Below, in pieces: positions 1 to 64,000 of a stretch of 64,000 bases of DNA (the stretch's first letter is position 1; every line of letters begins with the position of its first letter). The notes under the pieces are model-generated. The model saw nothing but the letters and a program-made list of their open reading frames with translations. It was not told the DNA's origin and ran no database searches. The DNA lies in NCBI RefSeq assembly GCF_007970665.1, contig NZ_CP042430.1, forward strand, positions 2,418,001-2,482,000. Reading direction: 5' to 3'. The translations under genes were made by a program, and so were the position numbers. Source of the stretch: Baekduia soli. GTDB lineage: Bacteria > Actinomycetota > Thermoleophilia > Solirubrobacterales > Solirubrobacteraceae.

Positions 1-258
1 GGGGTGGGGGAGGCGATCCGTGAGGCGTTCGCCCGCCGCGACCACGAGGCGATGATCGCGGCGGTGCCCGACGCGATGATCGACGCGCTCGCGGTCTGCG
101 GGACGGCGCAGGACGTCCGCGACGGGCTGCGCCGCTACGAGGGGCTGCTCGATCACGCGATCCTCTACACGCCGAGCTTCGGGCTGGCGCCCGAGCGCGT
201 GCAGGACAACGCCCTGGGGCTCATCCGGGCGTGCTCGGCGATCGCCCGCCCGCGGTAG
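1..258 (+). CDS. LLM-class (luciferase-like) oxidoreductase, C-terminal fragment
   Basis: Only the last 85 codons lie in the window, and the gene starts upstream. The residues MIDALAVCGTAQDVRDGL followed by DHAILYTPSFGL resemble the conserved C-terminus of bacterial luciferase-like F420- or flavin-dependent oxidoreductases, where a short helix plus Y-P-S-F closes the TIM barrel. Those enzymes typically transfer hydride between F420H2 (or FMNH2) and small organic substrates. F420 biosynthesis genes and three more luciferase-like proteins occur in this window, which fits an F420 user. An internal GTG at base 4 is not a credible start because the fold would be truncated. The cofactor and substrate cannot be told from this part. 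Confidence 0.7.
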   Translation, partial: GVGEAIREAFARRDHEAMIAAVPDAMIDALAVCGTAQDVRDGLRRYEGLLDHAILYTPSFGLAPERVQDNALGLIRACSAIARPR

Positions 259-271
259 CCCCGGCGCGCGG

Positions 272-289
272 ATTGGCGCATGCGCTAGT
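272..289. promoter_or_regulatory. 18-bp regulatory dyad, site 1
   Basis: ATTGGCG-CATG-CGCTAGT matches the recurring dyad ACTGGCG-N4-CGCCAGT with one change per arm. It ends 22 bases before TCTGAT (312-317), a weak -10 candidate that itself lies 8 bases before the GTG start at 326. The same spacing recurs at other sites in this island. Confidence 0.55.
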
Positions 290-325
290 GGCGCAGGGCA
301 CCGTCGCCCGGTCTGATGGAGGCCG

Positions 326-739
326 GTGTTCAACGCATTGAGATCCGATGAGCTGCTCGTGGGGGTGGGGCGCATGCTGCGCATGGCCGCCGACCTCCAG
401 GGCCCGCCGGAGGACTACGAGCGCAGCGTCCTGCTCTCGGCCTTCAGCGTGACGCGCCTGCTGGCCTCCGAGCAGCGGGCCGCGCCGGCCCTGCTGGCCT
501 CCACGCAGGCCGGGCTGGACGACGTGCTGGCCGCCGACCTGCGGCCCGCCGTCAGCGAGGCGCGCCGGCGCATCGCCGCCGCCGCCGACGGCGTCGAGGT
601 CGGCGACGTGCTGGTCGACCTGCTCGCCGAGCTGCCGGCGCAGGACCCCACGCGCACCGCCGTGCACGGCGTGCTGCGGCGCATGGTCGACGAGGAGGTG
701 GCGGCGCTCGCGCGCTCCCCCGAGGAGGACGAGGCGTGA
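326..739 (+). CDS. small helical protein, probable partner of the adjacent kinase (DUF6285/LvaB-like)
   Basis: A 137-residue all-alpha acidic protein with no signal peptide or membrane segment. The GTG start lies 36 bases after regulatory site 1. It overlaps the next gene by four bases (GTGA), so the two are translationally coupled. Small proteins of this kind (DUF6285, or LvaB of the Pseudomonas levulinate pathway) are encoded beside APH-type acyl-CoA kinases, where LvaB forms a complex with kinase LvaA. Assignment rests on size, predicted helical character and position rather than a diagnostic motif. If correct, it is a structural or activating subunit of the 736-1776 kinase. Confidence 0.6.
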   Translation: MFNALRSDELLVGVGRMLRMAADLQGPPEDYERSVLLSAFSVTRLLASEQRAAPALLASTQAGLDDVLAADLRPAVSEARRRIAAAADGVEVGDVLVDLLAELPAQDPTRTAVHGVLRRMVDEEVAALARSPEEDEA

Positions 740-1776
740 GCGCCGAGGACCACGAGGGCATCGACGCCGCCAAGGCGGAGGCGATGCTGGCGACGATGCG
801 CTCGGTCGGCTCGGCCGACGACGCGTCGCGCGTCACGTACCTCGAGCAGCTCGAGGGCGGCTGGTCGCGCCACTCCTATGCCGCGCGCGTGCGGCACGGC
901 GACGGCACCGAGCGCGCCTACATCCTGCGCGCGCGGCCGCGCGCGTCGACGCTGGACACCGACCTGGGCCAGGAGTTCCGGACCTTCGAGCTGCTCGTCG
1001 ACGAGCCGCTGCCCTCGCCCGCCGTCCACGGCTACGAGCCCTCCGAGGACACCCCGTTCGACGGGCCCTACTTCGTGATGGACCGCCTCGTGGGCCACGC
1101 CGTCAACGTCTGGCGGGGCCGCGACCGCCGCCAGCTGCACGAGGACTGGGAGGGCGGCCGCGGCATCGCGACCGACTTCGTCGCGTACCTGGCCGCGATC
1201 CACCGCATCGATCCCGGGCGCGCCGCGCAGGCGAGCATCGTGCGCGACTTCACCGCGACGGTCGACCACTGGCAGGGCGTCTACCAGGAGATGCGCCTGG
1301 TCCGCGATCCCGTGATCGAGGAGGCCTACGCCTGGGTGCGCAGCCGCGAGCCCGACCCCGTGCCGGCCTGCCTGGTCCACGGCGACTACCGCATCGGCAA
1401 CTGCCTCATCGAGGACGGCCGCGTGTCGGGCATCCTGGACTGGGAGCTCTCCTACGTCGGCGACCCGCGCTTCGATCTCGGGTACATGGCGCTGGACTAC
1501 CACGCCGGCAAGTTCACGACGCCGGGATCCGACCTGCTGGCCGCGGTGGCCGACCGGACGTGGTTCTACGAGCGCTACGGCGAGCTGACGGGGCAGCCCG
1601 TCGACCTCGAGGCCGTGCGCACGTTCAGCGCCCTCGGCGCGCTCATGCTCTTCGCGATCATGACGACGGGGATCCGCGTGTACTCGCGCCGTGAGACGAC
1701 CGACATCCGCATGGCCTGGGCGCGCTTCGTGCTGCCCGGCCTGCGCCAGGATCTCGCCGGGATCATGGCCTGGTGA
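736..1776 (+). CDS. APH-type phosphotransferase family protein (putative acyl-CoA kinase)
   Basis: 346 residues. Contains the kinase catalytic signature HGDYRIGNCLIEDGRVSG (Asp base, Asn metal ligand) followed by ILDWE with the Mg-binding Asp, all near residues 216-240. This matches aminoglycoside-phosphotransferase-like enzymes, including the kinase part of ACAD10/ACAD11 and LvaA, which phosphorylate 4-hydroxyacyl-CoA before an acyl-CoA dehydrogenase-like enzyme eliminates phosphate. The GTG start overlaps the stop of the upstream partner gene. Neighbouring acyl-CoA synthetase and acyl-CoA dehydrogenase genes support a CoA-ester substrate over antibiotic resistance. The specific substrate is inferred only. 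Confidence 0.8.
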   Translation: MSAEDHEGIDAAKAEAMLATMRSVGSADDASRVTYLEQLEGGWSRHSYAARVRHGDGTERAYILRARPRASTLDTDLGQEFRTFELLVDEPLPSPAVHGYEPSEDTPFDGPYFVMDRLVGHAVNVWRGRDRRQLHEDWEGGRGIATDFVAYLAAIHRIDPGRAAQASIVRDFTATVDHWQGVYQEMRLVRDPVIEEAYAWVRSREPDPVPACLVHGDYRIGNCLIEDGRVSGILDWELSYVGDPRFDLGYMALDYHAGKFTTPGSDLLAAVADRTWFYERYGELTGQPVDLEAVRTFSALGALMLFAIMTTGIRVYSRRETTDIRMAWARFVLPGLRQDLAGIMAW

Positions 1777-1785
1777 CCCGTGACC

Positions 1786-1803
1786 ACTGGCGCTAGCGCC
1801 AGT
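1786..1803. promoter_or_regulatory. 18-bp regulatory dyad, site 2 (perfect palindrome)
   Basis: ACTGGCGCTAGCGCCAGT is a perfect 18-bp palindrome, the best copy of the recurring dyad. It ends 22 bases before CATTCT (1826-1831), a plausible -10 box. The acyl-CoA synthetase ATG is at 1863, preceded by the ribosome-binding stretch GGGGAGGG. A five-codon ATG frame (1849-1866) ends in an ATGA overlap with that start and may be chance. Confidence 0.65.
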
Positions 1804-1862
1804 ACCACGGCGCGGAGCGGGGTGTCATTCTCGCGCCGCGTACGGAAGATGGGGAGGGTCGC

Positions 1863-3482
1863 ATGACGGATCTCGATGCTGCGAAGGTCAAGTTGGATCT
1901 CACGCGGGCATCGCGCTGGAACTCCCTCACCCTGTCGCAGCTGCTCGAGCGCGACGGCCTGGACCTCGACAAGCCCGCGATCGTCTTCGAGGACGCGTCG
2001 CGCACCTACGGCGAGCTGCGCGTGGCCGCGCGCCGCGTCGCCAACGCGCTCATCGGCCTGGGCATCGACGAGTTCGACCGGGTCGCCGTGCTCAGCGCCA
2101 ACCGCCTGGAGTTCATGGAGGTCGAGGCGGGCATCGCGGGCGCCCGGGCCATCATGGTGCCATTGAACTGGCGGCTGCGCGACGGCGAGCTGGCCAACCT
2201 CCTGCGCCGGTCCCAGGCCCGCGCGATCTTCGTCGAGGAGCGGTTCCTGGCCACGATCCTCGCGCTGCGCCGCGCCGGCGAGGTCCCCAACCTGCGCACG
2301 GTCATCGCCTTCGACGGCGCACCCGGCGACCTCAACTACGAGGAGGTGATCGGCTCGGCGTCGGCCGAGCGCCCGACGCGCACCGGGCGGCTGGACGACC
2401 CGCACGAGATCATCTTCACCTCGGGCACGACGGGCCAGCCCAAGGGCGTGGTGTGGACCAACGGCACCGTCATCTTCAACGCGCTGCAACAGGCCACCGA
2501 CTTCATGCTGGGCCCGCAGCACAGCAGCTACGCGCTGATCGACCTGTATTACATCGGCGCCCGCCACGACTTCACCTGGGCGATCCTGCAGGTGGGCGGG
2601 ACCGTGCACATCAAGCCCTCCAGCGGCTTCGACGCCGGCGAGGTGGTGCGCTACGTCGCCCGGCACCGGATCACCCACATCCTCTGGGTGCCGACGATGT
2701 TGTACGAGATCCTGCGGCTGCCCGACCTGGCCGACCACGACCTCGGTGCGCTGCAGATGATCATGTGCGGCGGCCAGCCCGTCTCGGTCGCCACGACCGA
2801 GAGCTCCCAGGAGGCGTGGCCCCACACCGACTTCATCCAGGTCTACGGCCTCACGGAGGGCGGCGGGTCGGTCACCTACGTCCGGCCTGACCACGCGCGC
2901 TCCAAGCCCGGCTCGGCCGGCCAGCCCTCGCTCAACGTCGAGATCCGCCTCGTGGACCCAGAGGGCCTGGACGTGCCGACCGGCATCGACGGCGAGGTCC
3001 TGGTCCGCGCGCCCACGGTCACCGCGGGCTACTGGGACGACCCGGAGGCCACCGACCGCCTCATCGTCGACGACTGGCTGCATACGGGCGACATGGGTCA
3101 CGTCGACGAGGACGGCCACCTCTACATCTCGGGCCGCAAGGGCGACATGATCATCAGCGGCGGGATGAACGTGTTCCCGCACGAGATCGAGGACGTGCTG
3201 TGCGAGCACCCGTCGGTGGCCGACGCCGCGGTCATCGGCCTGCCCCACGAGAAGTGGGGCGAGACGGTGTGCGCGGTCGTCGAGGCGGCGCCCGGGGCCA
3301 CCGTCGACGAGCAGGACCTCATCGCGTTCTGCACGCAGCGGCTGGCGAGCTACAAGAAGCCGACGTCCGTGCAGGTCGTCGAGGAGATCCCGCGCACGTC
3401 GGCCGGCAAGGCCAAGAAGTTCATCCTGCGCGAGCGGTTCGCGCGGCCCGAGACCACCGCGCTGCCCTCCCCCTCCGGGTGA
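1863..3482 (+). CDS. AMP-dependent acyl-CoA synthetase/ligase
   Basis: 539 residues of the ANL adenylating superfamily, which activates a carboxylate to acyl-AMP and then acyl-CoA. Seen directly: P-loop-like IIFTSGTTGQPKGVVW near residue 180, YGLTEGG near 327, the hinge region DWLHTGDMGHVDEDGHLYISGR near 405, and a C-terminal PRTSAGKAKKF with the catalytic Lys near residue 520. Length is normal for medium- or long-chain ligases. It lies directly upstream of a HyuA/HyuB carboxylase pair. In acetone and acetophenone carboxylation the beta-keto acid product is next activated to CoA, so a beta-keto acid is a reasonable but unproven substrate. LvaE of the 4-hydroxy acid pathway is another analogue. 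Confidence 0.9.
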   Translation: MTDLDAAKVKLDLTRASRWNSLTLSQLLERDGLDLDKPAIVFEDASRTYGELRVAARRVANALIGLGIDEFDRVAVLSANRLEFMEVEAGIAGARAIMVPLNWRLRDGELANLLRRSQARAIFVEERFLATILALRRAGEVPNLRTVIAFDGAPGDLNYEEVIGSASAERPTRTGRLDDPHEIIFTSGTTGQPKGVVWTNGTVIFNALQQATDFMLGPQHSSYALIDLYYIGARHDFTWAILQVGGTVHIKPSSGFDAGEVVRYVARHRITHILWVPTMLYEILRLPDLADHDLGALQMIMCGGQPVSVATTESSQEAWPHTDFIQVYGLTEGGGSVTYVRPDHARSKPGSAGQPSLNVEIRLVDPEGLDVPTGIDGEVLVRAPTVTAGYWDDPEATDRLIVDDWLHTGDMGHVDEDGHLYISGRKGDMIISGGMNVFPHEIEDVLCEHPSVADAAVIGLPHEKWGETVCAVVEAAPGATVDEQDLIAFCTQRLASYKKPTSVQVVEEIPRTSAGKAKKFILRERFARPETTALPSPSG

Positions 3483-3499
3483 CTGGCGGATAGGACAGT
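3482..3499. promoter_or_regulatory. 18-bp regulatory dyad, site 3
   Basis: ACTGGCG-GATA-GGACAGT keeps the perfect left arm and the outer ACAGT of the right arm. It begins on the last base of the synthetase stop codon. It ends exactly 22 bases before CAGAGT (3522-3527), the candidate -10 of the hyuA-hyuB unit. Confidence 0.6.
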
Positions 3500-3501
3500 T
3501 G

Positions 3502-3516
3502 CCCCGTCCGACGGGG
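3502..3516. repeat. 7-bp inverted repeat CCCCGTC-C-GACGGGG
   Basis: A perfect 7+1+7 dyad between site 3 and the candidate -10 box. The one-base centre is too tight for a good RNA hairpin. It may be a second operator in the spacer or a chance GC palindrome. Confidence 0.3.
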
Positions 3517-3563
3517 CTGGACAGAGTGGACGATGCGGCAAAGACCTTGTTTCGAGGAGACCC

Positions 3564-5666
3564 ATGACTGAGAGCGGCACCAACGGAAGCGGCGGGCAGG
3601 CCTTCATCGGCGTCGACGTCGGCGGCACCCACACCGACGTGTCGGTGATCTACGAGGGCCGCGTCGAGCGCGGCAAGGCCCTGACGACGTACGACGACTT
3701 CAGCCGCGGGGTGCTCGAGGCCGTCGGGGTCGCGGCCAAGACCTACGGGCTGTCGATGGAGGACCTGCTGGCGCGGACCCAGCTCTTCATCAACGGCACC
3801 ACCGTCGTCACCAACGCGATCACGCAGCTGCGCGGCTCGCGCGTCGGCGTTCTCATCACGAACGGCTTCGGCGACGCCTTCCGCCTCGCCGGCGGCCCGC
3901 GGACGACGGAGATCGACGACCACCTCCAGCTCAACGTCCCCGACCTCGTCGACCGCCAGGCCATCGCGGACATCGACGAGCGCATCGACTGGTCGGGCGC
4001 CGTGCTCGTCCCGCTCGACGTCGAGCAGGTCAAGGCGCAGGCCAAGCACCTCGTCGAGGAGGTCGGCGTCGACGCGCTGTCGATCTGCTTCCTGTGGAGC
4101 CACGCCAACACGGCCCACGAGGTCGCGGCCCGCGACGCGATCAAGGAGATCTACCCCGACCTCTTCGTGACGATGTCGCACGGGGTGTTCCCCGTGGAGG
4201 GCGAGACGCGCCGCTGGACGACCGCGGTGCTCAACTCGTTCGTGCAGGCCAGCGCCGACGTCTACCTGACCTCGCTCAACGAGAAGCTGCGCACGGCCGG
4301 CCTGACCGGCGGCCTCGCCTTCTTCCAGGGCCTGGGCGGCGGCATCAGCCTCGAGAAGGCGCGCGAGTACCCGCTCGGCCTGCTGGGCTCCGGCCCGGCC
4401 GCGGGGGCCATCGGCTCCAACGAGCTGGCCAAGCGCATGGGCAAGAAGCGCGTCCTGCTCGGCGACATGGGCGGCACGAGCTTCGACACCGGGATCATCG
4501 TCGACAACGAGATCCACATCGACAAGAACCTCCAGCTCGGCCCGTTCATGACGGGCGTCAACATCGTCGACGTGGTCTCGGTCGGCGCCGGCGGCGGCTC
4601 CATCGGCTGGGTCAGCGAGCGCGGCGTGCCGCAGGTCGGCCCGCACAGCGCCGGCTCGACCCCGGGCCCGGCCGCGCTGGACCGCGGGGGCGAGCAGCCC
4701 ACGGTCACCGACGCCATGGTCACGCTCGGGTTCATCGATCCCGACAACTACCTCGGCGGCCGCGTCAAGCTCAAGCCCGAGAAGTCCCGTGAGGTGCTCG
4801 ACCGCGTCTTCGGCGAGCGCTTCGGCTGGTCGACGGAGGAGTCGGCGGCGGCCATGCACGACCTCGTTGTGGTCAACATGGCCAACGCGGTGCGCGAGGT
4901 CTCGGTCGGCAAGGGCCACGACCCGCGCGAGTTCCTGTTCCTGGCCTACGGCGGCACGCTGCCGCTGTTCGCGTCGCAGATCGCCGAGCGCCTGAACATC
5001 GGGACGATCGTCATCCCGCGCAACAGCTCGGTCTTCTGCGCGCTGGGCCTGCTGAGCTCGGACTACGTCATGCGCTTCGACCAGGGCGTGGGCTGGGACC
5101 TGTCCAAGCCCGAGGGCGTGGACCGGGTCAACGCCATCGCCGAGCGCATGGTCGCCGAGGCGATCGCGCAGATGGAGTCCGAGGGCTTCCCGCGCGAGCA
5201 GATCGAGGTCCAGCGCACGGCCGACGTCCGGTTCCACGGCCAGGCCTACGAGCTGACGCTGCCGATGCCCGCCCGCACGCTGAACAGCGACGACGCCGGT
5301 CAGGTGTTCGACGACTTCCTGGCCACCTACGAGCGGACCTACGGCGAGGGCACGGCGTGGAAGGGCGTGCCGGCCTCGCTCATCAACTACAGCGTCACGG
5401 TCATCGGGCGCCAGGACCGGCCCGAGATGGGCGTCGCGGTCAGCGGCAACGGCACGCATGCCGTCCCGGTGCGCGAGACGCGGCAGGTCTTCCTGCCCAC
5501 CGAGCGCCACCTCGACGAGGTGCCGATCATCGACGACGCCGCCTTCGAGGTCGGCAGCAAGGTCGAGGGGCCTGCGATCATCGACGCCGTCGACACGACG
5601 GTCTACCTGCCGCCGGGTACCCGGGCGGAGCGAGACGCATACATGAACTACGTCCTGACGCGCTGA
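3564..5666 (+). CDS. hyuA: hydantoinase/oxoprolinase family subunit A (ketone carboxylase beta-like)
   Basis: 700 residues. N-terminal GVDVGGTHTDVSVI near residues 12-26 is the first phosphate-binding loop of the actin-like ATPase fold. LLGDMGGTSFDTGII near residue 310 and GAGGGSIGWV near 345 are conserved in HyuA and in acetone carboxylase AcxA. The family either opens hydantoin or oxoproline rings, or, in acetone/acetophenone carboxylases, uses ATP to phosphorylate the substrate and bicarbonate before carboxylation. The carboxylase reading is favoured because the next gene carries a gamma-subunit-like domain. ATG at 3564 follows GAGGAGA. Only 10 bases separate it from the partner gene. Confidence 0.85.
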   Translation: MTESGTNGSGGQAFIGVDVGGTHTDVSVIYEGRVERGKALTTYDDFSRGVLEAVGVAAKTYGLSMEDLLARTQLFINGTTVVTNAITQLRGSRVGVLITNGFGDAFRLAGGPRTTEIDDHLQLNVPDLVDRQAIADIDERIDWSGAVLVPLDVEQVKAQAKHLVEEVGVDALSICFLWSHANTAHEVAARDAIKEIYPDLFVTMSHGVFPVEGETRRWTTAVLNSFVQASADVYLTSLNEKLRTAGLTGGLAFFQGLGGGISLEKAREYPLGLLGSGPAAGAIGSNELAKRMGKKRVLLGDMGGTSFDTGIIVDNEIHIDKNLQLGPFMTGVNIVDVVSVGAGGGSIGWVSERGVPQVGPHSAGSTPGPAALDRGGEQPTVTDAMVTLGFIDPDNYLGGRVKLKPEKSREVLDRVFGERFGWSTEESAAAMHDLVVVNMANAVREVSVGKGHDPREFLFLAYGGTLPLFASQIAERLNIGTIVIPRNSSVFCALGLLSSDYVMRFDQGVGWDLSKPEGVDRVNAIAERMVAEAIAQMESEGFPREQIEVQRTADVRFHGQAYELTLPMPARTLNSDDAGQVFDDFLATYERTYGEGTAWKGVPASLINYSVTVIGRQDRPEMGVAVSGNGTHAVPVRETRQVFLPTERHLDEVPIIDDAAFEVGSKVEGPAIIDAVDTTVYLPPGTRAERDAYMNYVLTR

Positions 5667-5676
5667 GGGAGCCATC

Positions 5677-7860
5677 ATGAGCACTGCCGACTACGACGTC
5701 ATCGCCGCCGAGGTCCACCGGAAGGCGCTGAAGAACCTGACCGACGAGATGGCGATCACCCTGGTGCGCACCTCGGGGTCGCCGATCGTCACGGAGTCCA
5801 AGGACTTCTCGACGTGCCTGATGGACACCAAGCCCGAGCACCTCGGGTTCAGCTCCTACGTGCTGTTCCACGTGGGCTCGTCGCTCATCGGGACCGAGGT
5901 GATCGCCGACCTGGTCAGGGGCGGCGTCGACCTCAAGCCGGGTGACGGCTGGGTGGTCAACGACCCGCACACCGGCGGTGCCATGCACCAGGGTGACGTG
6001 TCGATCATCATGCCGACCTTCTACAAGGGCGAGCACCTGGGCTGGTCCTTCGCCAACATGCACGTCCTGGACGTGGGCGGGGTGGGCATCTCGGGCTACG
6101 CCCCGGGGGCGCACGACGTGTGGCAGGAGGGCATGCGCTTCCCGCCGATCCGGATCATCCGCGACGGCGCGATCGACCCCGAGTGGGAGCACTACATCGC
6201 GGCCAACGTCCGCGCGCCGGGTGCCGTGCTCAACGACATCCGCTCCATGGTCGCGTCGAACAACACGGCGACGGTCAAGCTCACCCAGATCATCGACGAG
6301 TTCGGCCTCGAGGCCCATCGCCAGTACTGCGAGATCAACAAGGACCTCAGCGAGCAGGTGCTGCGCGAGCGGATCGCCAAGATCCCCGACGGCGTCTACG
6401 AGGCCGTCGACTGGAACGAGTTCGACGGCCACGACGGCCCCGACCGGCTGCTGGAGCTGCGCTGCCGCCTGGAGGTCGACGGGACCGACCTGCGGTTCTT
6501 CTACACCGGCGTCCCGCAGATCGACGCGTTCGTCAACTCGACGATGGGCCCGATGTTCGGTCAGGCGATGACCGGCCTGATGACGATCCTGGTCTACGGC
6601 GACCTGCCGGTCAACGGCGGCCTGTGGCGTCCCATCACCGTCGACATCGGCGAGCCCGGCACGATCGTCAACTCGGTGCCGCCGGCCCCGGTCAGCAACG
6701 CGCACTCCGAGGTCGGCATGCGCGCCTGCAAGCTGGCCAAGGACGTGCTCTGCCAGGCCATGGCGCTCAGCGACGATCCCATCCTGCGCAGCCGCATCTC
6801 CGGCCAGCACCAGGACGGCTTCCCGGGCAACGCGCTGTTCGGCAACAACCAGCACGGCGGCGTGTCGGTCATCTTCTACCCCGACAACGCCATCGGCTCC
6901 GGCGGCGGCGCGCAGACGATCAACGACGGCCAGGACGCCTACGGGCTGACCTGCACCACCGGTGGCGGCATCCCCGACGTCGAGAACCACGAGGGCGCCG
7001 ACCCGGTGCTCTTCCTGTGGCGGCGCCTGGTGGCCAACTCCGGCGGCCCCGGCCAGTACCGCGGCGGCCAGTCGCTCGACCAGGCCTACGCGATCCACTA
7101 CTCCGACGTGATGGCGGGGCCGTGCTTCAACGCGTGCGCCCAGGTGCCGCCGCACGGCGTCGGCGGCGGCTACCCCGGCTGCGCGGGGACGTTCTTCCCC
7201 GTGCGCGCCTCCAACGTCGAGGAGCTCATCGCGGCCGGCAGCATGCCGACCCGTCAGGCGCTTGACGGCCGCACCGAGGTCGTGCGCTCCAAGCTGACGC
7301 ACATCGTCCTCGAGCGCGGTGACGTGTTCGTCGCCACCGCGGGCGGCGGCGCCGGCCTGGGCGACCCGCTGCTGCGGGCACCCGAGCTCGTGGCCAAGGA
7401 CATCGTCTCGGGCTACGTCACCGCCGAGCACGCCCACACGATCTACGGCGTGGTGCTCAACGACGCCGGCGAGGCCGATGCCGAGAAGACCGCGGCGCGC
7501 CGTGCCGAGATCCGCCGCGAGCGGATCGGCGCCGACCCGGCCAAGGAGGCCGCGACGCCCCCGAGCCCGGGCATCTCGCTCGCGCGGGTCGACGGGGGCT
7601 GGACGTGCACGTCCTGCCAGGAGCGGCTGGCCGACGCCGACGGCAACTGGCGCGAGGGCGCGGTCCTGTCCGAGCACCCGATCGCCGAGCGCTACGACGA
7701 GCTCGGCATGATCGTCCGCGACCGCAAGGAGAGCCCGCGCGTGCACATGCGCGAGTACTTCTGCCCGGGGTGCGCGGCGAGCCTCGGGGTCGACGTCGCC
7801 ACCGAGGATCTCGAGACGCTCCCGGCGGCCTCAGCGCTGAAGGCGGCCGCCACCGCCTGA
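5677..7860 (+). CDS. hyuB: hydantoinase B/oxoprolinase family subunit fused to an acetone-carboxylase-gamma-like zinc domain
   Basis: 727 residues. Residues 1 to about 590 form a HyuB/AcxB-type subunit: near the start comes TLVRTSGSPIVTESKDFS, then WVVNDPHTGGAMHQGDV near residue 90, then GGGGAQTINDG near 410. After a linker, residues 640-720 carry WTCTSCQERL and then HMREYFCPGCAASLGVDV. This resembles the zinc-binding gamma subunit of acetone carboxylase (Acetone_carb_G), normally a separate protein. The fusion is the main reason to call the pair a ketone carboxylase rather than a hydantoinase. ATG at 5677 is preceded by GAGGGAG. Expected partner is the HyuA product, giving an alpha/beta complex with built-in gamma. 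Confidence 0.85.
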   Translation: MSTADYDVIAAEVHRKALKNLTDEMAITLVRTSGSPIVTESKDFSTCLMDTKPEHLGFSSYVLFHVGSSLIGTEVIADLVRGGVDLKPGDGWVVNDPHTGGAMHQGDVSIIMPTFYKGEHLGWSFANMHVLDVGGVGISGYAPGAHDVWQEGMRFPPIRIIRDGAIDPEWEHYIAANVRAPGAVLNDIRSMVASNNTATVKLTQIIDEFGLEAHRQYCEINKDLSEQVLRERIAKIPDGVYEAVDWNEFDGHDGPDRLLELRCRLEVDGTDLRFFYTGVPQIDAFVNSTMGPMFGQAMTGLMTILVYGDLPVNGGLWRPITVDIGEPGTIVNSVPPAPVSNAHSEVGMRACKLAKDVLCQAMALSDDPILRSRISGQHQDGFPGNALFGNNQHGGVSVIFYPDNAIGSGGGAQTINDGQDAYGLTCTTGGGIPDVENHEGADPVLFLWRRLVANSGGPGQYRGGQSLDQAYAIHYSDVMAGPCFNACAQVPPHGVGGGYPGCAGTFFPVRASNVEELIAAGSMPTRQALDGRTEVVRSKLTHIVLERGDVFVATAGGGAGLGDPLLRAPELVAKDIVSGYVTAEHAHTIYGVVLNDAGEADAEKTAARRAEIRRERIGADPAKEAATPPSPGISLARVDGGWTCTSCQERLADADGNWREGAVLSEHPIAERYDELGMIVRDRKESPRVHMREYFCPGCAASLGVDVATEDLETLPAASALKAAATA

Positions 7861-7894
7861 GGGCGGAGATGAAGGTCTGAAGAAGCCGACCGAA

Positions 7895-7925
7895 CGGGCG
7901 GGCGCGCCACTGGCGTGCCCGCCCG
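7895..7925. terminator. strong GC hairpin after hyuB, overlapping dyad site 4
   Basis: The arms CGGGCGGGCGCGCC and GGCGTGCCCGCCCG form a 14-bp stem with one G-T pair and a three-base ACT loop. No T tract follows. It is placed to end the synthetase/hyuA/hyuB unit. Because it contains dyad site 4, it could instead be mainly a DNA-level operator. Confidence 0.5.
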
Positions 7926-7926
7926 G
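7909..7926. promoter_or_regulatory. 18-bp regulatory dyad, site 4 (degenerate right arm), before the two-component genes
   Basis: ACTGGCG-TGCC-CGCCCGG has a perfect left arm and a right arm changed in its outer bases. It ends only 7 bases before TATGGT (7934-7939), the probable -10 of the response-regulator operon. That is much closer than the 21-22 bases at most other sites and would suit negative autoregulation. Confidence 0.45.
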
Positions 7927-7980
7927 TGCGCTGTATGGTCCCTCTCCGTTGTCGACCGCGCGGTAGGAGGAGAGAGTGCC

Positions 7981-8649
7981 ATGCGGATCATGATCGTGGA
8001 CGATCACGAGATCGTGCGCGAAGGGGTCAGGGCCGCATTGTCGTGCGACCCGCGAATCGAAGTGGTGGCCGAGGCGGGCTCGGGCAAGGAGGCGCTGCGC
8101 CGCGTCCGCCAGACGCTGCCGGACATCGCCCTCGTCGACCTGCGCCTGCCCGACATGCGCGGCGAGGATCTCACGCGTGAGCTGGTCCGGGACTTCCCCG
8201 GCACTTCGGTGATCATCCTCACGACGTACCTGAGCGAGGAGACCGTCCGCGGTGCCCTCGAGGCCGGGGCCGTGGCCTACGTCACCAAGGCGGCCGGCCT
8301 GCCCGAGCTGACCGCGGCCATCGAGCGCGTGATGGACGGCGAGCCGGTGCCCGACGCCGCCGCCGGCCTGCAGATCGTGCGCCAGCTCCACGCGCTGGTC
8401 ACGAGCCGTATGACCGGGGCGACGCCCACGCCGCAGCAGGAGCGCGTGCTCGAGCTCGCGGCCCAGGGCTTCACGAACCAGGAGATCGGCAGCCGCCTGT
8501 TCATCTCCGAGTCCACGGTCCGGTTCCACGTACAGAAGCTCAAGTCGAAGTTCGAGGCGCGCACGAAGACCGAGCTGATCGCCAAGGCGATCCGCACCGG
8601 CTTCATCGCCCCGGCCAGCGAGGCCGGGATGGCATCGCACGAGGCATGA
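7981..8649 (+). CDS. NarL/FixJ-type two-component response regulator
   Basis: 222 residues. The receiver domain starts MRIMIVDDHEIVREG (acidic pair D7-D8), has the phosphoacceptor at D53 in IALVDLRLPDM, and a conserved Lys in AYVTKAAG near 100. The C-terminal LuxR-type helix-turn-helix spans QGFTNQEIGSRLFISESTV near 160-180. ATG at 7981 is chosen because it begins the receiver motif and follows TAGGAGGAGAG. Four-base ATGA overlaps link it to the GAF protein and the histidine kinase downstream, so the cognate sensor is clear. A copy of the island's 18-bp dyad precedes it. NarL-type regulators bind such inverted heptamers as dimers, so this protein is the leading candidate to read the dyad (inference). 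Confidence 0.93.
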   Translation: MRIMIVDDHEIVREGVRAALSCDPRIEVVAEAGSGKEALRRVRQTLPDIALVDLRLPDMRGEDLTRELVRDFPGTSVIILTTYLSEETVRGALEAGAVAYVTKAAGLPELTAAIERVMDGEPVPDAAAGLQIVRQLHALVTSRMTGATPTPQQERVLELAAQGFTNQEIGSRLFISESTVRFHVQKLKSKFEARTKTELIAKAIRTGFIAPASEAGMASHEA

Positions 8650-9140
8650 TCCCCGCCGCCGGGCCGCGGCCCACGCCCGCCTTCGGCGGCCTGTCGCGGG
8701 CGGCGCGCCGTGCGCTGGGCAGCGAGGCGGTCGTCATCGTCTACGAGCCCGACGGCGGCCACGGCGTCGTCGTCGAGCAGGAGGGCCTGGTGCCCGGGAC
8801 CGTGCGCGCCTTCGGCCGCGCTCTGGCCAACGGCGACGACGCGTTCCTCGCGCGCGAGTTCTCGGGCGTGCTGACCGCCGAGGTCAACCTGGAGGGCGAG
8901 CGGCTCGGCGCGATCCATGCGCTGCGCCACTCGCTCGGCGACTTCGAGCACCCCGAGCTCATCGGGATCTTCGCGGCCCAAGCCGCCATCGCGCTCGGGA
9001 TGGCCCAGCGCCCGCCGGCCCACCACGACGGGTCCGAGATCCTGTCCGAGCTGGACCACCTCGTGCTGTCGGTCCACAACCTCGAGGACCTCAGCCGCGC
9101 GGTGACCGACGCGCTGGGCCCGGTGTTCGGGGGGCCATGA
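8646..9140 (+). CDS. GAF-domain-like sensory protein
   Basis: 164 residues. The central segment VVIVYEPDGGHGVVVEQEG to LGAIHALRH to IFAAQAAIALGMAQ has the layout of a GAF domain, including the terminal helix typical of phytochrome/GAF proteins. The last 35 residues form a helix that may couple to a partner. It has no kinase or DNA-binding region. It overlaps the response regulator by ATGA and the histidine kinase by ATGA, so it is probably an accessory sensor of that kinase or a split-off N-terminal GAF module of it. Ligand unknown. Confidence 0.7.
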   Translation: MIPAAGPRPTPAFGGLSRAARRALGSEAVVIVYEPDGGHGVVVEQEGLVPGTVRAFGRALANGDDAFLAREFSGVLTAEVNLEGERLGAIHALRHSLGDFEHPELIGIFAAQAAIALGMAQRPPAHHDGSEILSELDHLVLSVHNLEDLSRAVTDALGPVFGGP

Positions 9141-10591
9141 CGGCGGTCATGGTCGCCGACCCGCAGCGCAACATCCTGCAGATGTCGCCCGGGGCGTTCG
9201 GCGCACCCGGCGAGGTCGCCGCCTCCCACCAGGTCAACCTCTTCGACCCCAACAGCAACTCCGCGCGGGTCTACAACACGGGCCAGCCGTACATCAGCAA
9301 CGACTCGGCGCGCGACCCGGGCATCCGCAAGAGCTACGTCGACATCTTCGGCATCGAGCGGCTGATGTCGGTGCCGCTGCACCGCATCGGGCTGCTGCAC
9401 ATCGCCAACAAGCCCGAGCCGTTCAACCTCGACGATCTCGAGCGCGCGATGGCCCTGGCGCCGCGCATCGCCAACATCGTCGAGCTCGCCACGACGCTGC
9501 TGCGCCTGCGCCGCCAGCAGCGCCTGGAGGGCATCCTCGCCGACGTCGCCGTCTCCGTCGCCTCCGGCGCCGGGGTGCAGAGCTTCCTCGTGCCCGCGCT
9601 GGAGGAGCTGTGCGAGGCCACCGACGCCAACCTGCTGGCCATCGTCCCCGACGAGGCCCCGGCGATCATGGCCCGGCGCGGCATCCTGCAGGACGGCGAC
9701 GAGGCCACCGTGCTCGAGGAGGCCGGCGGCAACCCGGGCGTGCGCGCCTACGTCGTCGGCCCGCGCAAGGCCGGCGATCCGGGCCAGGCGGCGTTCTACG
9801 TGCCCGTGCGCCTCGGGCACCAGCGCCTGGGCACGCTGGCCGCCTTCCGCTGCCGCGGCGAGCCGTTCGCCCAGGCCGAGCGGCGCTCGCTCATGCGCCT
9901 GGCCAACCTCGCCGCGCTGGCCCGCGCCACCGAGCGCTACCAGGAGCAGCGGTCCGAGCTGGCCCGCCTGCAGGAGCGCCAGCGCATCGCCGACGACCTG
10001 CACGACGATGTGGCCCAGATCCTCTTCGCCGCGCAGATCAGCCTCGACGCCATCCTCCAGCGCGACGAGCTCGACGACAGCGCCGCGGAGGCCATCGCAC
10101 GTGCCCGCGGCCTGCTCATCCGCGGCGACACCGCGATCCGCACGGTCATCCACCGCCTGTCGACCCCGCCCGCCGCCGACATCTCGACGCGGCTGTCGTC
10201 GGTGGTCTCCTCGGTGGAGGACGAGTTCGGGATGGTCGTCTCGATGCAGATCGCCCAGGACGCGCCGATGCTCGCCCGCCACCTGCCGCGGCCCAAGAGC
10301 GACGCGCTGGTCAAGGTCGCGCGCGAGTCGCTGGTCAACGCGGCCAAGCACGCCGGCCCGTGCGACGTCGTGCTGACGCTCGAGGTGCCGACCCCCGACC
10401 GGCTCGTGCTCACCGTCGCCGACGACGGATGCGGCCGGGTCGACGACGGCGGCGCGCCGCACCATGGCCTGGCGTCCCTGCGGCGCATCGTCAGCGAGCA
10501 GGGCGGGACGCTGCGCGTCGTGCACGGCCCGCACGGCGGCACCCGCGTCACCGCCGGCGTGCCGCTGGACTCGCAGCGCCTGAGCGCCTGA
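9137..10591 (+). CDS. GAF-domain sensor histidine kinase (HisKA_3 type)
   Basis: 484 residues, no membrane segments, so a cytosolic sensor. Two GAF-like regions (about 20-130 and 140-265) precede the dimerisation helix RQRIADDLHDDVAQILFAAQ with phospho-acceptor His289. The ATPase lobe has KVARESLVNAAKHAG (N box), VADDGCGR (G1) and HHGLASLRRI (G2). This is the DesK/NarX-like family that pairs with NarL-type regulators, as encoded two genes upstream. A soluble GAF sensor fits detection of an intracellular metabolite such as a CoA ester, but the ligand is not shown. The ATG start overlaps the GAF gene stop. Confidence 0.92.
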   Translation: MTAVMVADPQRNILQMSPGAFGAPGEVAASHQVNLFDPNSNSARVYNTGQPYISNDSARDPGIRKSYVDIFGIERLMSVPLHRIGLLHIANKPEPFNLDDLERAMALAPRIANIVELATTLLRLRRQQRLEGILADVAVSVASGAGVQSFLVPALEELCEATDANLLAIVPDEAPAIMARRGILQDGDEATVLEEAGGNPGVRAYVVGPRKAGDPGQAAFYVPVRLGHQRLGTLAAFRCRGEPFAQAERRSLMRLANLAALARATERYQEQRSELARLQERQRIADDLHDDVAQILFAAQISLDAILQRDELDDSAAEAIARARGLLIRGDTAIRTVIHRLSTPPAADISTRLSSVVSSVEDEFGMVVSMQIAQDAPMLARHLPRPKSDALVKVARESLVNAAKHAGPCDVVLTLEVPTPDRLVLTVADDGCGRVDDGGAPHHGLASLRRIVSEQGGTLRVVHGPHGGTRVTAGVPLDSQRLSA

Positions 10592-10620
10592 TCGGCCCCG
10601 CGCAGCGCTGCCGCACGCCG

Positions 10621-10638
10621 ACTGGCGTAGCCGACAGT
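10621..10638. promoter_or_regulatory. 18-bp regulatory dyad, site 5
   Basis: ACTGGCG-TAGC-CGACAGT, one base off in the right arm. It ends 21 bases before TACCGT (10660-10665), which sits 6 bases before the ATG at 10672. The transcript is therefore probably leaderless and the dyad centred near -43. Confidence 0.65.
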
Positions 10639-10671
10639 GGCGCCCGCGGGCCGCACGGCTACCGTGGGCCG

Positions 10672-11856
10672 ATGATCAACCCGTCCGCCGCCCTGCCGGT
10701 GCTGCCGCTGGTCGAGTCCGACGAGCACCGCCTGCTGCGCGAGTCGGTGCGCGAGATCGCCGGGGGATTCGGCCACGAGTACTTCGCGCGCGTGCGCCGC
10801 GAGGGCCGGCCGCCCAGCGAGCTGTGGGAGGCGCTGGCCGGCCACGGCTTCCTGGGGGTCAACATCCCCGAGGAATACGACGGCGGCGGCCAGGGCCTGC
10901 TCGAGCTCGCGCTGGTGGAGGAGGAGGTCAGCGCGGCCGGCTGCCCGCTGCTGCCGCTCATGGTCTCGCCCGGCGTGGCCGGCACGATCCTGTCGCTGCA
11001 CGGCAGCGCCGAGCAGAAGGACCGCTGGCTGCGCCCGCTGGGCACCGGCAAGGGCCATTACGCGCTCGCCGTCACCGAGCCCGACGCCGGCTCCAACTCC
11101 CACAAGATCTCCACCCGCGCGCGGCGCGACGGCGACTCGTGGGTCCTGCGTGGCACGAAGACCTACATCTCCGGCGTCGAGGACAGCCAGGTCATGCTCG
11201 TCATGGCCCGCACCGGCGAGGCCGACGAGCGCGGCCGCGGCCGGCTGTCCATGTTCCTCGTCGACGTCGACGCTCCGGGGCTGGAGCGCCAGCCGATCGA
11301 GACGGTCAGCGAGGCGCCCGAGCAGCAGTGGACGCTGTTCTTCGACGACGTCGTCGTCGGCGAGGACCGCCTCGTGGGCGGCGAGGGCGCCGGGCTGCAG
11401 GCCGGGTTCGACGGGCTGAACCCCGAGCGCATCCTCGGCGCTGCCGTCTGCATCGGCGTGGGGCGCTACGCGCTGGACCGCGCGTCGGAGTACGCGAACA
11501 AGCGCGAGGTGTGGGGCCGGCCCATCGGCGCCCACCAGGGCGTGGCGCACCCGCTGGCCGACGCGAAGATCGCGCTGGAGGCCGCGCGCCTGATGACCTA
11601 CAAGGCGGCGGTCCTGCAGGACGCGGGCGCGCCGGCGGGGGAGGCCTCCAACATGGCCAAGCTGCTGGCCGCCGATGCCGGGGGGCGCTGCCTGGACCAG
11701 GCCATCCAGACCCACGGCGGCAACGGCCTGTCGGTCGAGTACGGGCTGGCCGACCTGTGGTTCATCGTGCGGCTGATGAAGATCGCGCCGGTCTCGCGCG
11801 AGATGGTGCTCAACTACGTCGCGCAGCACTCGCTGGGGCTGCCGCGCTCCTACTGA
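10672..11856 (+). CDS. acyl-CoA dehydrogenase family protein
   Basis: 394 residues. Seen: HGFLGVNIPEEYDGGGQG in the N-terminal helical domain, ALAVTEPDAGSNSHKI (flavin and substrate contacts near residue 127), RGTKTYISG near 163, and C-terminal QTHGGNGLSVEYGLADLW near 345. It binds FAD and dehydrogenates an acyl-CoA, passing electrons to ETF. In 4-hydroxy acid catabolism a member of this family (LvaC, ACAD10/11) instead removes phosphate from a 4-phosphoacyl-CoA. The regulated kinase at 736-1776 makes that role worth considering. It is too short for a typical methylsuccinyl-CoA dehydrogenase. The start is 6 bases after a -10 box. Confidence 0.92.
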   Translation: MINPSAALPVLPLVESDEHRLLRESVREIAGGFGHEYFARVRREGRPPSELWEALAGHGFLGVNIPEEYDGGGQGLLELALVEEEVSAAGCPLLPLMVSPGVAGTILSLHGSAEQKDRWLRPLGTGKGHYALAVTEPDAGSNSHKISTRARRDGDSWVLRGTKTYISGVEDSQVMLVMARTGEADERGRGRLSMFLVDVDAPGLERQPIETVSEAPEQQWTLFFDDVVVGEDRLVGGEGAGLQAGFDGLNPERILGAAVCIGVGRYALDRASEYANKREVWGRPIGAHQGVAHPLADAKIALEAARLMTYKAAVLQDAGAPAGEASNMAKLLAADAGGRCLDQAIQTHGGNGLSVEYGLADLWFIVRLMKIAPVSREMVLNYVAQHSLGLPRSY

Positions 11857-11883
11857 GCGCCGGCGGCGCCCACCGGCCGCTCA
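11854..11883. terminator. bidirectional hairpin terminator between convergent genes
   Basis: TGAGCGCCGG pairs with CCGG-c-CGCTCA across a nine-base loop, with one bulged C. The hairpin contains the stop codon of the acyl-CoA dehydrogenase gene and the stop codon of the facing luciferase-like gene. Confidence 0.5.
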
Positions 11884-12879
11884 GGCGGCGGCCGGCGTGA
11901 GGTAGCCGAGCTTGGTCAGGCGCTCGCCGAGGGCGTCGACGACGCTGGCCTGCTCGGCCTGGCCCAGGATGAACATGATCCCGGTCCAGCCGTCCTCGGC
12001 GATCCCGTCGATCGCCGCCTTCATGCGCGCCTCGCCGCCCCAGACGCACAGCGTGTCGATGAGGTAGTTCGACAGCCGTTCGCTGATGACGCCGGTGTTC
12101 TTGGGGCGCGAGTTGTCGGCGTGGAAGCCGTAGTCGTAGGCCTTGCGCATCTCCAGAACGTCGGCCTGGATCTCGTCGGGCACGTTGCGCTCGGACAGGT
12201 CGGCGCGCAGCCCGCGGTTGGCCATGGCCACGACCATCGCGCCGAGGTCCTCGCGCACCGCGTCGTGGTCTTCGCCCAGCGACACCGTCGGGGCGATCCA
12301 GTTCTCGCGGCCCTCGCCGACGCGGGCGGCCGCCAGCCGGCGCCGGCGGACCTCGGGGTCCATCGTGCCGCCGTACAGGATGCCGTCGCCGACCTCGCCG
12401 GCCAGCGCCGCGGCCTTCGGGCCGTCGGCGGAGACGAGGATGGGGCAGGTCGGGCGCTCGATGCCCGTGCGCGGGATCTGCGAGCCCTTGTAGGGCCCGC
12501 CCTCGCCGCGCCAGTAGCCATGGATGGCGTGCACGGCCTCGCCGAGCTCGGCGATCGTCGCGGGCTTCATGCCCAGGCCACGGGCGGCGCTGTTGCCGGT
12601 CGCCACCGTGCCGATGAACTTCCCGTCGGTGAACTCGGTCATCGTGGCGAACAGGTTGGCCACGATGACGGGGTGGCGGACGACGACGTGGCTGACCATC
12701 GGCCCCGTGATGACCGACGGGGCCGTGCGCGCCACCTCCAGCTGGTGCAGGAAGGACTCCTGATACACCGTCGGCGAGTCGGCCACGCTGATCCAGTCGA
12801 AGCCGTACCGCTCGCCGGACGCGGCGGCGATGCGGGTCTCCTCGAGGGACCGGGGCAGGATCATGAACCCGAACTTCAT
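11881..12879 (-). CDS. LLM-class F420-dependent oxidoreductase, paralogue 1
   Basis: 332 residues, a TIM-barrel luciferase-like protein. Notable segments are ADSPTVYQESFLHQ near residue 33, TGPMVSHVVVRHP near 58, TVATGNSAARGLGMKPATI near 90 and ADGPKAAALAGEVGDGI near 148. This pattern resembles the subgroup near methylene-tetrahydromethanopterin reductase, which uses F420. By eye it is about three-quarters identical over its full length to the protein at 14334-15332, with the same length and no gaps. Its ATG lies 6 bases after CATGCT, and dyad site 6 lies 22 bases further upstream. The substrate is unknown. The shared regulon suggests a step in the same catabolic route. Confidence 0.88.
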   Translation of the reverse strand: MKFGFMILPRSLEETRIAAASGERYGFDWISVADSPTVYQESFLHQLEVARTAPSVITGPMVSHVVVRHPVIVANLFATMTEFTDGKFIGTVATGNSAARGLGMKPATIAELGEAVHAIHGYWRGEGGPYKGSQIPRTGIERPTCPILVSADGPKAAALAGEVGDGILYGGTMDPEVRRRRLAAARVGEGRENWIAPTVSLGEDHDAVREDLGAMVVAMANRGLRADLSERNVPDEIQADVLEMRKAYDYGFHADNSRPKNTGVISERLSNYLIDTLCVWGGEARMKAAIDGIAEDGWTGIMFILGQAEQASVVDALGERLTKLGYLTPAAA

Positions 12880-12913
12880 CCGCGCAGCATGCCATCGGCC
12901 GCGCGGCCGGGGA

Positions 12914-12931
12914 ATGGGCGGTTATGCCAGT
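12914..12931. promoter_or_regulatory. 18-bp regulatory dyad, site 6
   Basis: On the minus strand it reads ACTGGCA-TAAC-CGCCCAT: one arm near-perfect, the other degenerate. It lies 22 bases upstream of CATGCT (12891-12886), the candidate -10 of the minus-strand luciferase-like gene. It overlaps the stop codon of the MFS gene. Confidence 0.5.
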
Positions 12932-14319
12932 GCGCGCGTCCGCGGTACGAGGAACGACACGACGGTCGCGACCACCAGGAGCCCGGCGATGATCGCGAAG
13001 GCCTGCGTGAAGCCCGCGTCGGCGGGGATCCCGTCGGCCGTCACGCTGGCCGCGATGACGGTGGCCGAGACCTGGCTGCCGAACGCGCCGCCGACCCAGC
13101 GGGTCAGCGTGTTCATGCCGGTGGCCACGCCCGTCTGGTCGGGCGCGACGGTCGCCACGATGAGGATCGGCATGACCGACAGCGACAGGCCGATGCCGAC
13201 GCCGGCGACCGCGGCGATGAGCGCGACCTCCCAGACCTGGTGGTGGGCGACGGCCAGCAGCGCGTAGGCCAGCGCGGAGATCGCCGCGCCGGCGATGAGC
13301 AGCCTCTCCAGGCCGAAGCGCGCCTCCAGGCGCCCGAGCGCCACGCCGGTGGCCAGCATCATCACCGCGGTGGGCAGCAGCAGCAGCGCGGCGCCGGTCG
13401 GCCCGGTCCCCAGCCCGAAGCCCGTCGCGGCCGGGATGACCGCCAGCTGGGGGATCACGATGAACGCCCCGAACATCCCGACGGCGAGCAGCAGCCCCGC
13501 GACGTTCGTGGTCCACACGACGGGCAGGCGCATCATGCGCATGTCGACCAGCGGCGTGCGGGAGCGCAGGTCGGCCGCCGTCCAGGCCGCCAGCAGCGCG
13601 GCGCCGGCGGCGAAGAGCCCCAGCGTCCGGGCCGAGCCCCAGCCCCACTGCGGGCCCTGGGTGATGGCCAGCAGCAGGCCGGTCAGCCCCACGCACAGCA
13701 GTGCCGCCGAGGACCACGCCACCCCGACGCGGCTGCGCACGGGCGACTCGGGGACGAGGATCGCGGAGGCGATGAGCGCCAGCAGCACGGGGCCCAGCGC
13801 GCACCAGAACAGCGCGCGATAGCCGAGGTGCTCGACGACCGGGCCCGACACGACGTTGCCCGCCGAGGTCCCCACCCCGAGCATCGCCGACACCCATCCG
13901 ATGCCCGAGGGGACCCGCGCCGCGGGCAGCTCGTCGCGGACGATCCCGAAGGCCAGCGGGAAGACGCCGCCGGCGACGCCCTGCAGGGCGCGCGCCGCGA
14001 TGAGGAGGCCCAGCGACCGGCTGACGGCGGCCAGGACGATGCCGGCCGCGAGCAGGGCCAGCACGCCGGTGAGCACCCGCCGCTTGCCGTACATGTCGCC
14101 CAGGCGCCCCGCGATCGGCGTGGCGATCGCCGCCGTGAGCAGGAACGCGGTGAGCACCCAGGCGGCGGCCGACGGCGTGGCGCCGAGGCTGTGCTGGATC
14201 TCCGGGACGGCGGGGGTGACGCTGGCCTGCAGCAGCGAGTAGGCCACGGCGTCCACCGTCAGCACCGCGAGGATCACGCGCGGTCGGCGGGCGACCGGCG
14301 CGGCCGTCGTCGTCGTCAC
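12922..14319 (-). CDS. MFS transporter, DHA2-like
   Basis: 465 residues with about 14 hydrophobic segments. Seen: RLGDMYGKRRVL (the loop 2-3 motif of major facilitators) near residue 68, LIAARALQGVAGGVFPLAFG near 105, and several WGWG and GTGPTGAAL stretches in the C-terminal half. A proton-driven transporter of small molecules in the cytoplasmic membrane. The GTG start (first residues VTTTTAAPVARRPRV) lies 14 bases after the stop of the second luciferase-like gene, so it is co-transcribed with it. Its position between two paralogous luciferase-like genes suggests it moves their substrate or product. Drug export is the family default and cannot be excluded. Confidence 0.87.
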   Translation of the reverse strand: MTTTTAAPVARRPRVILAVLTVDAVAYSLLQASVTPAVPEIQHSLGATPSAAAWVLTAFLLTAAIATPIAGRLGDMYGKRRVLTGVLALLAAGIVLAAVSRSLGLLIAARALQGVAGGVFPLAFGIVRDELPAARVPSGIGWVSAMLGVGTSAGNVVSGPVVEHLGYRALFWCALGPVLLALIASAILVPESPVRSRVGVAWSSAALLCVGLTGLLLAITQGPQWGWGSARTLGLFAAGAALLAAWTAADLRSRTPLVDMRMMRLPVVWTTNVAGLLLAVGMFGAFIVIPQLAVIPAATGFGLGTGPTGAALLLLPTAVMMLATGVALGRLEARFGLERLLIAGAAISALAYALLAVAHHQVWEVALIAAVAGVGIGLSLSVMPILIVATVAPDQTGVATGMNTLTRWVGGAFGSQVSATVIAASVTADGIPADAGFTQAFAIIAGLLVVATVVSFLVPRTRALA

Positions 14320-14333
14320 GTCACGGGCGGGAC

Positions 14334-15332
14334 TCAGCCGGCGACCGGACTCAGGTGGCCGAGGCGCCGCAGGCGCTCGCCGAGCGCGTGCACGGCGGCG
14401 ACCTGGTCGGCCTGGCCCAGGACGAACATGATCCCGGTCCAGCCCTCCTGCGCGACGGCGTCGATGGCGGCCTGCATGCGCGCCTCGTCGCCCCAGACGC
14501 AGAGGTGGTCGATGAGGTGGCCCGCCAGCCGGTCGCTGACGACCGAGGTGTTCTTCGGCCGCGTCGTGTCGGCGTGGAAGCCATAGTCGTAGGCCTTGCG
14601 CATCGTCAGGACGTCGGCCTGGATCTCCTCGGGCACGTTGCGCTCGGACAGGTCGCCGCGCATGGCCCGGTTGGCCATGGCCACGACCATGGGGCCCAGG
14701 TCGTCGCGGACGGCCGCGTGGTCCTCGCCGAAGGAGACGGTCGGGGCGATCCACGCCTGGCGGTCGCCCTCGATGCGCGCGGCGGCCAGTCGCCGCCGGC
14801 GGACCTCCGGGTCCAGCGTGCCGCCGTAGAGCAGCCCGTCGCCGACCTCGCCGGCCAGCGCGGCGGCCTTCGGGCCGTCGGCCGAGACCAGCAGCGGGCA
14901 GCCGCGGCGCGCGATGCCCGTGGCGGGGATCCGCGAGCCCTTGAACGTGCCGCCCTCGCCGCGCCAGTAGCCCTGGATGGCGTGCACGGCCTCCCCGAGG
15001 TCGGCGATCGTCGCGGGCCTGAGGCCGGGGCCGCGGGCCGCGCTGTTGCCGGTGGCCAGCGTGCCGATCACGCGGCCGCCGGTGAGCTCGGCCAGGGTGG
15101 CCAGCGCGTTGCCGACGACGAGCGGATGGCGGACGACGACGTGGCTGACCATCGGGCCGGTCGTGACCGACGGCGCGGCGTGGGCGACCTCGGCCTGGTG
15201 CAGGTAGGACTCCTGGTAGACCGTCGGCGAGTCGCACACGCCGATCCAGTGCAGCCCGTGCCGCTCGCCGGCGATCGCCGCGGCGCGGGTCGACGCCAGG
15301 GAGCGGGGCTGCAGCATCACGCCGAACCTCAT
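14334..15332 (-). CDS. LLM-class F420-dependent oxidoreductase, paralogue 2
   Basis: 332 residues, the same length as the protein at 11881-12879 and gaplessly alignable with it (for example CDSPTVYQESYLHQ, TGPMVSHVVVRHP, ATGNSAARGPGLRPATI, ADGPKAAALAGEVGDG, DYGFHADTTRPKNTSVVS). Differences cluster at the N-terminus and in the loop after residue 125, where substrate contacts usually lie in this family. That suggests two related substrates or a two-subunit enzyme. First gene of a minus-strand unit with the MFS gene. GATGGT (15344-15339) sits 6 bases before its ATG, with dyad site 7 another 22 bases upstream. Confidence 0.88.
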   Translation of the reverse strand: MRFGVMLQPRSLASTRAAAIAGERHGLHWIGVCDSPTVYQESYLHQAEVAHAAPSVTTGPMVSHVVVRHPLVVGNALATLAELTGGRVIGTLATGNSAARGPGLRPATIADLGEAVHAIQGYWRGEGGTFKGSRIPATGIARRGCPLLVSADGPKAAALAGEVGDGLLYGGTLDPEVRRRRLAAARIEGDRQAWIAPTVSFGEDHAAVRDDLGPMVVAMANRAMRGDLSERNVPEEIQADVLTMRKAYDYGFHADTTRPKNTSVVSDRLAGHLIDHLCVWGDEARMQAAIDAVAQEGWTGIMFVLGQADQVAAVHALGERLRRLGHLSPVAG

Positions 15333-15366
15333 CGGGCCACCATCGCACCGCGGCGGGCCACGGAGG

Positions 15367-15384
15367 GTTGGCGGATCCGCCAGC
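15367..15384. promoter_or_regulatory. 18-bp regulatory dyad, site 7, between divergent genes
   Basis: GTTGGCG-GATC-CGCCAGC, with a perfect 14-bp core TGGCGGATCCGCCA. For the minus-strand luciferase-like gene it is 22 bases from GATGGT. For the plus-strand alcohol dehydrogenase it is 11 bases (one helical turn less) from TACGCT (15396-15401). One site could serve both promoters. Confidence 0.65.
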
Positions 15385-15431
15385 GCGCCGCCGTCTACGC
15401 TCGGGCTCGTCCATCTCCGGGAGGGTCCACC

Positions 15432-16556
15432 ATGCCCAAGGCGCGCACCAGCCGAGCCGTCGTCCAGACCGATCGCCAGACCTTCGAGGTGCACGAGTTC
15501 GAGCGGCCGGCCACCGGCCCCGACGACGCGATCCTGCGCCTCGAGCTGTGCGGGATCTGCGGCAGCGACATCGAGCAGTACGACGGGCGCTTCGACGACC
15601 TGGGCTGGACGACCGGCCCGACGATCCCGGGCCACGAGCCGCTGGGGATCATCGACGAGATCGGGGAGCGCGCGGCGCGCCGCTGGGGCGTGGCCAAGGG
15701 CGACCGCGTCGCCGTCGAGCCGCTCATCCCATGCGGGGACTGCGAGGCCTGCCGGGCCGGGCAGACGACGAAGTGCACGGGCTGGGGGCGCATGTACAGC
15801 TACGGGCTGCTGGGCACCGACGTCCGGCCCTCGATCCTCGGCGGCTACTCCGAGTACCTGTACCTGCACCCCAACACGGTGCTGCACAAGATGTCGAGGG
15901 AGATGCCGGCCTCCGTCGCGGTGCTGTTCAACCCGCTGGCGGCGGGCGTGCGCTGGGCGACCTCGGAGTCCGACCTGCGCCTGGGGGACACCATCGTCGT
16001 CCTCGGCGCCGGGCAGCGCGGGCTGTCGTGCGTGATCGCCGCGCGCGCGGCGGGCGCGGCGAAGATCATCGTCACCGACCTCGCGCGCTCCTCCGACAAG
16101 CTCGACTTCGCGCTCGAGCTCGGCGCGCACGCGGCGATCGTCGCCGACGAGGAGGACGTCGTCGAGCGCGTCATGCAGATCACCGGCGGCCGCGGCGCCG
16201 ACGTGGCGGTCGACGTCACGCCCGTGGCCGTCCAGCCCATCGTCGACGCGCTGGACTTCGTCCGGCCCGGCGGGACGATCGTCGTCGCCGGCGTCAAGGG
16301 CGGCCCCCACGTGCCGCTGGACTCCGACAAGCTCCTGCACAAGTCGATCACGCTGCGCGGGGTGTTCACCGTGGACACGCCGGCCTACCGCCAGGCGATC
16401 CGGCTGCTGGAGGAGGGCGGGCAGCCGTTCGAGCGCATCCACACGGCCAGCTACCCCCTCGAGCGCGCCGAGGAGGCCATCCACCACCTCGCCGGCCGCA
16501 CCGACGGACTGCGCCCGGCGATCAACGTGGCGATCGCGCCGCACGGGACGCCGTAG
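15432..16556 (+). CDS. zinc-dependent alcohol dehydrogenase (MDR family)
   Basis: 374 residues. Catalytic zinc region LCGICGSDIEQYDGRF near residues 37-52 and GHEPLG near 67. Structural zinc site with the Cys set in PCGDCEACRAGQTTKC near 103-118. NAD-binding IVVLGAGQRGLSCVIAARAAG near 190. The C-terminus ends in the usual catalytic-domain return. It oxidises an alcohol to an aldehyde or ketone with NAD(P). Placed in the dyad regulon with a HyuA/HyuB-type carboxylase, a secondary alcohol to ketone step is plausible. ATG at 15432 is preceded by GGGAGGG. It runs divergently from the paralogue-2 gene and shares site 7 with it. Confidence 0.9.
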   Translation: MPKARTSRAVVQTDRQTFEVHEFERPATGPDDAILRLELCGICGSDIEQYDGRFDDLGWTTGPTIPGHEPLGIIDEIGERAARRWGVAKGDRVAVEPLIPCGDCEACRAGQTTKCTGWGRMYSYGLLGTDVRPSILGGYSEYLYLHPNTVLHKMSREMPASVAVLFNPLAAGVRWATSESDLRLGDTIVVLGAGQRGLSCVIAARAAGAAKIIVTDLARSSDKLDFALELGAHAAIVADEEDVVERVMQITGGRGADVAVDVTPVAVQPIVDALDFVRPGGTIVVAGVKGGPHVPLDSDKLLHKSITLRGVFTVDTPAYRQAIRLLEEGGQPFERIHTASYPLERAEEAIHHLAGRTDGLRPAINVAIAPHGTP

Positions 16557-16795
16557 CGGGGAGTCGTGGTGCTCCGGCCGTGGCGTGCCGCTCAGGGCGC
16601 CTGCGGCGGGGCCGGCGCGTGCGGAGGACGGCGAGGGGGGGCAGGGGCGGTCGCGCCGCCGCTCGTGGTCGCCGTCGGGGGGTCGTTCGGGCCGAGATGA
16701 TCGCTCTGCCGTGGGTCGCATCGAGCGTCCATGGGACACCCAGCTCGACCCAGAGCATGATTCATGCCCGAACGATCCTCTGGGGGCCGGCGGCC
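16557..16795. other. intergenic region, nothing recognised
   Basis: 239 bases between the alcohol dehydrogenase stop and the end of the convergent hydrolase gene. No convincing ORF, RNA or copy of the 18-bp dyad was seen. Composition is somewhat less regular than the flanking coding sequence. Confidence 0.4.
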
Positions 16796-17665
16796 CTACC
16801 CCGCCAGGAACCCCACGAGCTTCGGGAGGACCACCTCCGGCGCCTCCTCGATGCAGAAGTGCCCGAGCCCGGGCAGCAGCTCGAGCCGGTAGTCGTCGGC
16901 GTGGTCCTCGAGTCCGCGGATGAAGTCGGGGCGGATCGCGCTGTCGGCGTCGCCGTGCAGGAAGAGCGTCGGCATGCGCAGCCGCCGCGGGTCGGGGTGC
17001 AGCATCGCGGGCAGCACCTCGCCGAACACGAAGCTCCCGTAGACCTGCTGGGTGACGTGGGGGTCGATGCGGTCCAGGAACACGTCGAGCTCGTCCGGCG
17101 ACCACGCCGCGGTGTCGGGCGCCCGGCGGAACGCCGCCTTGATCAGGCCGCTGCGCACGAGCGCGGGCCCGAGGACCGGGGTCCCGAGCAGCGGCATGTA
17201 CCAGAAGCCCGCCTGGGCGCGCAGCGTGCGCAGGTCGCGCCGCGGGAAGCCGTGGCCCGTGTTGACCAGCACGAGCCGGGACACGCGCTCGGGCTCGTGC
17301 AGGCCGAGCAGGAAGGCGACGTAGCCGCCCCAGTCGTGGCCGGCGAGCGCGAAGCGCCCGACGCCCATCGCGTCGAGCACCGCGAGCACGTCGCGGGCCA
17401 GCGCCGGCTTGCGGTAGCCGCGCGGCGTCGCCTCGCTCCAGCCGAAGCCGCGCAGGTCCGGCGCGATGACGTGCATCCCCGCCTGCGCCAGGGCGGGCAG
17501 CGCCCCGCGCCACTCGTACCAGTGCTGGGGCCAGCCGTGCAGCAGCACGACGGCCGGCGCGCCCTGCTCGCCGGCCTCGGCCACGTGGAAGCGCGCGCCG
17601 CGCGCCTGCACCCAACGGTGGCGGACGCCCGGCAGCTCGGGCGGCTGGTCGCCGGCGCCGCGCAT
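16796..17665 (-). CDS. alpha/beta hydrolase, epoxide-hydrolase-like
   Basis: 289 residues. HGWPQHWYEWRG near residue 44 is the oxyanion-hole HGxP region. GHDWGGYVAFLLGL near 108 places an Asp nucleophile (GHDWGG), as in epoxide hydrolases and haloalkane dehalogenases. LHGDADSAIRPDFI carries the acid and LGHFCIEEAPE the catalytic His near 270. A soluble hydrolase of epoxides, esters or halides. The Asp nucleophile argues against an ordinary serine esterase. It lies 12 bases downstream of the citrate-lyase-like gene on the same strand and may be co-transcribed with it. Confidence 0.85.
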   Translation of the reverse strand: MRGAGDQPPELPGVRHRWVQARGARFHVAEAGEQGAPAVVLLHGWPQHWYEWRGALPALAQAGMHVIAPDLRGFGWSEATPRGYRKPALARDVLAVLDAMGVGRFALAGHDWGGYVAFLLGLHEPERVSRLVLVNTGHGFPRRDLRTLRAQAGFWYMPLLGTPVLGPALVRSGLIKAAFRRAPDTAAWSPDELDVFLDRIDPHVTQQVYGSFVFGEVLPAMLHPDPRRLRMPTLFLHGDADSAIRPDFIRGLEDHADDYRLELLPGLGHFCIEEAPEVVLPKLVGFLAG

Positions 17666-17677
17666 CTCCCCGTTCCC

Positions 17678-18742
17678 CTAGGCGGCGGAGGATTCGAAGC
17701 CGTAGGCCTCGGCCAGCGCCGGGTCCTTGGCGGCCAGCTGCTCGGCCAGATCCACCATGACCTTGCACTGCTTCCAGGTGGCGTCGTCCTGCATCTTGCC
17801 GTCGATCATGTGCACGCCGCGGCCGTCGGGGATCGCCTCGATGACCTTCTTGGCGAAGAGCACCTCGGCGGGGTCGGGGGAGAAGACCTTCTTGGCGATG
17901 TCGATCTGCACGGGATGCAGCGACCACGAGCCGACGCACCCCAGCAGGAAGGCGGCGCGGAACTGGGCCTCGCAGGCGGCGACGTCCTTGATGTCGCCGA
18001 ACGGCCCGTAGAAGGGCAGCAGCCCGTTCATCGTGCAGGCGTCGACCATGCGCGCGATGGAGTAGTGCCACGGGTCCTGCTGGGCGGTGATGCGCGGCGC
18101 GTCGGGGTTGTCCGGGTCGGGGTCCGACATCGACAGGTAGCCCGGGTGGCCGCCGCCGACGCGCGTGGTCTTCATGCGTCGGCTGGCCGCGAGGTCCGCG
18201 GGGCCGAAGCTCATGCCCTGCATGCGCGGGGAGGCCGCCGCGATCTCCTCGACGTGCGCGACGCCCTGCGCGGTCTCCAGCAGCGCGTGGACGAGGAGCG
18301 GCTTGGTCAGCCCGGCACGGGCCTCGAGCTGGGCGAGCAGCCGGTCGACGTAGTGGATGTCCCACGGGCCCTCGATCTTGGGGACCATGACCACGTCGAG
18401 CACGTCGCCGATCTCGGACACGAGCGTCGTGAGGTCGTCCAGGAACCAGGGGCTCTCGAGCGAGTTCACGCGCGTCCACAGCTGCGTGTCGCCGAGGTCG
18501 ATCGTCTTGCCGACCTTGACCAGGCCGTCGCGCGCGGCCTCCTTGCGGTCGACCGGGACGGCGTCCTCGAGGTTGCCCAGGACGATGTCGGCCTTGGCGA
18601 TCGTGTCGGGCAGCCGCGCCACCATCTTCTCGTTGCTGGCGTCGAAGAAGTGGATCATCCGCGAGGGCGGGAAGGGGATCTCGCGGAGGGGCTCGGGAGC
18701 GCCGACGGCCAGCGGCTTGTAGAAGTCTCGTGGGCTGCGCAT
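17678..18742 (-). CDS. HpcH/HpaI family CoA-ester lyase (malyl-CoA/beta-methylmalyl-CoA lyase-like)
   Basis: 354 residues. Family features: [20 protein letters not shown] near residue 52 (Glu metal ligand), [11 protein letters not shown] near 90, [15 protein letters not shown] near 118, [15 protein letters not shown] near 150 and [12 protein letters not shown] near 177. These proteins cleave or form malyl-CoA, beta-methylmalyl-CoA or citramalyl-CoA, using Mg. The length and the divergent MaoC hydratase next door match the Mcl1/mesaconyl-CoA hydratase pair of the ethylmalonyl-CoA pathway, and Ccr and ethylmalonyl-CoA mutase genes are also in this window. A role in citramalyl-CoA breakdown remains possible. 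Confidence 0.85.
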
Positions 18743-18855
18743 GGCCCCAGACGATATTCGTCGCGCTCGGGCGCCGCGTCGCCGTCGGCGCCTCGGTGCA
18801 GGCCCGACCTGGCATGCTTCGCCGCCGTCAGGCAGGCACCCAAGGAGACACTGAG

Positions 18856-19416
18856 ATGGCAGACACCGGCTTCACCACCGACCAGCGCGAGCGCGAGGCC
18901 AGCGGCGCCCACGCCTACGGCCGCTACCTCGAGGAGTTCGAGGAGGGCGACGTCTACAAGCACTGGCCCGCGAAGACCATCACCGAGGGCGATCACCACC
19001 TGTTCTGCCTGCTGACCATGAACCACCACCCGCTGCACCTCAACGACGTGTACGCGGGCAAGAGCCAGCAGGGGCAGAACGTCGTCGTCGGGCCGATGGT
19101 CTACAGCCTGGCGCTCGGCATGAGCGTCTCCGACGTCTCGGGCAAGGCGATCGCGAACCTGTCGACGGCCGAGCTCAGCCACCCGGCCCCGGTCTTCCAC
19201 GGCGACACGCTCTTCGTCGAGTCCGAGGTCCTCGAGAAGCGCGAGTCCAAGACCAAGCCCGACCGCGGAACGGTCAAGGTCCACACCCGCGTCTACAACC
19301 AGGACGGCGTCCTGGTGGCCGAGTTCAAGCGCCTCGTGCTCGTGCCCCGCCGCACGCCCGGTGACGGCGCCGCGGCCGCCGACGACGAGCCCGGCCACAC
19401 CGCCTCGGGCGACTGA
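18856..19416 (+). CDS. MaoC-family hydratase (mesaconyl-CoA hydratase-like)
   Basis: 186 residues with a single hot-dog fold. [26 protein letters not shown] near residues 35-60 holds the hydratase Asp/His-type catalytic region, [17 protein letters not shown] follows, then [21 protein letters not shown]. Catalyses reversible hydration of an enoyl-CoA. The divergent partner is a malyl-CoA lyase-like gene, so mesaconyl-CoA to beta-methylmalyl-CoA is the most economical assignment. ATG at 18856 follows AAGGAGA. The last 20 residues are low-complexity acidic tail. Ordinary beta-oxidation or fatty-acid roles are the alternative. Confidence 0.82.
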
Positions 19417-19425
19417 GCAGCCCCG

Positions 19426-19457
19426 CCGGGTGCGGGGCCCGCGGGCGCCGCACCCGG
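19426..19457. terminator. GC hairpin terminator after the MaoC gene
   Basis: CCGGGTGCGG (19426-19435) pairs with CCGCACCCGG (19448-19457) around a 12-base loop. An alternative shorter hairpin, GCCCCGC with GCGGGGC (19420-19438), is mutually exclusive with it. No T run follows. Confidence 0.5.
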
Positions 19458-19526
19458 CCCGCGCAGTCCATCCGAACGTCCAGTCAGGGACACGCCCGCC
19501 GCCGGGCAAAGGGGTAACGTCCCAGG

Positions 19527-19598
19527 ATGAGCACCCGGACGGGCCGCACCACTCCTTCGCTCGTCCTCTTTGAATTCGAGCACGAGGAAGTGGCATGA
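19527..19598 (+). CDS. 23-residue leader ORF overlapping pckG
   Basis: An ATG frame of 23 codons begins 6 bases after TAACGT (19515-19520), so it would be read from a leaderless mRNA. Its TGA overlaps the pckG ATG as ATGA. The peptide is [20 protein letters not shown] plus EVA. The overlap would make pckG translation depend on translation of the leader, a possible control point. There is no strong ribosome-binding site directly before pckG except the AGGAAG inside this ORF. It has not been recognised as a known leader peptide. Confidence 0.55.
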
Positions 19599-21393
19599 GC
19601 ATCACGGTTCCGACGAAGAACGTCAGGTTGACGGCGTGGGTGGAGGAGATCGCCGCCCTCACGCAGCCTGATGAGATCCACTGGTGTGACGGCTCGGCGG
19701 AGGAGTACGACCGCCTCTGCCAGCTCCTGGTGGATGCAGGCACGTTCAAGCGCCTGAGCGACGCCAAGCGGCCCAACAGCTACCTGGCCTGGTCGGACCC
19801 GTCCGACGTCGCACGCGTCGAGGACCGCACGTTCATCTGCTCGGCCGAGGAGCAGGACGCCGGGCCGACCAACAACTGGCGCGACCCGGCCGAGATGCGC
19901 TCGACGATGAACGACCTGTTCACGGGCTCGATGCGCGGCCGGACGATGTACGTCGTGCCCTTCTCCATGGGCCCCTGGGCTCGGACAAGTCACACATCGG
20001 CGTCCAGGTCACCGACTCGGCCTACGTCGCGGTCTCCATGCGGATCATGACCCGCATGGGCGCGGCCGCCCTCGACGTTCTCGGGGCCGACGGCGAGTTC
20101 GTGCCCTGCGTGCACTCCATCGGCGCGCCGCTGGCCGAGGGCGAGGAGGACGTGCCCTGGCCCACCAACGCCGAGGTCAAGTACATCGTCCACTACCCCG
20201 AGACGCGCGAGATCTGGTCCTATGGCTCGGGCTACGGCGGCAACGCGCTGCTCGGCAAGAAGTGCTTCGCCCTGCGCATCGCCTCGGCCATGGCTCGCGA
20301 CGAGGGCTGGATGGCCGAGCACATGCTCATCCTCAAGCTCACCTCGCCCGAGGGCGAGGTCAAGTTCGTCACCGGCGCCTTCCCGAGCGCCTGCGGCAAG
20401 ACGAACCTCGCGCTCATGGTCCCGACCATCGAGGGCTGGAAGGTCGAGACGATCGGCGACGACATCTCCTGGATGAAGTTCGGGGAGGACGGCCGCCTCT
20501 ACGCGATCAACCCCGAGGCCGGCTTCTTCGGCGTCGCGCCCGGCACCGGCTACAGCAACTCCCCCAACGCGATGGCCGCGCTCGAGCAGGGCGCGATCTA
20601 CACCAACACGGCGCTCACCGACGACGGCGGCACGTGGTGGGAGGGCATGACCAAGGAGCCGCCGGCCCACGCGATCGACTGGCACGGCGAGGACTGGACG
20701 CCCGCGGCCGACCATCCCGCCGCCCATCCCAACTCGCGCTTCACGGTGCCCGCCACGCAGGTGCCGTCGATGGCGGCCGAGTGGCAGGACCCGGCCGGCG
20801 TGCCGATCGACGCGTTCCTGTTCGGCGGCCGCCGTGCGACGAACGTGCCGCTCGTGCGCGAGGCCTTCGACTGGGAGCACGGCGTGTTCCTGGGCGCGAC
20901 GATGAGCTCGGAGCAGACGGCCGCCGCGTTCGGCACCGTCGGCCAGCTGCGCTTCGACCCATTCGCGATGCTGCCGTTCTGCGGCTACAACATGGCCCAG
21001 TACTTCGAGCACTGGCTCGAGATCGGGGCGCGGGAGGGTGCCCGGCTGCCGCGGATCTTCTACGTCAACTGGTTCCGCAAGGGCGCCGACGGCAAGTTCC
21101 TGTGGCCGGGCTTCGGCGACAACTCGCGCGTGCTGAAGTGGATCTTCCGCCGCGTCGAGGGCAAGGTCGACGCCGAGGAGACGCCGATCGGCCTCGTGCC
21201 CAAGAAGGGCGAGCTCGACACCGACGGCCTCGACATCAGCGATGCGGCGCTCGAGGAGGTCCTGTCGGTCGACCTCGACGCGCTGCGCGACGAGCTGCCG
21301 CAGGTCCGGGAGCACCTCGCGAAGTTCGGCGACGAACTGCCGGCGGCGGTCCGCGCCCAGTTCGAGGCGCTCGAGCAGCGCCTGGGCGCCTAG
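19595..21393 (+). pseudogene. pckG: phosphoenolpyruvate carboxykinase (GTP), with a -1 frameshift
   Basis: About 600 residues when joined, normal for GTP-dependent PEPCK, which converts oxaloacetate and GTP to PEP, CO2 and GDP at the entry to gluconeogenesis. The first part (residues 1-126) ends [12 protein letters not shown]. The second frame continues [10 protein letters not shown] to SMRIMTRMG and then has the active site [15 protein letters not shown] (P-loop with reactive Cys), METIGDD-like IGDDISWM and the NSRF and NWFRKG regions. The shift lies at the CCCC run 19972-19975, where one missing C in CCCCTGG restores the frame. A central gene with a perfect remainder points to a sequence error rather than decay. 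Preceded by a leader ORF. Confidence 0.88.
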
Positions 21394-21417
21394 GCGCCCC
21401 AGCCCGACCCGCGCCGC

Positions 21418-21448
21418 CCGCGGGGCATCCGGACCGGGTGCCCCGCGG
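21418..21448. terminator. hairpin terminator after pckG
   Basis: CCGCGGGGCA pairs with TGCCCCGCGG (10 bp) across an 11-base loop, 24 bases after the pckG stop. A separate palindrome, GGGCGCCTAGGCGCCC, spans the stop codon itself (21384-21399). Confidence 0.55.
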
Positions 21449-21707
21449 CGCCGCCACCCGCGCCCCTCGCCCCGCGCGTTGTGCTGGGCATGGCGCAGGG
21501 CGTCCTGCCGTGGGCGCCGAGCCCGTCACCCAGCCGCAACCGACGACGTGAGCTCGTTCATCGACCGCGTCGCCGAGGCCACGAGGAGGTCGCTGTCCCG
21601 GCCGACAGCTGGATCGGCTGATCTCCCGGTTCCAGGGTCGGATGCCGCGGGCGGCAGGCGCCTGCCACGTGCATCGGAGGGTCGGCGCCGCCGGGTACGG
21701 TTGGCCC
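21449..21707. other. intergenic region before glutamate dehydrogenase
   Basis: 259 bases. The only feature I can support is TACGGT at 21696-21701, a -10 box 6 bases before the GTG at 21708, implying a leaderless transcript. The rest shows no convincing gene or RNA. Confidence 0.4.
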
Positions 21708-24700
21708 GTGACGCCTCAGGAGGACTCACCGTCGGCCGGGTCGCCCGACGGCATCGCCCAGACCGTCGCCGGGCTGGCCCGCGAGCAGGGCGACGAGATG
21801 CTCGCCCGCTTCGCGCAGGCCTACCTGCGCCGGGCGCCCGTCGGCGGCGACGGCGACCGCCCGGAGGACCCCCCCGCCCTGCTGGCCGAGGCCCGCGGCG
21901 CCCTGGACCTGGCCCGCTCGCGCGGCAGCGCGCCCGTCGCGGTCCGCGCGTTCACGCCCAACCGGGCCGAGCACGGCTACGAGGCCGCCGGGTCGGTGCT
22001 CGAGACGAACACCGACGACCTGCCGTTCCTCGTGGACTCCGTGGCCGGGGAGCTCGGCGCCCGCGGCCTGGACCTGCGTCGCATGGCGCACCCGATCGTC
22101 GGCGTGCGCCGCGACGCGGCCGGCGTGATCACCGCGATCGAGCATGCGCGCGACGCGCCGCGCGAGTCCATCATGCACTTCGAGCTCGGGCGCCACCTCA
22201 GCCCGGAGGAGCTCGCCGACCTCGAGGACGCCGCGCGCCACGTGCTCGCGACGGTCCGCGCGGTCGTCGAGGACTTCGGCGGCCTGCGCGCCGGGGTCGA
22301 CCGCCTGGCGGCGATCGTCGCCGAGGCCGCGGGGCGCGGCGCCGACCCCGAGGCCGTCGGGGACGCCCAGGCGTTCCTGGACTGGGTGCGCCACGCCCAC
22401 TTCGTGTTCCTCGGCTTCCGCGAGGACGCGCGCGAGGACGGCCGCATGGTCGGCGTGGCCGGCACGGGCCTCGGCCTGTTGCGCGACCACCGCGAGGCGG
22501 GTGAGCTGCGCGTCCCCGCCCACGACCCGGCCACGCCGGCCGACGTGCCCGCCGACGAGATCCTGACCATCACGCGGACCACCACGCTGTCACCCGTGCA
22601 CCGGCGCGAGCCGATGGACGCGATCGTCGCCCGCGCGTTCGGCGCCGACGGGCAGGTGATCCACGAGGCGCGCCTGCTCGGCCTGTTCACCTCGCGCGCA
22701 TACGCCGAGCCCGCCAGCCGCACGCCGATGCTCGAGCGCAAGCTGCGGCACGTCCTCGAGGCCGAGGACCTCATCGACGGCTCGCACGACTCGAAGGCCG
22801 CGATCGCGATCTTCGACGGGTTCCCGAAGTCCGAGCTGTTCGCCGCGCCGATCGAGGACCTGCGGGCCGAGCTGGCCGCCCTGCTCTCCGTCCACGGCGA
22901 CGACGTGCGGCTCGTGGGCCGGCGCAACCGCGACGGCCGCGGCGCGTCGCTGGTGGCCACGCTGCCGCGCGAGCGCCACACCCCGGCGCTGCGCGAGCGG
23001 CTGCGCGACCTGATCGCCTCGGCCTACGCCACCGAGCGCGTCGAGGTCCACGAGGTCTTCGGCGAGGACGACCGCGTCCTGGTGCACCTGCTCGTCCGCG
23101 CCGACGGCGGCCTGCCCGACGTCGACGTCGCCGGCCTGGAGCGCCGGCTCATCTTCGAGGCGCGCACCTGGGCCGACCGCGTCGCCGACGGCCTGGTCGC
23201 CGAGCTCGGCCCCGAGCGCGGGCGCATGCTCGCGGCGCGATGGCTCAAGCGGCTGCCCGAGCCCTACCGGGTCGCGGTCGCCCCGCACGTCGCCGCGCTC
23301 GACGTCGCCCGCTTCGAGGCGCTGGGGACCGGCGGCCGCGACTTCCTCGTCGGCCTGCAGGACGAGCCGGGCAGCGGCGGGGCGCGCCGCACGCGGGTCG
23401 CGTTCTACCGCCGCGGCCCCAAGGTCGAGCTGTCACAGGCCACGCCGATGCTCGAGCACCTCGGGCTGCGCGTCATCGAGGAGGTCGCGGCCCGCCTGCA
23501 CGGCGACGAGGAGCTGTGGATCCAGGCCTTCGGCGTCCTGGGAGACGGCGACGTCCCGCTGGACCTCGAGGCGGTCGGCGACCGCGTGGCCGAGGCGCTG
23601 GAGGCGTCCTGGCGGGGCGAGACGGAGTCCGACTCCCTGGACCGGCTCGTCATCGGCGCGGCCCTGCGCTGGCCCCAGGTGCAGGTGCTGCGCGCCTACC
23701 GGCGCTACCGCCAGCGCATCGGCTCGCGCTACACGGAGTCCTTCCAGAACGACGTCATCGCCGCCAACCCGGAGATCACCGCCAAGCAGATCCGGCTCTT
23801 CGAGCTGCGCTTCGCGACCGACGAGCGCGGCGGCGACGACGCCGCCGCCGAGGCGCTGCGCGAGGAGATCCGCGCCGACCTCGACGCCGTCGAGCTGCTG
23901 GACCACGACCGGATCCTGCGCAACCAGCTCGGCGTCATCGACGCGACCGTGCGCACGAACGTGTTCGCCCCCGACCGTGACGTCATGGCCTTCAAGCTGC
24001 GCTCGGCGGCGGTCCCGGCGATCCCGCTGCCGGCGCCGCTGTTCGAGATCTACGTCTACGCGCCCGACATGGAGGGCATCCACCTGCGCGGCGGGCGCAT
24101 CGCCCGCGGCGGGATCCGCTGGTCGGACCGCATGGACTACCGCACGGAGGTCTTCGGCCTCATGCGCGCGCAGATGACCAAGAACGCCGTCATCGTCCCC
24201 GCCGGGGCCAAGGGCGGCTTCTTCCTCAAGGCGCGCCCCGACGACGCGGCCGTGCTGCGCGACGAGGTGCGCCGCCAGTACATCCGCTACATCGAGGCGC
24301 TGCTGGACGTCACCGACGACCTCGACGACGACGGGGCGATCGTGCCGCCCGCCGGCGTCCGCGTCCACGACGAGCCCGACTCCTACCTCGTCGTGGCCGC
24401 CGACAAGGGCACGGCCGCGTTCAGCGACACCGCCAACGCGATCGCGGTCCGGCGCGGCTTCTGGCTCGGCGACGCGTTCGCCTCCGGCGGCTCGGCGGGC
24501 TACGACCACAAGGGCCTGGGCATCACCGCCAAGGGCGCGTGGGAGTCGGTCAAGCGCCACTTCCGCGAGCTCGACCTCGACCCCGAGGCCGACGTGGTCC
24601 GCACCGTCGGGATCGGCGACATGTCCGGCGACGTCTTCGGCAACGGCATGCTGCTGAGCCGCACGCTCAAGCTCGTCGCCGCCTACGACCACCGCCACGT

Positions 24701-26486
24701 CTTCCTGGACCCCGACCCCGACCCGGCCGCCTCGTACGCCGAGCGCGAGCGCCTGTTCGCGCTGCCGCGCTCGTCGTGGGGCGACTACGACCCCGCGCTG
24801 ATCTCCGAGGGCGGAGGCGTGTTCTCGCGCGACCTCAAGCGCATCGCGCTGACCCCGCAGGTCCAGGAGGCGCTCGGGGTCACCGACGCCGACCTGGCGC
24901 CGACCGACCTCATCCGCGCGATCCTCCGCGCCCCGGTCGACCTCCTGTGGAACGGCGGGATCGGGACCGTCGTCAAGGCGAGCACGGAGAGCGACGCCGA
25001 CGCACAGGACCGCTCGAGCGACGCGATCCGCGTCGACGCCTCCGAGCTGCGGGCCCGCGTCGTGGGGGAGGGCGGCAACCTCGGCTTCACCCACCGCGCC
25101 CGGATCGAGTTCGCCCGCGCCGGCGGCCTGATCAACGCCGACTTCATCGACAACTCGGCGGGCGTCGACTGCTCCGACCACGAGGTCAACCTCAAGATCC
25201 TGCTCGACCTCGCCGTGCGCCGCGGGCGCCTGGCCCACGACGAGCGCGACGCGCTGCTGGCCGAGGTCACCGCCGACGTCGAGGCCCACGTCCTCTACGA
25301 CTCGTTCCTGCAGGCCCAGATCCTGGCCCAGGAGGTGCGCACCTCGGCCAACCGCGTCTTCGCCTACGAGGACCTCATGCAGGCCCTGGAGGACGCCCGG
25401 ATCCTGCGCCGGCGCGACGAGGCGCTGCCCGGCCCCGACGAGATGGCCGAGCGCCGCCGCCGCGGGGAGGGCCTGCAGCGCCCCGAGCTCGCGGTCCTCG
25501 TCGCCTACGCCAAGCGCCTGCTGACCGACGCGCTGCTGCACTCGGCGCTGCCCGAGGACCCGGCGTTCGAGGCCGACCTGCGCGGCTACTTCCCGCAGGC
25601 CGTCGTGGCGCGCTTCGGCGACCTCATCGCCGAGCACCCGCTGCGGCGCGAGCTCGTCGCGACGCTGGCCGCCAACGACGTGGTCGACGCGCTGGGCCCG
25701 ACGTTCGTCATCGGCCTGGCCCGCGAGCTCGGCGCCGAGCCGGCGGAGGTCGTCCGCGCCTTCCGCATCGCCCGCGAGGTGACCGGTGCGACGCGGCGCT
25801 GGCTGGAGATCGAGGGCCACGCGGTCACGCTGGACACCGACACGGCGTGGCGCCTGCTCGACGGCGTCGACGACCTCGTGGCCGGGGTGACGCGCTGGTA
25901 CCTGCTGCACGCACCGCCGGGGAGCCTGGACGCGACGATCGCCACCGGCGCCGAGGCGTTCGTCGTGCTCGCCGAGGCGATGCCCGACCTGCGGTCGGAG
26001 GCGTGGCGCACCGAGCACGAGGCGCTGGCCGCCGAGCTGGAGGCCGCCGGGGTCCCGCGCGACCTGGCACGCACCCACGCCTACCAGACGGCCCTGCTGC
26101 ACGCCCCCGACATCATCGCCGTCGCCGGGGACACCGGCCGCGACGTCCGCGCCGTGGCCGCCGCGTTCTTCGACCTCGGCGAGCGGCTCGGGCTCGAATG
26201 GCTCGAGCAGGAGGTGCTGCGCCTTCCCGCCGCCTCGCGCGTGCGCCGCTGGGCCCAGCAGGCGCTGCTCGACGACGTGCTCGAGGCGCGCCGCGTCCTG
26301 TCGCGCAGCGCGCTGGTCGAGGCCCCCCACGCCGAGCCGGCCGAGGCCGTGGAGCGCTTCCTGGACAAGCGCGAGGGCCCCCGCCGGCGGCTGACGTCGG
26401 TGGCCCGCGCGCTGCGCCAGGACAGCGAGGGCGATCTCGCCGGCCTGACGCTCGCCGTGCGCCACCTGCGGGGCCTGGCCGGATGA
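21708..26486 (+). CDS. gdhB: NAD-specific glutamate dehydrogenase, large (180-kDa) class
   Basis: 1592 residues, the size of the large bacterial NAD-glutamate dehydrogenases first described in Streptomyces. Oxidatively deaminates glutamate to 2-oxoglutarate. N-terminal half holds ACT-like regulatory segments (for example ETNTDDLPFLVDSV near residue 103 and LERKLRHVLEAEDL). The catalytic core includes RGGIRWSDRMDYRTEV near 803, the lysine loop VPAGAKGGFFLKARP near 830, VAADKGTAAFSDTAN near 900 and INADFIDNSAGVDCSDHEVN near 1140. GTG at 21708 is preferred over upstream starts because a -10 box sits 6 bases before it and the upstream extension is unlike the family. Coupled by ATGA to a Nudix gene. 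Confidence 0.93.
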   Translation: MTPQEDSPSAGSPDGIAQTVAGLAREQGDEMLARFAQAYLRRAPVGGDGDRPEDPPALLAEARGALDLARSRGSAPVAVRAFTPNRAEHGYEAAGSVLETNTDDLPFLVDSVAGELGARGLDLRRMAHPIVGVRRDAAGVITAIEHARDAPRESIMHFELGRHLSPEELADLEDAARHVLATVRAVVEDFGGLRAGVDRLAAIVAEAAGRGADPEAVGDAQAFLDWVRHAHFVFLGFREDAREDGRMVGVAGTGLGLLRDHREAGELRVPAHDPATPADVPADEILTITRTTTLSPVHRREPMDAIVARAFGADGQVIHEARLLGLFTSRAYAEPASRTPMLERKLRHVLEAEDLIDGSHDSKAAIAIFDGFPKSELFAAPIEDLRAELAALLSVHGDDVRLVGRRNRDGRGASLVATLPRERHTPALRERLRDLIASAYATERVEVHEVFGEDDRVLVHLLVRADGGLPDVDVAGLERRLIFEARTWADRVADGLVAELGPERGRMLAARWLKRLPEPYRVAVAPHVAALDVARFEALGTGGRDFLVGLQDEPGSGGARRTRVAFYRRGPKVELSQATPMLEHLGLRVIEEVAARLHGDEELWIQAFGVLGDGDVPLDLEAVGDRVAEALEASWRGETESDSLDRLVIGAALRWPQVQVLRAYRRYRQRIGSRYTESFQNDVIAANPEITAKQIRLFELRFATDERGGDDAAAEALREEIRADLDAVELLDHDRILRNQLGVIDATVRTNVFAPDRDVMAFKLRSAAVPAIPLPAPLFEIYVYAPDMEGIHLRGGRIARGGIRWSDRMDYRTEVFGLMRAQMTKNAVIVPAGAKGGFFLKARPDDAAVLRDEVRRQYIRYIEALLDVTDDLDDDGAIVPPAGVRVHDEPDSYLVVAADKGTAAFSDTANAIAVRRGFWLGDAFASGGSAGYDHKGLGITAKGAWESVKRHFRELDLDPEADVVRTVGIGDMSGDVFGNGMLLSRTLKLVAAYDHRHVFLDPDPDPAASYAERERLFALPRSSWGDYDPALISEGGGVFSRDLKRIALTPQVQEALGVTDADLAPTDLIRAILRAPVDLLWNGGIGTVVKASTESDADAQDRSSDAIRVDASELRARVVGEGGNLGFTHRARIEFARAGGLINADFIDNSAGVDCSDHEVNLKILLDLAVRRGRLAHDERDALLAEVTADVEAHVLYDSFLQAQILAQEVRTSANRVFAYEDLMQALEDARILRRRDEALPGPDEMAERRRRGEGLQRPELAVLVAYAKRLLTDALLHSALPEDPAFEADLRGYFPQAVVARFGDLIAEHPLRRELVATLAANDVVDALGPTFVIGLARELGAEPAEVVRAFRIAREVTGATRRWLEIEGHAVTLDTDTAWRLLDGVDDLVAGVTRWYLLHAPPGSLDATIATGAEAFVVLAEAMPDLRSEAWRTEHEALAAELEAAGVPRDLARTHAYQTALLHAPDIIAVAGDTGRDVRAVAAAFFDLGERLGLEWLEQEVLRLPAASRVRRWAQQALLDDVLEARRVLSRSALVEAPHAEPAEAVERFLDKREGPRRRLTSVARALRQDSEGDLAGLTLAVRHLRGLAG

Positions 26487-27025
26487 CGGACGGGCGGCTG
26501 GAGGTCACCGCCAGCCGTGTGGTCTACGAGAACCGGTGGATGCGCCTGCGCGAGGACCGCACGCGGCTGCCCGACGGCTCGCCCGGCCTGTACGCCGTCG
26601 TCGAGAAGGCGCCGGCGGCCGTGATCATCGCCCGCGAGCCCGGGCACCTCTGGCTCGTGTCGCAGTACCGCCACCCGGTCGGCGAGCGGTTCTGGGAGCT
26701 GCCGCAGGGCGCGTGGGACGACCGGGACGACGCCGCGCCGGAGGACGTCGCGCGGGGCGAGCTGGCCGAGGAGACCGGCCTGCGCGCGGGCACGGTCACC
26801 CGCCTGGGACGCCTCTTCTTCGCCTACGGGATCTCCGACCAGCGCTTCGACGTCTGGCTCGCCGAGGACCTCACCCAGGGCCCGCGCGACCTCGAGCCCA
26901 CCGAGCAGGGGCTGCAGACCGCGCGCTTCACCGCCGCGGAGGTCGACGCGATGCTCCTGGACGGGCGGATCGCCGACAGCGCGTCGGTCGCCGCGCTCGG
27001 GCTGCTGGCGCTGCGCGACCGCTAG
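26483..27025 (+). CDS. Nudix hydrolase, ADP-ribose pyrophosphatase-like
   Basis: 180 residues. LPQGAWDDRDDAAPEDVARG and then ELAEETGL is a Nudix box with one extra residue between Arg and Glu compared with the usual REL-x-EE-x-G-L, so the metal-binding Glu pair is retained. YENRWMRLREDR at the start and SQYRHPVGERFWELPQG are typical of NDP-sugar/ADP-ribose pyrophosphatases. It would remove ADP-ribose released from NAD turnover. ATG overlaps the glutamate dehydrogenase stop by ATGA, so it is translated in tandem with that NAD-using enzyme. Confidence 0.85.
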   Translation: MTDGRLEVTASRVVYENRWMRLREDRTRLPDGSPGLYAVVEKAPAAVIIAREPGHLWLVSQYRHPVGERFWELPQGAWDDRDDAAPEDVARGELAEETGLRAGTVTRLGRLFFAYGISDQRFDVWLAEDLTQGPRDLEPTEQGLQTARFTAAEVDAMLLDGRIADSASVAALGLLALRDR

Positions 27026-27124
27026 CTCACGAGGGCCACCGGGAGGCGCCGGCCATCGGACAGATGATCGGCAGATCGCCGCCCGATCGTCATGGCGCCG
27101 GCCGGGCCCCGGCACGCCGGCGGC

Positions 27125-27690
27125 CTAGTGGCGGTCCTCGGCGGCCGCGGGCGGCCGCGACTCCTCGGCCAGCGACGTGATCGTCAGGTGGCCGCGGGCG
27201 GCCTCCTCCAGGACGTCGGTGGCCTCCTGGACGGAGCGCGCGTAGAGCTCGACGAGCAGGTGGACGACGATGCGGTTGCCGTCCTCGTGCTTGTGGAAGC
27301 GCACGTGGGTGAAGAACTCGCGGGTGCCGTGGTCGCCGAACGCGGCGTAGGACAGCGCGTCGCCGGACTCGGGCCCGAGCACGTCTCGACGTCGTCGGCA
27401 TCGACCGTCACGGTGCAGGAGGCGACCCACGGCGTGCCGGCGATCATGCGCTCCCAGCGGTCCTCCACGGCCTCGACGCGCCCGTTGGAGAACGTGAGGT
27501 GGGGCTGGTCGTGCATGCACTCCAGGCACTGCACGACGGCCTCCTGGAGCTCGTCGACGACGTCGGCGCGCTCACCGGTCATCGGATCGATGCGGTGGAT
27601 CCCCTCGTAGTGCACCTGGACCTCGAGGTCCTGCGACCAGCAGCGGTAGCAGCGCAACCAGGGGTGGGCGCCCATCAGGGGTTCCTCCAT
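27125..27690 (-). pseudogene. zinc-ribbon-containing hypothetical protein, -1 frameshift
   Basis: About 188 residues when two frames are joined. The N-terminal part has two CxxC pairs (LRCYRCWSQD near residue 15, QCLECMHDQPHL near 58), suggesting one zinc. The C-terminal part reads VLGPESGDALSYAAFGDHG and FHKHEDGNRIVVHLLVELYA, a compact alpha/beta domain, followed by a charged tail. The frame changes near 27383, where one missing base (GAGAC-C-GTGCTC on the coding strand) restores DVET-VLGPESG. I do not recognise the family. It faces the Nudix gene. Confidence 0.65.
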
Positions 27691-27806
27691 GGCGACCAGG
27701 ATAGAAGTTCCGCGGCCCCGGGCCGGCGGGGCAGGCCGGCTCCCCGGCCTGCGCTGACACCGGGCCCTGCGGACGGTCGCCCGCCGACGGTCTAGGCTCC
27801 CCGCCC

Positions 27807-28432
27807 ATGTCGGCGACATCCCGCCCCGAGGCGCCCGTCGGCGCGGTGCTGGCCGGGGACTGGGCCGGCGCATGGGGGGCGAGAAGGCGGTCGTCGAGCT
27901 CGAGGGGCGCCCGCTGGTGCGCTACGCGCTCGACGCGCTGCGCGAGGTCTGCGACGACGTCGCCGTCGTGGCCAAGCGCGAGACGCTGCTGCCCGTGCTC
28001 GGCGGCCTGGCGGAGGTGTGGATCGAGCCCGGCGAGCCGCGCCACCCGCTGACCGGCGTCGTGCACGCCCTCCGCCAGGCGGCGGGCCGGCCGGTGCTGG
28101 TCGTCGCCGGCGACCTGCCGTGCCTGGACGGCTCGACGCTGCGGGCCATCGCGTCCGCCGACCCCCAGGGCGCCGCCGTCGTGGCGCCCCGCGTCCACGA
28201 CCGCCTGCAGCCGCTCTGCGCGCTCTACCTCCCGGCGGCCCTGGGCGCCCTGGAGGGCTTCGACCCCGGCGGGCGCGCCACCGACCTGGTGCGGTCGATC
28301 GGCGTGCGCGAGCTGGCCGGGCTGGACCCCGCCGCGTTCCTGAACATGAACCGCCCGGAGGACCTCATCCAGGCCGCGGTGTGGCTCAGCCGCCGTCCGG
28401 CGCGTCCGGCGGTGCGCCCCCGCGGGCGATGA
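27807..28432 (+). pseudogene. mobA: molybdenum cofactor guanylyltransferase-like protein, -1 frameshift near the start
   Basis: About 208 residues when joined. The signature GAVLAGG-x-GxRMGGxKA of MobA is split. The first frame ends GAVLAG, and the second resumes MGGEKAVVELEGRPLVRYAL. One missing G in the run 27855-27858 gives GAVLAGGLGRRMGGEKA exactly. Later features are VVAGDLPCLDGSTLRAI (metal-binding Asp) and AFLNMNRPEDL near the end. It links GMP to molybdopterin. moaA lies 860 bases downstream on the other strand, so two molybdenum cofactor genes cluster here. TAGGCT at 27793-27798 is a good -10 box 8 bases before the ATG. Confidence 0.82.
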
Positions 28433-29000
28433 GCTCGCGCTGGCGCCGGGCGACGTAGCGCGACAGGGCCCGCTCGACGCGGCCCTGGACGTCGGAGAAC
28501 TGCACGGCACGGGCGCCCTCGGTGGTCCCGCGCACCACGAGCCCGTCGCCGCTGATGGTCAGCGCGCCGAGGTCCAGCGCGAAGCGGACGCGCTCGTCGA
28601 GCGCGAGCGTGTCGGCGGGCGCGAGGAGCATGCCGCCCAGGCTGAGGTCCTGCGTGCGCGTGACGACGCGGCCGTCGGAGGCGATGACCGCCGTGGACAG
28701 GTCGGCGGGCACGCGGACGAAGCGCCGGCGCTGGACCCGCAGGGGGTCCCCGACGGGCGTCAGGCGCAGCCGGCCGTCGTCCCGGGGGACCAGGACGCCG
28801 TGGCGGTGGGCGACGCCGATGCGCGTGCGCCAGGACACCGTCGCGCCGCACCACAGGAGCTGGCCGGGGAGCATGAGCGGCCGGCCGGCGGGACCGAGGT
28901 CGACGAAGTCGGGCCCCACGGCAGCCACGCGGGCGGAGACCTGCCAGCCGCCGTCGAGGACGATCTCGACGGGCTGGTCACGCTCCAGCAGGGCCTCCAC
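28386..29000 (-). CDS. PilZ-domain protein (c-di-GMP receptor)
   Basis: 204 residues from the GTG at 29000. An in-frame ATG at 29066 would add 22 residues. The N-terminal half (VEIVLDGGWQVSARVAAVG to LWCGATVSWRTRIGVAHRHG) looks like the YcgR-type flanking barrel. The C-terminal half has the PilZ signature QRRRFVRVPADL near residue 115 and LSLGGMLLAP near 140, which bind cyclic di-GMP. It is a cytosolic effector controlling motility, secretion or envelope functions, but no flagellar or pilus genes are nearby to name the target. Its 3-prime end overlaps the convergent mobA gene by 47 bases. Confidence 0.83.
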   Translation of the reverse strand: MEALLERDQPVEIVLDGGWQVSARVAAVGPDFVDLGPAGRPLMLPGQLLWCGATVSWRTRIGVAHRHGVLVPRDDGRLRLTPVGDPLRVQRRRFVRVPADLSTAVIASDGRVVTRTQDLSLGGMLLAPADTLALDERVRFALDLGALTISGDGLVVRGTTEGARAVQFSDVQGRVERALSRYVARRQRELIARGGAPPDAPDGG

Positions 29001-29042
29001 GCCAAGGTCGTCGGCCGGGCTGCGGCGATCTTGAGCTGGTCG

Positions 29043-29058
29043 TGTCCGTATACGGACA
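29043..29058. promoter_or_regulatory. 16-bp perfect palindrome TGTCCGTATACGGACA
   Basis: Lies between the divergent PilZ gene (if started at 29000) and the 61-residue gene at 29109. A perfect 8+8 palindrome with an AT-rich centre in GC-rich DNA, typical of a TetR-like or similar repressor operator. If the PilZ protein starts at 29066, the palindrome falls inside its coding region. Confidence 0.5.
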
Positions 29059-29108
29059 GACTGCATGATCGCTGTCAGTCCGTCCGGGCGGCTCGCGACC
29101 CTCGGTCC

Positions 29109-29294
29109 GTGCTCATCGCCACGCTCATCTGCTCCGACGAGGCCTGCGCCGAGGAGACCGAGGTGGTCACGCCCGACCTCGCGGCGCTGGACGTCGCCGC
29201 GTGCGCGTGCGGATGCACCCTGGTGGTGCTCGGCGTCAGCGACTGGACGGAGGCGCGGCTGCCGGCCGTCCGCGCCTTGGCGGCGGCGGCCTAG
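29109..29294 (+). CDS. 61-residue cysteine-containing hypothetical protein
   Basis: Starts VLIATLICSDEACAEETEVV (GTG) and continues with DVAACACGCTLVVLGVSDW. Four Cys residues in C-x4-C and CxCxC arrangements suggest a small metal-binding or redox-active protein. It has no signal peptide. Its stop overlaps the stop of the convergent moaA gene. The GTG start has no clear ribosome-binding site, and the palindrome at 29043 lies 50 bases upstream. The family is unrecognised. Confidence 0.55.
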   Translation: MLIATLICSDEACAEETEVVTPDLAALDVAACACGCTLVVLGVSDWTEARLPAVRALAAAA

Positions 29295-30286
29295 CCGCCG
29301 ATCGCCGACATCGTGCGCCGGGGCTGCACGAACCCGGGGTCGTTGACGTGGTGCTTGAGCTCCTTGGCCCACACCGCGTCGCGGACGATCTGCTCGAGGT
29401 CGTCGTCGGTGGCTCCCGCGCGCAGCGGACCCCGCAGGTCGGTCTCGTTCAGGCTGAACAGGCAGGTCCGCAGGCGGCCGTCGGAGGTCAGGCGGATGCG
29501 GTTGCAGTCGCCGCAGAACGGCTCGGACACGGGGTTGATGAACCCGATGCGCCCCTGTCCGTCGGCGAAGCGGTAGACCCGGGCGGTCGCGTGGGGCTCG
29601 CGCGGCTCGGGCTCCAGCGGGTGGACCACGTGGATGGCGGCGCGGATCTCCTCGCCCGTGAGGACCTGCTCGGGCTTCCAGGAGCGGTCGCCGTCGAGCG
29701 GCATGTACTCGATGAAGCGCACCTCGTAGGGGTGCTCGCGCGCGAAGGCCGCGAACGGCAGGATCTCGTCCTCGGTGAACCCGCGCATCGCGACCGCGTT
29801 GACCTTGATCGGATGGGCCTCGGGGAACGTCGCGAGGTGGGCCAGGCCACGCAGCACGCGATCCATCGCGTCGCGTCGGGTCAGCGCGAAGAAGCGGTCG
29901 GCCTGCAGCGAGTCGATCGAGACGTTGAAGCGGTCGACGCCGGCACGCACGAGGGCCTCGGCGTCGCGCTCGAGCAGGAAGCCGTTGGTGGTGACGCTCA
30001 CCTCGCGCAGCCCGTCGACGGCGACCAGCGCCGCGGCCAGGGTCGGGAAGTCGCGCCGCACGAGCGGCTCGCCGCCGGTCAGGCGCAGCTCGTCGACGCC
30101 CATCGTCGCCAGCAGCGCGACGATCCGCTCGATCTCCTCGAAGCGGAGGACCTCGGAGCGGTCGAGCCAGGGCAGTCCCTCGGCGGGCATGCAGTACTGG
30201 CAGCGGAAGTTGCAGCGGTCGGTGACGGACACCCGCACGTCGGAGATGGTCCGGCCGTGGCCGTCCCGGAGCGGATCGCGCGCCAT
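29291..30286 (-). CDS. moaA: GTP 3',8-cyclase (molybdenum cofactor biosynthesis)
   Basis: 331 residues. Radical SAM cluster CNFRCQYCMPAEGLPW near residues 25-40 (CxxxCxxC), then RLTGGEPLVRRDFP near 70. The second Fe-S cluster has Cys in SEPFCGDCNRIRLTSDGRLRTCLF near 265-290. The usual C-terminal GG is present (SAIGG). It converts GTP to 3',8-cyclo-7,8-dihydro-GTP, the first step of molybdopterin synthesis. ATG lies 6 bases after TACCCT, so the mRNA should be leaderless. The same ten-base palindrome supplies the -10 of the divergent lipoprotein gene. Confidence 0.95.
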   Translation of the reverse strand: MARDPLRDGHGRTISDVRVSVTDRCNFRCQYCMPAEGLPWLDRSEVLRFEEIERIVALLATMGVDELRLTGGEPLVRRDFPTLAAALVAVDGLREVSVTTNGFLLERDAEALVRAGVDRFNVSIDSLQADRFFALTRRDAMDRVLRGLAHLATFPEAHPIKVNAVAMRGFTEDEILPFAAFAREHPYEVRFIEYMPLDGDRSWKPEQVLTGEEIRAAIHVVHPLEPEPREPHATARVYRFADGQGRIGFINPVSEPFCGDCNRIRLTSDGRLRTCLFSLNETDLRGPLRAGATDDDLEQIVRDAVWAKELKHHVNDPGFVQPRRTMSAIGG

Positions 30287-30292
30287 CGCCTG

Positions 30293-30302
30293 AGGGTACC
30301 CT
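30293..30302. promoter_or_regulatory. palindromic AGGGTACCCT acting as both divergent -10 boxes
   Basis: TACCCT reads 30297-30302 on the plus strand and 30298-30293 on the minus strand. Each copy ends exactly 6 bases before a start codon (GTG 30309 and ATG 30286). The two promoters share four of their six -10 bases and should exclude each other. Confidence 0.6.
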
Positions 30303-30308
30303 GCCGCG

Positions 30309-30893
30309 GTGCCCCGCAGACGGACGACGACGGCTCTGGCGGTGCTCGCGCTGTCGGCGGTGGCCGGCGGCTGCGGCGCCGACCACGAGGGCCCGACCGA
30401 CGAGCAGCAGATCCGCGCGGTCGTCGCGCGCTTCGCCATCGCCAGCCGCGGCAAGGACTACCAGACGATCTGCGACGACGTGCTGTCCTCCGACCTGGTC
30501 CGCAAGATCGAGAGCGTCGGCCTGCCGTGCGAGTCGGCGCTGCAGCGCGGCCTGTCGGGCGTGCGCGACCCGCGCCTGGAGATCCGCCAGGTGTCGGTGA
30601 TCGGGTCGCGGGCCCTGGTGGCCGTGCACTCCACCGCGACCGGCGAGCCGCCGTCCGACGACGCGATCCAGCTCGTGCGGATCAACGGCCAGTGGCGGAT
30701 CGCGTCGCTCGCCGCCCCCGAGGCCTCCACGACGACCCCCTCCTCGGGCCGCACGCCGACGGGCACGACCCCGACGTCGGCCACCGGCACGCCGACGGCG
30801 ACGACGACCGCGCCGAGGACCACCTCCTCGACGTCGACGACGCGGACGTCGACCACGCGCACGGCGACGCCGCCGACCGCGACGACGGGCTAG
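30309..30893 (+). CDS. predicted lipoprotein with threonine-rich tail
   Basis: 194 residues. Signal peptide RRRTTTALAVLALSAVAGGC with a lipobox-like AGGC at residue about 22. Residues 35-140 contain DEQQIRAVVARFAIASRGKDYQTICDDV, then IRQVSVIGSRALVAVHS and INGQWRIASL, the layout of a SnoaL/NTF2-like or DUF4878-type secreted domain. The last 50 residues are Thr/Ser/Pro repeats, likely an extended, possibly glycosylated, wall-spanning segment. Function unknown. Leaderless GTG start 6 bases after TACCCT. Ends 4 bases inside the convergent uracil-DNA glycosylase gene. Confidence 0.75.
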   Translation: MPRRRTTTALAVLALSAVAGGCGADHEGPTDEQQIRAVVARFAIASRGKDYQTICDDVLSSDLVRKIESVGLPCESALQRGLSGVRDPRLEIRQVSVIGSRALVAVHSTATGEPPSDDAIQLVRINGQWRIASLAAPEASTTTPSSGRTPTGTTPTSATGTPTATTTAPRTTSSTSTTRTSTTRTATPPTATTG

Positions 30894-31452
30894 TCCAGCG
30901 CGCGTCCGAGCGCCCGGGCGTCGGCCACGAGCGTCTGGCGCAGCCCCGGGTTGTGCAGCGCCGCGGCCGGGTGGTAGAGCGGGAACACGCGTCGCTCCGG
31001 GGTCTCCAGGACGGTCCCGTGCACCTCGCCGATCTTCGCGCCGGGTGCGACGTGCGCCAGCGCGTGGCGCCCCAGCGGCACGAGCAGCGCGGGCGCGATG
31101 AGCTCGAGCTGGGCCTCGAGCCACGGGCGGTGGTGGGCCACCTCGGGGGCGCGTGGGTCGCGGTTGCCCGGGGGCCGCGCCTTCACCACGTTGGTGATGA
31201 AGACCTCGTCGCGGGCCATCCCCGCCTCGGCCAGCAGCCCGTCCAGCAGCTTGCCCGCCGGGCCCACGAACGGCCGGCCCTCGGCGTCCTCGCGCGCGCC
31301 GGGGGCCTCGCCCAGGACGACGATCGCCGCCCCGGCCGGGCCCTCGCCCGGCACGAGCTGCGTGCAGGTCTCGCACACCTCGAACCCGCAGCCCGTCCGT
31401 GGTGGGCGCGGATCTCCGCGTGCAGCGCCTGCAGCCGCGACGCCGCGCTCAT
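30890..31452 (-). pseudogene. udg: type-4 uracil-DNA glycosylase, -1 frameshift near the N-terminus
   Basis: About 187 residues when joined. Frame one encodes MSAASRLQALHAEIRAHHGR. Frame two resumes with VCETCTQLVPGEGPAGA, the first Fe-S Cys pair. Then come VLGEAPGAREDAEGRPFVGPA (motif GEAPG-x5-GxPFVG with the catalytic Glu), TNVVKARPPGNRDP (third Fe-S Cys replaced by a neighbouring residue is possible here, so cluster binding needs checking) and LYHPAAALHNP (motif 3). It removes uracil from DNA. The frame changes at the run 31385-31387, where one more G on the coding strand restores GFEVCETC. The start overlaps the upstream luciferase-like gene by ATGA. Confidence 0.82.
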
Positions 31453-32219
31453 CCCCGCGGCCCGGCCTCGAGGGCGGCCTCCACCGCGGCCAGGCGCGGG
31501 CGGCCGTCGAACTCCGTCAGCGTCCACGTCGCGCCCGCCGCCACCCACGGTGCGGGGTCCTGTCCCGGCGGGACCGTGATCGCGACGTCGAAGCGCTGCG
31601 GATCGCGGCCCGCGGCCGCCCGCTGCGCCGAGACGTCGGCGACGAGCTCGGCGAGGGCGTCGGGCTCGGGCACGCCCACCGGGAACAGCCCGTCCCATCG
31701 CGCTGCGCGGGCCAGCGGGCGACGGTTGGGCCACGTGGCGGCGCACCACACGGGCGGGCGCCGGACCGGCCGCGGGTCGAACTCGCCGTCCCAGTAGCGC
31801 ACGAGCGCGTCCAGCCCGTCGTCGAGGAGGCGGGCCTGCTCGCGCGGGTCGTGGACCTCGCCGAACGGCGCCAGCTCGCCGTGGCGGTCGCTCCCCAGGC
31901 CCACGCCGAGGATGAGCCGCCCGCCGCTGAGCACGTCGAGGGTCGCGGTCTCGCGCGCCAGCTTGTGGATGCGCCGCCTCGAGAGCGGCGTGACCATCGG
32001 CCCGAGCTCGATGCGCTCGGTGACCTGGGCCATGGCGCCGAGCACGACCCAGGGGTCGAGGACCGCGCTGGTCGGCGCGGAGTAGACGATGTGGTCCCAC
32101 AGGAAGAAGCCGTCCCAGCCGAGATCCTCGGCGCGGGCGGTCAGGCCGGCCAGCCGACGGGGATCGGCGAGCTCGTCGAACGGCGCCACGAAGATGCCGC
32201 GGCGGGCGGTGGGGGCCAT
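31449..32219 (-). CDS. LLM-class flavin/F420-dependent oxidoreductase, short form
   Basis: 256 residues from the ATG at 32219 (a GTG lies just before). ARAEDLGWDGFFLWDHIVY near residue 27, VVLGAMAQVTERIELGPMVTPLSRRRIHKLARET near 58-92 and LGVGLGSDRHGE near 105 are classic luciferase-like barrel elements. It lacks a long insertion, so it is close to the minimal family size. The role is unknown. Overlaps the uracil-DNA glycosylase start by ATGA, so the two are coupled although no functional link is obvious. Not closely similar to the paralogue pair at 11.9 and 14.3 kb. Confidence 0.85.
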   Translation of the reverse strand: MAPTARRGIFVAPFDELADPRRLAGLTARAEDLGWDGFFLWDHIVYSAPTSAVLDPWVVLGAMAQVTERIELGPMVTPLSRRRIHKLARETATLDVLSGGRLILGVGLGSDRHGELAPFGEVHDPREQARLLDDGLDALVRYWDGEFDPRPVRRPPVWCAATWPNRRPLARAARWDGLFPVGVPEPDALAELVADVSAQRAAAGRDPQRFDVAITVPPGQDPAPWVAAGATWTLTEFDGRPRLAAVEAALEAGPRG

Positions 32220-32241
32220 CACCGCAACCTAGCGAGCAGGG

Positions 32242-33696
32242 TCAGCGTAGGCCGGCCAGGAAGCGCTGCAGCGCCGCGCCCGCACGGCCGCTGCGGTCGC
32301 GCGACAGCGTCGAGTGTCCGGCGCCCGGCACGACGACCAGGTGCGCCGCGGGCATCCGGGCCGCCTGCTCGCGGGCCCACTCCAGCGGGGTCGACAGGTC
32401 GCGGTCGGCCGCCAGCAGAAGCGCCGGCGCGCGGATCGGCCCGGCAGGGGCGGGCGGCGGCGCCCGGGTCGGCGGTCACCACCGGCAGGTCTGCAGCAGG
32501 CCCTGGCCCAGCGCGGTCGAGGGCGGGAAGGGCGCGGTCTGCGCCCGTGCCAGCGTCGCGCGCACCCGGGCCAGCGCCCGCGCGCGCTGCGCGGGCGTCG
32601 CCGCCGGGCTGCCCCAGGGCGCAGGGCTGTCGGCGCACAGCGTGGCCGCGTGCAGGCCCTGGCTCAGCACGCCGGCGGGGGCGGCCTCCTCGCGGCGCAC
32701 CGCGGCCAGCAGGCGCCGCAGCGGCGCGGTGTCGCCCGCGAGCGCCGCGTGCAGCAGCGCCGGGACGCGGCCCAGGCGCGGCACGCCGACGCTCAGCTCG
32801 GTCAGCGCGTCGAGGATCGGCGGGCCGAGCGCAGGCCGGCGCGCCACGACGGCGGCCAGGTCGGCGGCGGGGTCCGAACGGCACGGCCGGGTCCTCGCCG
32901 CGCACACGGCCCTCAGCACGCGCGCGGTTGCGCGCAGCGGCACGCGCTCCAGCAGCTCGGCGCCCTCCTGCGGGATGACGGAGTCCAGGACGAGCCCGCG
33001 CACCCGGTCGGGATGGGCCAGCGCGTAGCGCTCGGCGACCAGCGTGCCGTAGGAGACCCCGCCGAGCACGAGGCGCCGCGCGCCCAGCGCGACGCGCAGG
33101 ACCTCGAGGTCGTCGACGGTGTCGGCGGTGGCGAACGCGTCGCGCCGGACGCCGAGGGCGCGACCGCAGGCGGCGACGGCGGCCCGGGGCGCCACCGCGA
33201 GGTCCGACGTGCCCGCGGCGACCTGCAGCTCCGGGCAGCGCAGCGCGCCGGCGCCCGTGCCGCGCTGGTCGAGCATGACGAGCCGGTAGCCCGCCCGTGC
33301 GGTGCCCAGCCGCTGCGCCATCCGCGGGGCGAACGGCCGCCCGGGCTGGCCCGGGCCGCCCGTGAGCAGGACGAGGTCGCCGTGGGGCGCCCGCGCCACG
33401 CGCTGGACGGCGACCGCCAGCGTCAGGTGCCGCGGGTCGCCGGCCCGCGGGCCGCGCCGATGCAGCGACACCCGCAGTCTCGAGCAGTCGAAGCCCCGCA
33501 GCGCCGGGCAGGCGGCCGGCCGCAGGCGCGGCGCCGGCGCCTGCAGGACCGGGCGCGACGGCCGGGCGCCCGCGGAGGTCGCCGTGGGCGCGGGCGCCCC
33601 GCCGCCGCCTCCGCAGCCGGCGACCGCGCCGGCCGCGGCCAGCAGGAGCGCGGCCGTGCGGCGCGCCCGCCTCAGGGTCGTCGCAGGAGGATCCAC
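32242..33696 (-). pseudogene. secreted alpha/beta hydrolase (TAP-like lipoprotein) interrupted by an in-frame TGA
   Basis: Starts at GTG 33696, with signal peptide RTAALLLAAAGAVAGC (lipobox VAGC), and reads 406 residues to a TGA at 32476. The same frame then stays open for 77 more codons to 32242 and contains LLLAADRDLSTP and VVVPGAGHSTLS, the acid and His of the triad. The Ser nucleophile is upstream in LVLGGVSYGTLVAERYAL. Tripeptidyl-aminopeptidase-like proteins have WP just where the stop falls (TCRW-stop-PP), so TGG is the expected codon. As sequenced the protein would lack its triad. Either a sequence error or a recent nonsense mutation. Overlaps the small membrane protein gene. Confidence 0.75.
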
Positions 33697-33824
33697 ACCA
33701 GGACGGCGGCGAAGCCGATCTGGCCGAAGGTCAGGGCGGTGCCGAAGTTGATCGCCCCGAGCAGCTCGGCGACCGCCGTCACCACGACCACGGTGACCAG
33801 CAGCATGAGCAGGTTGCGGATCAC
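33672..33824 (-). CDS. 50-residue two-helix membrane protein
   Basis: Starts VIRNLLMLLVTVVVVTAVAE (GTG) and ends GQIGFAAVLVWILLRRP. There are two hydrophobic helices separated by LLGAINFGTALTF, with a basic C-terminus. GTGA overlap with the meaB stop and overlap with the hydrolase start place it inside the ethylmalonyl-CoA mutase/meaB operon. Function unknown. It is too short for many gene callers, but overlapping junctions on both sides support it. Confidence 0.6.
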   Translation of the reverse strand: MIRNLLMLLVTVVVVTAVAELLGAINFGTALTFGQIGFAAVLVWILLRRP

Positions 33825-34768
33825 AGGCGGTCCTCCAGGAGGGCGATGAGGGCGGGGACGTCGGCCCCGGGGTCGGCGGCGTCCAGCAGGGCGCGCGCCG
33901 CGCGGCGCCCGCCGATCGTGCGCAGCCCGCGCTCGCCGTGCTCGACGACGAAGTCGGCCAGCGCGCTGCCACGGCGGGCCGCGGCACGCCGGGCGGCGAC
34001 GTCCAGGCCCTCGCGGTGGGCGTCGAGCGCCGCCACGAGCTCGTCGATGCCCGAGACGGGGGAGACGGAGGAGACCGCCACCACGCGGGTGTCGCGCGAG
34101 CCCGCCGCGCGCAGCGCGGCCGACAGGTCGCGCCGCGCGCGCAGCGCGATGTCGCCCAGGTCGGCCTTGGTGACGACGAGCACGTCGGGGATCTCCATGA
34201 TCCCCGACTTCAGGAACTGCAGCGCGTCGCCGGAGCCCGGCTGCACGATGACCGCGACGGTGTCGGCCACCTCGCCGACCTCGGTCTCGGACTGGCCGAC
34301 GCCGACGGTCTCGATGACCACCACGTCGAACGCGGCGGCCAGCGCCTGCGCCGCCGCGCGGGTGGCGGGGGCCAGGCCGCCGAGCCGCTCGCCCGCGGCG
34401 GTCGAGCGGATGAAGATCCCGCGGTCCTGTGCGTCGAAGGCGATGCGTGCGCGGTCGCCCAGCAGCGCGCCGCCCGAGCGCCGCGACGACGGGTCGACCG
34501 CAAGCACCGCGACGCTGCGCCCGTCGCGCCGCCAGGCCGCGCACAGGGCGCTGAGCAGGGTGGACTTGCCCGCGCCGGGCGGTCCGGTGATCCCGATGAC
34601 GTGGCCCGGGGCCTCGTGGCCCAGGCGCGCCGGGGCGACCTCGCGCAGGAGCTGCGCGGTGGCCTCGCGGTCGCGCGGGGTGCGGCTCTCCACGAGGTTG
34701 AGGACGGCGGGCGCCGCGCTGAGGTCACCCTCGCGCAGGCGCGCGCCCAGATCCTCACCGCCGCTCAG
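33821..34768 (-). CDS. meaB: MeaB-family G3E GTPase chaperone of B12-dependent acyl-CoA mutase
   Basis: About 315 residues. Walker A GITGPPGAGKSTLL, AVDPSSRRSGGALLGDRARI, ETVGVGQSETEV and VVTKADLGD are the G motifs of MeaB/ArgK. It loads and protects adenosylcobalamin in methyl- or ethylmalonyl-CoA mutase. The first ordinary start is GTG at 34693, but the family's N-terminal helix is encoded upstream (GARLREGDLSAAPAVLNLVE). The only start codon giving it is a CTG at 34768, three bases after the mutase stop. I therefore use that rare start. Located directly downstream of the mutase gene in the same operon. Confidence 0.9.
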   Translation of the reverse strand: MSGGEDLGARLREGDLSAAPAVLNLVESRTPRDREATAQLLREVAPARLGHEAPGHVIGITGPPGAGKSTLLSALCAAWRRDGRSVAVLAVDPSSRRSGGALLGDRARIAFDAQDRGIFIRSTAAGERLGGLAPATRAAAQALAAAFDVVVIETVGVGQSETEVGEVADTVAVIVQPGSGDALQFLKSGIMEIPDVLVVTKADLGDIALRARRDLSAALRAAGSRDTRVVAVSSVSPVSGIDELVAALDAHREGLDVAARRAAARRGSALADFVVEHGERGLRTIGGRRAARALLDAADPGADVPALIALLEDRL

Positions 34769-34771
34769 GGC

Positions 34772-36763
34772 CTAGGCTCCCGCGGCCGCGGCGTGTCGGG
34801 AGGCGACCAGGGAGACGATGTCGCGCATGATCGCGCCGAGGTCGAAGTCCTTCGGCGTGTAGACCGCGGCGACCCCGGCCGCCTTGAGCGCCGCGACGTC
34901 GGCGGTCGGGATGATCCCCCCGACGACGATCGGCGCGTCCACGCCGCGCTCCTGCAGGGCGGCGACGACGTCGGGGATCAGCTCGCGGTGCGAGCCCGAG
35001 AGGATCGACAGGCCGATGACATGCACGCCCTCATGCTCGGCCGACGTCGCGATCTGGGTCGGCGTGAGCCGGATCCCCTCGTAGACGACGTCGAAGCCGA
35101 TGTCGCGGGCGCGCACGGCGATCTGCTCGGCGCCGTTGGAGTGGCCGTCGAGGCCGGGCTTGCCCACGAGGATCTTCGGCCGCCGGCCGATGGCCTCGCC
35201 GAGGCGCTCGACCTCGTCGCGCAGAGCGCCCAGGTCGTCCTCGTCGCGGTCCCCGGCCGCGGCCTCGCCGACGCCGGTCGGGGCGCGGTACTCGCCGAAG
35301 GTGTCGCGCAGCGCCTGGGCCCACTCGCCCGTCGTCACGCCCGCCTTGGCGGCCGCGATCGTCGCGGGCATGATGTTCTCGTCGCTCTGCGCCACGCGGC
35401 GCAGCTCCTGCAGCGCCGCCTCGACCGCCGCGGCGTCGCGGCCGGACCGCCAGGCCTGCACGGCCTCGCGCTGCTGGATCTCGGTCTCGGGGTCGACGGT
35501 CATGATCCCGCCCTCCTCGTCGATGAGCGGCGAGGGATTGGTCTCGGTGTACTTGTTCATGCCGACGACGATCTGCTCGCCGTGCTCGATGCGCCGGATG
35601 CGCGCGCGGTGGCTGTCGACGAGCGAGGACTTCATGTAGTCCACCGCCTTGACCGCGCCGCCGTGCTCGGCGACGACGGCCATCTCGGCACGGGCGCCCT
35701 CCAGCAGCTCGGCGACGAGGCCGTCCATGACGACCGAGCCCTCGAAGATGTCGGGGTACTCGAGCAGGTCGGTCTCGTAGGCCATGACCTGCTGGATGCG
35801 CAGCGACCACTGTTGGTCCCAGGGCCGCGGCAGGCCGAGCGCCTCGTTCCAGGCCGGCAGCTGCACGGCGCGGGCGCGGGCGTTGCGGCCCAGCGTGACG
35901 GCCAGCGCCTCGAGGACGATGCGCTGGACGTTGTTCTCGGGCTGGGCCTCGGTCAGGCCCAGCGAGTTGACCTGCACGCCATAGCGGAAGCGCAGCTGCT
36001 TGGCGTCGCCGACGCCGTAGCGCTCGCGGCCCAGCTCCTCCCACAGCACGGACATCGCGCGCAGCTTGGCGTGCTCCTCGATGAACCGCACGCCCGCGTT
36101 GACGAAGAACGAGATCCGGCCGAAGACCTTGGCCATGAGCTCCGAGCCCGGGCCGCCGACCCGCTCGCCCACGGCGTCGAGCACCGCGATCGCGTTGGAC
36201 ATGCTGTAGGCGATCTCCTGCACCGGCGTGGCGCCGGCCTCCTGCAGGTGGTAGGAGCAGATGTTGATGGGGTTCCACCGGGGGACCTCGGTGACCGTGT
36301 AGGCCACCATGTCGGCGATGAGCCGCATGGAGGGCTCCGGCGGGAACGCGTAGGTGCCGCGGGCCAGGAACTCCTTGATGATGTCGTTCTGCGTGGTGCC
36401 CTGGAGCGCGGCCGCGTCGACGCCGTTCTCCTCCGCCGTGCCGATGTACAGCGCCAGCAGCCAGGCCGCCGTCGCGTTGATGGTCATCGAGGTGTTCATG
36501 GCGTCGAGCGGGATGCCGTCCAGCAGCTCGTGCATGTCGCCCTTGTGGGCGACCGGCACGCCGACCTTGCCCACCTCGCCGCGCGCGAGCTCGTGGTCGG
36601 CGTCGTAGCCGGTCTGCGTGGGCAGGTCGAAGGCGATCGACAGGCCCGTCTGGCCCTTGGCGAGGTTGGAGCGGTAGAGCTCGTTGGACTTCCGCGCGGT
36701 CGAGTGACCGGCGTAGGTCCGCATCATCCACGGGCGGTCCGGCTCGGGCAGACGGTGCGTCAT
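34772..36763 (-). CDS. ecm: ethylmalonyl-CoA mutase (MeaA/Ecm type)
   Basis: 663 residues. The mutase TIM barrel has PWMMRTYAGHSTARKSNELY near residue 11, GQTGLSIAFDLPTQTGYDAD near 37, TMTINATAAW-like MNTSMTINATAAWLL near 85 and NICSYHLQEAGATPVQE near 165. The C-terminal cobalamin domain has KPGLDGHSNGAEQIAV (DxHxxG-like base-off motif) near 540 and LSILSGSHRELIPD. PTQTGYD and the single-chain length match ethylmalonyl-CoA mutase and MeaA rather than the two-subunit methylmalonyl-CoA mutase. Converts ethylmalonyl-CoA to methylsuccinyl-CoA. meaB follows after 3 bases. Ccr is 5 kb away. Confidence 0.92.
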   Translation of the reverse strand: MTHRLPEPDRPWMMRTYAGHSTARKSNELYRSNLAKGQTGLSIAFDLPTQTGYDADHELARGEVGKVGVPVAHKGDMHELLDGIPLDAMNTSMTINATAAWLLALYIGTAEENGVDAAALQGTTQNDIIKEFLARGTYAFPPEPSMRLIADMVAYTVTEVPRWNPINICSYHLQEAGATPVQEIAYSMSNAIAVLDAVGERVGGPGSELMAKVFGRISFFVNAGVRFIEEHAKLRAMSVLWEELGRERYGVGDAKQLRFRYGVQVNSLGLTEAQPENNVQRIVLEALAVTLGRNARARAVQLPAWNEALGLPRPWDQQWSLRIQQVMAYETDLLEYPDIFEGSVVMDGLVAELLEGARAEMAVVAEHGGAVKAVDYMKSSLVDSHRARIRRIEHGEQIVVGMNKYTETNPSPLIDEEGGIMTVDPETEIQQREAVQAWRSGRDAAAVEAALQELRRVAQSDENIMPATIAAAKAGVTTGEWAQALRDTFGEYRAPTGVGEAAAGDRDEDDLGALRDEVERLGEAIGRRPKILVGKPGLDGHSNGAEQIAVRARDIGFDVVYEGIRLTPTQIATSAEHEGVHVIGLSILSGSHRELIPDVVAALQERGVDAPIVVGGIIPTADVAALKAAGVAAVYTPKDFDLGAIMRDIVSLVASRHAAAAGA

Positions 36764-36868
36764 GGGCGGATCGTACCCGTGCCGATCGCCGCCCGGGCCG
36801 CCGGTCCGGGTGCCGGAGCATCGCGCGGGCGGACTCGAGGGCGACCCCGACGGGTAGGGTCCTGGGCG

Positions 36869-37675
36869 GTGCCCGAACCCCTGCACGAACGAGCGCGCAC
36901 GTCCCTGCGCCTGCGCGCGCTCGACCTCCGCGACCGCGTCGGCCGCCGGTCCGACCGCCTCGTGCCGCCCCGGCGCCTGGACTTCGTGGGCCATTCGGAC
37001 TTCGTGGACACCGGCGACGAGTTCCTGCGTCATTTCCGCGAGCTCGGCGCCCTGGCCCGCGACGAGCGCGTGCTCGACGTGGGCTGCGGGATCGGCCGGA
37101 TGGCCCGCCCACTGGCGGGCTACCTCTCGCCGAAGGGGTCCTACGACGGCTTCGACGTCAACCCCGAGGGCATCGCGTGGTGCCGCGACCGGTATGCCGG
37201 GCGCCCGAACTTCCGCTTCGAGCTCGTCGACCTCTTCAACCGCCGCTACAACCCCGCGGGCACCCTCAGCGCCGAGACCTTCGCGTTCCCCTACGCCGAC
37301 GCGTGCTTTGACCTGGTCATCGCCACGTCGGTGATGACCCACCTGCTCGAGAGCGAGACCGATCGCTACCTCGGCGAGATCGGCCGGGTGCTGGCGCCCG
37401 GCGGCCGCCTGCTGGCCACGTGGTTCCTGCTCGACGACCTGTCGCGGCGCGCGATCGCCGACGGTCGTGCGGGGCTCCCGTTCCTCGATCCCGAGCAGCG
37501 CGTCGCGGTCGTCAGCGACGACCTGCCCGAGGAGGCCGTGGCCTACGACCGCGGCTGGGTCATGGAGGCCTTCCGCCGCCACGGCCTCGAGCTGGCCTCG
37601 ATCCACCCCGGCACGTGGCGCGGTGACGACGACGGGTGCAGCTTCCAGGACATCGTCGTGGGGACCAAGACATGA
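36869..37675 (+). CDS. class I SAM-dependent methyltransferase
   Basis: 268 residues. LDVGCGIGRMARPLAGYL near residues 71-88 is motif I, ATSVMTHLLESETDRYL near 150 and VLAPGGRLLATWFLLDD near 172 are motifs II-III. The N-terminal 45 residues are basic and Arg-rich. Target unknown. GTG start 8 bases after TAGGGT (36855-36860), so a leaderless message. The ATGA overlap with the metallo-hydrolase makes a three-gene unit with clpS. Confidence 0.85.
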   Translation: MPEPLHERARTSLRLRALDLRDRVGRRSDRLVPPRRLDFVGHSDFVDTGDEFLRHFRELGALARDERVLDVGCGIGRMARPLAGYLSPKGSYDGFDVNPEGIAWCRDRYAGRPNFRFELVDLFNRRYNPAGTLSAETFAFPYADACFDLVIATSVMTHLLESETDRYLGEIGRVLAPGGRLLATWFLLDDLSRRAIADGRAGLPFLDPEQRVAVVSDDLPEEAVAYDRGWVMEAFRRHGLELASIHPGTWRGDDDGCSFQDIVVGTKT

Positions 37676-38508
37676 GCATCCATCGCGAGATCGACATCCA
37701 GTTCCAGGGCACGCCCCGGACCGTCTGCACGCACTGGATCGACGGCTACGTCGTCGACCCGGGGCCCGAGAGCTCGGTGGCCACGCTGATGGCCGAGCTC
37801 GGCGACGAGCAGCCCAAGGCCGTGCTGCTCACCCACATCCACCTCGACCACGCCGGCGCCGCCGGGGCGCTGGTGGAGCGCTGGCCCGACCTCGAGGTCT
37901 GGGTGCACCGCAACGGCGCCCCACACGTCATCGATCCCAGCCGGCTCGTCGCCAGCGCGACGCGTCTGTACGGCGACCGCATGGAGGAGCTGTGGGGCCG
38001 GATCATCCCGGTCGCCGAGTCCAACGTGCGCGTGCTGGAGGACGAGGGCGCCGCGGCGGGGCTGCGCTGGGCGTTCACCCCCGGCCACGCCAGCCACCAC
38101 GTCAGCTATCTGCACGAGGCGTCGGGCATCGCGTTCGCCGGCGACGTCGCGGGCGTCCGGATCGGCGACGGCCCGATCCTGCCGCCGACCCCGCCGCCGG
38201 ACATCGACCTCGAGGCGTGGGAGCGCTCCATCGCGCTGCTGCGATCCTGGAGCCCGTCGGCGGTGGCGATCGCGCACTTCGGCACCTACACCGACGTCGA
38301 CCGTCACCTGGACGTGCTCGGCGAGGAGCTGCGGCGGCTGGCCGACCTGGCCCGCGTCAGCGACGACGCCGCGTTCCAGGAGGCCGTGCACGCGACGTAC
38401 GCGGGCGGCGCCGAGGAGGCCGCCTACCAGAAGGCGATGCCGTTGGACACCCTCTTCGGAGGGTTGGCCCGGTACTGGAAGAAGCGCGATACTGCCGGGC
38501 AGACATGA
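37672..38508 (+). CDS. MBL-fold metallo-hydrolase
   Basis: 278 residues. THIHLDHAGAAGAL near residue 55 is the HxHxDH metal site, TPGHASHHVSYLH near 135 and FAGDVAGVRIGD near 152 supply further ligands, and IAHFGTY near 200 the last His. Hydrolase of the glyoxalase II-like branch, binding two metal ions. Substrate not evident. ATGA overlaps at both ends, with the methyltransferase upstream and clpS downstream. Confidence 0.87.
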   Translation: MSIHREIDIQFQGTPRTVCTHWIDGYVVDPGPESSVATLMAELGDEQPKAVLLTHIHLDHAGAAGALVERWPDLEVWVHRNGAPHVIDPSRLVASATRLYGDRMEELWGRIIPVAESNVRVLEDEGAAAGLRWAFTPGHASHHVSYLHEASGIAFAGDVAGVRIGDGPILPPTPPPDIDLEAWERSIALLRSWSPSAVAIAHFGTYTDVDRHLDVLGEELRRLADLARVSDDAAFQEAVHATYAGGAEEAAYQKAMPLDTLFGGLARYWKKRDTAGQT

Positions 38509-38795
38509 GCGGCCAGACCATCGAGCTCCCACGGGTGGACGGCCCCGACGGCGCCCTCGGTGGCGCCTGGCGGGTGATCGTGCGCAACGACGACCACAAC
38601 ACGTTCGACGGCGTGGCGCGGACGCTGGCGCGCTACATCCCCGGCATCACCGTCGAGCGGGGCTTCGAGATCGCCGACCGGATCCACCGGACCGGGCTGG
38701 CCATCGTGTGGACCGGCCACAAGGAGCTGGCCGAGCACTACTGGCACCAGCTGCGCGACGCGGGGCTCACGATGGCCCCGCTCGAGCAGGCCTGA
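38505..38795 (+). CDS. clpS: ClpS-like adaptor of the Clp protease
   Basis: 96 residues. WRVIVRNDDHNTFDGVARTL near residues 22-42 is the ClpS N-D-x-H-N motif that binds destabilising N-terminal residues, and HKELAEHYWHQLRDAGLTMAP closes the fold. It delivers N-degron substrates to ClpAP or ClpCP. ATGA overlap with the metallo-hydrolase gene is unusual company, since in many actinobacteria clpS sits near clpA/clpC or a DUF2017 gene. Confidence 0.9.
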   Translation: MSGQTIELPRVDGPDGALGGAWRVIVRNDDHNTFDGVARTLARYIPGITVERGFEIADRIHRTGLAIVWTGHKELAEHYWHQLRDAGLTMAPLEQA

Positions 38796-38866
38796 AGCAG
38801 GCACGGGACGTCGGCGATGTCCGTCATCGCCGCCCCGGGCCCGCGGGCCAGTACGCTGGATTCTCG

Positions 38867-39637
38867 ATGACCGATGCCGGGGGGCACATCGAGTCGGCAT
38901 CCAGGGCCGTGCGCGAGCAGGACCTGCTGCGCCGCTACCACGAGGGCGGCGATCTCCGCGCCCGCGACCAGCTCGCGGAGGAGATGCTGCCGCTGGCCCG
39001 CGCGCTGGCCGGCCGCTACGCCGGGCGCGGGGAGCCGATGGACGACCTCGTGCAGGTCGCGTGCATCGGGATCATGAAGGCGATCGAGGGCTTCGACCTG
39101 CGCCGCGAGGTCCGGTTCTCGTCCTACGCGACGCCGACGGTGCTGGGCGAGATCAAGCGCCACTTCCGCGACCGGACCTGGGCCATGCGCGTGCCGCGCG
39201 GCATGCAGGAGCTCCAGCTCGAGGTGGCCCGGCGCCGTGACGAGCTCACGGGCACCCTCGGGCGCTCGCCGACGGTCCAGGAGCTCGCCGACGCGGTCGA
39301 GGCGCCGTTCGAGGAGGTCCTGGCGACGATCCAGAGCGTCGGCGCCCGCCGGACGCGCTCGCTCGACGAGCCCACGGGCGAGGACATGACGCTCGCCGAC
39401 TCCATCGGGGGTCGTGACATCGAGCTCGACCGCTCCGAGATGCGCGTGCTGCTCGACGACGCGATGGCCGTGCTGACCTCCCGCGACCGCGAGGTCCTGC
39501 GGCTGCGCTTCGAGGAGGACCTCACGCAGACCGAGATCTCCGAGCGCATCGGGGTCTCCCAGATGCAGATCTCGCGCATCATCCGCCAGTCGATCGCCAA
39601 GCTGCGGCTCGAGATCGACCGCTCGCCCGCAGGGTAG
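38867..39637 (+). CDS. sigF: SigB/SigF-family alternative sigma factor
   Basis: 256 residues. Region 2 has MDDLVQVACIGIMKAIEGFDL and FSSYATPTVLGEIKRHFRD near residues 58-100. Region 3 has GRSPTVQELADAV near 130. Region 4 has LTSRDREVLRLRFEEDLTQTEISERIGVSQMQISRI near 205-240. This is the group 3 general-stress/sporulation type sigma-70 factor. No anti-sigma or anti-anti-sigma gene is adjacent, so its control is not visible here. TACGCT (38852-38857) is 9 bases before the ATG. Confidence 0.92.
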   Translation: MTDAGGHIESASRAVREQDLLRRYHEGGDLRARDQLAEEMLPLARALAGRYAGRGEPMDDLVQVACIGIMKAIEGFDLRREVRFSSYATPTVLGEIKRHFRDRTWAMRVPRGMQELQLEVARRRDELTGTLGRSPTVQELADAVEAPFEEVLATIQSVGARRTRSLDEPTGEDMTLADSIGGRDIELDRSEMRVLLDDAMAVLTSRDREVLRLRFEEDLTQTEISERIGVSQMQISRIIRQSIAKLRLEIDRSPAG

Positions 39638-39682
39638 GGGCCGCGGCGCGCGGGCGTGTGCGGACCATCGCCCCGCACCCGC

Positions 39683-39711
39683 TTGACACGCTGTCGGGCA
39701 CCCGGTCGTAT
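39683..39711 (+). promoter_or_regulatory. promoter TTGACA-N17-TCGTAT before leader ORF and ligase
   Basis: A perfect -35 TTGACA (39683-39688), a 17-base spacer and a weak -10 TCGTAT (39706-39711), ending 7 bases before the leader ATG at 39719. The spacer start forms the small inverted repeat GACA-CGC-TGTC. Confidence 0.5.
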
Positions 39712-39718
39712 GGTGCCC

Positions 39719-39784
39719 ATGCCCATGCCCATGCCCACGGTCCCGAGCGCCGACCCGCGCGACGACTTCGCGCCGTCGGCATGA
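39719..39784 (+). CDS. 21-residue leader ORF overlapping the acyl-CoA ligase gene
   Basis: Begins with a CCCATG hexamer repeat, giving the peptide MPMPMPTVPSADPRDDFAPS plus A. An in-frame GTG two codons earlier could also start it. Its TGA overlaps the ligase ATG (39781) as ATGA. This is the same arrangement as the leader ORF before pckG. The three in-frame ATG codons within 15 bases may allow slippery or repeated initiation. Confidence 0.45.
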   Translation: MPMPMPTVPSADPRDDFAPSA

Positions 39785-41310
39785 CGATCGCGCCGCTGCC
39801 CCGGGGCGACGCCCCGTTCGACCTCGGCGGGGTGCGGCGCGACGCGACGGGCGTCCTGCGCTACACGGGCCTGCACGACTCGCTCGTCGACCTGCTGGCC
39901 GACACGGTGGACCGGGTCCCCGCCGCCGAGGCCGTCGCCGAGCTCGGCGGCCGGCGCCTCAGCTACCGGGAGCTGTGGGACGGCGCCGCGCGCGTCGCCG
40001 GCGGCCTGCGGGCCGGCGGGGTGCGGCCCGGCGACCGCGTCGCCCTCCAGCTGCCCAACGGCGCCGACTGGGTGCTCGCGTTCTTCGGGATCCTCATGGC
40101 GGGGGCGATCGTCGTGCCCGTCAACGTCCGGCTGACGACGGGCGAGATCGCCCGCATCCTCGACGACGCGGGCGCGACCCTCGCGCTCGATGACCCCGGC
40201 GCGCCGCTGCCCGACGGCGAGCCCCACCGCCACGAGGGCGCCCGGCCCGAGGACCTGGCCGCGATCTTCTACACGTCGGGGACCACGGGCGCCCCCAAGG
40301 GCGCGATGCACACCCACCACGGCGTGCTCTCCAACGTCGAGACGGCCCGCCGCGTCATGGGCCTGGCCGGGGACGAGCCGCTGCGCACGCTCGTGGTCGT
40401 CCCGCTCTTCCACGTCACGGGCTGCCACAGCCAGCTGCTCGTCGCCCTGCGCGCCGGCGGCACCGCGGTCATCGACGTCGCATTCAACGGCCCCCGCATG
40501 CTCGCGGCGCTGCGCGACGAGGCCATCACGATGCTCATCGCCGTGCCCGCGATCTACCACTACGTGCTCGCTCACCCGGACTTCGACCCGGCCGACGCCG
40601 CCCGCGTGCGCCACGTGTTCTACGGCGGCGCGCCGATCGCCCCGGCGCTCGTGGCGCGCATCAAGCAGGGCTTCCCGCAGGCCCGCGTCGCCAACGCGTT
40701 CGGCCTGACCGAGACGACGTCCATCGCGACCTACCTGCCCCACGAGTGGGCCGACGAGCACGCCGACTCCGTCGGCTTCGCGGTCCCGCACACCGAGTTC
40801 GCCGTGGGCGACCCGGACCCGGCCACGGGCGTGGGGGAGCTGCTCATCCGCGGCGGCGGCGTCTGCGCCGGCTACTGGGACAACCCGGAGGCCACCGCGC
40901 AGGCCATCACCGGCGGCTGGCTGCACACGGGGGACCTCGGCCGCGTCGACGAGCACGGCCTGGTCTACGTGATGGACCGCCTGAAGGACATGATCAACCG
41001 CGGCGGCGAGAACGTCTACAGCGTCGAGGTCGAGAGCGGCCTGGTCGGCGCGCCCGGGGTCGGCGAGGTCGCCGTGCTCGGCGTGCCCGACGACATGATG
41101 GGCGAGAAGGTCGGCGCCGTCCTCGTGCCGCTGGACGGGGCAACGATCGACGTGGACGCCGTGCTCGAGCACGCCCGAGCCCAGCTCGCCGACTTCAAGG
41201 TGCCCCAATACGTCGCGATCCGCGACGAGCCGCTGCCGCGCAACCCCGGTGGCAAGGTGCTCAAGGCCGTGCTGCGCGAGCAGACCGACTGGGGCGCGCC
41301 GCTGCGCTAG
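39781..41310 (+). CDS. AMP-dependent acyl-CoA synthetase/ligase, class I
   Basis: 509 residues. IFYTSGTTGAPKGAMHTHHG near residue 160 is the nucleotide loop, NAFGLTETTSIATYLP near 305, GWLHTGDLGRVDEHGLVYVMDR near 378 and NRGGENVYSVEVE near 405, and the catalytic Lys in RNPGGKVLKAVLRE near 490. Activates a fatty or aromatic acid to its CoA thioester. Precise substrate not visible. Preceded by its own promoter and a leader ORF rather than the island dyad, so it is outside that regulon. A hairpin terminator overlaps its stop codon. Confidence 0.9.
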   Translation: MTIAPLPRGDAPFDLGGVRRDATGVLRYTGLHDSLVDLLADTVDRVPAAEAVAELGGRRLSYRELWDGAARVAGGLRAGGVRPGDRVALQLPNGADWVLAFFGILMAGAIVVPVNVRLTTGEIARILDDAGATLALDDPGAPLPDGEPHRHEGARPEDLAAIFYTSGTTGAPKGAMHTHHGVLSNVETARRVMGLAGDEPLRTLVVVPLFHVTGCHSQLLVALRAGGTAVIDVAFNGPRMLAALRDEAITMLIAVPAIYHYVLAHPDFDPADAARVRHVFYGGAPIAPALVARIKQGFPQARVANAFGLTETTSIATYLPHEWADEHADSVGFAVPHTEFAVGDPDPATGVGELLIRGGGVCAGYWDNPEATAQAITGGWLHTGDLGRVDEHGLVYVMDRLKDMINRGGENVYSVEVESGLVGAPGVGEVAVLGVPDDMMGEKVGAVLVPLDGATIDVDAVLEHARAQLADFKVPQYVAIRDEPLPRNPGGKVLKAVLREQTDWGAPLR

Positions 41311-41323
41311 CGGCACGCCCCAG
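41289..41323. terminator. bidirectional hairpin terminator
   Basis: CTGGGGCG pairs with CGCCCCAG, then one C-A mismatch, then GCCGCT pairs with AGCGGC around a five-base loop. It spans the ligase stop codon and lies 10 bases from the end of the convergent gene at 41334. Confidence 0.65.
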
Positions 41324-41333
41324 GGTCGATGCG

Positions 41334-41693
41334 TCAGACGGTGTCGCCGGTCATGCCGGCCTCGGCGTGCCGGCCCTGGCGCTCGAGCTCGGCGTCGAGG
41401 TAGCCCTCGGTGACGACGTCGTTCCAGGTGTAGAGCACGGGAACCTGGAAGTAGCCCTGGTTGGCCACGCGGAAGCGCGTGAACTCCGGGCCGTTCCAGT
41501 AGCGCTCCCAGTCGCTCTTGTGCTCGAACGTCGCGAGCTGGAGGAACTTGTAGCGGTCGTCGCGGTTGCGATGCACGCCGTAGGACGACGCCCCGTAGCG
41601 GAGCGCCAGCGGCGCGATGTCGGCCAGCGCGGCCTCGAGCTTGTCGCCCCGGAACAGCGTCGCGTACCAGGGGATGTGGACGAGCCCGGCCAT
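41334..41693 (-). CDS. small dimeric alpha/beta-barrel-like protein coupled to ccr (EthD/ABM-like)
   Basis: 119 residues. Pattern AGLVHIPWYATLFRGDKLEA, then YGVHRNRDDRYKFLQLATFE and WNGPEFTRFRVANQGYF, suggests a ferredoxin-like fold of the EthD, NIPSNAP or antibiotic-biosynthesis-monooxygenase superfamily. Such proteins act as monooxygenases, isomerases or structural partners without bound cofactors. The ATGA overlap with the upstream crotonyl-CoA carboxylase/reductase gene implies co-synthesis. A role in handling a side product or an ethylmalonyl-CoA step is inference. No catalytic residue assigned. Confidence 0.6.
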   Translation of the reverse strand: MAGLVHIPWYATLFRGDKLEAALADIAPLALRYGASSYGVHRNRDDRYKFLQLATFEHKSDWERYWNGPEFTRFRVANQGYFQVPVLYTWNDVVTEGYLDAELERQGRHAEAGMTGDTV

Positions 41694-42946
41694 CAGCCGA
41701 CCTCGGCGTAGATGGCGCCGGGTCCGTCGGCGGTCTTGCCCTGACCCGCGCTGTCGGCCCCGACCAGGATGGAGATCTTGCCCAAGTGCTTGTTGTCCTT
41801 CATGAGCTGGTGGGCCTCGGCGACCCCGTCGAACCCAAGCGTACGCCACAGGACCGGTCGGATCGCGCCCGACTCGATGAGCTCGTTGGCCTTGAGGCAT
41901 TCGTAGGCGTTGGCGAAGTGCGACCCGATGATCTCCTTCTGCTTCATCCAGAGGTAGCGCACGTCGAAGTCGAGGTTGAAGCCGGTGGTCCCGGCGCAGA
42001 TGACGACCTTGCCGAACGGCTTGACCGTGAGCACCGAGGTGGGGAACGTCGCGGTGCCCACGTGCTCGAAGACGATGTCGGGCGCGGCGCCCAGCATCTC
42101 CTGCACGCGCTGGCCGAAGCGCCGGGACTCCTTGAAGCGCGCCTTCTCCTCCTCGGGCGTCTCGCCGCCCTTGCGCATCATGCCCGCGAACTCGCTGCGG
42201 TCGATGTAGTCGACGGCCCCGAGCGACTTGACCAGCTCGCCCTTCTCGGCCGAGTTGACCACGCCGACGCACTCGGCGCCCGCCGCCCGGCAGATCTGGG
42301 TGGCGAAGACGCCCAGGCCGCCGGCGGCGCCCCAGATGAGCACGCGCTGGCCGGCCTGCAGGTTGCAGCGCGTCATGAGCATGCGCCAGGCGGTGAAGTA
42401 GACGAGGCCATAGCTCGCGGCCTCCTCCCACGTCAGCGCGTGGGGCTTGGGCAGCAGCTGCTGGGCCTGCACCTTCGTGAACTGCGCGAAGGAGCCCCAG
42501 GTCGTCTCGTAGCCCCAGATCCGCTGCGACGGGGCGGCCATCGGGTCCAGCCCGTGGACCTCGGGGTCCTCGTAGGAGGCCTGGTTGCAGTGCACGACGA
42601 CCTCGTCGCCCACCTTCCAGCGCGTCACGCCCGGGCCGACCTTCCAGACCACGCCGGAGGCGTCGGAGCCGCCGATGTGGTGGCCGAACTCGGGGTGGTC
42701 GCCGTACTTCATGACCGAGACGGGCTGGCCCAGGGCCGCCCAGACGTTGTTGTAGTTGACGCCGGCGGCCATCACCCGCACGATCACCTCGAACGCGCCG
42801 GGCTCGGGTACCTCGATCTCCTCCAGCTTGAAGGCATCCATGGGCTCGCCGAAGCGCTCCTCACGGATGACCCAAGCGGCCATCGTCGCCGGCAGCTCGC
42901 CGGGCTGGGTGTCGACGGTGGAGACCTGCGTCACATCAACGGCCAT
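41693..42946 (-). CDS. ccr: crotonyl-CoA carboxylase/reductase
   Basis: 417 residues of the medium-chain dehydrogenase/reductase fold. Seen: AAGVNYNNVWAALGQPVSV near residue 60, GGSDASGVVWKVGPGV near 95, WGYETTWGSFAQFTKVQ near 147 and NADPH-binding VLIWGAAGGLGVFATQICRAAG near 215. KEIIGSHFANAYE near 335 is characteristic of Ccr rather than ordinary quinone reductases. It reductively carboxylates crotonyl-CoA to ethylmalonyl-CoA with NADPH and CO2, the committed step of the ethylmalonyl-CoA pathway. Followed by a coupled 119-residue gene. AGAGGG lies before the ATG, and TAGAGT on the coding strand about 50 bases upstream is a possible -10. Confidence 0.94.
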   Translation of the reverse strand: MAVDVTQVSTVDTQPGELPATMAAWVIREERFGEPMDAFKLEEIEVPEPGAFEVIVRVMAAGVNYNNVWAALGQPVSVMKYGDHPEFGHHIGGSDASGVVWKVGPGVTRWKVGDEVVVHCNQASYEDPEVHGLDPMAAPSQRIWGYETTWGSFAQFTKVQAQQLLPKPHALTWEEAASYGLVYFTAWRMLMTRCNLQAGQRVLIWGAAGGLGVFATQICRAAGAECVGVVNSAEKGELVKSLGAVDYIDRSEFAGMMRKGGETPEEEKARFKESRRFGQRVQEMLGAAPDIVFEHVGTATFPTSVLTVKPFGKVVICAGTTGFNLDFDVRYLWMKQKEIIGSHFANAYECLKANELIESGAIRPVLWRTLGFDGVAEAHQLMKDNKHLGKISILVGADSAGQGKTADGPGAIYAEVG

Positions 42947-43024
42947 GCAAAAACCCTCTGGAAGTCGGAGTCGTCCCTCGCGGGCCCGGAACTCTACGCC
43001 AGGACGGGCCTCCTCGCGCCCTGC

Positions 43025-43956
43025 TCAGTGGTCCAGGAAGCCCGACCGCTTGAACCAGAACCACAGGATCAGGGCCCCGAGCACCATGCTGCCGACGCCG
43101 TAGCCCCAGAAGGCCGCGGCGGAGTCGATGTGGCGCACCAGCGCTCCGAAGTTCTGGCCGAAGAAGCCGGTCACGAACGTCAGCGGCAGGAAGATCGTGG
43201 CGACCACGGCCAGCTGCGTGTTGATGTCGCCGAGCCGGTTGGAGACCGTCGACAGGTAGACGTCCAGCGCCCCGGACAGCAGGTCGCGGTAGGAGTCGAT
43301 GAGCTCGGCGATCCGCAGGAGGTGGTCGTAGATGTCGCGGAACCAGTCCCGGGCGTCGTCGGCCTCCAGGCCCGGCAGCCGGGCCAGGAGATCGCCGCCG
43401 CGGGCGAGGACGTCGCGCTGGGGCGTCACGACGCGGCGCAGCTCGATGAGCCGGCGGCGCAGGAGGAAGAGGTGCTGGCGCTGGTCCTCGCGCGGGCGCT
43501 CGATCATCTCGTCCATGAGCTCGTCGATCTCGTCGTCCATGGCCTCCAGGACGGGGAAGAAGCTGTCGGTCAGCGCGTCCAGCACGCGGTAGATCGCCTC
43601 CTCCTCGGTCTTGGGCGTCTCGGCCTCGATCCGGTGGAAGGCCGAGTGCAGCGCGTCGCAGCGCGAGCGGCGCACGGAGATCATCCAGTGGCCGGAGAGG
43701 TGCAGGTGGACCTCGACGGGCCGCCCGTCGCTGTGCACGCCGTAGTAGACGAGCAGCGCCGAGTCGCCGTAGTCGTCGAGCTTGGGCCGCTGGCCGAACT
43801 CCAGCGAGTCCTCCACGGCCAGGGGTGCAGGCCGAAGCGGCGGCCGAGCTCGCGGACCTCCTCGGGCGGCGGCGACTCGACGTCGAGCCAGAAGAAGCGA
43901 TCCGAGCGCAGCAGCCCGTCGAGCTCCGGGTCGTCGAGGCGGTGGAGGACCTTCAC
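43025..43956 (-). pseudogene. corA: CorA-family divalent cation transporter, -1 frameshift
   Basis: About 310 residues when joined. Frame one gives MKVLHRLDDPELDGLLRSDR to RFGLHP. Frame two resumes LAVEDSLEFGQRPKLDDYGD, an excellent CorA cytosolic-domain match. The long helix carries LRRRLIELRRVVTPQRDVLA. The C-terminal two membrane helices bracket LTFVTGFFGQNFGAL, where the usual GMN selectivity motif reads GQN. Takes up Mg or related ions. The frame changes at 43822-43825, where one missing C in CACCCC-TGG on the coding strand restores it. Downstream of the MFS gene by 45 bases on the same strand. Confidence 0.85.
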
Positions 43957-44001
43957 CGCCGCATCGTCGCGGCGCCGCAGGACGGAAGGGCGCTGCGCGG
44001 G

Positions 44002-45594
44002 TCAGGCCACGCCGGCGGCCAGCTCGCTGCCGGCGTCGCCCGTCCCGACCTCGGCCTCGGCGGGCTCGGCCGCGGCGGGCGGCGTGCGCGAAGGCACGCC
44101 GCGCTCGATGAGCAGCCACGCGGCCGCCGCGCCCGCCAGGGCGACGACCGCCGCGACGCGCAGGCCGTCGTTGAGCGCGTAGAGGAACGCCTGCTGGACG
44201 GCGTCGTGCACCGCGCCGGTGCCGCCCGTGGCGCCGGCGCCCAGGCCGTCGGCCAGGTCCTGGCGCCGAGCGGCGGGCACCTGGGGCAGCAGCTGGTCGA
44301 GCCGGTGACGGCCGAGGCCGGCGATGAGCGCGCCCATCGCGGCCACGCCGAACGTGCCGCCGACCATCCGGCTCATGGAGAGCACCCCGGAGGCGACGCC
44401 GGCCTTGGCCTGGTCGACCGCGTTCATCGCGGCCGTGCTCATCGGGGACATGATCAGGCCCATGCCCAGGCCCATGAGCACGAAGGCGCCGACGAGGAAG
44501 CCGTAGGGCGTGTCGACCGCCAGGTGGCCCTGCCAGAACAGCGAGCCGGCGGTCAGCACGAGCCCCGCGGTCATGAGCGGCCGGGGCCCGATGCGGTCGG
44601 CCAGCCGCCCGGCGATCGGCCCGGCGAAGATGATCAGCACGGTCGAGGGCAGGAAGCGCACGCCGGCCTGCAGCGGCGTGTAGCCGCGGACGTTCTGGAG
44701 GTAGAGCGCGAGGAAGAAGAACATCGCCAGCATCGCGAAGCTGACGATGAACGCCACGATGTTCGCGCCCAGGAACGACCGGTTGCGGAAGAAGCGGAAG
44801 TCGACCATCGGGTTGGCGACGCGGGTCTCGAGCACGGCGAAGGCGGTCAGGCCGACGAGCGCCACGATGAGCAGGCCGACGATGCGGCCCGAGCCCCAGC
44901 CCCAGGCGTTGGCCTCCACGAGCGCCAGGACGAGGGCGGCGAGGCCGATCGTCAGCGCCGCCACGCCGGGGACGTCGACGGACTGCGCGGAGGTCTCGTC
45001 GCGCGACTCGTGCGTCGCGAACAGCGTGACGACGACGGCCACCGCGGCGACCGGCAGGTTGAGGAAGAAGATGGACTGCCAGGAGACGTTCTCCACCAGG
45101 AAGCCGCCGACGACGGGCCCGATGGCCAGCGCCAGGGCGGAGACGCCGGCCCAGGTGCCGATCGCCTTGCCGCGCTCGTGAGGCGGGAAGGCGTTGGAGA
45201 TGATGGAGAGCGTGGCGGGCATCATCAGCGCGGCGCCGATGCCCTGCGTCGCGCGCCCGAACACGAGCCACGCCTCGCTCTGCGAGAAGCCGATGAACGC
45301 GCTGGAGGCGCCGAAGGCGACCACGCCGAGCAGGAACATCCGGCGCCGGCCGAAGAGGTCGCCCAGCCGGCCGCCGGTGACCAGCAGGACGGCGAAGCTC
45401 AACGTGTAGGCGTTGATCGTCCACTCCAGGCCGCTGATGGAGGCGCCCAGGTCGCGCTGGATCGACGGCAGGGCCACGTTGACGACGGTGTTGTCGAGCA
45501 TGACCATGAACAACGCGAAGCACATCGCCGCCAGCGTCCACCAGCGGCGGTTGTCCTCGGTGACGAAGCGGGTGCGCAGGGTCGAGGGGGTCAC
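44002..45594 (-). CDS. MFS exporter, DHA2 (EmrB/QacA) family, 14 helices
   Basis: 530 residues. LDNTVVNVALPSIQRDLGAS near residue 33 is the DHA2 motif D1, TGGRLGDLFGRRRMFLLG near 75 is motif A, and GRATQGIGAALMMPATLSII near 110 and SFLALAIGPVVGG-like ALALAIGPVVGGFLVE near 150 is motif C, typical of drug/proton antiporters. Hydrophilic acidic tail after helix 14. GTG start overlaps the marR stop by GTGA, so it is the regulated target of that repressor. Substrate unknown. Confidence 0.92.
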   Translation of the reverse strand: MTPSTLRTRFVTEDNRRWWTLAAMCFALFMVMLDNTVVNVALPSIQRDLGASISGLEWTINAYTLSFAVLLVTGGRLGDLFGRRRMFLLGVVAFGASSAFIGFSQSEAWLVFGRATQGIGAALMMPATLSIISNAFPPHERGKAIGTWAGVSALALAIGPVVGGFLVENVSWQSIFFLNLPVAAVAVVVTLFATHESRDETSAQSVDVPGVAALTIGLAALVLALVEANAWGWGSGRIVGLLIVALVGLTAFAVLETRVANPMVDFRFFRNRSFLGANIVAFIVSFAMLAMFFFLALYLQNVRGYTPLQAGVRFLPSTVLIIFAGPIAGRLADRIGPRPLMTAGLVLTAGSLFWQGHLAVDTPYGFLVGAFVLMGLGMGLIMSPMSTAAMNAVDQAKAGVASGVLSMSRMVGGTFGVAAMGALIAGLGRHRLDQLLPQVPAARRQDLADGLGAGATGGTGAVHDAVQQAFLYALNDGLRVAAVVALAGAAAAWLLIERGVPSRTPPAAAEPAEAEVGTGDAGSELAAGVA

Positions 45595-46052
45595 GCTCGG
45601 TCCTCCTTGGGGAGGGCGCAGAGGGCATCGTGCAGCCGGGTGCGCTGCTCGGGGCCCAGGCGCTGCGCCCACGCCTCCAGGCCCTGCAGGCGGGCGGTGT
45701 CGATGCGGTCGACGACCTCGCGGGCGGCCGCGGTGGCGCCGACGCGCCGCACGCGGCGGTCGTGCTCGTCCTCGCGGCGCTCGACGTAGCCGCGCTGGAG
45801 CAGGCCGTCGATCGTGCGGCTGGCGTTGGCCAGCGACATGCCGAGCTCCTCGGCCAGCTCCTTGACGGAGATCTCCTCGCGGCGCTCGGCCAGGACGTGG
45901 AGCATCTTCATCTGGGTCATGGAGAGGTCGAGCTCGGCCAGCAGCGCGTAGAGCGACTTCGTCGACCCCGCCAGGATGCTGCGCCACAGCTCGAGCATCG
46001 CGGCCGCGACGTCGGCGGCCGACGCCTCGGAGGACGCGCCCGTTGATTGCAT
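45591..46052 (-). CDS. MarR-family transcriptional regulator
   Basis: 153 residues. Winged helix with LTQMKMLHVLAER-like MTQMKMLHVLAERREEISVK near residue 45, LAEELGMSLANASRTIDGLLQRG (recognition helix) near 66 and the wing RREDEHDRRVRRVG near 92. Controls the exporter gene that overlaps it (GTGA) and probably itself, since a 19-bp dyad abuts its start codon. The inducer is likely the exporter substrate. Confidence 0.92.
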   Translation of the reverse strand: MQSTGASSEASAADVAAAMLELWRSILAGSTKSLYALLAELDLSMTQMKMLHVLAERREEISVKELAEELGMSLANASRTIDGLLQRGYVERREDEHDRRVRRVGATAAAREVVDRIDTARLQGLEAWAQRLGPEQRTRLHDALCALPKEDRA

Positions 46053-46071
46053 GTGCGCAAGTATCGCGCAC
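46053..46071. promoter_or_regulatory. MarR-type operator GTGCGC-N7-GCGCAC
   Basis: A perfect 6+7+6 dyad touching the first base of the marR ATG (46052). A repressor bound here would cover the transcription start of a leaderless message. The gene order and dyad length fit MarR autoregulation. Confidence 0.6.
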
Positions 46072-46088
46072 GCGCCGGCGCCCGCGGG

Positions 46089-46619
46089 TCAGCGGGTGAA
46101 CGGCACGACGTGATCGGCCGTGCGGCGGAAGGTGAGCGCCTTGGCGTCGAACCGGTAGTCGCGCTCGCGCAGCTTGGCCGGGCAGCAGAGGTCGTCGCCG
46201 GCCGCCCAGACCGGCTCGAGGACGCTCAGCGCGGTGCCGTTGATGCGCAGCGTGGCGCGGTAGAGCGACTGCAGGCGGAACAGCACCTTGAGCTTGGTGT
46301 CGCTGCCGCCGGCCGGCTGGCCGTGGGTGCTGAAGACGTAGAGGGCGACGGTGCCCGCCGCGCCGTTGGTCGTCACGAGCACGAGCGCGTCCTGGCGCCC
46401 GTCGCCGGTGACGTCGAGGAAGCCGCTGCGCGGGTCGACGATCCCGATCTTCTTCGTCAGCAGGCGCTTGATGCCGGCGCTGGTGCCGGGGTCGTCCAGC
46501 AGCGACCGCGTGAAGACCTGCTGGGACTGCGACGGGGCGGCCGGGGCTTCCGTGGGGGCGGCCAGGGCCGCGGCGGATGCGGCGGCGGTGAGGGTCAGGA
46601 GCGCGGCGCGGAGGCGCAT
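46089..46619 (-). CDS. secreted hypothetical protein with FG-GAP-like segment
   Basis: 176 residues from the ATG at 46619. Signal peptide MRLRAALLTLTAAASAAALA with cleavage near ALAAP. Mature part contains IVDPRSGFLDVTGDGRQDALVLV, an Asp-rich calcium-binding FG-GAP-like loop (DxTGDGRxD), and a Cys-Cys pair in DDLCCPAKLRERDYRF. Exported and possibly Ca-binding. Function unknown. Separate from the marR unit, reading the same way. Confidence 0.7.
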   Translation of the reverse strand: MRLRAALLTLTAAASAAALAAPTEAPAAPSQSQQVFTRSLLDDPGTSAGIKRLLTKKIGIVDPRSGFLDVTGDGRQDALVLVTTNGAAGTVALYVFSTHGQPAGGSDTKLKVLFRLQSLYRATLRINGTALSVLEPVWAAGDDLCCPAKLRERDYRFDAKALTFRRTADHVVPFTR

Positions 46620-46651
46620 GGGCCCATGGTGGCGCATCCGGCGGCTGCGCC

Positions 46652-47110
46652 CTAGGGCTGCAGGAGGTCGTTCTGCGAGCTCGGACGCGGGCGGCCGACG
46701 ACGATGCGCGCCGCGCGGACACCGTCGCCGCCGACGTGCAGCGTGTACGTGCCCTGCTTGACCTCAGCCTGGACCGAGGCCGTCTCGCGCGGGTTGATCG
46801 GCCCGGTCTGCACCGCCTTCTCGCCCGGGCCGCTGCCCGGCCGGTTCACGGTCTCCAGGGTGATCTGCTGGGCGCCCATGGACTGGTTGGTGATCACGAG
46901 GGTGACCGGCCCGGCGCCCAGGTGCGCGGGCGAGACGGAGACCGCACGATCGTCGATCGAGGCGCTGAGCACGATCGGCGCGGCCGGCCGCTCGGCGTTG
47001 CGGTAGGCGGGCGAGGAGCCGCCGCAGCCGGCGAGGCCCGCCACGAGCAGGCCGCCGGTGACGGCGGCCCGGACAGGCGTCCTGCACAGTGCGGGGCGTG
47101 GGCCTCTCAT
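46652..47110 (-). CDS. lipoprotein with cupredoxin-like domain
   Basis: 152 residues. Basic N-terminus, then GGLLVAGLAGC (lipobox LAGC) near residue 28. The mature domain reads IVLSASIDDRAVSVSP, PVTLVITNQSMGAQQITLE and VQAEVKQGTYTLHVGGDGVR, the beta-sandwich rhythm of cupredoxin-like or YHS-free secreted proteins, but I see no copper-binding His/Cys set. Membrane-anchored outside the cell. Function unknown. It ends 32 bases upstream of the gene at 46089-46619 on the same strand and may be co-transcribed with it. Confidence 0.65.
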   Translation of the reverse strand: MRGPRPALCRTPVRAAVTGGLLVAGLAGCGGSSPAYRNAERPAAPIVLSASIDDRAVSVSPAHLGAGPVTLVITNQSMGAQQITLETVNRPGSGPGEKAVQTGPINPRETASVQAEVKQGTYTLHVGGDGVRAARIVVGRPRPSSQNDLLQP

Positions 47111-47208
47111 CCTCCTCCTCGGACCCGGCACGGCAGCCTCCCGCGCCCGGCCCGCGGGCAGCCTAGCCGAGCACCACGGCGGGCGCCAACGCCCGCGCCG
47201 CGGCCGCC

Positions 47209-47415
47209 TCAGCCGGCGGGGCCGCCGCTCTGCGCGACGGCTGCACGGTGCTCGCCGTCGATGTCGCGCAGGCGGTCCTGGAGGCGATCCCACGACGCGG
47301 CCTCGGCCTCGTCGTAGGCGCGCCCGTCGAGGTCGGCGAGGTCGTCGCGATACGTCGCCCAGGCCTCGCGGACGCGCTCGTCGCGTGTGGTGTCGTGTGG
47401 TGCGTAGGTCGTCAT
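47209..47415 (-). CDS. 68-residue acidic helical hypothetical protein
   Basis: MTTYAPHDTTRDERVREAWA then YRDDLADLDGRAYDEAEAAS and WDRLQDRLRDIDGE: mostly charged helix, no Cys or signal peptide. GGAGG lies 7 bases before the ATG at 47415, which decides this start over in-frame upstream codons. Monocistronic between divergent units. The family is unrecognised. Confidence 0.65.
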   Translation of the reverse strand: MTTYAPHDTTRDERVREAWATYRDDLADLDGRAYDEAEAASWDRLQDRLRDIDGEHRAAVAQSGGPAG

Positions 47416-47540
47416 GCGGTCCTCCCGGTCCGACTCGCGGTCCATCGGGACGGTACCCGGCCCGACGGTCGGCAACCGCCCCCCCCCGCTGCAACCCGGC
47501 GTGTGCGCCGTCCGGCGGCGGCGGTACCACCCCGGGCCCC

Positions 47541-49250
47541 ATGCCCGCCGCCGATCCCGCCGCCCCGCTCCTGGACCACCCGCTCGCGACCGCCGAGTTC
47601 CTCGTCGTCGACACGGAGACCAACGGGCTGCCGGGCGACCGCTGCGAGCTCACGGAGATCGGCGCGGTGCTCGTCGGGGGCGGCGAGCTGCACGACCGCT
47701 GGGAGACGCTCGTCCCGGTGCGGACCCCGCTGTCGCGGGGCATCCAGCGCTTCACGGGCATCACCCAGGCCATGGTCGACGAGGCGCCGCCCTCCGAGCT
47801 CACGCTCCCCGAGCTGGCCGAGCAGCTGGAGGGCCGCGTCCTCGTGGCCCACTCGGCCTCCTTCGACCGCCGCGTGCTCGCGCAGGCCTTCGCGCGCGCG
47901 GGCGTGGCGTGGCCCGATCCGCCGACGCTGTGCACCGTGGCCCTGGCGCGCTGCCTGCATCCGCTGGCCCGCCAGCGCAAGCTGGCGCTCCTGGCCGGCT
48001 CCCTGGGCATCGACGTCGAGGTCTCCCATCGCGCGCTGGCCGACGCGGAGACCTGCGCGCGGGTGCTCTGCGCGCTGTTCCCGCGCCTGTGCGCCAACGC
48101 GTCGACCGTCGGGCAGGCCCTCGCGCTGCTGCGGCCGCGCCGGCGCAGCGCCCGGCCGGCGGCGCGCGGGCGCACCGACGGCGGGGTCTCGCTGCGCGGG
48201 CACCGCAAGCGCCGCGTGGACTGCTCGGCGCTGCCCGACGAGCCCGGCGTCTACATCTTCCGCAACGCGGAGGGCCAGCCCCTGTATGTCGGCAAGTCGG
48301 TGTCGCTGCGCTCCCGCGCCCGCGCCCACTTCCTGCCCTCCTCGCCCGACACGGGATGGGTCGCCCAGGCCGAGCTCGTCGACCACCGCGAGACGGCCAG
48401 CGAGCTGGGCGCCCTGCTGCTCGAGCACCGCCTCATCCGGGAGCTGCGCCCGCCCGGCAATGCCCGCCACAAGCACGACGACCGCTGGGTCTACCTGCGC
48501 TGCCGGCTGGACATCGCGTTCCCCATCCTCGAGGTCGCGCCCGAGCCCGCGCCGGGGCTGGCGGTCAACGTCGGCCCGCTGCTCGGCCGCCACGCGGCCG
48601 CCGAGCTGGCCGAACAGCTCACGTCGCTGTTCGCGCTGCGCCACTGCGGCCGGGCGTTGCCGCGGCGCGCGCACCCGTCGGCCTACGGGCAGATGGGGCG
48701 CTGCCTGTCGCCCTGCCTGGGCGACCTGGACCCCAACGCCTACCGCCGGCGCCTGGACCAGGCCCTGGCGCTGTTCACGGGCGACGGCGACGGGGGGCGC
48801 GCCCTGCTGGCCCACCTCGACGCCGAGACCCGTGCGGCCGCCGCCGCGCAGGCCTTCGAGCGCGCCGGCTGGCTCCAGCGCCGCCGGCGGCGCCTCGCGG
48901 TGCTGCTCGAGCGCCTGGGCGGCACGCTGGACGCCGTGCACGCACGGCCGCGGCTCGTGCTCGCCGCCCACCCGCAGCAGCCGCGCTACGACGCGCTCTG
49001 GCTCGTGGGTGGGCGCGTGGCGGCGGCGCAGGCCGTGCAGGACCCCGAGAGCGTGTGGGCCCGGACCGAGGCGGTCCTGCGCGGCGGCGACGGGCGCGCG
49101 GCGACCGGGTGCGCGACGCCCGACGAGGTCGCCGAGCTGCGCGTGGCCACGACGTGGCTGGCGACCCATCCCTCCCTGCAGCTGCCCCTGTCGCCGGTGC
49201 CCACGCGCGCGCGGGTGCAGCGCTTCGCGGCACGGGCGCTCGCGGCGTGA
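47541..49250 (+). CDS. DnaQ-like DEDDh exonuclease fused to a UvrC/Cho-type GIY-YIG nuclease
   Basis: 569 residues. Residues 20-180 form a 3'-5' exonuclease: VVDTETNGLPGD (Asp-x-Glu), LVAHSASFDRRVLA (Asp) and SHRALADAETCARVL (His and Asp). Residues 225-310 form a GIY-YIG domain: PGVYIFRNAEGQPLYVGKSV and then SLRSRARAHF. The remainder resembles the UvrC-like linker with RCLSPCLGDLDPNAY, but no UvrBC or HhH domain follows. The family occurs in many actinobacteria and probably acts in DNA repair alongside UvrC. The ATG at 47541 has only CCCC upstream, so initiation may use the strong promoter leader or be leaderless. Confidence 0.88.
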   Translation: MPAADPAAPLLDHPLATAEFLVVDTETNGLPGDRCELTEIGAVLVGGGELHDRWETLVPVRTPLSRGIQRFTGITQAMVDEAPPSELTLPELAEQLEGRVLVAHSASFDRRVLAQAFARAGVAWPDPPTLCTVALARCLHPLARQRKLALLAGSLGIDVEVSHRALADAETCARVLCALFPRLCANASTVGQALALLRPRRRSARPAARGRTDGGVSLRGHRKRRVDCSALPDEPGVYIFRNAEGQPLYVGKSVSLRSRARAHFLPSSPDTGWVAQAELVDHRETASELGALLLEHRLIRELRPPGNARHKHDDRWVYLRCRLDIAFPILEVAPEPAPGLAVNVGPLLGRHAAAELAEQLTSLFALRHCGRALPRRAHPSAYGQMGRCLSPCLGDLDPNAYRRRLDQALALFTGDGDGGRALLAHLDAETRAAAAAQAFERAGWLQRRRRRLAVLLERLGGTLDAVHARPRLVLAAHPQQPRYDALWLVGGRVAAAQAVQDPESVWARTEAVLRGGDGRAATGCATPDEVAELRVATTWLATHPSLQLPLSPVPTRARVQRFAARALAA

Positions 49251-49403
49251 GCGGACGAACGACCTCCCGAGTTCTGGAGCCGAAGTTCGTCAGATGTTCG
49301 AGCGCATTCGGACGGCAACCTCTGCACTATCTGTGGCACGGCCGTGACGTCGTGGCACCAGGACGGTGCCGGGCGTGCACGGCGTGGCAAGGATGCCGCA
49401 CCC

Positions 49404-50060
49404 ATGGATCAGGAGGATCTCCCGCCGGGGGTTCGCGTCGCCTCCGGCGACACGGGCTCCGACCCGCACGAGGACGCGCGCCCGGCATCGGCTGAGGGGC
49501 GGGGCGCGTCGTCCCTGGACGGCCACGGGCCCGGCACGGACGCCGAGCCCGTGGCCGCCGCGGTGACCGAGCGGCTGCGCGCGCTGCAGCATCGCATCGC
49601 GCTGCTGGCCGACGGCGTGCACGAGCGCGCCGGTGGGCCGTCCGCGGCCGACGTCGCGGGCACCGGCCTCCGGATCGTCGCCCCGGCCCCGTCGCGCCCG
49701 CAGCTGCCGCCGCACCGCGCGTCGCAGGCCGATCCCGGGCCGCCGCCGCGCGCCCGCCGGCACGCCGGTGCCCCGCGGCGAGCGGGCCCGCCGGACCGCC
49801 GCGTGCGGCGGCGCGACCGCCGGCGTGGGCCGAGGCCCGGCCGGGGCGCCTCGCCGGAGCACGACGAGCGCCGAGCGGCGGCCGAGGACCGCCGCGGCGG
49901 CCGCCCCGACCGCCGGCTCGGCGACGACCGGCGCGCGCTGCTCGCGCCGCGGACCCTGCAGGACCGGCCCTGGGCCCGGCGCCTCCTGCTGGGCGCCGCG
50001 ATCGCCGTCGCGGCCGGGGTGCCGGTCGCCGGTGCGCTCGCGCTGGCCGGCGGCCCGTAG
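49404..50060 (+). CDS. tail-anchored Arg/Asp-rich hypothetical membrane protein
   Basis: 218 residues. An acidic start (MDQEDLPPGVRVASGDTG), a short helix RLRALQHRIALLADGV near 60, then about 100 residues of low-complexity Arg, Pro, Asp and Gly, ending in one hydrophobic helix RRLLLGAAIAVAAGVPVAGA near 195-215. This suggests a disordered cytosolic protein anchored by its C-terminus. The low complexity makes coding status less sure, but the open frame and terminal helix are unlikely by chance. No function assigned. Confidence 0.5.
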   Translation: MDQEDLPPGVRVASGDTGSDPHEDARPASAEGRGASSLDGHGPGTDAEPVAAAVTERLRALQHRIALLADGVHERAGGPSAADVAGTGLRIVAPAPSRPQLPPHRASQADPGPPPRARRHAGAPRRAGPPDRRVRRRDRRRGPRPGRGASPEHDERRAAAEDRRGGRPDRRLGDDRRALLAPRTLQDRPWARRLLLGAAIAVAAGVPVAGALALAGGP

Positions 50061-50072
50061 GCCCGCCGCCGC

Positions 50073-51014
50073 TCAGACATCGGCGGCGGTGCCGGCCAGG
50101 ATCTCGGCCGGCACGTCGCCCGAGCCGACGGCGACCTCGTCGCCCGGCTCGACCTCGCGGCGCACGAGCGCCAGGGCCAGCGGCCCGAAGCGCGGGGAGA
50201 CCACGGCGCTGCCGACCCGGCCGACCTCCCGGCCGTCGGCGGTGATCGCGTCGCCGGGCGCGGCGGGCGCGCCGAGCCCGAGCGTGCGCAGCCGCCGGTT
50301 GGGACGGCCCTTCCAGTGCAGGCGCGCCACGGTCTCCTGGCCGATGTAGCAGCCCTTGGTGAAGCTCACGGCGCGGTCGACGATCCCGGCCTCCTCGGGC
50401 ATGACGGTCTCGTCGAGCTCGACCCCGTAGCGGGGGCGGCCGCGCTCGATGCGCACGATCTCCGCGACGGCCTCGGGCACCTCCGTTGCGCCGGCGTCCA
50501 GCAGCGCGCGGCGGGTGGCGTCGGCCTCGGCGGCCGGCGGCAGGACATCCAGGCCGAGGTCGGTGCGCACGACCATGCCGTCGACGGCGTGCTCCTCCGG
50601 GCCCGGGACGGGCAGGCCGGCGGCGCGGGCGACCTGCTCGGCGCGCGGCCCGACGAGCGAGAGCAGGGCGAGCTCGATCGTGCGCTTGTGCAGCTCGGCC
50701 CGCCAGCCGATGAGGCCGCGCCGCAACTGGTCGAAGAGGGCCTGCAGCGCGACGCGTTCGGTCAGCAGCAGCAGGCCGTCGTCCGTGGCCAGCACGCGCA
50801 GGTCGCCGAGCATGCGGCCCTTGTTGGTCAGCAGCGTCGCGTAGCACCCGTGGCCGGGGGCCAGGTCGACGGTCGCGTTGCTGACCTGGCCGTCGAGGAA
50901 CGTGGCGGCCTCGTCGCCGGTGAGCAGCAGCTTGCCGGTCTCGGAGCGGTCGACGAGCCCGCAGCCGGTCGTGCATGCCTCGTAGGCGGGCAGCAGCGCA
51001 TCCAGGGTGGCCAT
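50073..51014 (-). CDS. ygfZ: YgfZ/GcvT-family tetrahydrofolate-binding protein
   Basis: 313 residues. The signature KGCYIGQETVARLHWKGRPN near residues 222-241 (K-G-C-Y-x-G-Q-E) defines YgfZ, which assists assembly or repair of certain Fe-S enzymes in a folate-dependent way. GLVDRSETGKLLLTGDEAATFLDG near 20 resembles the GcvT fold. ATG at 51014 lies 7 bases after TATCCT on the minus strand, so it is probably leaderless. Divergent from the dtxR/mntH unit. Confidence 0.92.
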   Translation of the reverse strand: MATLDALLPAYEACTTGCGLVDRSETGKLLLTGDEAATFLDGQVSNATVDLAPGHGCYATLLTNKGRMLGDLRVLATDDGLLLLTERVALQALFDQLRRGLIGWRAELHKRTIELALLSLVGPRAEQVARAAGLPVPGPEEHAVDGMVVRTDLGLDVLPPAAEADATRRALLDAGATEVPEAVAEIVRIERGRPRYGVELDETVMPEEAGIVDRAVSFTKGCYIGQETVARLHWKGRPNRRLRTLGLGAPAAPGDAITADGREVGRVGSAVVSPRFGPLALALVRREVEPGDEVAVGSGDVPAEILAGTAADV

Positions 51015-51087
51015 CCGTCCGAGGATAGGAGCCGGGATGCGCTACGCTGCAAAACATCAGGTTTCGCCGTGACTAAAATCGAAGCAG
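51015..51087. promoter_or_regulatory. divergent promoter region of ygfZ and dtxR-mntH
   Basis: Minus-strand TATCCT (51027-51022) serves ygfZ. Plus-strand TAAAAT (51074-51079) sits 8 bases before the dtxR-like ATG (51088). Between them is an AT-rich patch, unusual here, with the small dyad AAAC-ATCAG-GTTT (51052-51064), the likely operator of the manganese or iron regulator. Confidence 0.55.
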
Positions 51088-51765
51088 ATGACGCTTGAAG
51101 TCTCACCTGCGGTCCAGGACTACGCCAAGGCCATCTACGCGCTGGAGCAGCGCGGCGAGGGCAGCGCCGTCACGACGAACGCGCTCGCCGAGCGCCTCGG
51201 CGTGTCGGCCGCCTCGGCGTCCAACATGGTCAAGAAGCTCGACGGGCTCGGGCTCGTCCAGCACGTGCCCTACCGCGGCGTCGTGCTGACCGAGCACGGG
51301 GCGAAGGTCGCGTTGGAGGTCCTGCGCCACCACCGGCTGCTCGAGCGCTACCTCGCCGAGGAGCTCGGCGTGCCATGGGACCGCGTGCACGACGAGGCCG
51401 AGGTGCTCGAGCACGTGCTCTCGGAGGAGCTCGAGGAGCTCATCGCCGCCAAGCTCGGCCACCCGACGATCGATCCGCACGGGGACCCGATCCCGGACGC
51501 CGACCTCACGATCGTCGAGCACGACACCGTGTGCATGGAGGACCTGGAGGTGGGCGACCACGGCCACTTCGTCCGGATCTCCGACACCGACCCCGAGATG
51601 CTGCGCTATCTCGGGGCCCGCGGGATCCGCCCGGGCGACCGGTTCGAGGTCGTCGACAAGCAGCCGTTCGGCGGACCGCTGTTCGCCCGCTTCAACGCCG
51701 TCGCCGAGGTCCACCCGCTCGGGGGCCGGCTGGCCGCCGCCATGCGCGTGCAGGTCAGCCCATGA
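51088..51765 (+). CDS. mntR: DtxR/MntR-family metal-dependent repressor
   Basis: 225 residues. N-terminal winged helix with AVTTNALAERLGVSAASASN and MVKKLDGLGLVQHVPYRG near residues 28-70. The dimerisation/metal domain has HHRLLERYLAEELG near 90, EVLEHVLSEELEELI near 115 and Cys/Glu metal ligands around VCMEDLEVGD near 150. A C-terminal SH3-like domain (residues 150-225) is present, as in DtxR/IdeR. Overlap of ATGA with an NRAMP transporter gene indicates manganese sensing (MntR role), although iron cannot be ruled out. Confidence 0.9.
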   Translation: MTLEVSPAVQDYAKAIYALEQRGEGSAVTTNALAERLGVSAASASNMVKKLDGLGLVQHVPYRGVVLTEHGAKVALEVLRHHRLLERYLAEELGVPWDRVHDEAEVLEHVLSEELEELIAAKLGHPTIDPHGDPIPDADLTIVEHDTVCMEDLEVGDHGHFVRISDTDPEMLRYLGARGIRPGDRFEVVDKQPFGGPLFARFNAVAEVHPLGGRLAAAMRVQVSP

Positions 51766-53048
51766 CGACGCCGCCCAACACCGGCGAGGCCACGTTGGCA
51801 GCGCCGCCGGGGCTCCTGGCCCGGGCCGGCCGGTCGGGCTCGCTGCGCGCCCGCCTGACGCTGCTGGGTCCCGCGTTCGTCGCGTGCATCGCCTACGTCG
51901 ACCCGGGCAACTTCGCGACGAACATCGCCGGCGGCTCCAAGTACGGGTACATGCTGCTGTGGGTCCTGCTCGCGGCCAACCTCATGGCGATGCTGATCCA
52001 GAACCTCTCGGCCAAGGTCGGCATCGCGACCGGCCGCAACCTGCCCGAGCTGTGCCGCGAGCACTTCCCGCGGCCGGTGACCTGGGGACTGTGGGTGCAG
52101 GCCGAGCTCATCGCGATGGCCACCGACCTGGCGGAGTTCGTCGGCGCGGCCATCGCGCTCAACCTGCTCTTCGGGATCCCGCTGCTGCCCGCGGGGCTGC
52201 TCACCGCCGTCGTCGCGTTCGCCGTGCTGGGCCTGCAGAACCGCGGCTACCGCCGGTTCGAGCTGGCGATCCTGGGGTTCCTGGCGGTCATCCTGCTCGG
52301 CTTCCTGTACGACACGCTGCGCATCGGCTTCGACGTCGGCGACGCGGCCAAGGGGTTCGTCCCGCACTTCGACGGCGGCGACTCGCTGCTGCTGGCCACC
52401 GGCATCCTGGGGGCGACGGTGATGCCCCACGTCATCTACCTGCACTCGGCGCTGACCCAGAACCGCGTGACGGTCAACGACGACGCCGAGCGCCGCCTGC
52501 TGCTGCGGTTCAACCGCATCGACGTGACGATCGCGATGACGCTGGCCGGCATCATCAACATGTCCATGCTGGTCATCGCCGCGTCGCTGTTCTTCGGCGG
52601 CGGTCTGACGGGCGTCGACACGATCGAGGCGGCCCACAAGGGCTTCCGCGAGCTCGTCGGGCCCGAGGCGGCGGTCGCGTTCGCCCTGGCGCTGCTGGCG
52701 TCGGGCTTCGCGTCCTCCAGCGTCGGGACCTACGCGGGCCAGGTCGTGATGCAGGGCTTCATCGCGCGGACCGTGCCGCTGGCGGCGCGGCGAGCGGTGA
52801 CGATGACGCCCGCGCTCATCGTCCTGGCGCTGGGCCTGGACCCGACGCGCTCGCTGGTCATCAGCCAGGTCGTGCTGTCGTTCGGCATCCCGTTCGCCCT
52901 CGTGCCGCTCGTCCTGCTGACGCGGCGGCGCGACGTCATGGGTGCGCTGGTCAACCGCCGGCTGACGACGTTGTCGGCCTCGGCGGTGGCCGTCGTGATC
53001 ATCGCGCTCAACCTGTTCCTCCTGGCCGACACGGCCGGGATCGCCTAG
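51762..53048 (+). CDS. mntH: NRAMP-family Mn(II)/Fe(II) transporter
   Basis: 428 residues, 11 predicted helices. The metal motif AYVDPGNFATNIAGGSKYGY (DPGN) near residue 45 and VMPHVIYLHSALTQ (MPH) near 222 are the two metal-coordinating breaks. Proton-coupled uptake of Mn(II). Directly downstream of and overlapping the DtxR-type repressor gene, which would shut it off when metal is plentiful. Confidence 0.95.
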   Translation: MTTPPNTGEATLAAPPGLLARAGRSGSLRARLTLLGPAFVACIAYVDPGNFATNIAGGSKYGYMLLWVLLAANLMAMLIQNLSAKVGIATGRNLPELCREHFPRPVTWGLWVQAELIAMATDLAEFVGAAIALNLLFGIPLLPAGLLTAVVAFAVLGLQNRGYRRFELAILGFLAVILLGFLYDTLRIGFDVGDAAKGFVPHFDGGDSLLLATGILGATVMPHVIYLHSALTQNRVTVNDDAERRLLLRFNRIDVTIAMTLAGIINMSMLVIAASLFFGGGLTGVDTIEAAHKGFRELVGPEAAVAFALALLASGFASSSVGTYAGQVVMQGFIARTVPLAARRAVTMTPALIVLALGLDPTRSLVISQVVLSFGIPFALVPLVLLTRRRDVMGALVNRRLTTLSASAVAVVIIALNLFLLADTAGIA

Positions 53049-53091
53049 CGACGCGTCCGCACGGCCCGGGCGACGGATATCGTTGGGGCCG

Positions 53092-53454
53092 ATGGCCTTC
53101 GCCGATACCTTCCAGTCCGTCGTCGACTCGCTGCCCGACGACTGGACCGATCTCGAGATCGACCTGCGCATCACCGACGAGACGCGCTACGTCGACGCCG
53201 CGGTCTACCTGGCCACGGTCAACGCCCAGCCGTACTCCAAGTACGACTGGCACTGGCGCATCCTCGTCGCCCACCGCTTCGGCCACGCGGCCGCCGCTCC
53301 GGCGGTCCACGGCGCGCTCAAGCTGCTCGACGACGCCGGGTTCGAGGGCGAGCTGGTCGTCCGCGAGGTCCGCAGCGGCCGCGTCGAGGTCGTCCAGATG
53401 TGGGGCCGGCCCGAGTCGGTGCGCCAGGAGTTCAAGCGCCTGCGGGCGCAGTAG
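53092..53454 (+). CDS. 120-residue hypothetical protein
   Basis: MAFADTFQSVVDSLPDDWTD, then EIDLRITDETRYVDAAVYLA and YDWHWRILVAHRFGHAAAAPAV. Alpha/beta, soluble, ends KRLRAQ. TATCGT (53078-53083) is 8 bases before the ATG, supporting this start and an independent promoter. No family recognised. The W-H-W and AHRFGH residues could bind a ligand or metal. Confidence 0.65.
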   Translation: MAFADTFQSVVDSLPDDWTDLEIDLRITDETRYVDAAVYLATVNAQPYSKYDWHWRILVAHRFGHAAAAPAVHGALKLLDDAGFEGELVVREVRSGRVEVVQMWGRPESVRQEFKRLRAQ

Positions 53455-53626
53455 GGCCGGGGCCGGCGGGGCCCGGGCGCCCGCGGGCTCCGGTGGCGCG
53501 GAGGTGGGGCATGACCCCACGGTCGCGACATCCGGTTGACGGTTGAGCGTGGACGCGCCACCTCCGGAGCCCGATGGCTCCTGGATGGGGCATGGCCACA
53601 CCCTGGTGCCGACCCGGGCGGGGCCC

Positions 53627-54634
53627 TCAGCTGTTCGGGTCGGTGTCCTCGCCGGTGCGCGAGGTCGCCGGGTCGAACGCCGCGGCCACGTCGGGGAGGC
53701 GACGGACGATCCCCACGCGGCGCTCCCACCTCGCCCACGCCGCCAGCCGCGTCGGGTCCAGCTCGCCGAAGCGGCGCGCGCCGGCCGTGAAGGCCGGGCT
53801 GACCGCGTCGAGCTCGCGGGCGGTGAGGTCGCGGCGCAGCGACGGCTCGGCGTCGGTGAGCGCGGTCACCGCCGATTCGGGGTCGTCGATCGCCGCCTCG
53901 TAGCCGCGGCGCAGCGCCCGGATCGTGGCGCGGACGACCGGCCCGTCGGTGTCCAGCGTCTCGCGCGAGGTCGCCAGCACGAGCTCGGGGTAGGACGGCG
54001 CGCCGTAGTCGTCGACGCGGAACTCCCGGATCCCCGGCCGCCGCGCCGTCAGGGCCACGCCCTCGGCGTTCCAGAACGCCGTGGCGCCGGCCACCCGACC
54101 GGTGAGCAGCGCCCGGACGGCGTCGAAGCCGATCGTCACCGTGCGCACCCGGGCGGGGTCCCCGCCGTCGCCGGCGACGATCGAGCGCAGGACCGCGTCG
54201 TCGCTGGGCAGGCCCGTCACGCCGACCCGCCGGCCCTCGAGGTCGCGCGGGCGCCGCACGCCGGGCTGGGCCAGGACGGCGGCCAGCGGCGTCTGGACGA
54301 TTGCCATCACCCCGACGACGTCACGGCCGCGGGCCCGGGCGATCGCCAGGTCGTGGATGTCGACGATCGCCACGTCGGCCTGGCCGCCCAGCAGCGCCTT
54401 GATGCCGTCCGTCGAGGCCGCGGGGGTCTGGACGCGCAGGTGGACGCCCTCGGCCTCGTCGTAGCCGCGCTGCAGCGCGAGGTAGATCCCGGCGTGCACG
54501 GCGTTGGGCGCGAAGTCCAGCAGCAGCCGCGCGTCCTGGTCGGGGCGGCTGTCGCTGTGGCTCGTCGCCCCGCATCCAGCCATGGCGAGCAGGAGCGCGG
54601 CGGTCAGGGCGGCGCTGAGCAGGCGGCGGACCAT
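53627..54634 (-). CDS. ABC transporter substrate-binding lipoprotein (NMT1/THI5-like)
   Basis: 335 residues from the ATG at 54634. A second ATG at 54649 would add five. Signal peptide MVRRLLSAALTAALLLAMAG with Cys following (lipobox MAGC). LLLDFAPNAVHAGIYLALQRG near residue 40 and LLGGQADVAIVDIHDLAIARA near 88 are typical of NMT1/SsuA-type binding proteins for pyrimidine precursors of thiamine, taurine or nitrate-like ligands. TATGCT lies 10 bases before 54634. No permease or ATPase gene adjoins it, so it is an orphan receptor here. Confidence 0.85.
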   Translation of the reverse strand: MVRRLLSAALTAALLLAMAGCGATSHSDSRPDQDARLLLDFAPNAVHAGIYLALQRGYDEAEGVHLRVQTPAASTDGIKALLGGQADVAIVDIHDLAIARARGRDVVGVMAIVQTPLAAVLAQPGVRRPRDLEGRRVGVTGLPSDDAVLRSIVAGDGGDPARVRTVTIGFDAVRALLTGRVAGATAFWNAEGVALTARRPGIREFRVDDYGAPSYPELVLATSRETLDTDGPVVRATIRALRRGYEAAIDDPESAVTALTDAEPSLRRDLTARELDAVSPAFTAGARRFGELDPTRLAAWARWERRVGIVRRLPDVAAAFDPATSRTGEDTDPNS

Positions 54635-54699
54635 CGGGGTCGTGAGCATAGGACGCCCCTGCGGCGGGCCGCGCAGGTGGGGTGCGTAGGATCAGGGAC

Positions 54700-56934
54700 G
54701 TGCGCCGCCGTGTGACCTTCTCCCGCAACGTGACGCTGTCGCTGTCCCGGACCTGCGTCTCGCACTGCAAGTACTGCGCCTTCCAGACCCACCAGCCGCA
54801 TCTGCACACCCCCGACGAGGTGGCGGCCCTGCTCGACGGCGCCGCGCGGCGGTCGGTCAAGGAGCTGCTGGTCCTGACGGGCGATGAGCCGGGGCACCAC
54901 CCCGGCGTGCGCGCCCGGCTGGCCGAGCTGGGCTTCGAGGACTTCGTCGCCTACGTGGCGTGGTGCTGCGAGCAGGCCCTGGAGCGCGGGCTGCTGCCCC
55001 ACACGAACCTCGGGGCGCTCTCGCGCGCCGACCTGGCCCGCCTGCGCGAGGTCACCGCCTCGCAGGGGCTCATGCTCGAGTCGACGCGCGACGACCTCGT
55101 CGCCCACCAGGGCTCGCCGACCAAGGACCCGGCGCTGCGCCTGCAGACCATCCGCGACGCCGGCGAGCTGAAGATCCCGTTCACCTCCGGCATCCTGGTC
55201 GGCATCGGCGAGACCCGGCAGGACCGCGTCGACGCCCTGGCCGCCCTGGCCGAGGTTCACGCCGAGCACGGCCACCTGCAGGAGGTCATCCTCCAGAACT
55301 TCGTCCCGCACCGGAGGTACTACGGCGAGGAGCCGGCCGACATCGCCACGGAGGCCGCCGAGCGCTTCTGGCGCACCGGGCTGCGGGAGGCGGCGGTCGC
55401 CGGCGTCCCCGACTGGGCCTCGCCGGTGTCCCTCGAGGACCTCGTCGAGCTCATCGCCACCGCGCGCGAGCTGCTGCCCGGCGTCGGCATCCAGGTGCCG
55501 CCCAACCTGTCCGAGCACTGGCCCGAGCTCGTGGCCGCGGGCGCGACCGACCTGGGCGGGCTGAGCTCCAACGGCGACCACATCTCCCCCGAGCACCCGT
55601 TCCCCTCGCCCCACCAGGTGCGCAAGCGCCTGGCAGCCGACGGGGTGGCGCTCACCGAGCGCCTCTGCGTCTACGGCAAGTACCTCGACGCGGAGTGGGT
55701 CGAGCAGCACGTCCTCGACGTCGTGCGGACCAAGTACTGGTCCTTCATCCCCCGCAAGGGGTCGGGCCGCCAGGATGCGCCGTTCGCCATCAACGCCGAC
55801 CTCGTGGGCCCGGCGACCGAGCGGGCGCGTGCGGGCGAGGCGCTGGGCGTCGAGGAGCTCACGGCGATGTTCGCCTGCACCGACCCGGCCGCGATCGAGG
55901 GCATGCGCCAGGCCGCCGACGAGCTGCGCGCCGAGCTGGCCGGCGACACCGTGACGTTCGTGGTCAATCGCAACATCAACGTCTCCAACGTCTGCGTCGT
56001 GGGCTGCGCGTTCTGCGGCTTCGGGCAGGGCAAGCGCTCGCCCGACGCCTACGAGCACGGCGAGGAGGAGTTCCGCGACCGCGTGCGCCAGGCCATCGAC
56101 TACGGCGCCAGCGAGCTGTGCATGCAGTCGGGCATCCACCCCGACTGGGACCTCGACGAGTACCTGAAGTGGTTGCGGGTGGCCAAGGACGAGGCGGCGC
56201 GCAACGGTGTGCAGCTGCACCTGCACGCCTACTCGCCGATGGAGATCGCGCACATGTGCGACATCTCGGGGCTGCCGCCCGCCGAGGTCTTCGCGCAGCT
56301 GCGCGACGCCGGGCTGGGCTCGACGCCCGGCACCGCCGCCGAGGTGCTGCACGACGGGGTGCGCGAGCGCATCAGCCCCAACAAGCTGCCGGTCGCGCGC
56401 TGGGTGGAGATCATCGAGGCCAGCCACCGCGCCGGCCTGCGCAGCACGAGCACCGTGATGTTCGGCCACATCGAGGAGCCCTGGGAGCTGGCCGAGCACA
56501 TGCGGGTCATCCGCGAGCTGCAGGAGCGCACCGGCGGCATCACCGAGTTCGTCCCGCTGAGCTTCATCCCGTTCATGACGCTGCTGGGGCGCACGCACGG
56601 CGTGGAGGAGATCTCCCGCGAGGAGAACCTCAAGCACACCGCGGTGTTCCGCCTCGCGCTGGGCCGCACGATCCCCAACGTCCAGGCCTCCTGGGTCAAG
56701 ATGGGCCTCGACGTCGCCACGGAGGCGCTGCGCTGGGGCGTCAACGACCTCGGCGGCACGTTGATGGAGGAGAACATCAGCCGGCTGGCGGGCAGCTACC
56801 ACGGGGTCAAGCTCGACCCGCCGCAGCTCATCGCCGCCGCCCACGCGGCCGGCCGCCCGGCGGCCGAGCGCGACACGCTGTACGGCATCCGCGAGCGCCA
56901 CCCGCTGCCGGCGACCTCGGAGGCCGCGGCCTGA
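54700..56934 (+). CDS. fbiC: FO synthase (CofG/CofH fusion)
   Basis: 744 residues with two radical SAM modules. The first, CofG-like, has SRTCVSHCKYCAFQTH near residues 17-32. The second, CofH-like, has NVCVVGCAFCGFGQGK near 430. LQEVILQNFVPH and HISPEHPFPSPHQV are typical of the family. It makes the deazaflavin FO from tyrosine and a ribityl-pyrimidine. GTG at 54700 is chosen because TAGGAT (54687-54692) is 7 bases before it. An earlier in-frame GTG at 54682 would overlap that box. Together with cofC, cofD and cofE 0.5-5 kb downstream it completes the core F420 route except the late FbiB reductase domain. Confidence 0.95.
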   Translation: MRRRVTFSRNVTLSLSRTCVSHCKYCAFQTHQPHLHTPDEVAALLDGAARRSVKELLVLTGDEPGHHPGVRARLAELGFEDFVAYVAWCCEQALERGLLPHTNLGALSRADLARLREVTASQGLMLESTRDDLVAHQGSPTKDPALRLQTIRDAGELKIPFTSGILVGIGETRQDRVDALAALAEVHAEHGHLQEVILQNFVPHRRYYGEEPADIATEAAERFWRTGLREAAVAGVPDWASPVSLEDLVELIATARELLPGVGIQVPPNLSEHWPELVAAGATDLGGLSSNGDHISPEHPFPSPHQVRKRLAADGVALTERLCVYGKYLDAEWVEQHVLDVVRTKYWSFIPRKGSGRQDAPFAINADLVGPATERARAGEALGVEELTAMFACTDPAAIEGMRQAADELRAELAGDTVTFVVNRNINVSNVCVVGCAFCGFGQGKRSPDAYEHGEEEFRDRVRQAIDYGASELCMQSGIHPDWDLDEYLKWLRVAKDEAARNGVQLHLHAYSPMEIAHMCDISGLPPAEVFAQLRDAGLGSTPGTAAEVLHDGVRERISPNKLPVARWVEIIEASHRAGLRSTSTVMFGHIEEPWELAEHMRVIRELQERTGGITEFVPLSFIPFMTLLGRTHGVEEISREENLKHTAVFRLALGRTIPNVQASWVKMGLDVATEALRWGVNDLGGTLMEENISRLAGSYHGVKLDPPQLIAAAHAAGRPAAERDTLYGIRERHPLPATSEAAA

Positions 56935-56966
56935 CACCGCCCCGGGCGGCTCGCTAGGTTGGACGC

Positions 56967-57431
56967 ATGGCCGAAGCGATCACGCGCGAGGGACTCGCCC
57001 ATCTCAAGAGCGAGCTCGAGGAGCTCGAGGGGGAGGGCCGGCGTGCGATCGCCCAGCGGATCCTGGTCGCCCGTGAGCTGGGGGATCTCTCCGAGAACGC
57101 CGAGTACCACGCGGCCAAGGAGGACCAGGCCCACCACGAGACGAAGATCGCGCGCCTGACCGAGCGGCTGCGCAACGCCAAGGTCGTCGAGGCCGAGGCC
57201 GACGCGACGGTCGTCACGTTCGGCGCCACGGTCAAGGTCACCGACGTCACGTCAGGGCGCACGACGACCTACACGATCGTCGGCGCCACCGAGGCCGACC
57301 TCAAGACGGGCAAGCTGTCGGCCGAGTCGCCGGTCGCCAAGGCGCTCATCGGCGCCGCCCCGGGGGAGACGGTCACGGTCTCGACGCCCAGCGGCAAGCG
57401 CGACCTGCGCGTCGAAGCGCTGGGCAGCTAG
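56967..57431 (+). CDS. greA: transcription elongation factor GreA
   Basis: 154 residues. N-terminal coiled coil EGLAHLKSELEELEGEGRR and ARELGDLSENAEYHAAKEDQ, which holds the acidic tip that inserts into RNA polymerase. C-terminal FKBP-like domain with VAKALIGAAPGETVTVSTPSG. It rescues backtracked polymerase by stimulating RNA cleavage. TAGGTT (56955-56960) is 6 bases before the ATG. Its TAG and the TAG of the convergent cofE share the tetramer CTAG. Confidence 0.96.
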   Translation: MAEAITREGLAHLKSELEELEGEGRRAIAQRILVARELGDLSENAEYHAAKEDQAHHETKIARLTERLRNAKVVEAEADATVVTFGATVKVTDVTSGRTTTYTIVGATEADLKTGKLSAESPVAKALIGAAPGETVTVSTPSGKRDLRVEALGS

Positions 57432-58168
57432 CCGAAGAGGTCCTCGTCGCGGCCGCGGACCAGCTCCGCGGCTCCGGGCCCGTCGGCCTCGGTCACGTGG
57501 CGCTCCAGGCCCGTCAGCACGACGGCGGGCTCCCCGGCGTCCTTGCCGCCGCGCGCCAGGTCGGCCGCCGCCGCGGCCTGGTCGGCGATCGCGATCCACG
57601 TCGCGTGCAGCTCGCGGCCGTGGGCGTCGGCGCGCCCGCGCCAGTCCTCCAGCGGCGCCAGGCCGGCGATGCCGACCGCCACGTCGCACTGCCCGTGGCG
57701 CCACGCGCGGCCGAAGGAGTCGGCGATGACCACGGCGGGATGGCCCGCCAGCGCGGCGCGCAGCGCGCGGGCCGAGCCGTCGGGATCGACGGGCAGCATG
57801 ATGAGCTCGCCGGCGCCCGCCGCGTTGGAGGCGTCGACCCCGGCGTTGGCGCAGACGAAGCCGTGGCGCGTGCGGCTGATGAGCACGCCGCGCTCGGCGC
57901 GGACGACCTCGGCCGTCTCGCGGAGGACGACCTCGACGTGGCGGGGATCCTCCTTGCCCAGGACGGCCGCGAGCTCCAGCGCCCGCGGCGAGGGCTGCAC
58001 CCCGGCCAGGTCCACGACGCGGCCCTCGGCCTTGGAGACGACCTTGTGGGCGATCACGAGGACCTCGCCGGGCGCGAACCGCCCGCCGCGCGCCTGCGCC
58101 AGCAACGCCGCGAGGTCGTCGCTGGGCCGGACCTCCGGGAGCCCCGGCAGCGCGCGCGCGGTGATCAC
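57428..58168 (-). CDS. cofE: coenzyme F420:L-glutamate ligase, single-domain
   Basis: 246 residues. LVIAHKVVSKAEGRVVDL near residues 40-58, AERGVLISRTRHGFVCANAGVD near 90-112 and VVIADSFGRAWRHGQCDVAVG near 152 are CofE motifs, with metal-binding Asp and the GTP site. Adds glutamates to F420-0. It lacks the C-terminal FMN reductase domain found in mycobacterial FbiB, so the final reduction step must be encoded elsewhere. GTG start overlaps the cofC stop (GTGA). Last gene of the cofD-cofC-cofE operon. Confidence 0.93.
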   Translation of the reverse strand: MITARALPGLPEVRPSDDLAALLAQARGGRFAPGEVLVIAHKVVSKAEGRVVDLAGVQPSPRALELAAVLGKEDPRHVEVVLRETAEVVRAERGVLISRTRHGFVCANAGVDASNAAGAGELIMLPVDPDGSARALRAALAGHPAVVIADSFGRAWRHGQCDVAVGIAGLAPLEDWRGRADAHGRELHATWIAIADQAAAAADLARGGKDAGEPAVVLTGLERHVTEADGPGAAELVRGRDEDLFG

Positions 58169-58824
58169 CGGCGGCTCACCCGGGCCAGCAGCCCGCGCGT
58201 GTGCGACGCGCCGCCGCGCAGGCGGTCCAGCGCCTCGCGCAGCGCCTCGAGGTCGTCGAGCGTGTCGACGTCCAGGCCCAGCGTGCGCACCTCGACGGCC
58301 TCGCACTCGGCGCCCGCCTCGCGGGCGAGCTCCTCGTGACGGGCGCGCGAGCCGGGGCCGAACGCGGGCGCCATCACGTCGGGCGGGGTGAGCACCAGCG
58401 CGTTCGTGCCGTCGCCGTGGCGGTCGGGCACCACGAGGACCCCTGGGCCGGTGCCCGCACGGGCCAGCAGCGCGTCGAGCTCGACGGGGTCCAGCGCCGG
58501 GCAGTCACCGGGCACGAGGACGACGCGCGTGGCGCCGCGCTCCAGCGCCGCCTCGATGCCGCGCAGCGCGGCGGCGCTGTGGCCGGCGTCCGTCGGGTCG
58601 TCGATGACCGCCGCGGCGTCGTAGCCCGCGGCCAGCGCCACGGCGGCGTGCTCGCCGCTGACGACGAGCACCTCGTCGACGCCGCGCGTGCGCCGCAGGG
58701 CGATGAGCACGTCGGTGACCATCGCCTCGGCCAGCGCGCGGCGGGTGCCGTCGCTGAGGTCGTCGTTGAGCCGCTGCTTGGCCGCGCCGAAGCGCTTGAC
58801 CGGCAGCACGGCGACCGTCCTCAT
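58165..58824 (-). CDS. cofC: 2-phospho-L-lactate (or phosphoenolpyruvate) guanylyltransferase
   Basis: 219 residues. VLPVKRFGAAKQRLNDDL near residues 6-23 is the nucleotide-binding loop, LVPGDCPALDPVELDALL near 113 has the catalytic Asp, and PDRHGDGTNALVLTPP near 140 is the family motif. It makes the guanylylated three-carbon donor used by CofD. In actinobacteria (FbiD) the substrate is phosphoenolpyruvate, which I cannot tell from sequence. ATGA overlap with cofD and GTGA with cofE. Confidence 0.93.
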   Translation of the reverse strand: MRTVAVLPVKRFGAAKQRLNDDLSDGTRRALAEAMVTDVLIALRRTRGVDEVLVVSGEHAAVALAAGYDAAAVIDDPTDAGHSAAALRGIEAALERGATRVVLVPGDCPALDPVELDALLARAGTGPGVLVVPDRHGDGTNALVLTPPDVMAPAFGPGSRARHEELAREAGAECEAVEVRTLGLDVDTLDDLEALREALDRLRGGASHTRGLLARVSRR

Positions 58825-59750
58825 GCCGTCAGGCCCTCGGCGAAGCGCAGGACCTCGCGCGCCACGCGCGTCCGGGCCGCCGCGTCGGCCATCAGCGTGT
58901 CGGTCTGCAGCAGCGGCACGCCCACGCCGGCCGCGCGCTCGTCGGCGACCAGCCCGTCGACCAGGCCGGCGTAGCACTCCGCGATCCCGCCGGCGTCGGG
59001 GGCGACGCCCGCCCAGGCCATGAACGGCTCGGTCGGGCCCTTGACGACGCGGCCGCCGACGAACGGCGACACCGCGACGACCGGCGCCCGCGCGGCGCGC
59101 AGCGCGTCGGCCATCCCGGGGACCGACAGGATGGGGCGGATCGAGATGATGGGGTTGGACGGGCCGATGACGATGGCGCGCGCCGCGGCGATCGCGGCGA
59201 GCACCTCGGGCGGCGGGGCGGCGTCCTGCAGCCCCGGGAAGGACACGTCGTCGATCGGCGGCGCTGCGCGCTCGCGCACCATGAACTCCTGGAAGGCCAG
59301 CTCGCGGTCGCCGCTGCGCACGACGGTGCGCACCGGCGCGTCGCTCATCGGCAGCACGCGGGCCCGCAGCCCGAGCGCGCCGCCCAGCTCGGCCAGGGCG
59401 TCGGTCAGCCGGCCGCCGCCGGCCAGCAGCTGCGCGCGGCGCAGGCCGTAGGCCAGGTCGCGGTCGCCGAGGTTGAACCACACCTCGACGCCGAGCTCGC
59501 GCAGGCCGTCCATGACCGCGAACGTGTCGCCCTGCAGGCCCCAGCCGCGCTCGTCGATGCGGTCTGCCAGCCAGAACGTGCAGAGGTCGGGGTCGGGGGA
59601 CACGTGGGCACCGTAGACCTCCACGTCGTCGCCGGTGTTGGCGACGACGACGAGGTCGTCCCCGGCGACGTCGAGCATGCCGCGGGCGAGCTTCGCGCCG
59701 CCGGTGCCTCCGGCCAGGATCACCACCGGGCTGCTCGGGTCGGTCTCCAT
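58821..59750 (-). CDS. cofD: 2-phospho-L-lactate transferase
   Basis: 309 residues. ILAGGTGGAKLARGML near residues 11-26 and VVANTGDDVEVYGAHVSPD near 35 are the FO and nucleotide contacts. FNLGDRDLAYGLRRAQLL near 93 and GPSNPIISIRPILSVPG near 196 are further conserved blocks. Transfers the phospho-lactyl or enolpyruvyl group to FO, giving (dehydro)F420-0. First gene of the operon with cofC and cofE. Its minus-strand -10 TATCGT overlaps the plus-strand -10 of the divergent SDR gene. Confidence 0.95.
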   Translation of the reverse strand: METDPSSPVVILAGGTGGAKLARGMLDVAGDDLVVVANTGDDVEVYGAHVSPDPDLCTFWLADRIDERGWGLQGDTFAVMDGLRELGVEVWFNLGDRDLAYGLRRAQLLAGGGRLTDALAELGGALGLRARVLPMSDAPVRTVVRSGDRELAFQEFMVRERAAPPIDDVSFPGLQDAAPPPEVLAAIAAARAIVIGPSNPIISIRPILSVPGMADALRAARAPVVAVSPFVGGRVVKGPTEPFMAWAGVAPDAGGIAECYAGLVDGLVADERAAGVGVPLLQTDTLMADAAARTRVAREVLRFAEGLTA

Positions 59751-59760
59751 GCGGCGGCGG

Positions 59761-59770
59761 ACGATAACGT
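59761..59770. promoter_or_regulatory. overlapping divergent -10 boxes of cofD and the SDR gene
   Basis: Plus strand TAACGT (59765-59770) ends 6 bases before ATG 59777. Minus strand TATCGT (59766-59761) ends 10 bases before ATG 59750. The boxes share two base pairs. Confidence 0.55.
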
Positions 59771-59776
59771 GCCGCC

Positions 59777-60511
59777 ATGCGACTCGAAGGGCGCACCGCG
59801 CTGGTGACCGGGGGCGCCGGGGGCATCGGCGCCGCGACCGTGCGCCGGCTGGCCGCCGAGGGCGCGCGCGTCATCGCCGCCGACGTCGACCTCGAGCGGG
59901 CCGACAAGGTCGCCGCCGAGGTGGGCGCGCAGGCCGTGGCGCTCGACGTCACCGACGGCGCCGCGGTCCGGGCCGCGTTCGCGGCGGCCGGCGACATCGA
60001 CATCCTGGTCAACAACGCCGGGACCGACCGCTTCGCGTTCTTCCTGGACACCGACGAGGCGCTGTGGGACCTCGTGCTCGACCTCAACCTCAAGGGCGTC
60101 CTGCACTGCACCCACGCGGTGCTGCCATCGATGCACCGGCGTGGCGGGGTCATCGTCAACGTCGCCTCCGAGGCCGGCCGCGTCGGCTCGCAGGGCTCCG
60201 TCGTGTACTCGGCCGCCAAGGCCGGGGTCATCGGGTTCACCAAGGCCATCGCGCGCGAGTCGGCCCGCTACGGGGTGCGCGTCAACGCCGTGGCGCCCGG
60301 ACCGATCGAGACGCCGCTGCTGAACTCCGCGCCCGTGCAGCTGGGCGAGCTGGGCGAGCGGCTCAAGCAGGGGATGATCGACGCGACCGCGATGCGCCGC
60401 ATCGGCCAGCCCGAGGAGGTCGCCGCGGCGATCGCCTACCTGGCCTCCGACGACGCCTCCTACGTCACGGGCCAGACGCTGAACGTCAGCGGCGGCCTGT
60501 CCATGTCGTGA
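59777..60511 (+). CDS. short-chain dehydrogenase/reductase
   Basis: 244 residues. ALVTGGAGGIGAATVRRLA near residues 9-27 is the Rossmann GxxxGIG, NNAGTDRFAF near 80 and SVVYSAAKAGVIGFTKAIA near 145-163 supplies Tyr and Lys of the S-Y-K triad. The C-terminal YVTGQTLNVSGG is standard. It oxidises or reduces a hydroxyacyl or similar substrate with NAD(P). GTGA overlap with a thioesterase gene and then an M28 peptidase gene makes a three-gene unit. It starts 6 bases after TAACGT. Confidence 0.92.
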   Translation: MRLEGRTALVTGGAGGIGAATVRRLAAEGARVIAADVDLERADKVAAEVGAQAVALDVTDGAAVRAAFAAAGDIDILVNNAGTDRFAFFLDTDEALWDLVLDLNLKGVLHCTHAVLPSMHRRGGVIVNVASEAGRVGSQGSVVYSAAKAGVIGFTKAIARESARYGVRVNAVAPGPIETPLLNSAPVQLGELGERLKQGMIDATAMRRIGQPEEVAAAIAYLASDDASYVTGQTLNVSGGLSMS

Positions 60512-60876
60512 CGGAGGTCCACGAGCACGCCTTCGTCGTGCAGGGCGCGCTGGTCACCGACGTCGTCGGGACCCTGCCGGCGCCGGTGCTCTCGACCCCG
60601 GGCCTCATCGCGATGATGGAGCGCGCCGCCCAGGTCCTGGCCACCCACCACATCCCGCCGGGCACCACGACCGTCGGCTTCGAGGTGTGCATCCGCCATG
60701 TCGCCGGCGCGCCGGCCGGGGCGCACTGCGTGGCGCGCGCCACGCTGCGCGAGATCGCCGACGGCCGCAAGCTGCGCTTCGACGTCGAGGTGCTCGAGGG
60801 CGACCGCACGCTCGGCGTGGGCACGCACGAGCGCCGGGTGGTCCCCGGTGCCGCACCGCCTGCCTCGCTGCCGTGA
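60508..60876 (+). CDS. hot-dog thioesterase, FlK-like
   Basis: 122 residues. VVQGALVTDVVGTLPAPVLS and MMERAAQVLATHHIPPGTTTV near residues 30-55, then DVEVLEGDRTLGVGTHERRV, match the fluoroacetyl-CoA thioesterase-like branch of hot-dog proteins, with the catalytic Glu in MMER. It hydrolyses a short acyl-CoA. GTGA overlaps with the SDR upstream and the M28 protein downstream. Confidence 0.82.
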   Translation: MTEVHEHAFVVQGALVTDVVGTLPAPVLSTPGLIAMMERAAQVLATHHIPPGTTTVGFEVCIRHVAGAPAGAHCVARATLREIADGRKLRFDVEVLEGDRTLGVGTHERRVVPGAAPPASLP

Positions 60877-61958
60877 TCGCCGACATCGCCGCGCTGGCCG
60901 GGATGGCCCGCGGCTCGGCGAGCCCCGGGGAGGCCGGGGCCGCGCGCTGGGTCGCCGACCGCCTGCGCGAGCGCGGCGTGACCGACCTGCACGTGCGGAC
61001 CTTCCGCGGCCAGGGCACCTACGCCTGGGCGCACGCGGCGCACGTCGCGGTCGCGCTGCTCGGCGGCCCGGCCGCGCCGGCGGCGCTGGCGTCGCTCGAG
61101 CTCGACGCCTCGGGCCGGGCGCCGTGGCTGCGCCGGGTGCTGCCCGGGCGCCCGGGCACGACCCTCGTCGCGGCCGCCGGCGATCCCGGCGCGCCCGCCA
61201 CCGTCGCGTTGGTCGCCCACCTGGACACGGCGCGCACCGGCCTGGCCTGGCATCCGCGGCTGACGGGCCCCGGCGCCGCGCGGCGGCTGCGCACGCGGGC
61301 GGTCCCGCCCTACCTGGCGCCCGTGGCGGCGGGCGCGCTGCTGGCCGCCCTGCCGGGCCGCCGCCCGCGCCGGCTGGGCCGCGCGCTGCTGGCCGTCGCG
61401 CTGGCCGCCGAGCTCGACATCGCGCGATCGCCCCACGTGCCGGGCGCCAACGACAACGCGACCGGCGTCGCGGCCGCCATGGCGCTGCTGGTCGACCCGC
61501 CGCCCGGGGTCCGGTTGGTCGGCGTGTTCTGCGGCTGCGAGGAGTCGGGCATGGCCGGGATGCGCGACTGGCTGGCCGCCGAGGGCCGCGCCCTGGCGCC
61601 CGACCTCGTGCTCGGCCTCGACACGCTGGGCTGCGGGACCCCGATCGTCCTGCGCGCCGAGGCGACGCTGCTGCCCCACCGCTACCGCGCCGCCGACCTC
61701 GCGCTGGCCGACGCCGGCGCCGCGCGGGCGGGACTGCCCGCGCCGCAGCGCTGGCGCATCGGCGGCTGGACCGACGCGGTGCTCGCGCGCTTCGCCGGGC
61801 TTCCGGCGATCTCGCTGCTGTCGATCGGGCCTCAGGGGGCGTTCACGCGCTACCACCGGTCCGACGACGTGCCGGCCGGGGTGGACCTGGGCTGCGTGGA
61901 GGCCTGCCTGCGGCTGGCGCGCGGGATCGTCGAGGAGGCCGCCCTCAGCGCCCGCTGA
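60873..61958 (+). CDS. M28-family metallopeptidase-like protein
   Basis: 361 residues. Zinc-binding elements VALVAHLDTARTG near residue 112, VPGANDNATGVAAAMALL near 190 (Asp ligand) and CGCEESGMAGMRDWL near 220 (Glu pair) match M28 aminopeptidases. A hydrophobic helix pair near residues 50-65 and 150-175 suggests membrane association or packing. No signal peptide. GTGA overlap with the thioesterase gene suggests processing of a small amide rather than protein turnover, an inference. Its 3-prime end overlaps the convergent enoyl-CoA hydratase gene by 14 bases. Confidence 0.85.
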   Translation: MIADIAALAGMARGSASPGEAGAARWVADRLRERGVTDLHVRTFRGQGTYAWAHAAHVAVALLGGPAAPAALASLELDASGRAPWLRRVLPGRPGTTLVAAAGDPGAPATVALVAHLDTARTGLAWHPRLTGPGAARRLRTRAVPPYLAPVAAGALLAALPGRRPRRLGRALLAVALAAELDIARSPHVPGANDNATGVAAAMALLVDPPPGVRLVGVFCGCEESGMAGMRDWLAAEGRALAPDLVLGLDTLGCGTPIVLRAEATLLPHRYRAADLALADAGAARAGLPAPQRWRIGGWTDAVLARFAGLPAISLLSIGPQGAFTRYHRSDDVPAGVDLGCVEACLRLARGIVEEAALSAR

Positions 61959-62724
61959 ACGCCGGCGGGCGCTTCTCGGCCACGGCGCTCGTGCCCTCCG
62001 CGAAGTCCTCGGAGCGCGCGCAGACCTCCTGGGCGCAGACCTCGAGCTCCAGCGTGACGGCCAGGGCGGGCTTGGCCGCCGCGTCGAGCACGCGCTTGGC
62101 CAGGCCGACGGCGCGCGGCGCGCAGGCCAGCAGCTCGCCCACCAGCCGGTCGGTCGCCGCGTCGAGCTCCTCGGCCGGGGCCACGCGGTTGACCAGGCCG
62201 ATGCGCTCGGCCTCGACGCCGTCGACGAGCCGCGACGTCATCACGAGCTCCTTGGCGCGGCCGAGGCCGACGACCGCGGGCAGGCGCGAGCAGCCGCCCA
62301 CGTCGGGCACGAGGCCGATCCGGGTCTCGACGAGCCCGATGACCGCGTCGGCGGCCATCACCCGCAGGTCGCAGGCCAGGGCGAGCTCCATCGCCCCGCC
62401 GATGCACGCCCCGTGGATCTGGGCGATCGTCGGCTTGGACATCTCCTCGAGCAGGTTCCAGGTCTCGAGGATCGTCCGCCGCGACGGCCGCAGGCCGGCC
62501 GGATCCCCCGACAGCCCGGCCAGGAAGCCGATGTCCATGCCCGAGGAGAACATGGGCCCGGCGCCCCGCACGACGACGCCGTGGACCGCCTCGTCCTCGG
62601 CCGCCGCCTGCAGCGCAGCGCGCAGGCCCAGCACGAGCTCGTCGTCGAACGCGTTGCGCTTCTGCGGGCGGTTGAGCACGACGTGGCGGACCGCGCCGCG
62701 GTCCTCGGTCAGGACGATCGACAT
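61945..62724 (-). CDS. enoyl-CoA hydratase/isomerase family protein
   Basis: 259 residues. LNRPQKRNAFDDELVLGL near residues 18-35, VVRGAGPMFSSGMDIGFLAG near 48-68 (oxyanion hole), HGACIGGAMELALACDLRVM near 104-123 and PDVGGCSRLPAVVGLGRAKEL near 140. Both catalytic Glu positions fall in AMELA and near ETRIGLVPDVGG, typical of crotonase. It hydrates enoyl-CoA in beta-oxidation. Divergent from 3-hydroxyacyl-CoA dehydrogenase, which uses its product. Confidence 0.92.
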   Translation of the reverse strand: MSIVLTEDRGAVRHVVLNRPQKRNAFDDELVLGLRAALQAAAEDEAVHGVVVRGAGPMFSSGMDIGFLAGLSGDPAGLRPSRRTILETWNLLEEMSKPTIAQIHGACIGGAMELALACDLRVMAADAVIGLVETRIGLVPDVGGCSRLPAVVGLGRAKELVMTSRLVDGVEAERIGLVNRVAPAEELDAATDRLVGELLACAPRAVGLAKRVLDAAAKPALAVTLELEVCAQEVCARSEDFAEGTSAVAEKRPPAFSGR

Positions 62725-62763
62725 GCGCGCAGCCTAGGCCGTCGGTGGTTAGGGTGGCGCGCC

Positions 62764-63656
62764 ATGGCCGAGATCGAGCAGGTGGCGGTCGTCGGGTGCG
62801 GCGTCATGGGCCACGGCATCGCCCAGGTGGTCGCGACGGCGGGCTACGAGGTGGTCGTGCGCGAGGTCGACGAGGCGGCGCTGGCCCAGGGCCTGGGGCG
62901 CATCGAGGCCCAGCTGGCCCGGGCGGTGGCCAAGGGCAAGAGCACGCAGGAGGAGGCCGACGCGATCCGCGCGCGGCTGACCGGCACGACGAGCTACGCC
63001 GACCTCGCCGGTGCCGACCTCGTGATCGAGGCGATCACCGAGGACCTGCCGGCCAAGCTGGCGATGTGGCGCGAGCTGGACGTGATCGTCAAGCCCGAGG
63101 CGCTGTTCGCCACGAACACGTCGTCGCTCTCGACGGTCGGCCAGGCGGCGGTCACGTCGCGCCCCGACCGCTTCGCGGGCATCCACTTCTTCAACCCCGC
63201 CCAGGTCATGACGCTCATCGAGGTCATCCGGGCGCTGACCACCAGCGACGAGACGTTCGCCGCCGTGCAGGCCTGGCCGCCACGCTGCCCGGCAAGCTGC
63301 CGATCCCGACGCGCGACAACGCCGGGTTCATCGTCAACCGCCTGCTCATCCCCTACCTGCTCGACGGCATGCGCGCCTACGAGGAGGGCGTCGGCACGCT
63401 GGCCGAGATCGACGCGGCGATGAAGGCCGGTGCGGGGCACCCCATGGGCCCGTTCACGCTGTCGGACCTCATCGGCAACGACGTGACCGGCGCGGTCGCC
63501 GAGGCGCTGTTCGACGAGTTCCGCGAGCGCCGCTTCGCCCAGCCGCCCATCCTGCGCAAGATGCTGGCCGCGGGCTGGTACGGGCGCAAGGCCGGGATCG
63601 GCTTCTACGACTACAGGGGCGACGCGCCGGTGCCGAACCCGGGGCTGGACCGGTAG
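62764..63656 (+). pseudogene. hbd: 3-hydroxybutyryl-CoA dehydrogenase, -1 frameshift
   Basis: About 297 residues when joined. N-terminal VAVVGCGVMGHGIAQVVATAG (NAD fold), ADLVIEAITEDLPAKLAMW, FATNTSSLS and AGIHFFNPAQVM with the catalytic His. Frame two resumes LAATLPGKLPIPTRDNAGFI with the C-terminal domain GAGHPMGPFTLSDLIGND and GWYGRKAGIGFYDY. The frame changes at 63272-63273, where one missing C in GCC-CTGG restores VQALAATLPG. It oxidises 3-hydroxyacyl-CoA, or in the ethylmalonyl-CoA pathway reduces acetoacetyl-CoA. TAGGGT (62750-62755) is 8 bases before the ATG. Confidence 0.9.
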
Positions 63657-63666
63657 GGGCGGGGCC

Positions 63667-64000
63667 CTGCTCTCCGCCCTGCGCCCCAAGCCCTTCCGCG
63701 GCGACATCGTCGCCGCCGGCGTCGTGGTGCTCACGACGCTGGTCTGGGTCGTCGAGGTGCGCTTCGACCGCGCCTGGGGCGCGGGGGCCCACCTGGCCTA
63801 CGCAGCCGTCGCGTGGGCGTTCGTCGCCACCCTGGCGCTGCTGGCGCCGATGGAGGGCCCGTCGCCTCGCGCCTACCAGTCGGCGCTCTACGTGGCCGCC
63901 GTGGCGCTGGCCCTGGCGGCGCTGGGCAACCTCGCGTCGCTGCTGGGCTCCGACGGGCTGACGAGCGCGGGCACCGCGACGTGGGTGCTGGGCCTCGTGG
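63667..64000 (+). CDS. multi-helix membrane protein, 5-prime part (truncated by window end)
   Basis: An open frame reads LLSALRPKPFRGDIVAAGVV, VLTTLVWVVEVRFDRAWGAG, HLAYAAVAWAFVATLALLAP and then YQSALYVAAVALALAALGNL: at least three membrane helices with short loops. No ATG or GTG precedes the first helix in this frame, so the start may be a CTG at 63667, a downstream GTG, or hidden by another indel. The family is unrecognised. Confidence 0.5.
   Translation, partial: MLSALRPKPFRGDIVAAGVVVLTTLVWVVEVRFDRAWGAGAHLAYAAVAWAFVATLALLAPMEGPSPRAYQSALYVAAVALALAALGNLASLLGSDGLTSAGTATWVLGLV

What the first reader, a model, noticed from the sequence alone, without database searches (positions are those of the whole stretch)
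272..15384. A new-looking regulon: seven copies of an 18-bp dyad ACTGGCG-N4-CGCCAGT, one per promoter, with fixed spacing to -10 boxes
Sites at 272, 1786, 3482, 7909, 10621, 12914 and 15367 share a 7-4-7 inverted repeat. They precede every transcription unit I can identify in the first 16 kb: kinase pair, acyl-CoA synthetase, hyuA-hyuB, two-component genes, acyl-CoA dehydrogenase, both luciferase-like genes and the alcohol dehydrogenase. At six promoters the gap from dyad to a -10-like hexamer is 21 or 22 bases by my count, which centres the dyad near -43, the class II activator position. I found no copy in the other intergenic regions of the window. The sites and spacings are seen directly. 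Their role as an activator box is inference.
Basis: partly seen in the sequence, partly recalled or inferred. Interest (0 to 1): 0.85.

Follow-up and report, generated by a model that had tools for sequence, protein, structure and literature searches.

The report
DosR-like regulator box across catabolic genes
A Conexibacter-type soil actinobacterium carries one 18-base switch site in front of about twenty genes of a 68-kb degradation gene cluster, and comparison of 146 related genomes indicates that a two-component regulator encoded inside the cluster reads this site and turns the genes on.

Summary
The dyad is real, but six of the seven listed copies hold up. The copy at 7909 scores at background and is absent in relatives. 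The regulon also runs about 52 kb upstream of the window: 16 strong sites lie between window coordinates -52321 and 15367, all intergenic (12914 only overlaps a neighbour's stop codon). The refined site is ACTGGCGS-WW-SCGCCAGT. Over 82 promoter orientations in 12 genomes the only recurring downstream element is a -10 box (A at +24, T at +28 after the dyad: 57 of 82). That places the dyad at -52 to -35, centre -43.5. About half of the promoters have the start codon at the deduced +1, so they look leaderless.

The dyad tracks the NarL-type response regulator at 7981-8649. In 146 genomes, 12 of 14 with the regulator and 2 of 132 without it have strict dyads (p about 7e-14). In Agrococcus, outside the family, a 57%-identical regulator has five dyads nearby although almost no other gene is shared.

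Best reading: a new regulon of a known kind, a DosR-like GAF-kinase two-component system activating class-II-type promoters of an acyl-CoA/steroid- or terpenoid-like catabolic cluster. Inducer, binding and transcription starts are untested.

The parts
272..289 (+). dyad ATTGGCGCATGCGCTAGT; promoter of the gene at 326-739 and the APH-type kinase at 736-1776
   Evidence: score 25.5. The GTG at 326 (GTG TTC AAC ...), 45.5 bases from the dyad centre, matches the start in relatives; T28 is present, A24 is not.
1786..1803 (+). perfect dyad ACTGGCGCTAGCGCCAGT; promoter of the acyl-CoA synthetase at 1863-3482
   Evidence: score 25.6; dyad at the orthologous promoter in G072, G073, G074, G089, G151
1826..1831 (+). 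-10-like hexamer CATTCT
   Evidence: A24/T28 register
3482..3499 (+). dyad ACTGGCGGATAGGACAGT; promoter of hyuA-hyuB and probably the downstream regulator-kinase genes
   Evidence: score 21.4; conserved in G004, G072, G089, G151
3522..3527 (+). -10-like hexamer CAGAGT
10621..10638 (+). dyad ACTGGCGTAGCCGACAGT; promoter of the acyl-CoA dehydrogenase at 10672-11856, ATG 42.5 bases from the dyad centre
   Evidence: score 20.4; conserved in G070, G072, G073, G074, G151
10660..10665 (+). -10-like hexamer TACCGT, 6 bases before the ATG
   Evidence: register shifted by one base
12914..12931 (-). dyad ACTGGCATAACCGCCCAT (minus strand); promoter of the luciferase-like gene at 11881-12879, ATG 43.5 bases from the centre
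   Evidence: score 19.3; overlaps the MFS stop codon; conserved at the luciferase-like promoter in G070, G072, G073, G074, G089
12886..12891 (-). -10-like hexamer CATGCT
15367..15384 (.). dyad GTTGGCGGATCCGCCAGC between the luciferase-like gene (14334-15332, minus) and the alcohol dehydrogenase (15432-16556, plus)
   Evidence: score 16.7; the -10 register fits the minus direction (GATGGT), not the plus direction
15339..15344 (-). -10-like hexamer GATGGT
7981..8649 (+). NarL-type response regulator (receiver + GerE/LuxR HTH), proposed reader of the dyad
   Evidence: Pfam Response_reg and GerE; best solved relative DevR/DosR 3c3w, E 2.3e-36; co-occurrence with the dyad
8646..9140 (+). N-terminal piece of the sensor kinase, separate ORF in this genome
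   Evidence: homologous to residues 16-171 of the single 672-aa kinase of G074
9137..10591 (+). sensor histidine kinase: GAF domains, HisKA_3, HATPase_c
   Evidence: Pfam; homologous to residues 167-655 of the G074 kinase
1863..3482 (+). acyl-CoA synthetase (AMP-binding)
   Evidence: Pfam
3564..7860 (+). hyuA (3564-5666) and hyuB (5677-7860, with C-terminal Acetone_carb_G domain): hydantoinase/acetone-carboxylase superfamily
   Evidence: Pfam, NCBIfam below cut-offs
10672..11856 (+). acyl-CoA dehydrogenase
   Evidence: Pfam
11881..12879 (-). luciferase-like, probably F420-dependent oxidoreductase
   Evidence: Pfam, NCBIfam
14334..15332 (-). second luciferase-like gene
   Evidence: Pfam
15432..16556 (+). 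zinc-type alcohol dehydrogenase
   Evidence: Pfam

Best explanation
The dyad ACTGGCGS-WW-SCGCCAGT is the operator of the NarL/DosR-type response regulator at 7981-8649. A cytoplasmic GAF-domain histidine kinase (8646-10591) senses a substrate or intermediate and phosphorylates the regulator. The regulator dimer then binds the dyad at -52 to -35, where a -35 hexamer would lie, and recruits RNA polymerase to a TANNNT-type -10 box 22 bases downstream (class-II-like activation). About 16 sites switch on roughly twenty genes of a 68-kb acyl-CoA catabolic cluster (CoA ligases, HyuAB, IpdAB-like CoA-transferase, acyl-CoA dehydrogenases, luciferase-like oxidoreductases, transporter). Many of the mRNAs look leaderless, and one dyad often serves two divergent genes. 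Shown by computation: site, register, conservation, co-occurrence, recognition-helix signature. Inferred: binding, activation, inducer, transcription starts.
For: 16 strong sites in the cluster, all intergenic apart from one overlapping a stop codon. The matrix trained on this genome alone finds 51 intergenic and 7 genic sites in clusters of other genomes, where 9% of bases are intergenic (p about 9e-46; related promoters are not independent). A24/T28 in 57 of 82 promoter orientations and at no other offset in 8% or more of them. The register is the same whether the start codon is near 43 or 65-95 bases from the dyad centre, so it belongs to the promoter, not to the ORF. Strict dyads in 12 of 14 genomes with the regulator and in 2 of 132 without. 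The ipdA promoter dyad is kept in all nine genomes with a close regulator and is missing at the three more distant ipdA genes. Agrococcus baldri: 57% regulator, five sites above 17.5 in 20.6 kb where 0.14 are expected (p about 3e-7), other genes mostly unrelated. G119 and G116 have regulators only 49-51% identical yet dyads beside them; G119 shares only the regulator and kinase with this cluster. Recognition helix ESTVRFHxQKLK is shared by the clade and differs in outgroups.
Against: No binding or transcription data. Within the family the regulator and the cluster genes nearly always travel together, so that co-occurrence alone cannot separate regulator from cluster; the separation rests on Agrococcus, G119 and G116. 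The genome has two paralogous regulators with the same recognition helix, which might bind the same sites. Some orientations (272, 15367 plus, -52321 plus, -44577 minus, -8818 plus) lack the -10 register. The kinase reading frame is broken into two ORFs in this genome.
Confidence: 0.8

Rival explanations
1. The dyad is the operator of a TetR-type repressor of the cluster (genes at -23559 to -23032 or -17507 to -16869), in the manner of KstR2.
For: Two TetR genes lie inside the cluster and are conserved with it. TetR proteins bind palindromes of this size (own knowledge), and KstR2 controls ipdAB in mycobacteria (PMC5380842).
Against: No strong dyad lies next to either TetR gene. Neither TetR has a homologue in the fetched G116, G119 and Agrococcus loci, where dyads sit beside the response regulator. 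The fixed -43.5 register without a recurring -35 element fits an activator.
Confidence: 0.07
2. The dyad is read by one of the two paralogous regulators (C1:536733, C1:4225910) or jointly by all three.
For: Same recognition helix; several remote intergenic dyads exist in the genome, four or five with the -10 register.
Against: Within 20-kb stretches around the paralogues the best site scores 14.2. Genomes with dyad clusters carry the close orthologue, and only this genome of them has further copies at the cut-off used. Cross-binding remains possible.
Confidence: 0.1
3. The sites are not regulatory: chance palindromes in a 74% GC genome.
For: GC-rich coding DNA does yield such palindromes: the reversed-sequence control gave 7 above 15, and site 7909 was of this kind.
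Against: Location between genes, single -10 register, conservation in divergent genomes and co-occurrence with the regulator.
Confidence: 0.01

Closest known systems
DosR/DevR regulon (DosRST) of mycobacteria, and OsdR of Streptomyces
   Same: NarL-type regulator (DevR is the closest solved structure) paired with a GAF-domain HisKA_3 kinase; palindromic box of similar length with a central A/T pair (OsdR: AGGGCCGATCGGCCCT, PMC5069765); multi-operon regulon.
   Different: Half-site ACTGGCG instead of AGGGCC (OsdR) or the GGGAC type of DosR (own knowledge); targets are catabolic genes, not dormancy and universal-stress genes; inducer unknown.
KstR/KstR2 regulons of steroid catabolism
   Same: Target genes overlap in kind: ipdAB-like CoA-transferase (best solved matches 6con and 6co6), acyl-CoA dehydrogenases, CoA ligases.
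Two-component catabolic activators (StyRS, BpdST, TodST; from own knowledge)
   Same: Kinase-regulator pair controlling a degradation cluster.
   Different: As far as I know those act on one or a few promoters; here about 16 sites are spread over 68 kb. Sequences and sites were not compared here.

Membership tests
NarL/FixJ response regulators | receiver domain followed by GerE/LuxR HTH | tested here: met
   Pfam Response_reg 7.7e-26 and GerE 9.6e-15
NarL/FixJ response regulators | cognate HisKA_3 kinase encoded next to it | tested here: met
   HisKA_3 and HATPase_c in 9137-10591; a single 672-aa kinase in G074
DosR/DevR regulon | GGGAC/GTCCC-type box (own knowledge; OsdR box in PMC5069765) | tested here: not met
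   Half-site frequencies over 70 sites give ACTGGCG
DosR/DevR regulon | dormancy and universal-stress target genes | tested here: not met
   Dyad-linked genes examined are catabolic or transport genes
DosR/DevR regulon | haem-binding O2/NO-sensing GAF domain | not tested
   GAF domains found; ligand not examined
class II activator promoter | site overlaps the -35 position, centre near -42 | tested here: met
   deduced centre -43.5 from the -10 register and leaderless starts; start sites themselves not mapped
class II activator promoter | activation by contact with RNA polymerase | not testable with these tools
   needs in vitro transcription or genetics
KstR2-type TetR regulon | TetR repressor gene with its own operator copy | tested here: not met
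   no dyad at the TetR genes of the cluster

The most novel reading that the evidence does not exclude
An undescribed clade of DosR-like regulators, marked by the helix ESTVRFHxQKLK, has carried its own box and kinase between actinobacterial classes and placed whole degradation islands under one signal, with single dyads driving divergent, leaderless promoters in both directions.
Probability: 0.35. Interest if true: 0.65.

Novelty: new member of a known kind. Interest (0 to 1): 0.5.

Why it matters
It gives a precise, testable regulon (regulator, box, promoter register, about twenty targets) in Solirubrobacterales, soil bacteria for which the held library yielded no study of catabolic regulation, and a handle for finding the substrate of a large unassigned catabolic cluster. 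The fixed dyad-to-ATG distance is also a clean natural set for studying activator-driven leaderless promoters.

Tried and rejected
Site 7909 as a regulator promoter: rejected. Remote genomic dyads as full regulon members: most lack the -10 register, so only four or five are plausible (435070, 438444, 1343455, 1495719, perhaps 4230008). NCBIfam gave no equivalog above cut-off for the regulator, kinase or HyuAB. Literature searches found no prior description of this box or regulon in the held library; subscription papers were not searched. Control within the family using ipdA and the CoA synthetase: these co-occur with the regulator almost everywhere, so they could not separate the two.

Full report
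Observation. The seven 18-mers are at the stated coordinates. The window is G000:C1:2418001-2482000 of a 5.2-Mb genome; the window is 73.9% GC. Named relatives holding the regulator are Conexibacter and other Solirubrobacterales.

A matrix from ten sites (six in the window, four just upstream) was scanned over a contiguous 144 kb. Sixteen strong sites lie at window coordinates -52321, -48989, -44577, -32991, -31937, -31039, -8818, -5703, -3982, -2904, 272, 1786, 3482, 10621, 12914 and 15367. All are intergenic except 12914, which overlaps a stop codon by a few bases. Nothing else reaches 15; the next are 82337 (14.9, intergenic) and 23698 (14.6, in a gene). 160 kb elsewhere in the genome peaks at 14.2. 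The sites at 272-15367 and the four just upstream were used for training, so their own scores are partly circular; the six further sites from -52321 to -31039 and all sites in other genomes are not. Controls: none above 15 in 1.44 Mb of Markov sequence, seven in the reversed sequence, six of them inside genes. Site 7909 falls out.

Promoter register. For 82 promoter orientations in 12 genomes, sequence was lined up from the dyad end towards the nearest start codon. The only recurring element is A at +24 with T at +28 (57 of 82; 45 of 62 outside this genome; 12 of 20 inside, p about 6e-17), a TANNNT-type -10 box 22 bases after the dyad. The same register is seen for promoters whose start codon is 41-49 bases from the dyad centre and for those at 65-95, so it is a property of the promoter. 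With the -10 T at -7, +1 falls 35 bases after the dyad, the dyad spans -52 to -35 and its centre is -43.5. In the short class the start codon coincides with +1 or lies within a few bases of it, which predicts leaderless mRNA. The gene after site 272 starts at GTG 326 by comparison with relatives, which puts it in this class too. No -35 element recurs.

Which protein reads it. The regulator at 7981-8649 is a NarL-type response regulator, closest among solved structures to DevR/DosR. In 146 genomes of the family a strict dyad pattern occurs in 14, and a regulator with E below 1e-50 in 14; 12 are shared. All ten genomes with a regulator at 74% identity or more have two to seven dyads; the 132 without have two single hits in all (Fisher p about 7e-14). 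Where contigs allow, dyads lie within tens of kilobases of the regulator gene. At the ipdA promoter the dyad is kept in all nine genomes with a close regulator and absent at the ipdA genes of G154 and G018 and at a second ipdA copy in G004.

Because regulator and cluster usually travel together, cases in other gene contexts matter most. Agrococcus baldri, outside the family, has a 57%-identical regulator with five sites above 17.5 in 20.6 kb, against 0.14 expected from 1.07 Mb around other regulators; apart from the regulator and kinases its neighbours are only generic relatives. G119 shares just regulator and kinase with the window cluster, yet has dyads beside them, one with TAGGCT in the same register. 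The recognition helix ESTVRFHxQKLK is common to these proteins and differs in outgroups. Two paralogues in this genome share it, so cross-binding is possible.

What it controls. Dyad-linked genes include several CoA ligases, HyuA-HyuB pairs with an acetone-carboxylase-gamma-like domain, enoyl-CoA hydratase, acyl-CoA dehydrogenases, a MaoC-type dehydratase pair, zinc-type and luciferase-like oxidoreductases, a phosphotransferase and an ABC transporter. A CoA-transferase pair has IpdA as best solved match (the PDB names it only as a CoA-transferase alpha subunit, the IpdA identification of 6con/6co6 is own knowledge), the enzyme that opens the last steroid ring in mycobacteria (PMC5380842). An operon resembling acyclic-terpene utilisation (AtuA, biotin carboxylase, carboxyl transferase) lies within the cluster but has no dyad. 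A polycyclic terpenoid or steroid-like substrate is a guess only.

Mechanism and novelty. The best-supported model is phosphorylation-controlled activation from a class-II-like site. Activation rather than repression is inferred from geometry and from the lack of a -35 element. The kind of system is known (DosR-like two-component regulon); the box, the target set and the regulator clade were not found described in the papers that could be searched. It is rated a new member of a known kind, well supported by computation and untested at the bench.

Noticed in passing
window 8646-10591, G run near 9128-9133: The sensor kinase is one gene of about 650-680 codons in G070, G072, G073, G074 and G151 but two ORFs with an ATGA overlap here, apparently through one base missing in a GGGGGG run: sequencing error, inactivation or restart cannot be told apart.
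   Followed up: partly
G000:C1:536733-537377 and 4225910-4226542 (L117, L118): Two paralogues of the regulator (58% and 52% identity) with the same recognition helix; their own targets are unknown.
   Followed up: partly
L044:9944 and 6570, L067:6455, L075:3219: Remote intergenic dyads with the A24/T28 register; possible distant members of the regulon.
   Followed up: partly
L082:4786; L083:2915 and 3435: Near-identical dyads ACTGGCGCATYCGTCAGC followed by GAGTA-type words in stretches with few called genes; looks like a different, repeated element.
   Followed up: no
L049:3196-8611 (window about -16804 to -11389): AtuA, biotin carboxylase and carboxyl transferase genes, like an acyclic-terpene operon, with a divergent TetR gene and no dyad: a second control layer within the cluster.
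   Followed up: no
L142 (contig CAMCVN010000006.1): A record titled Bifidobacterium breve MAG carries this cluster with 84% regulator identity; the title looks like a mislabel.
   Followed up: no
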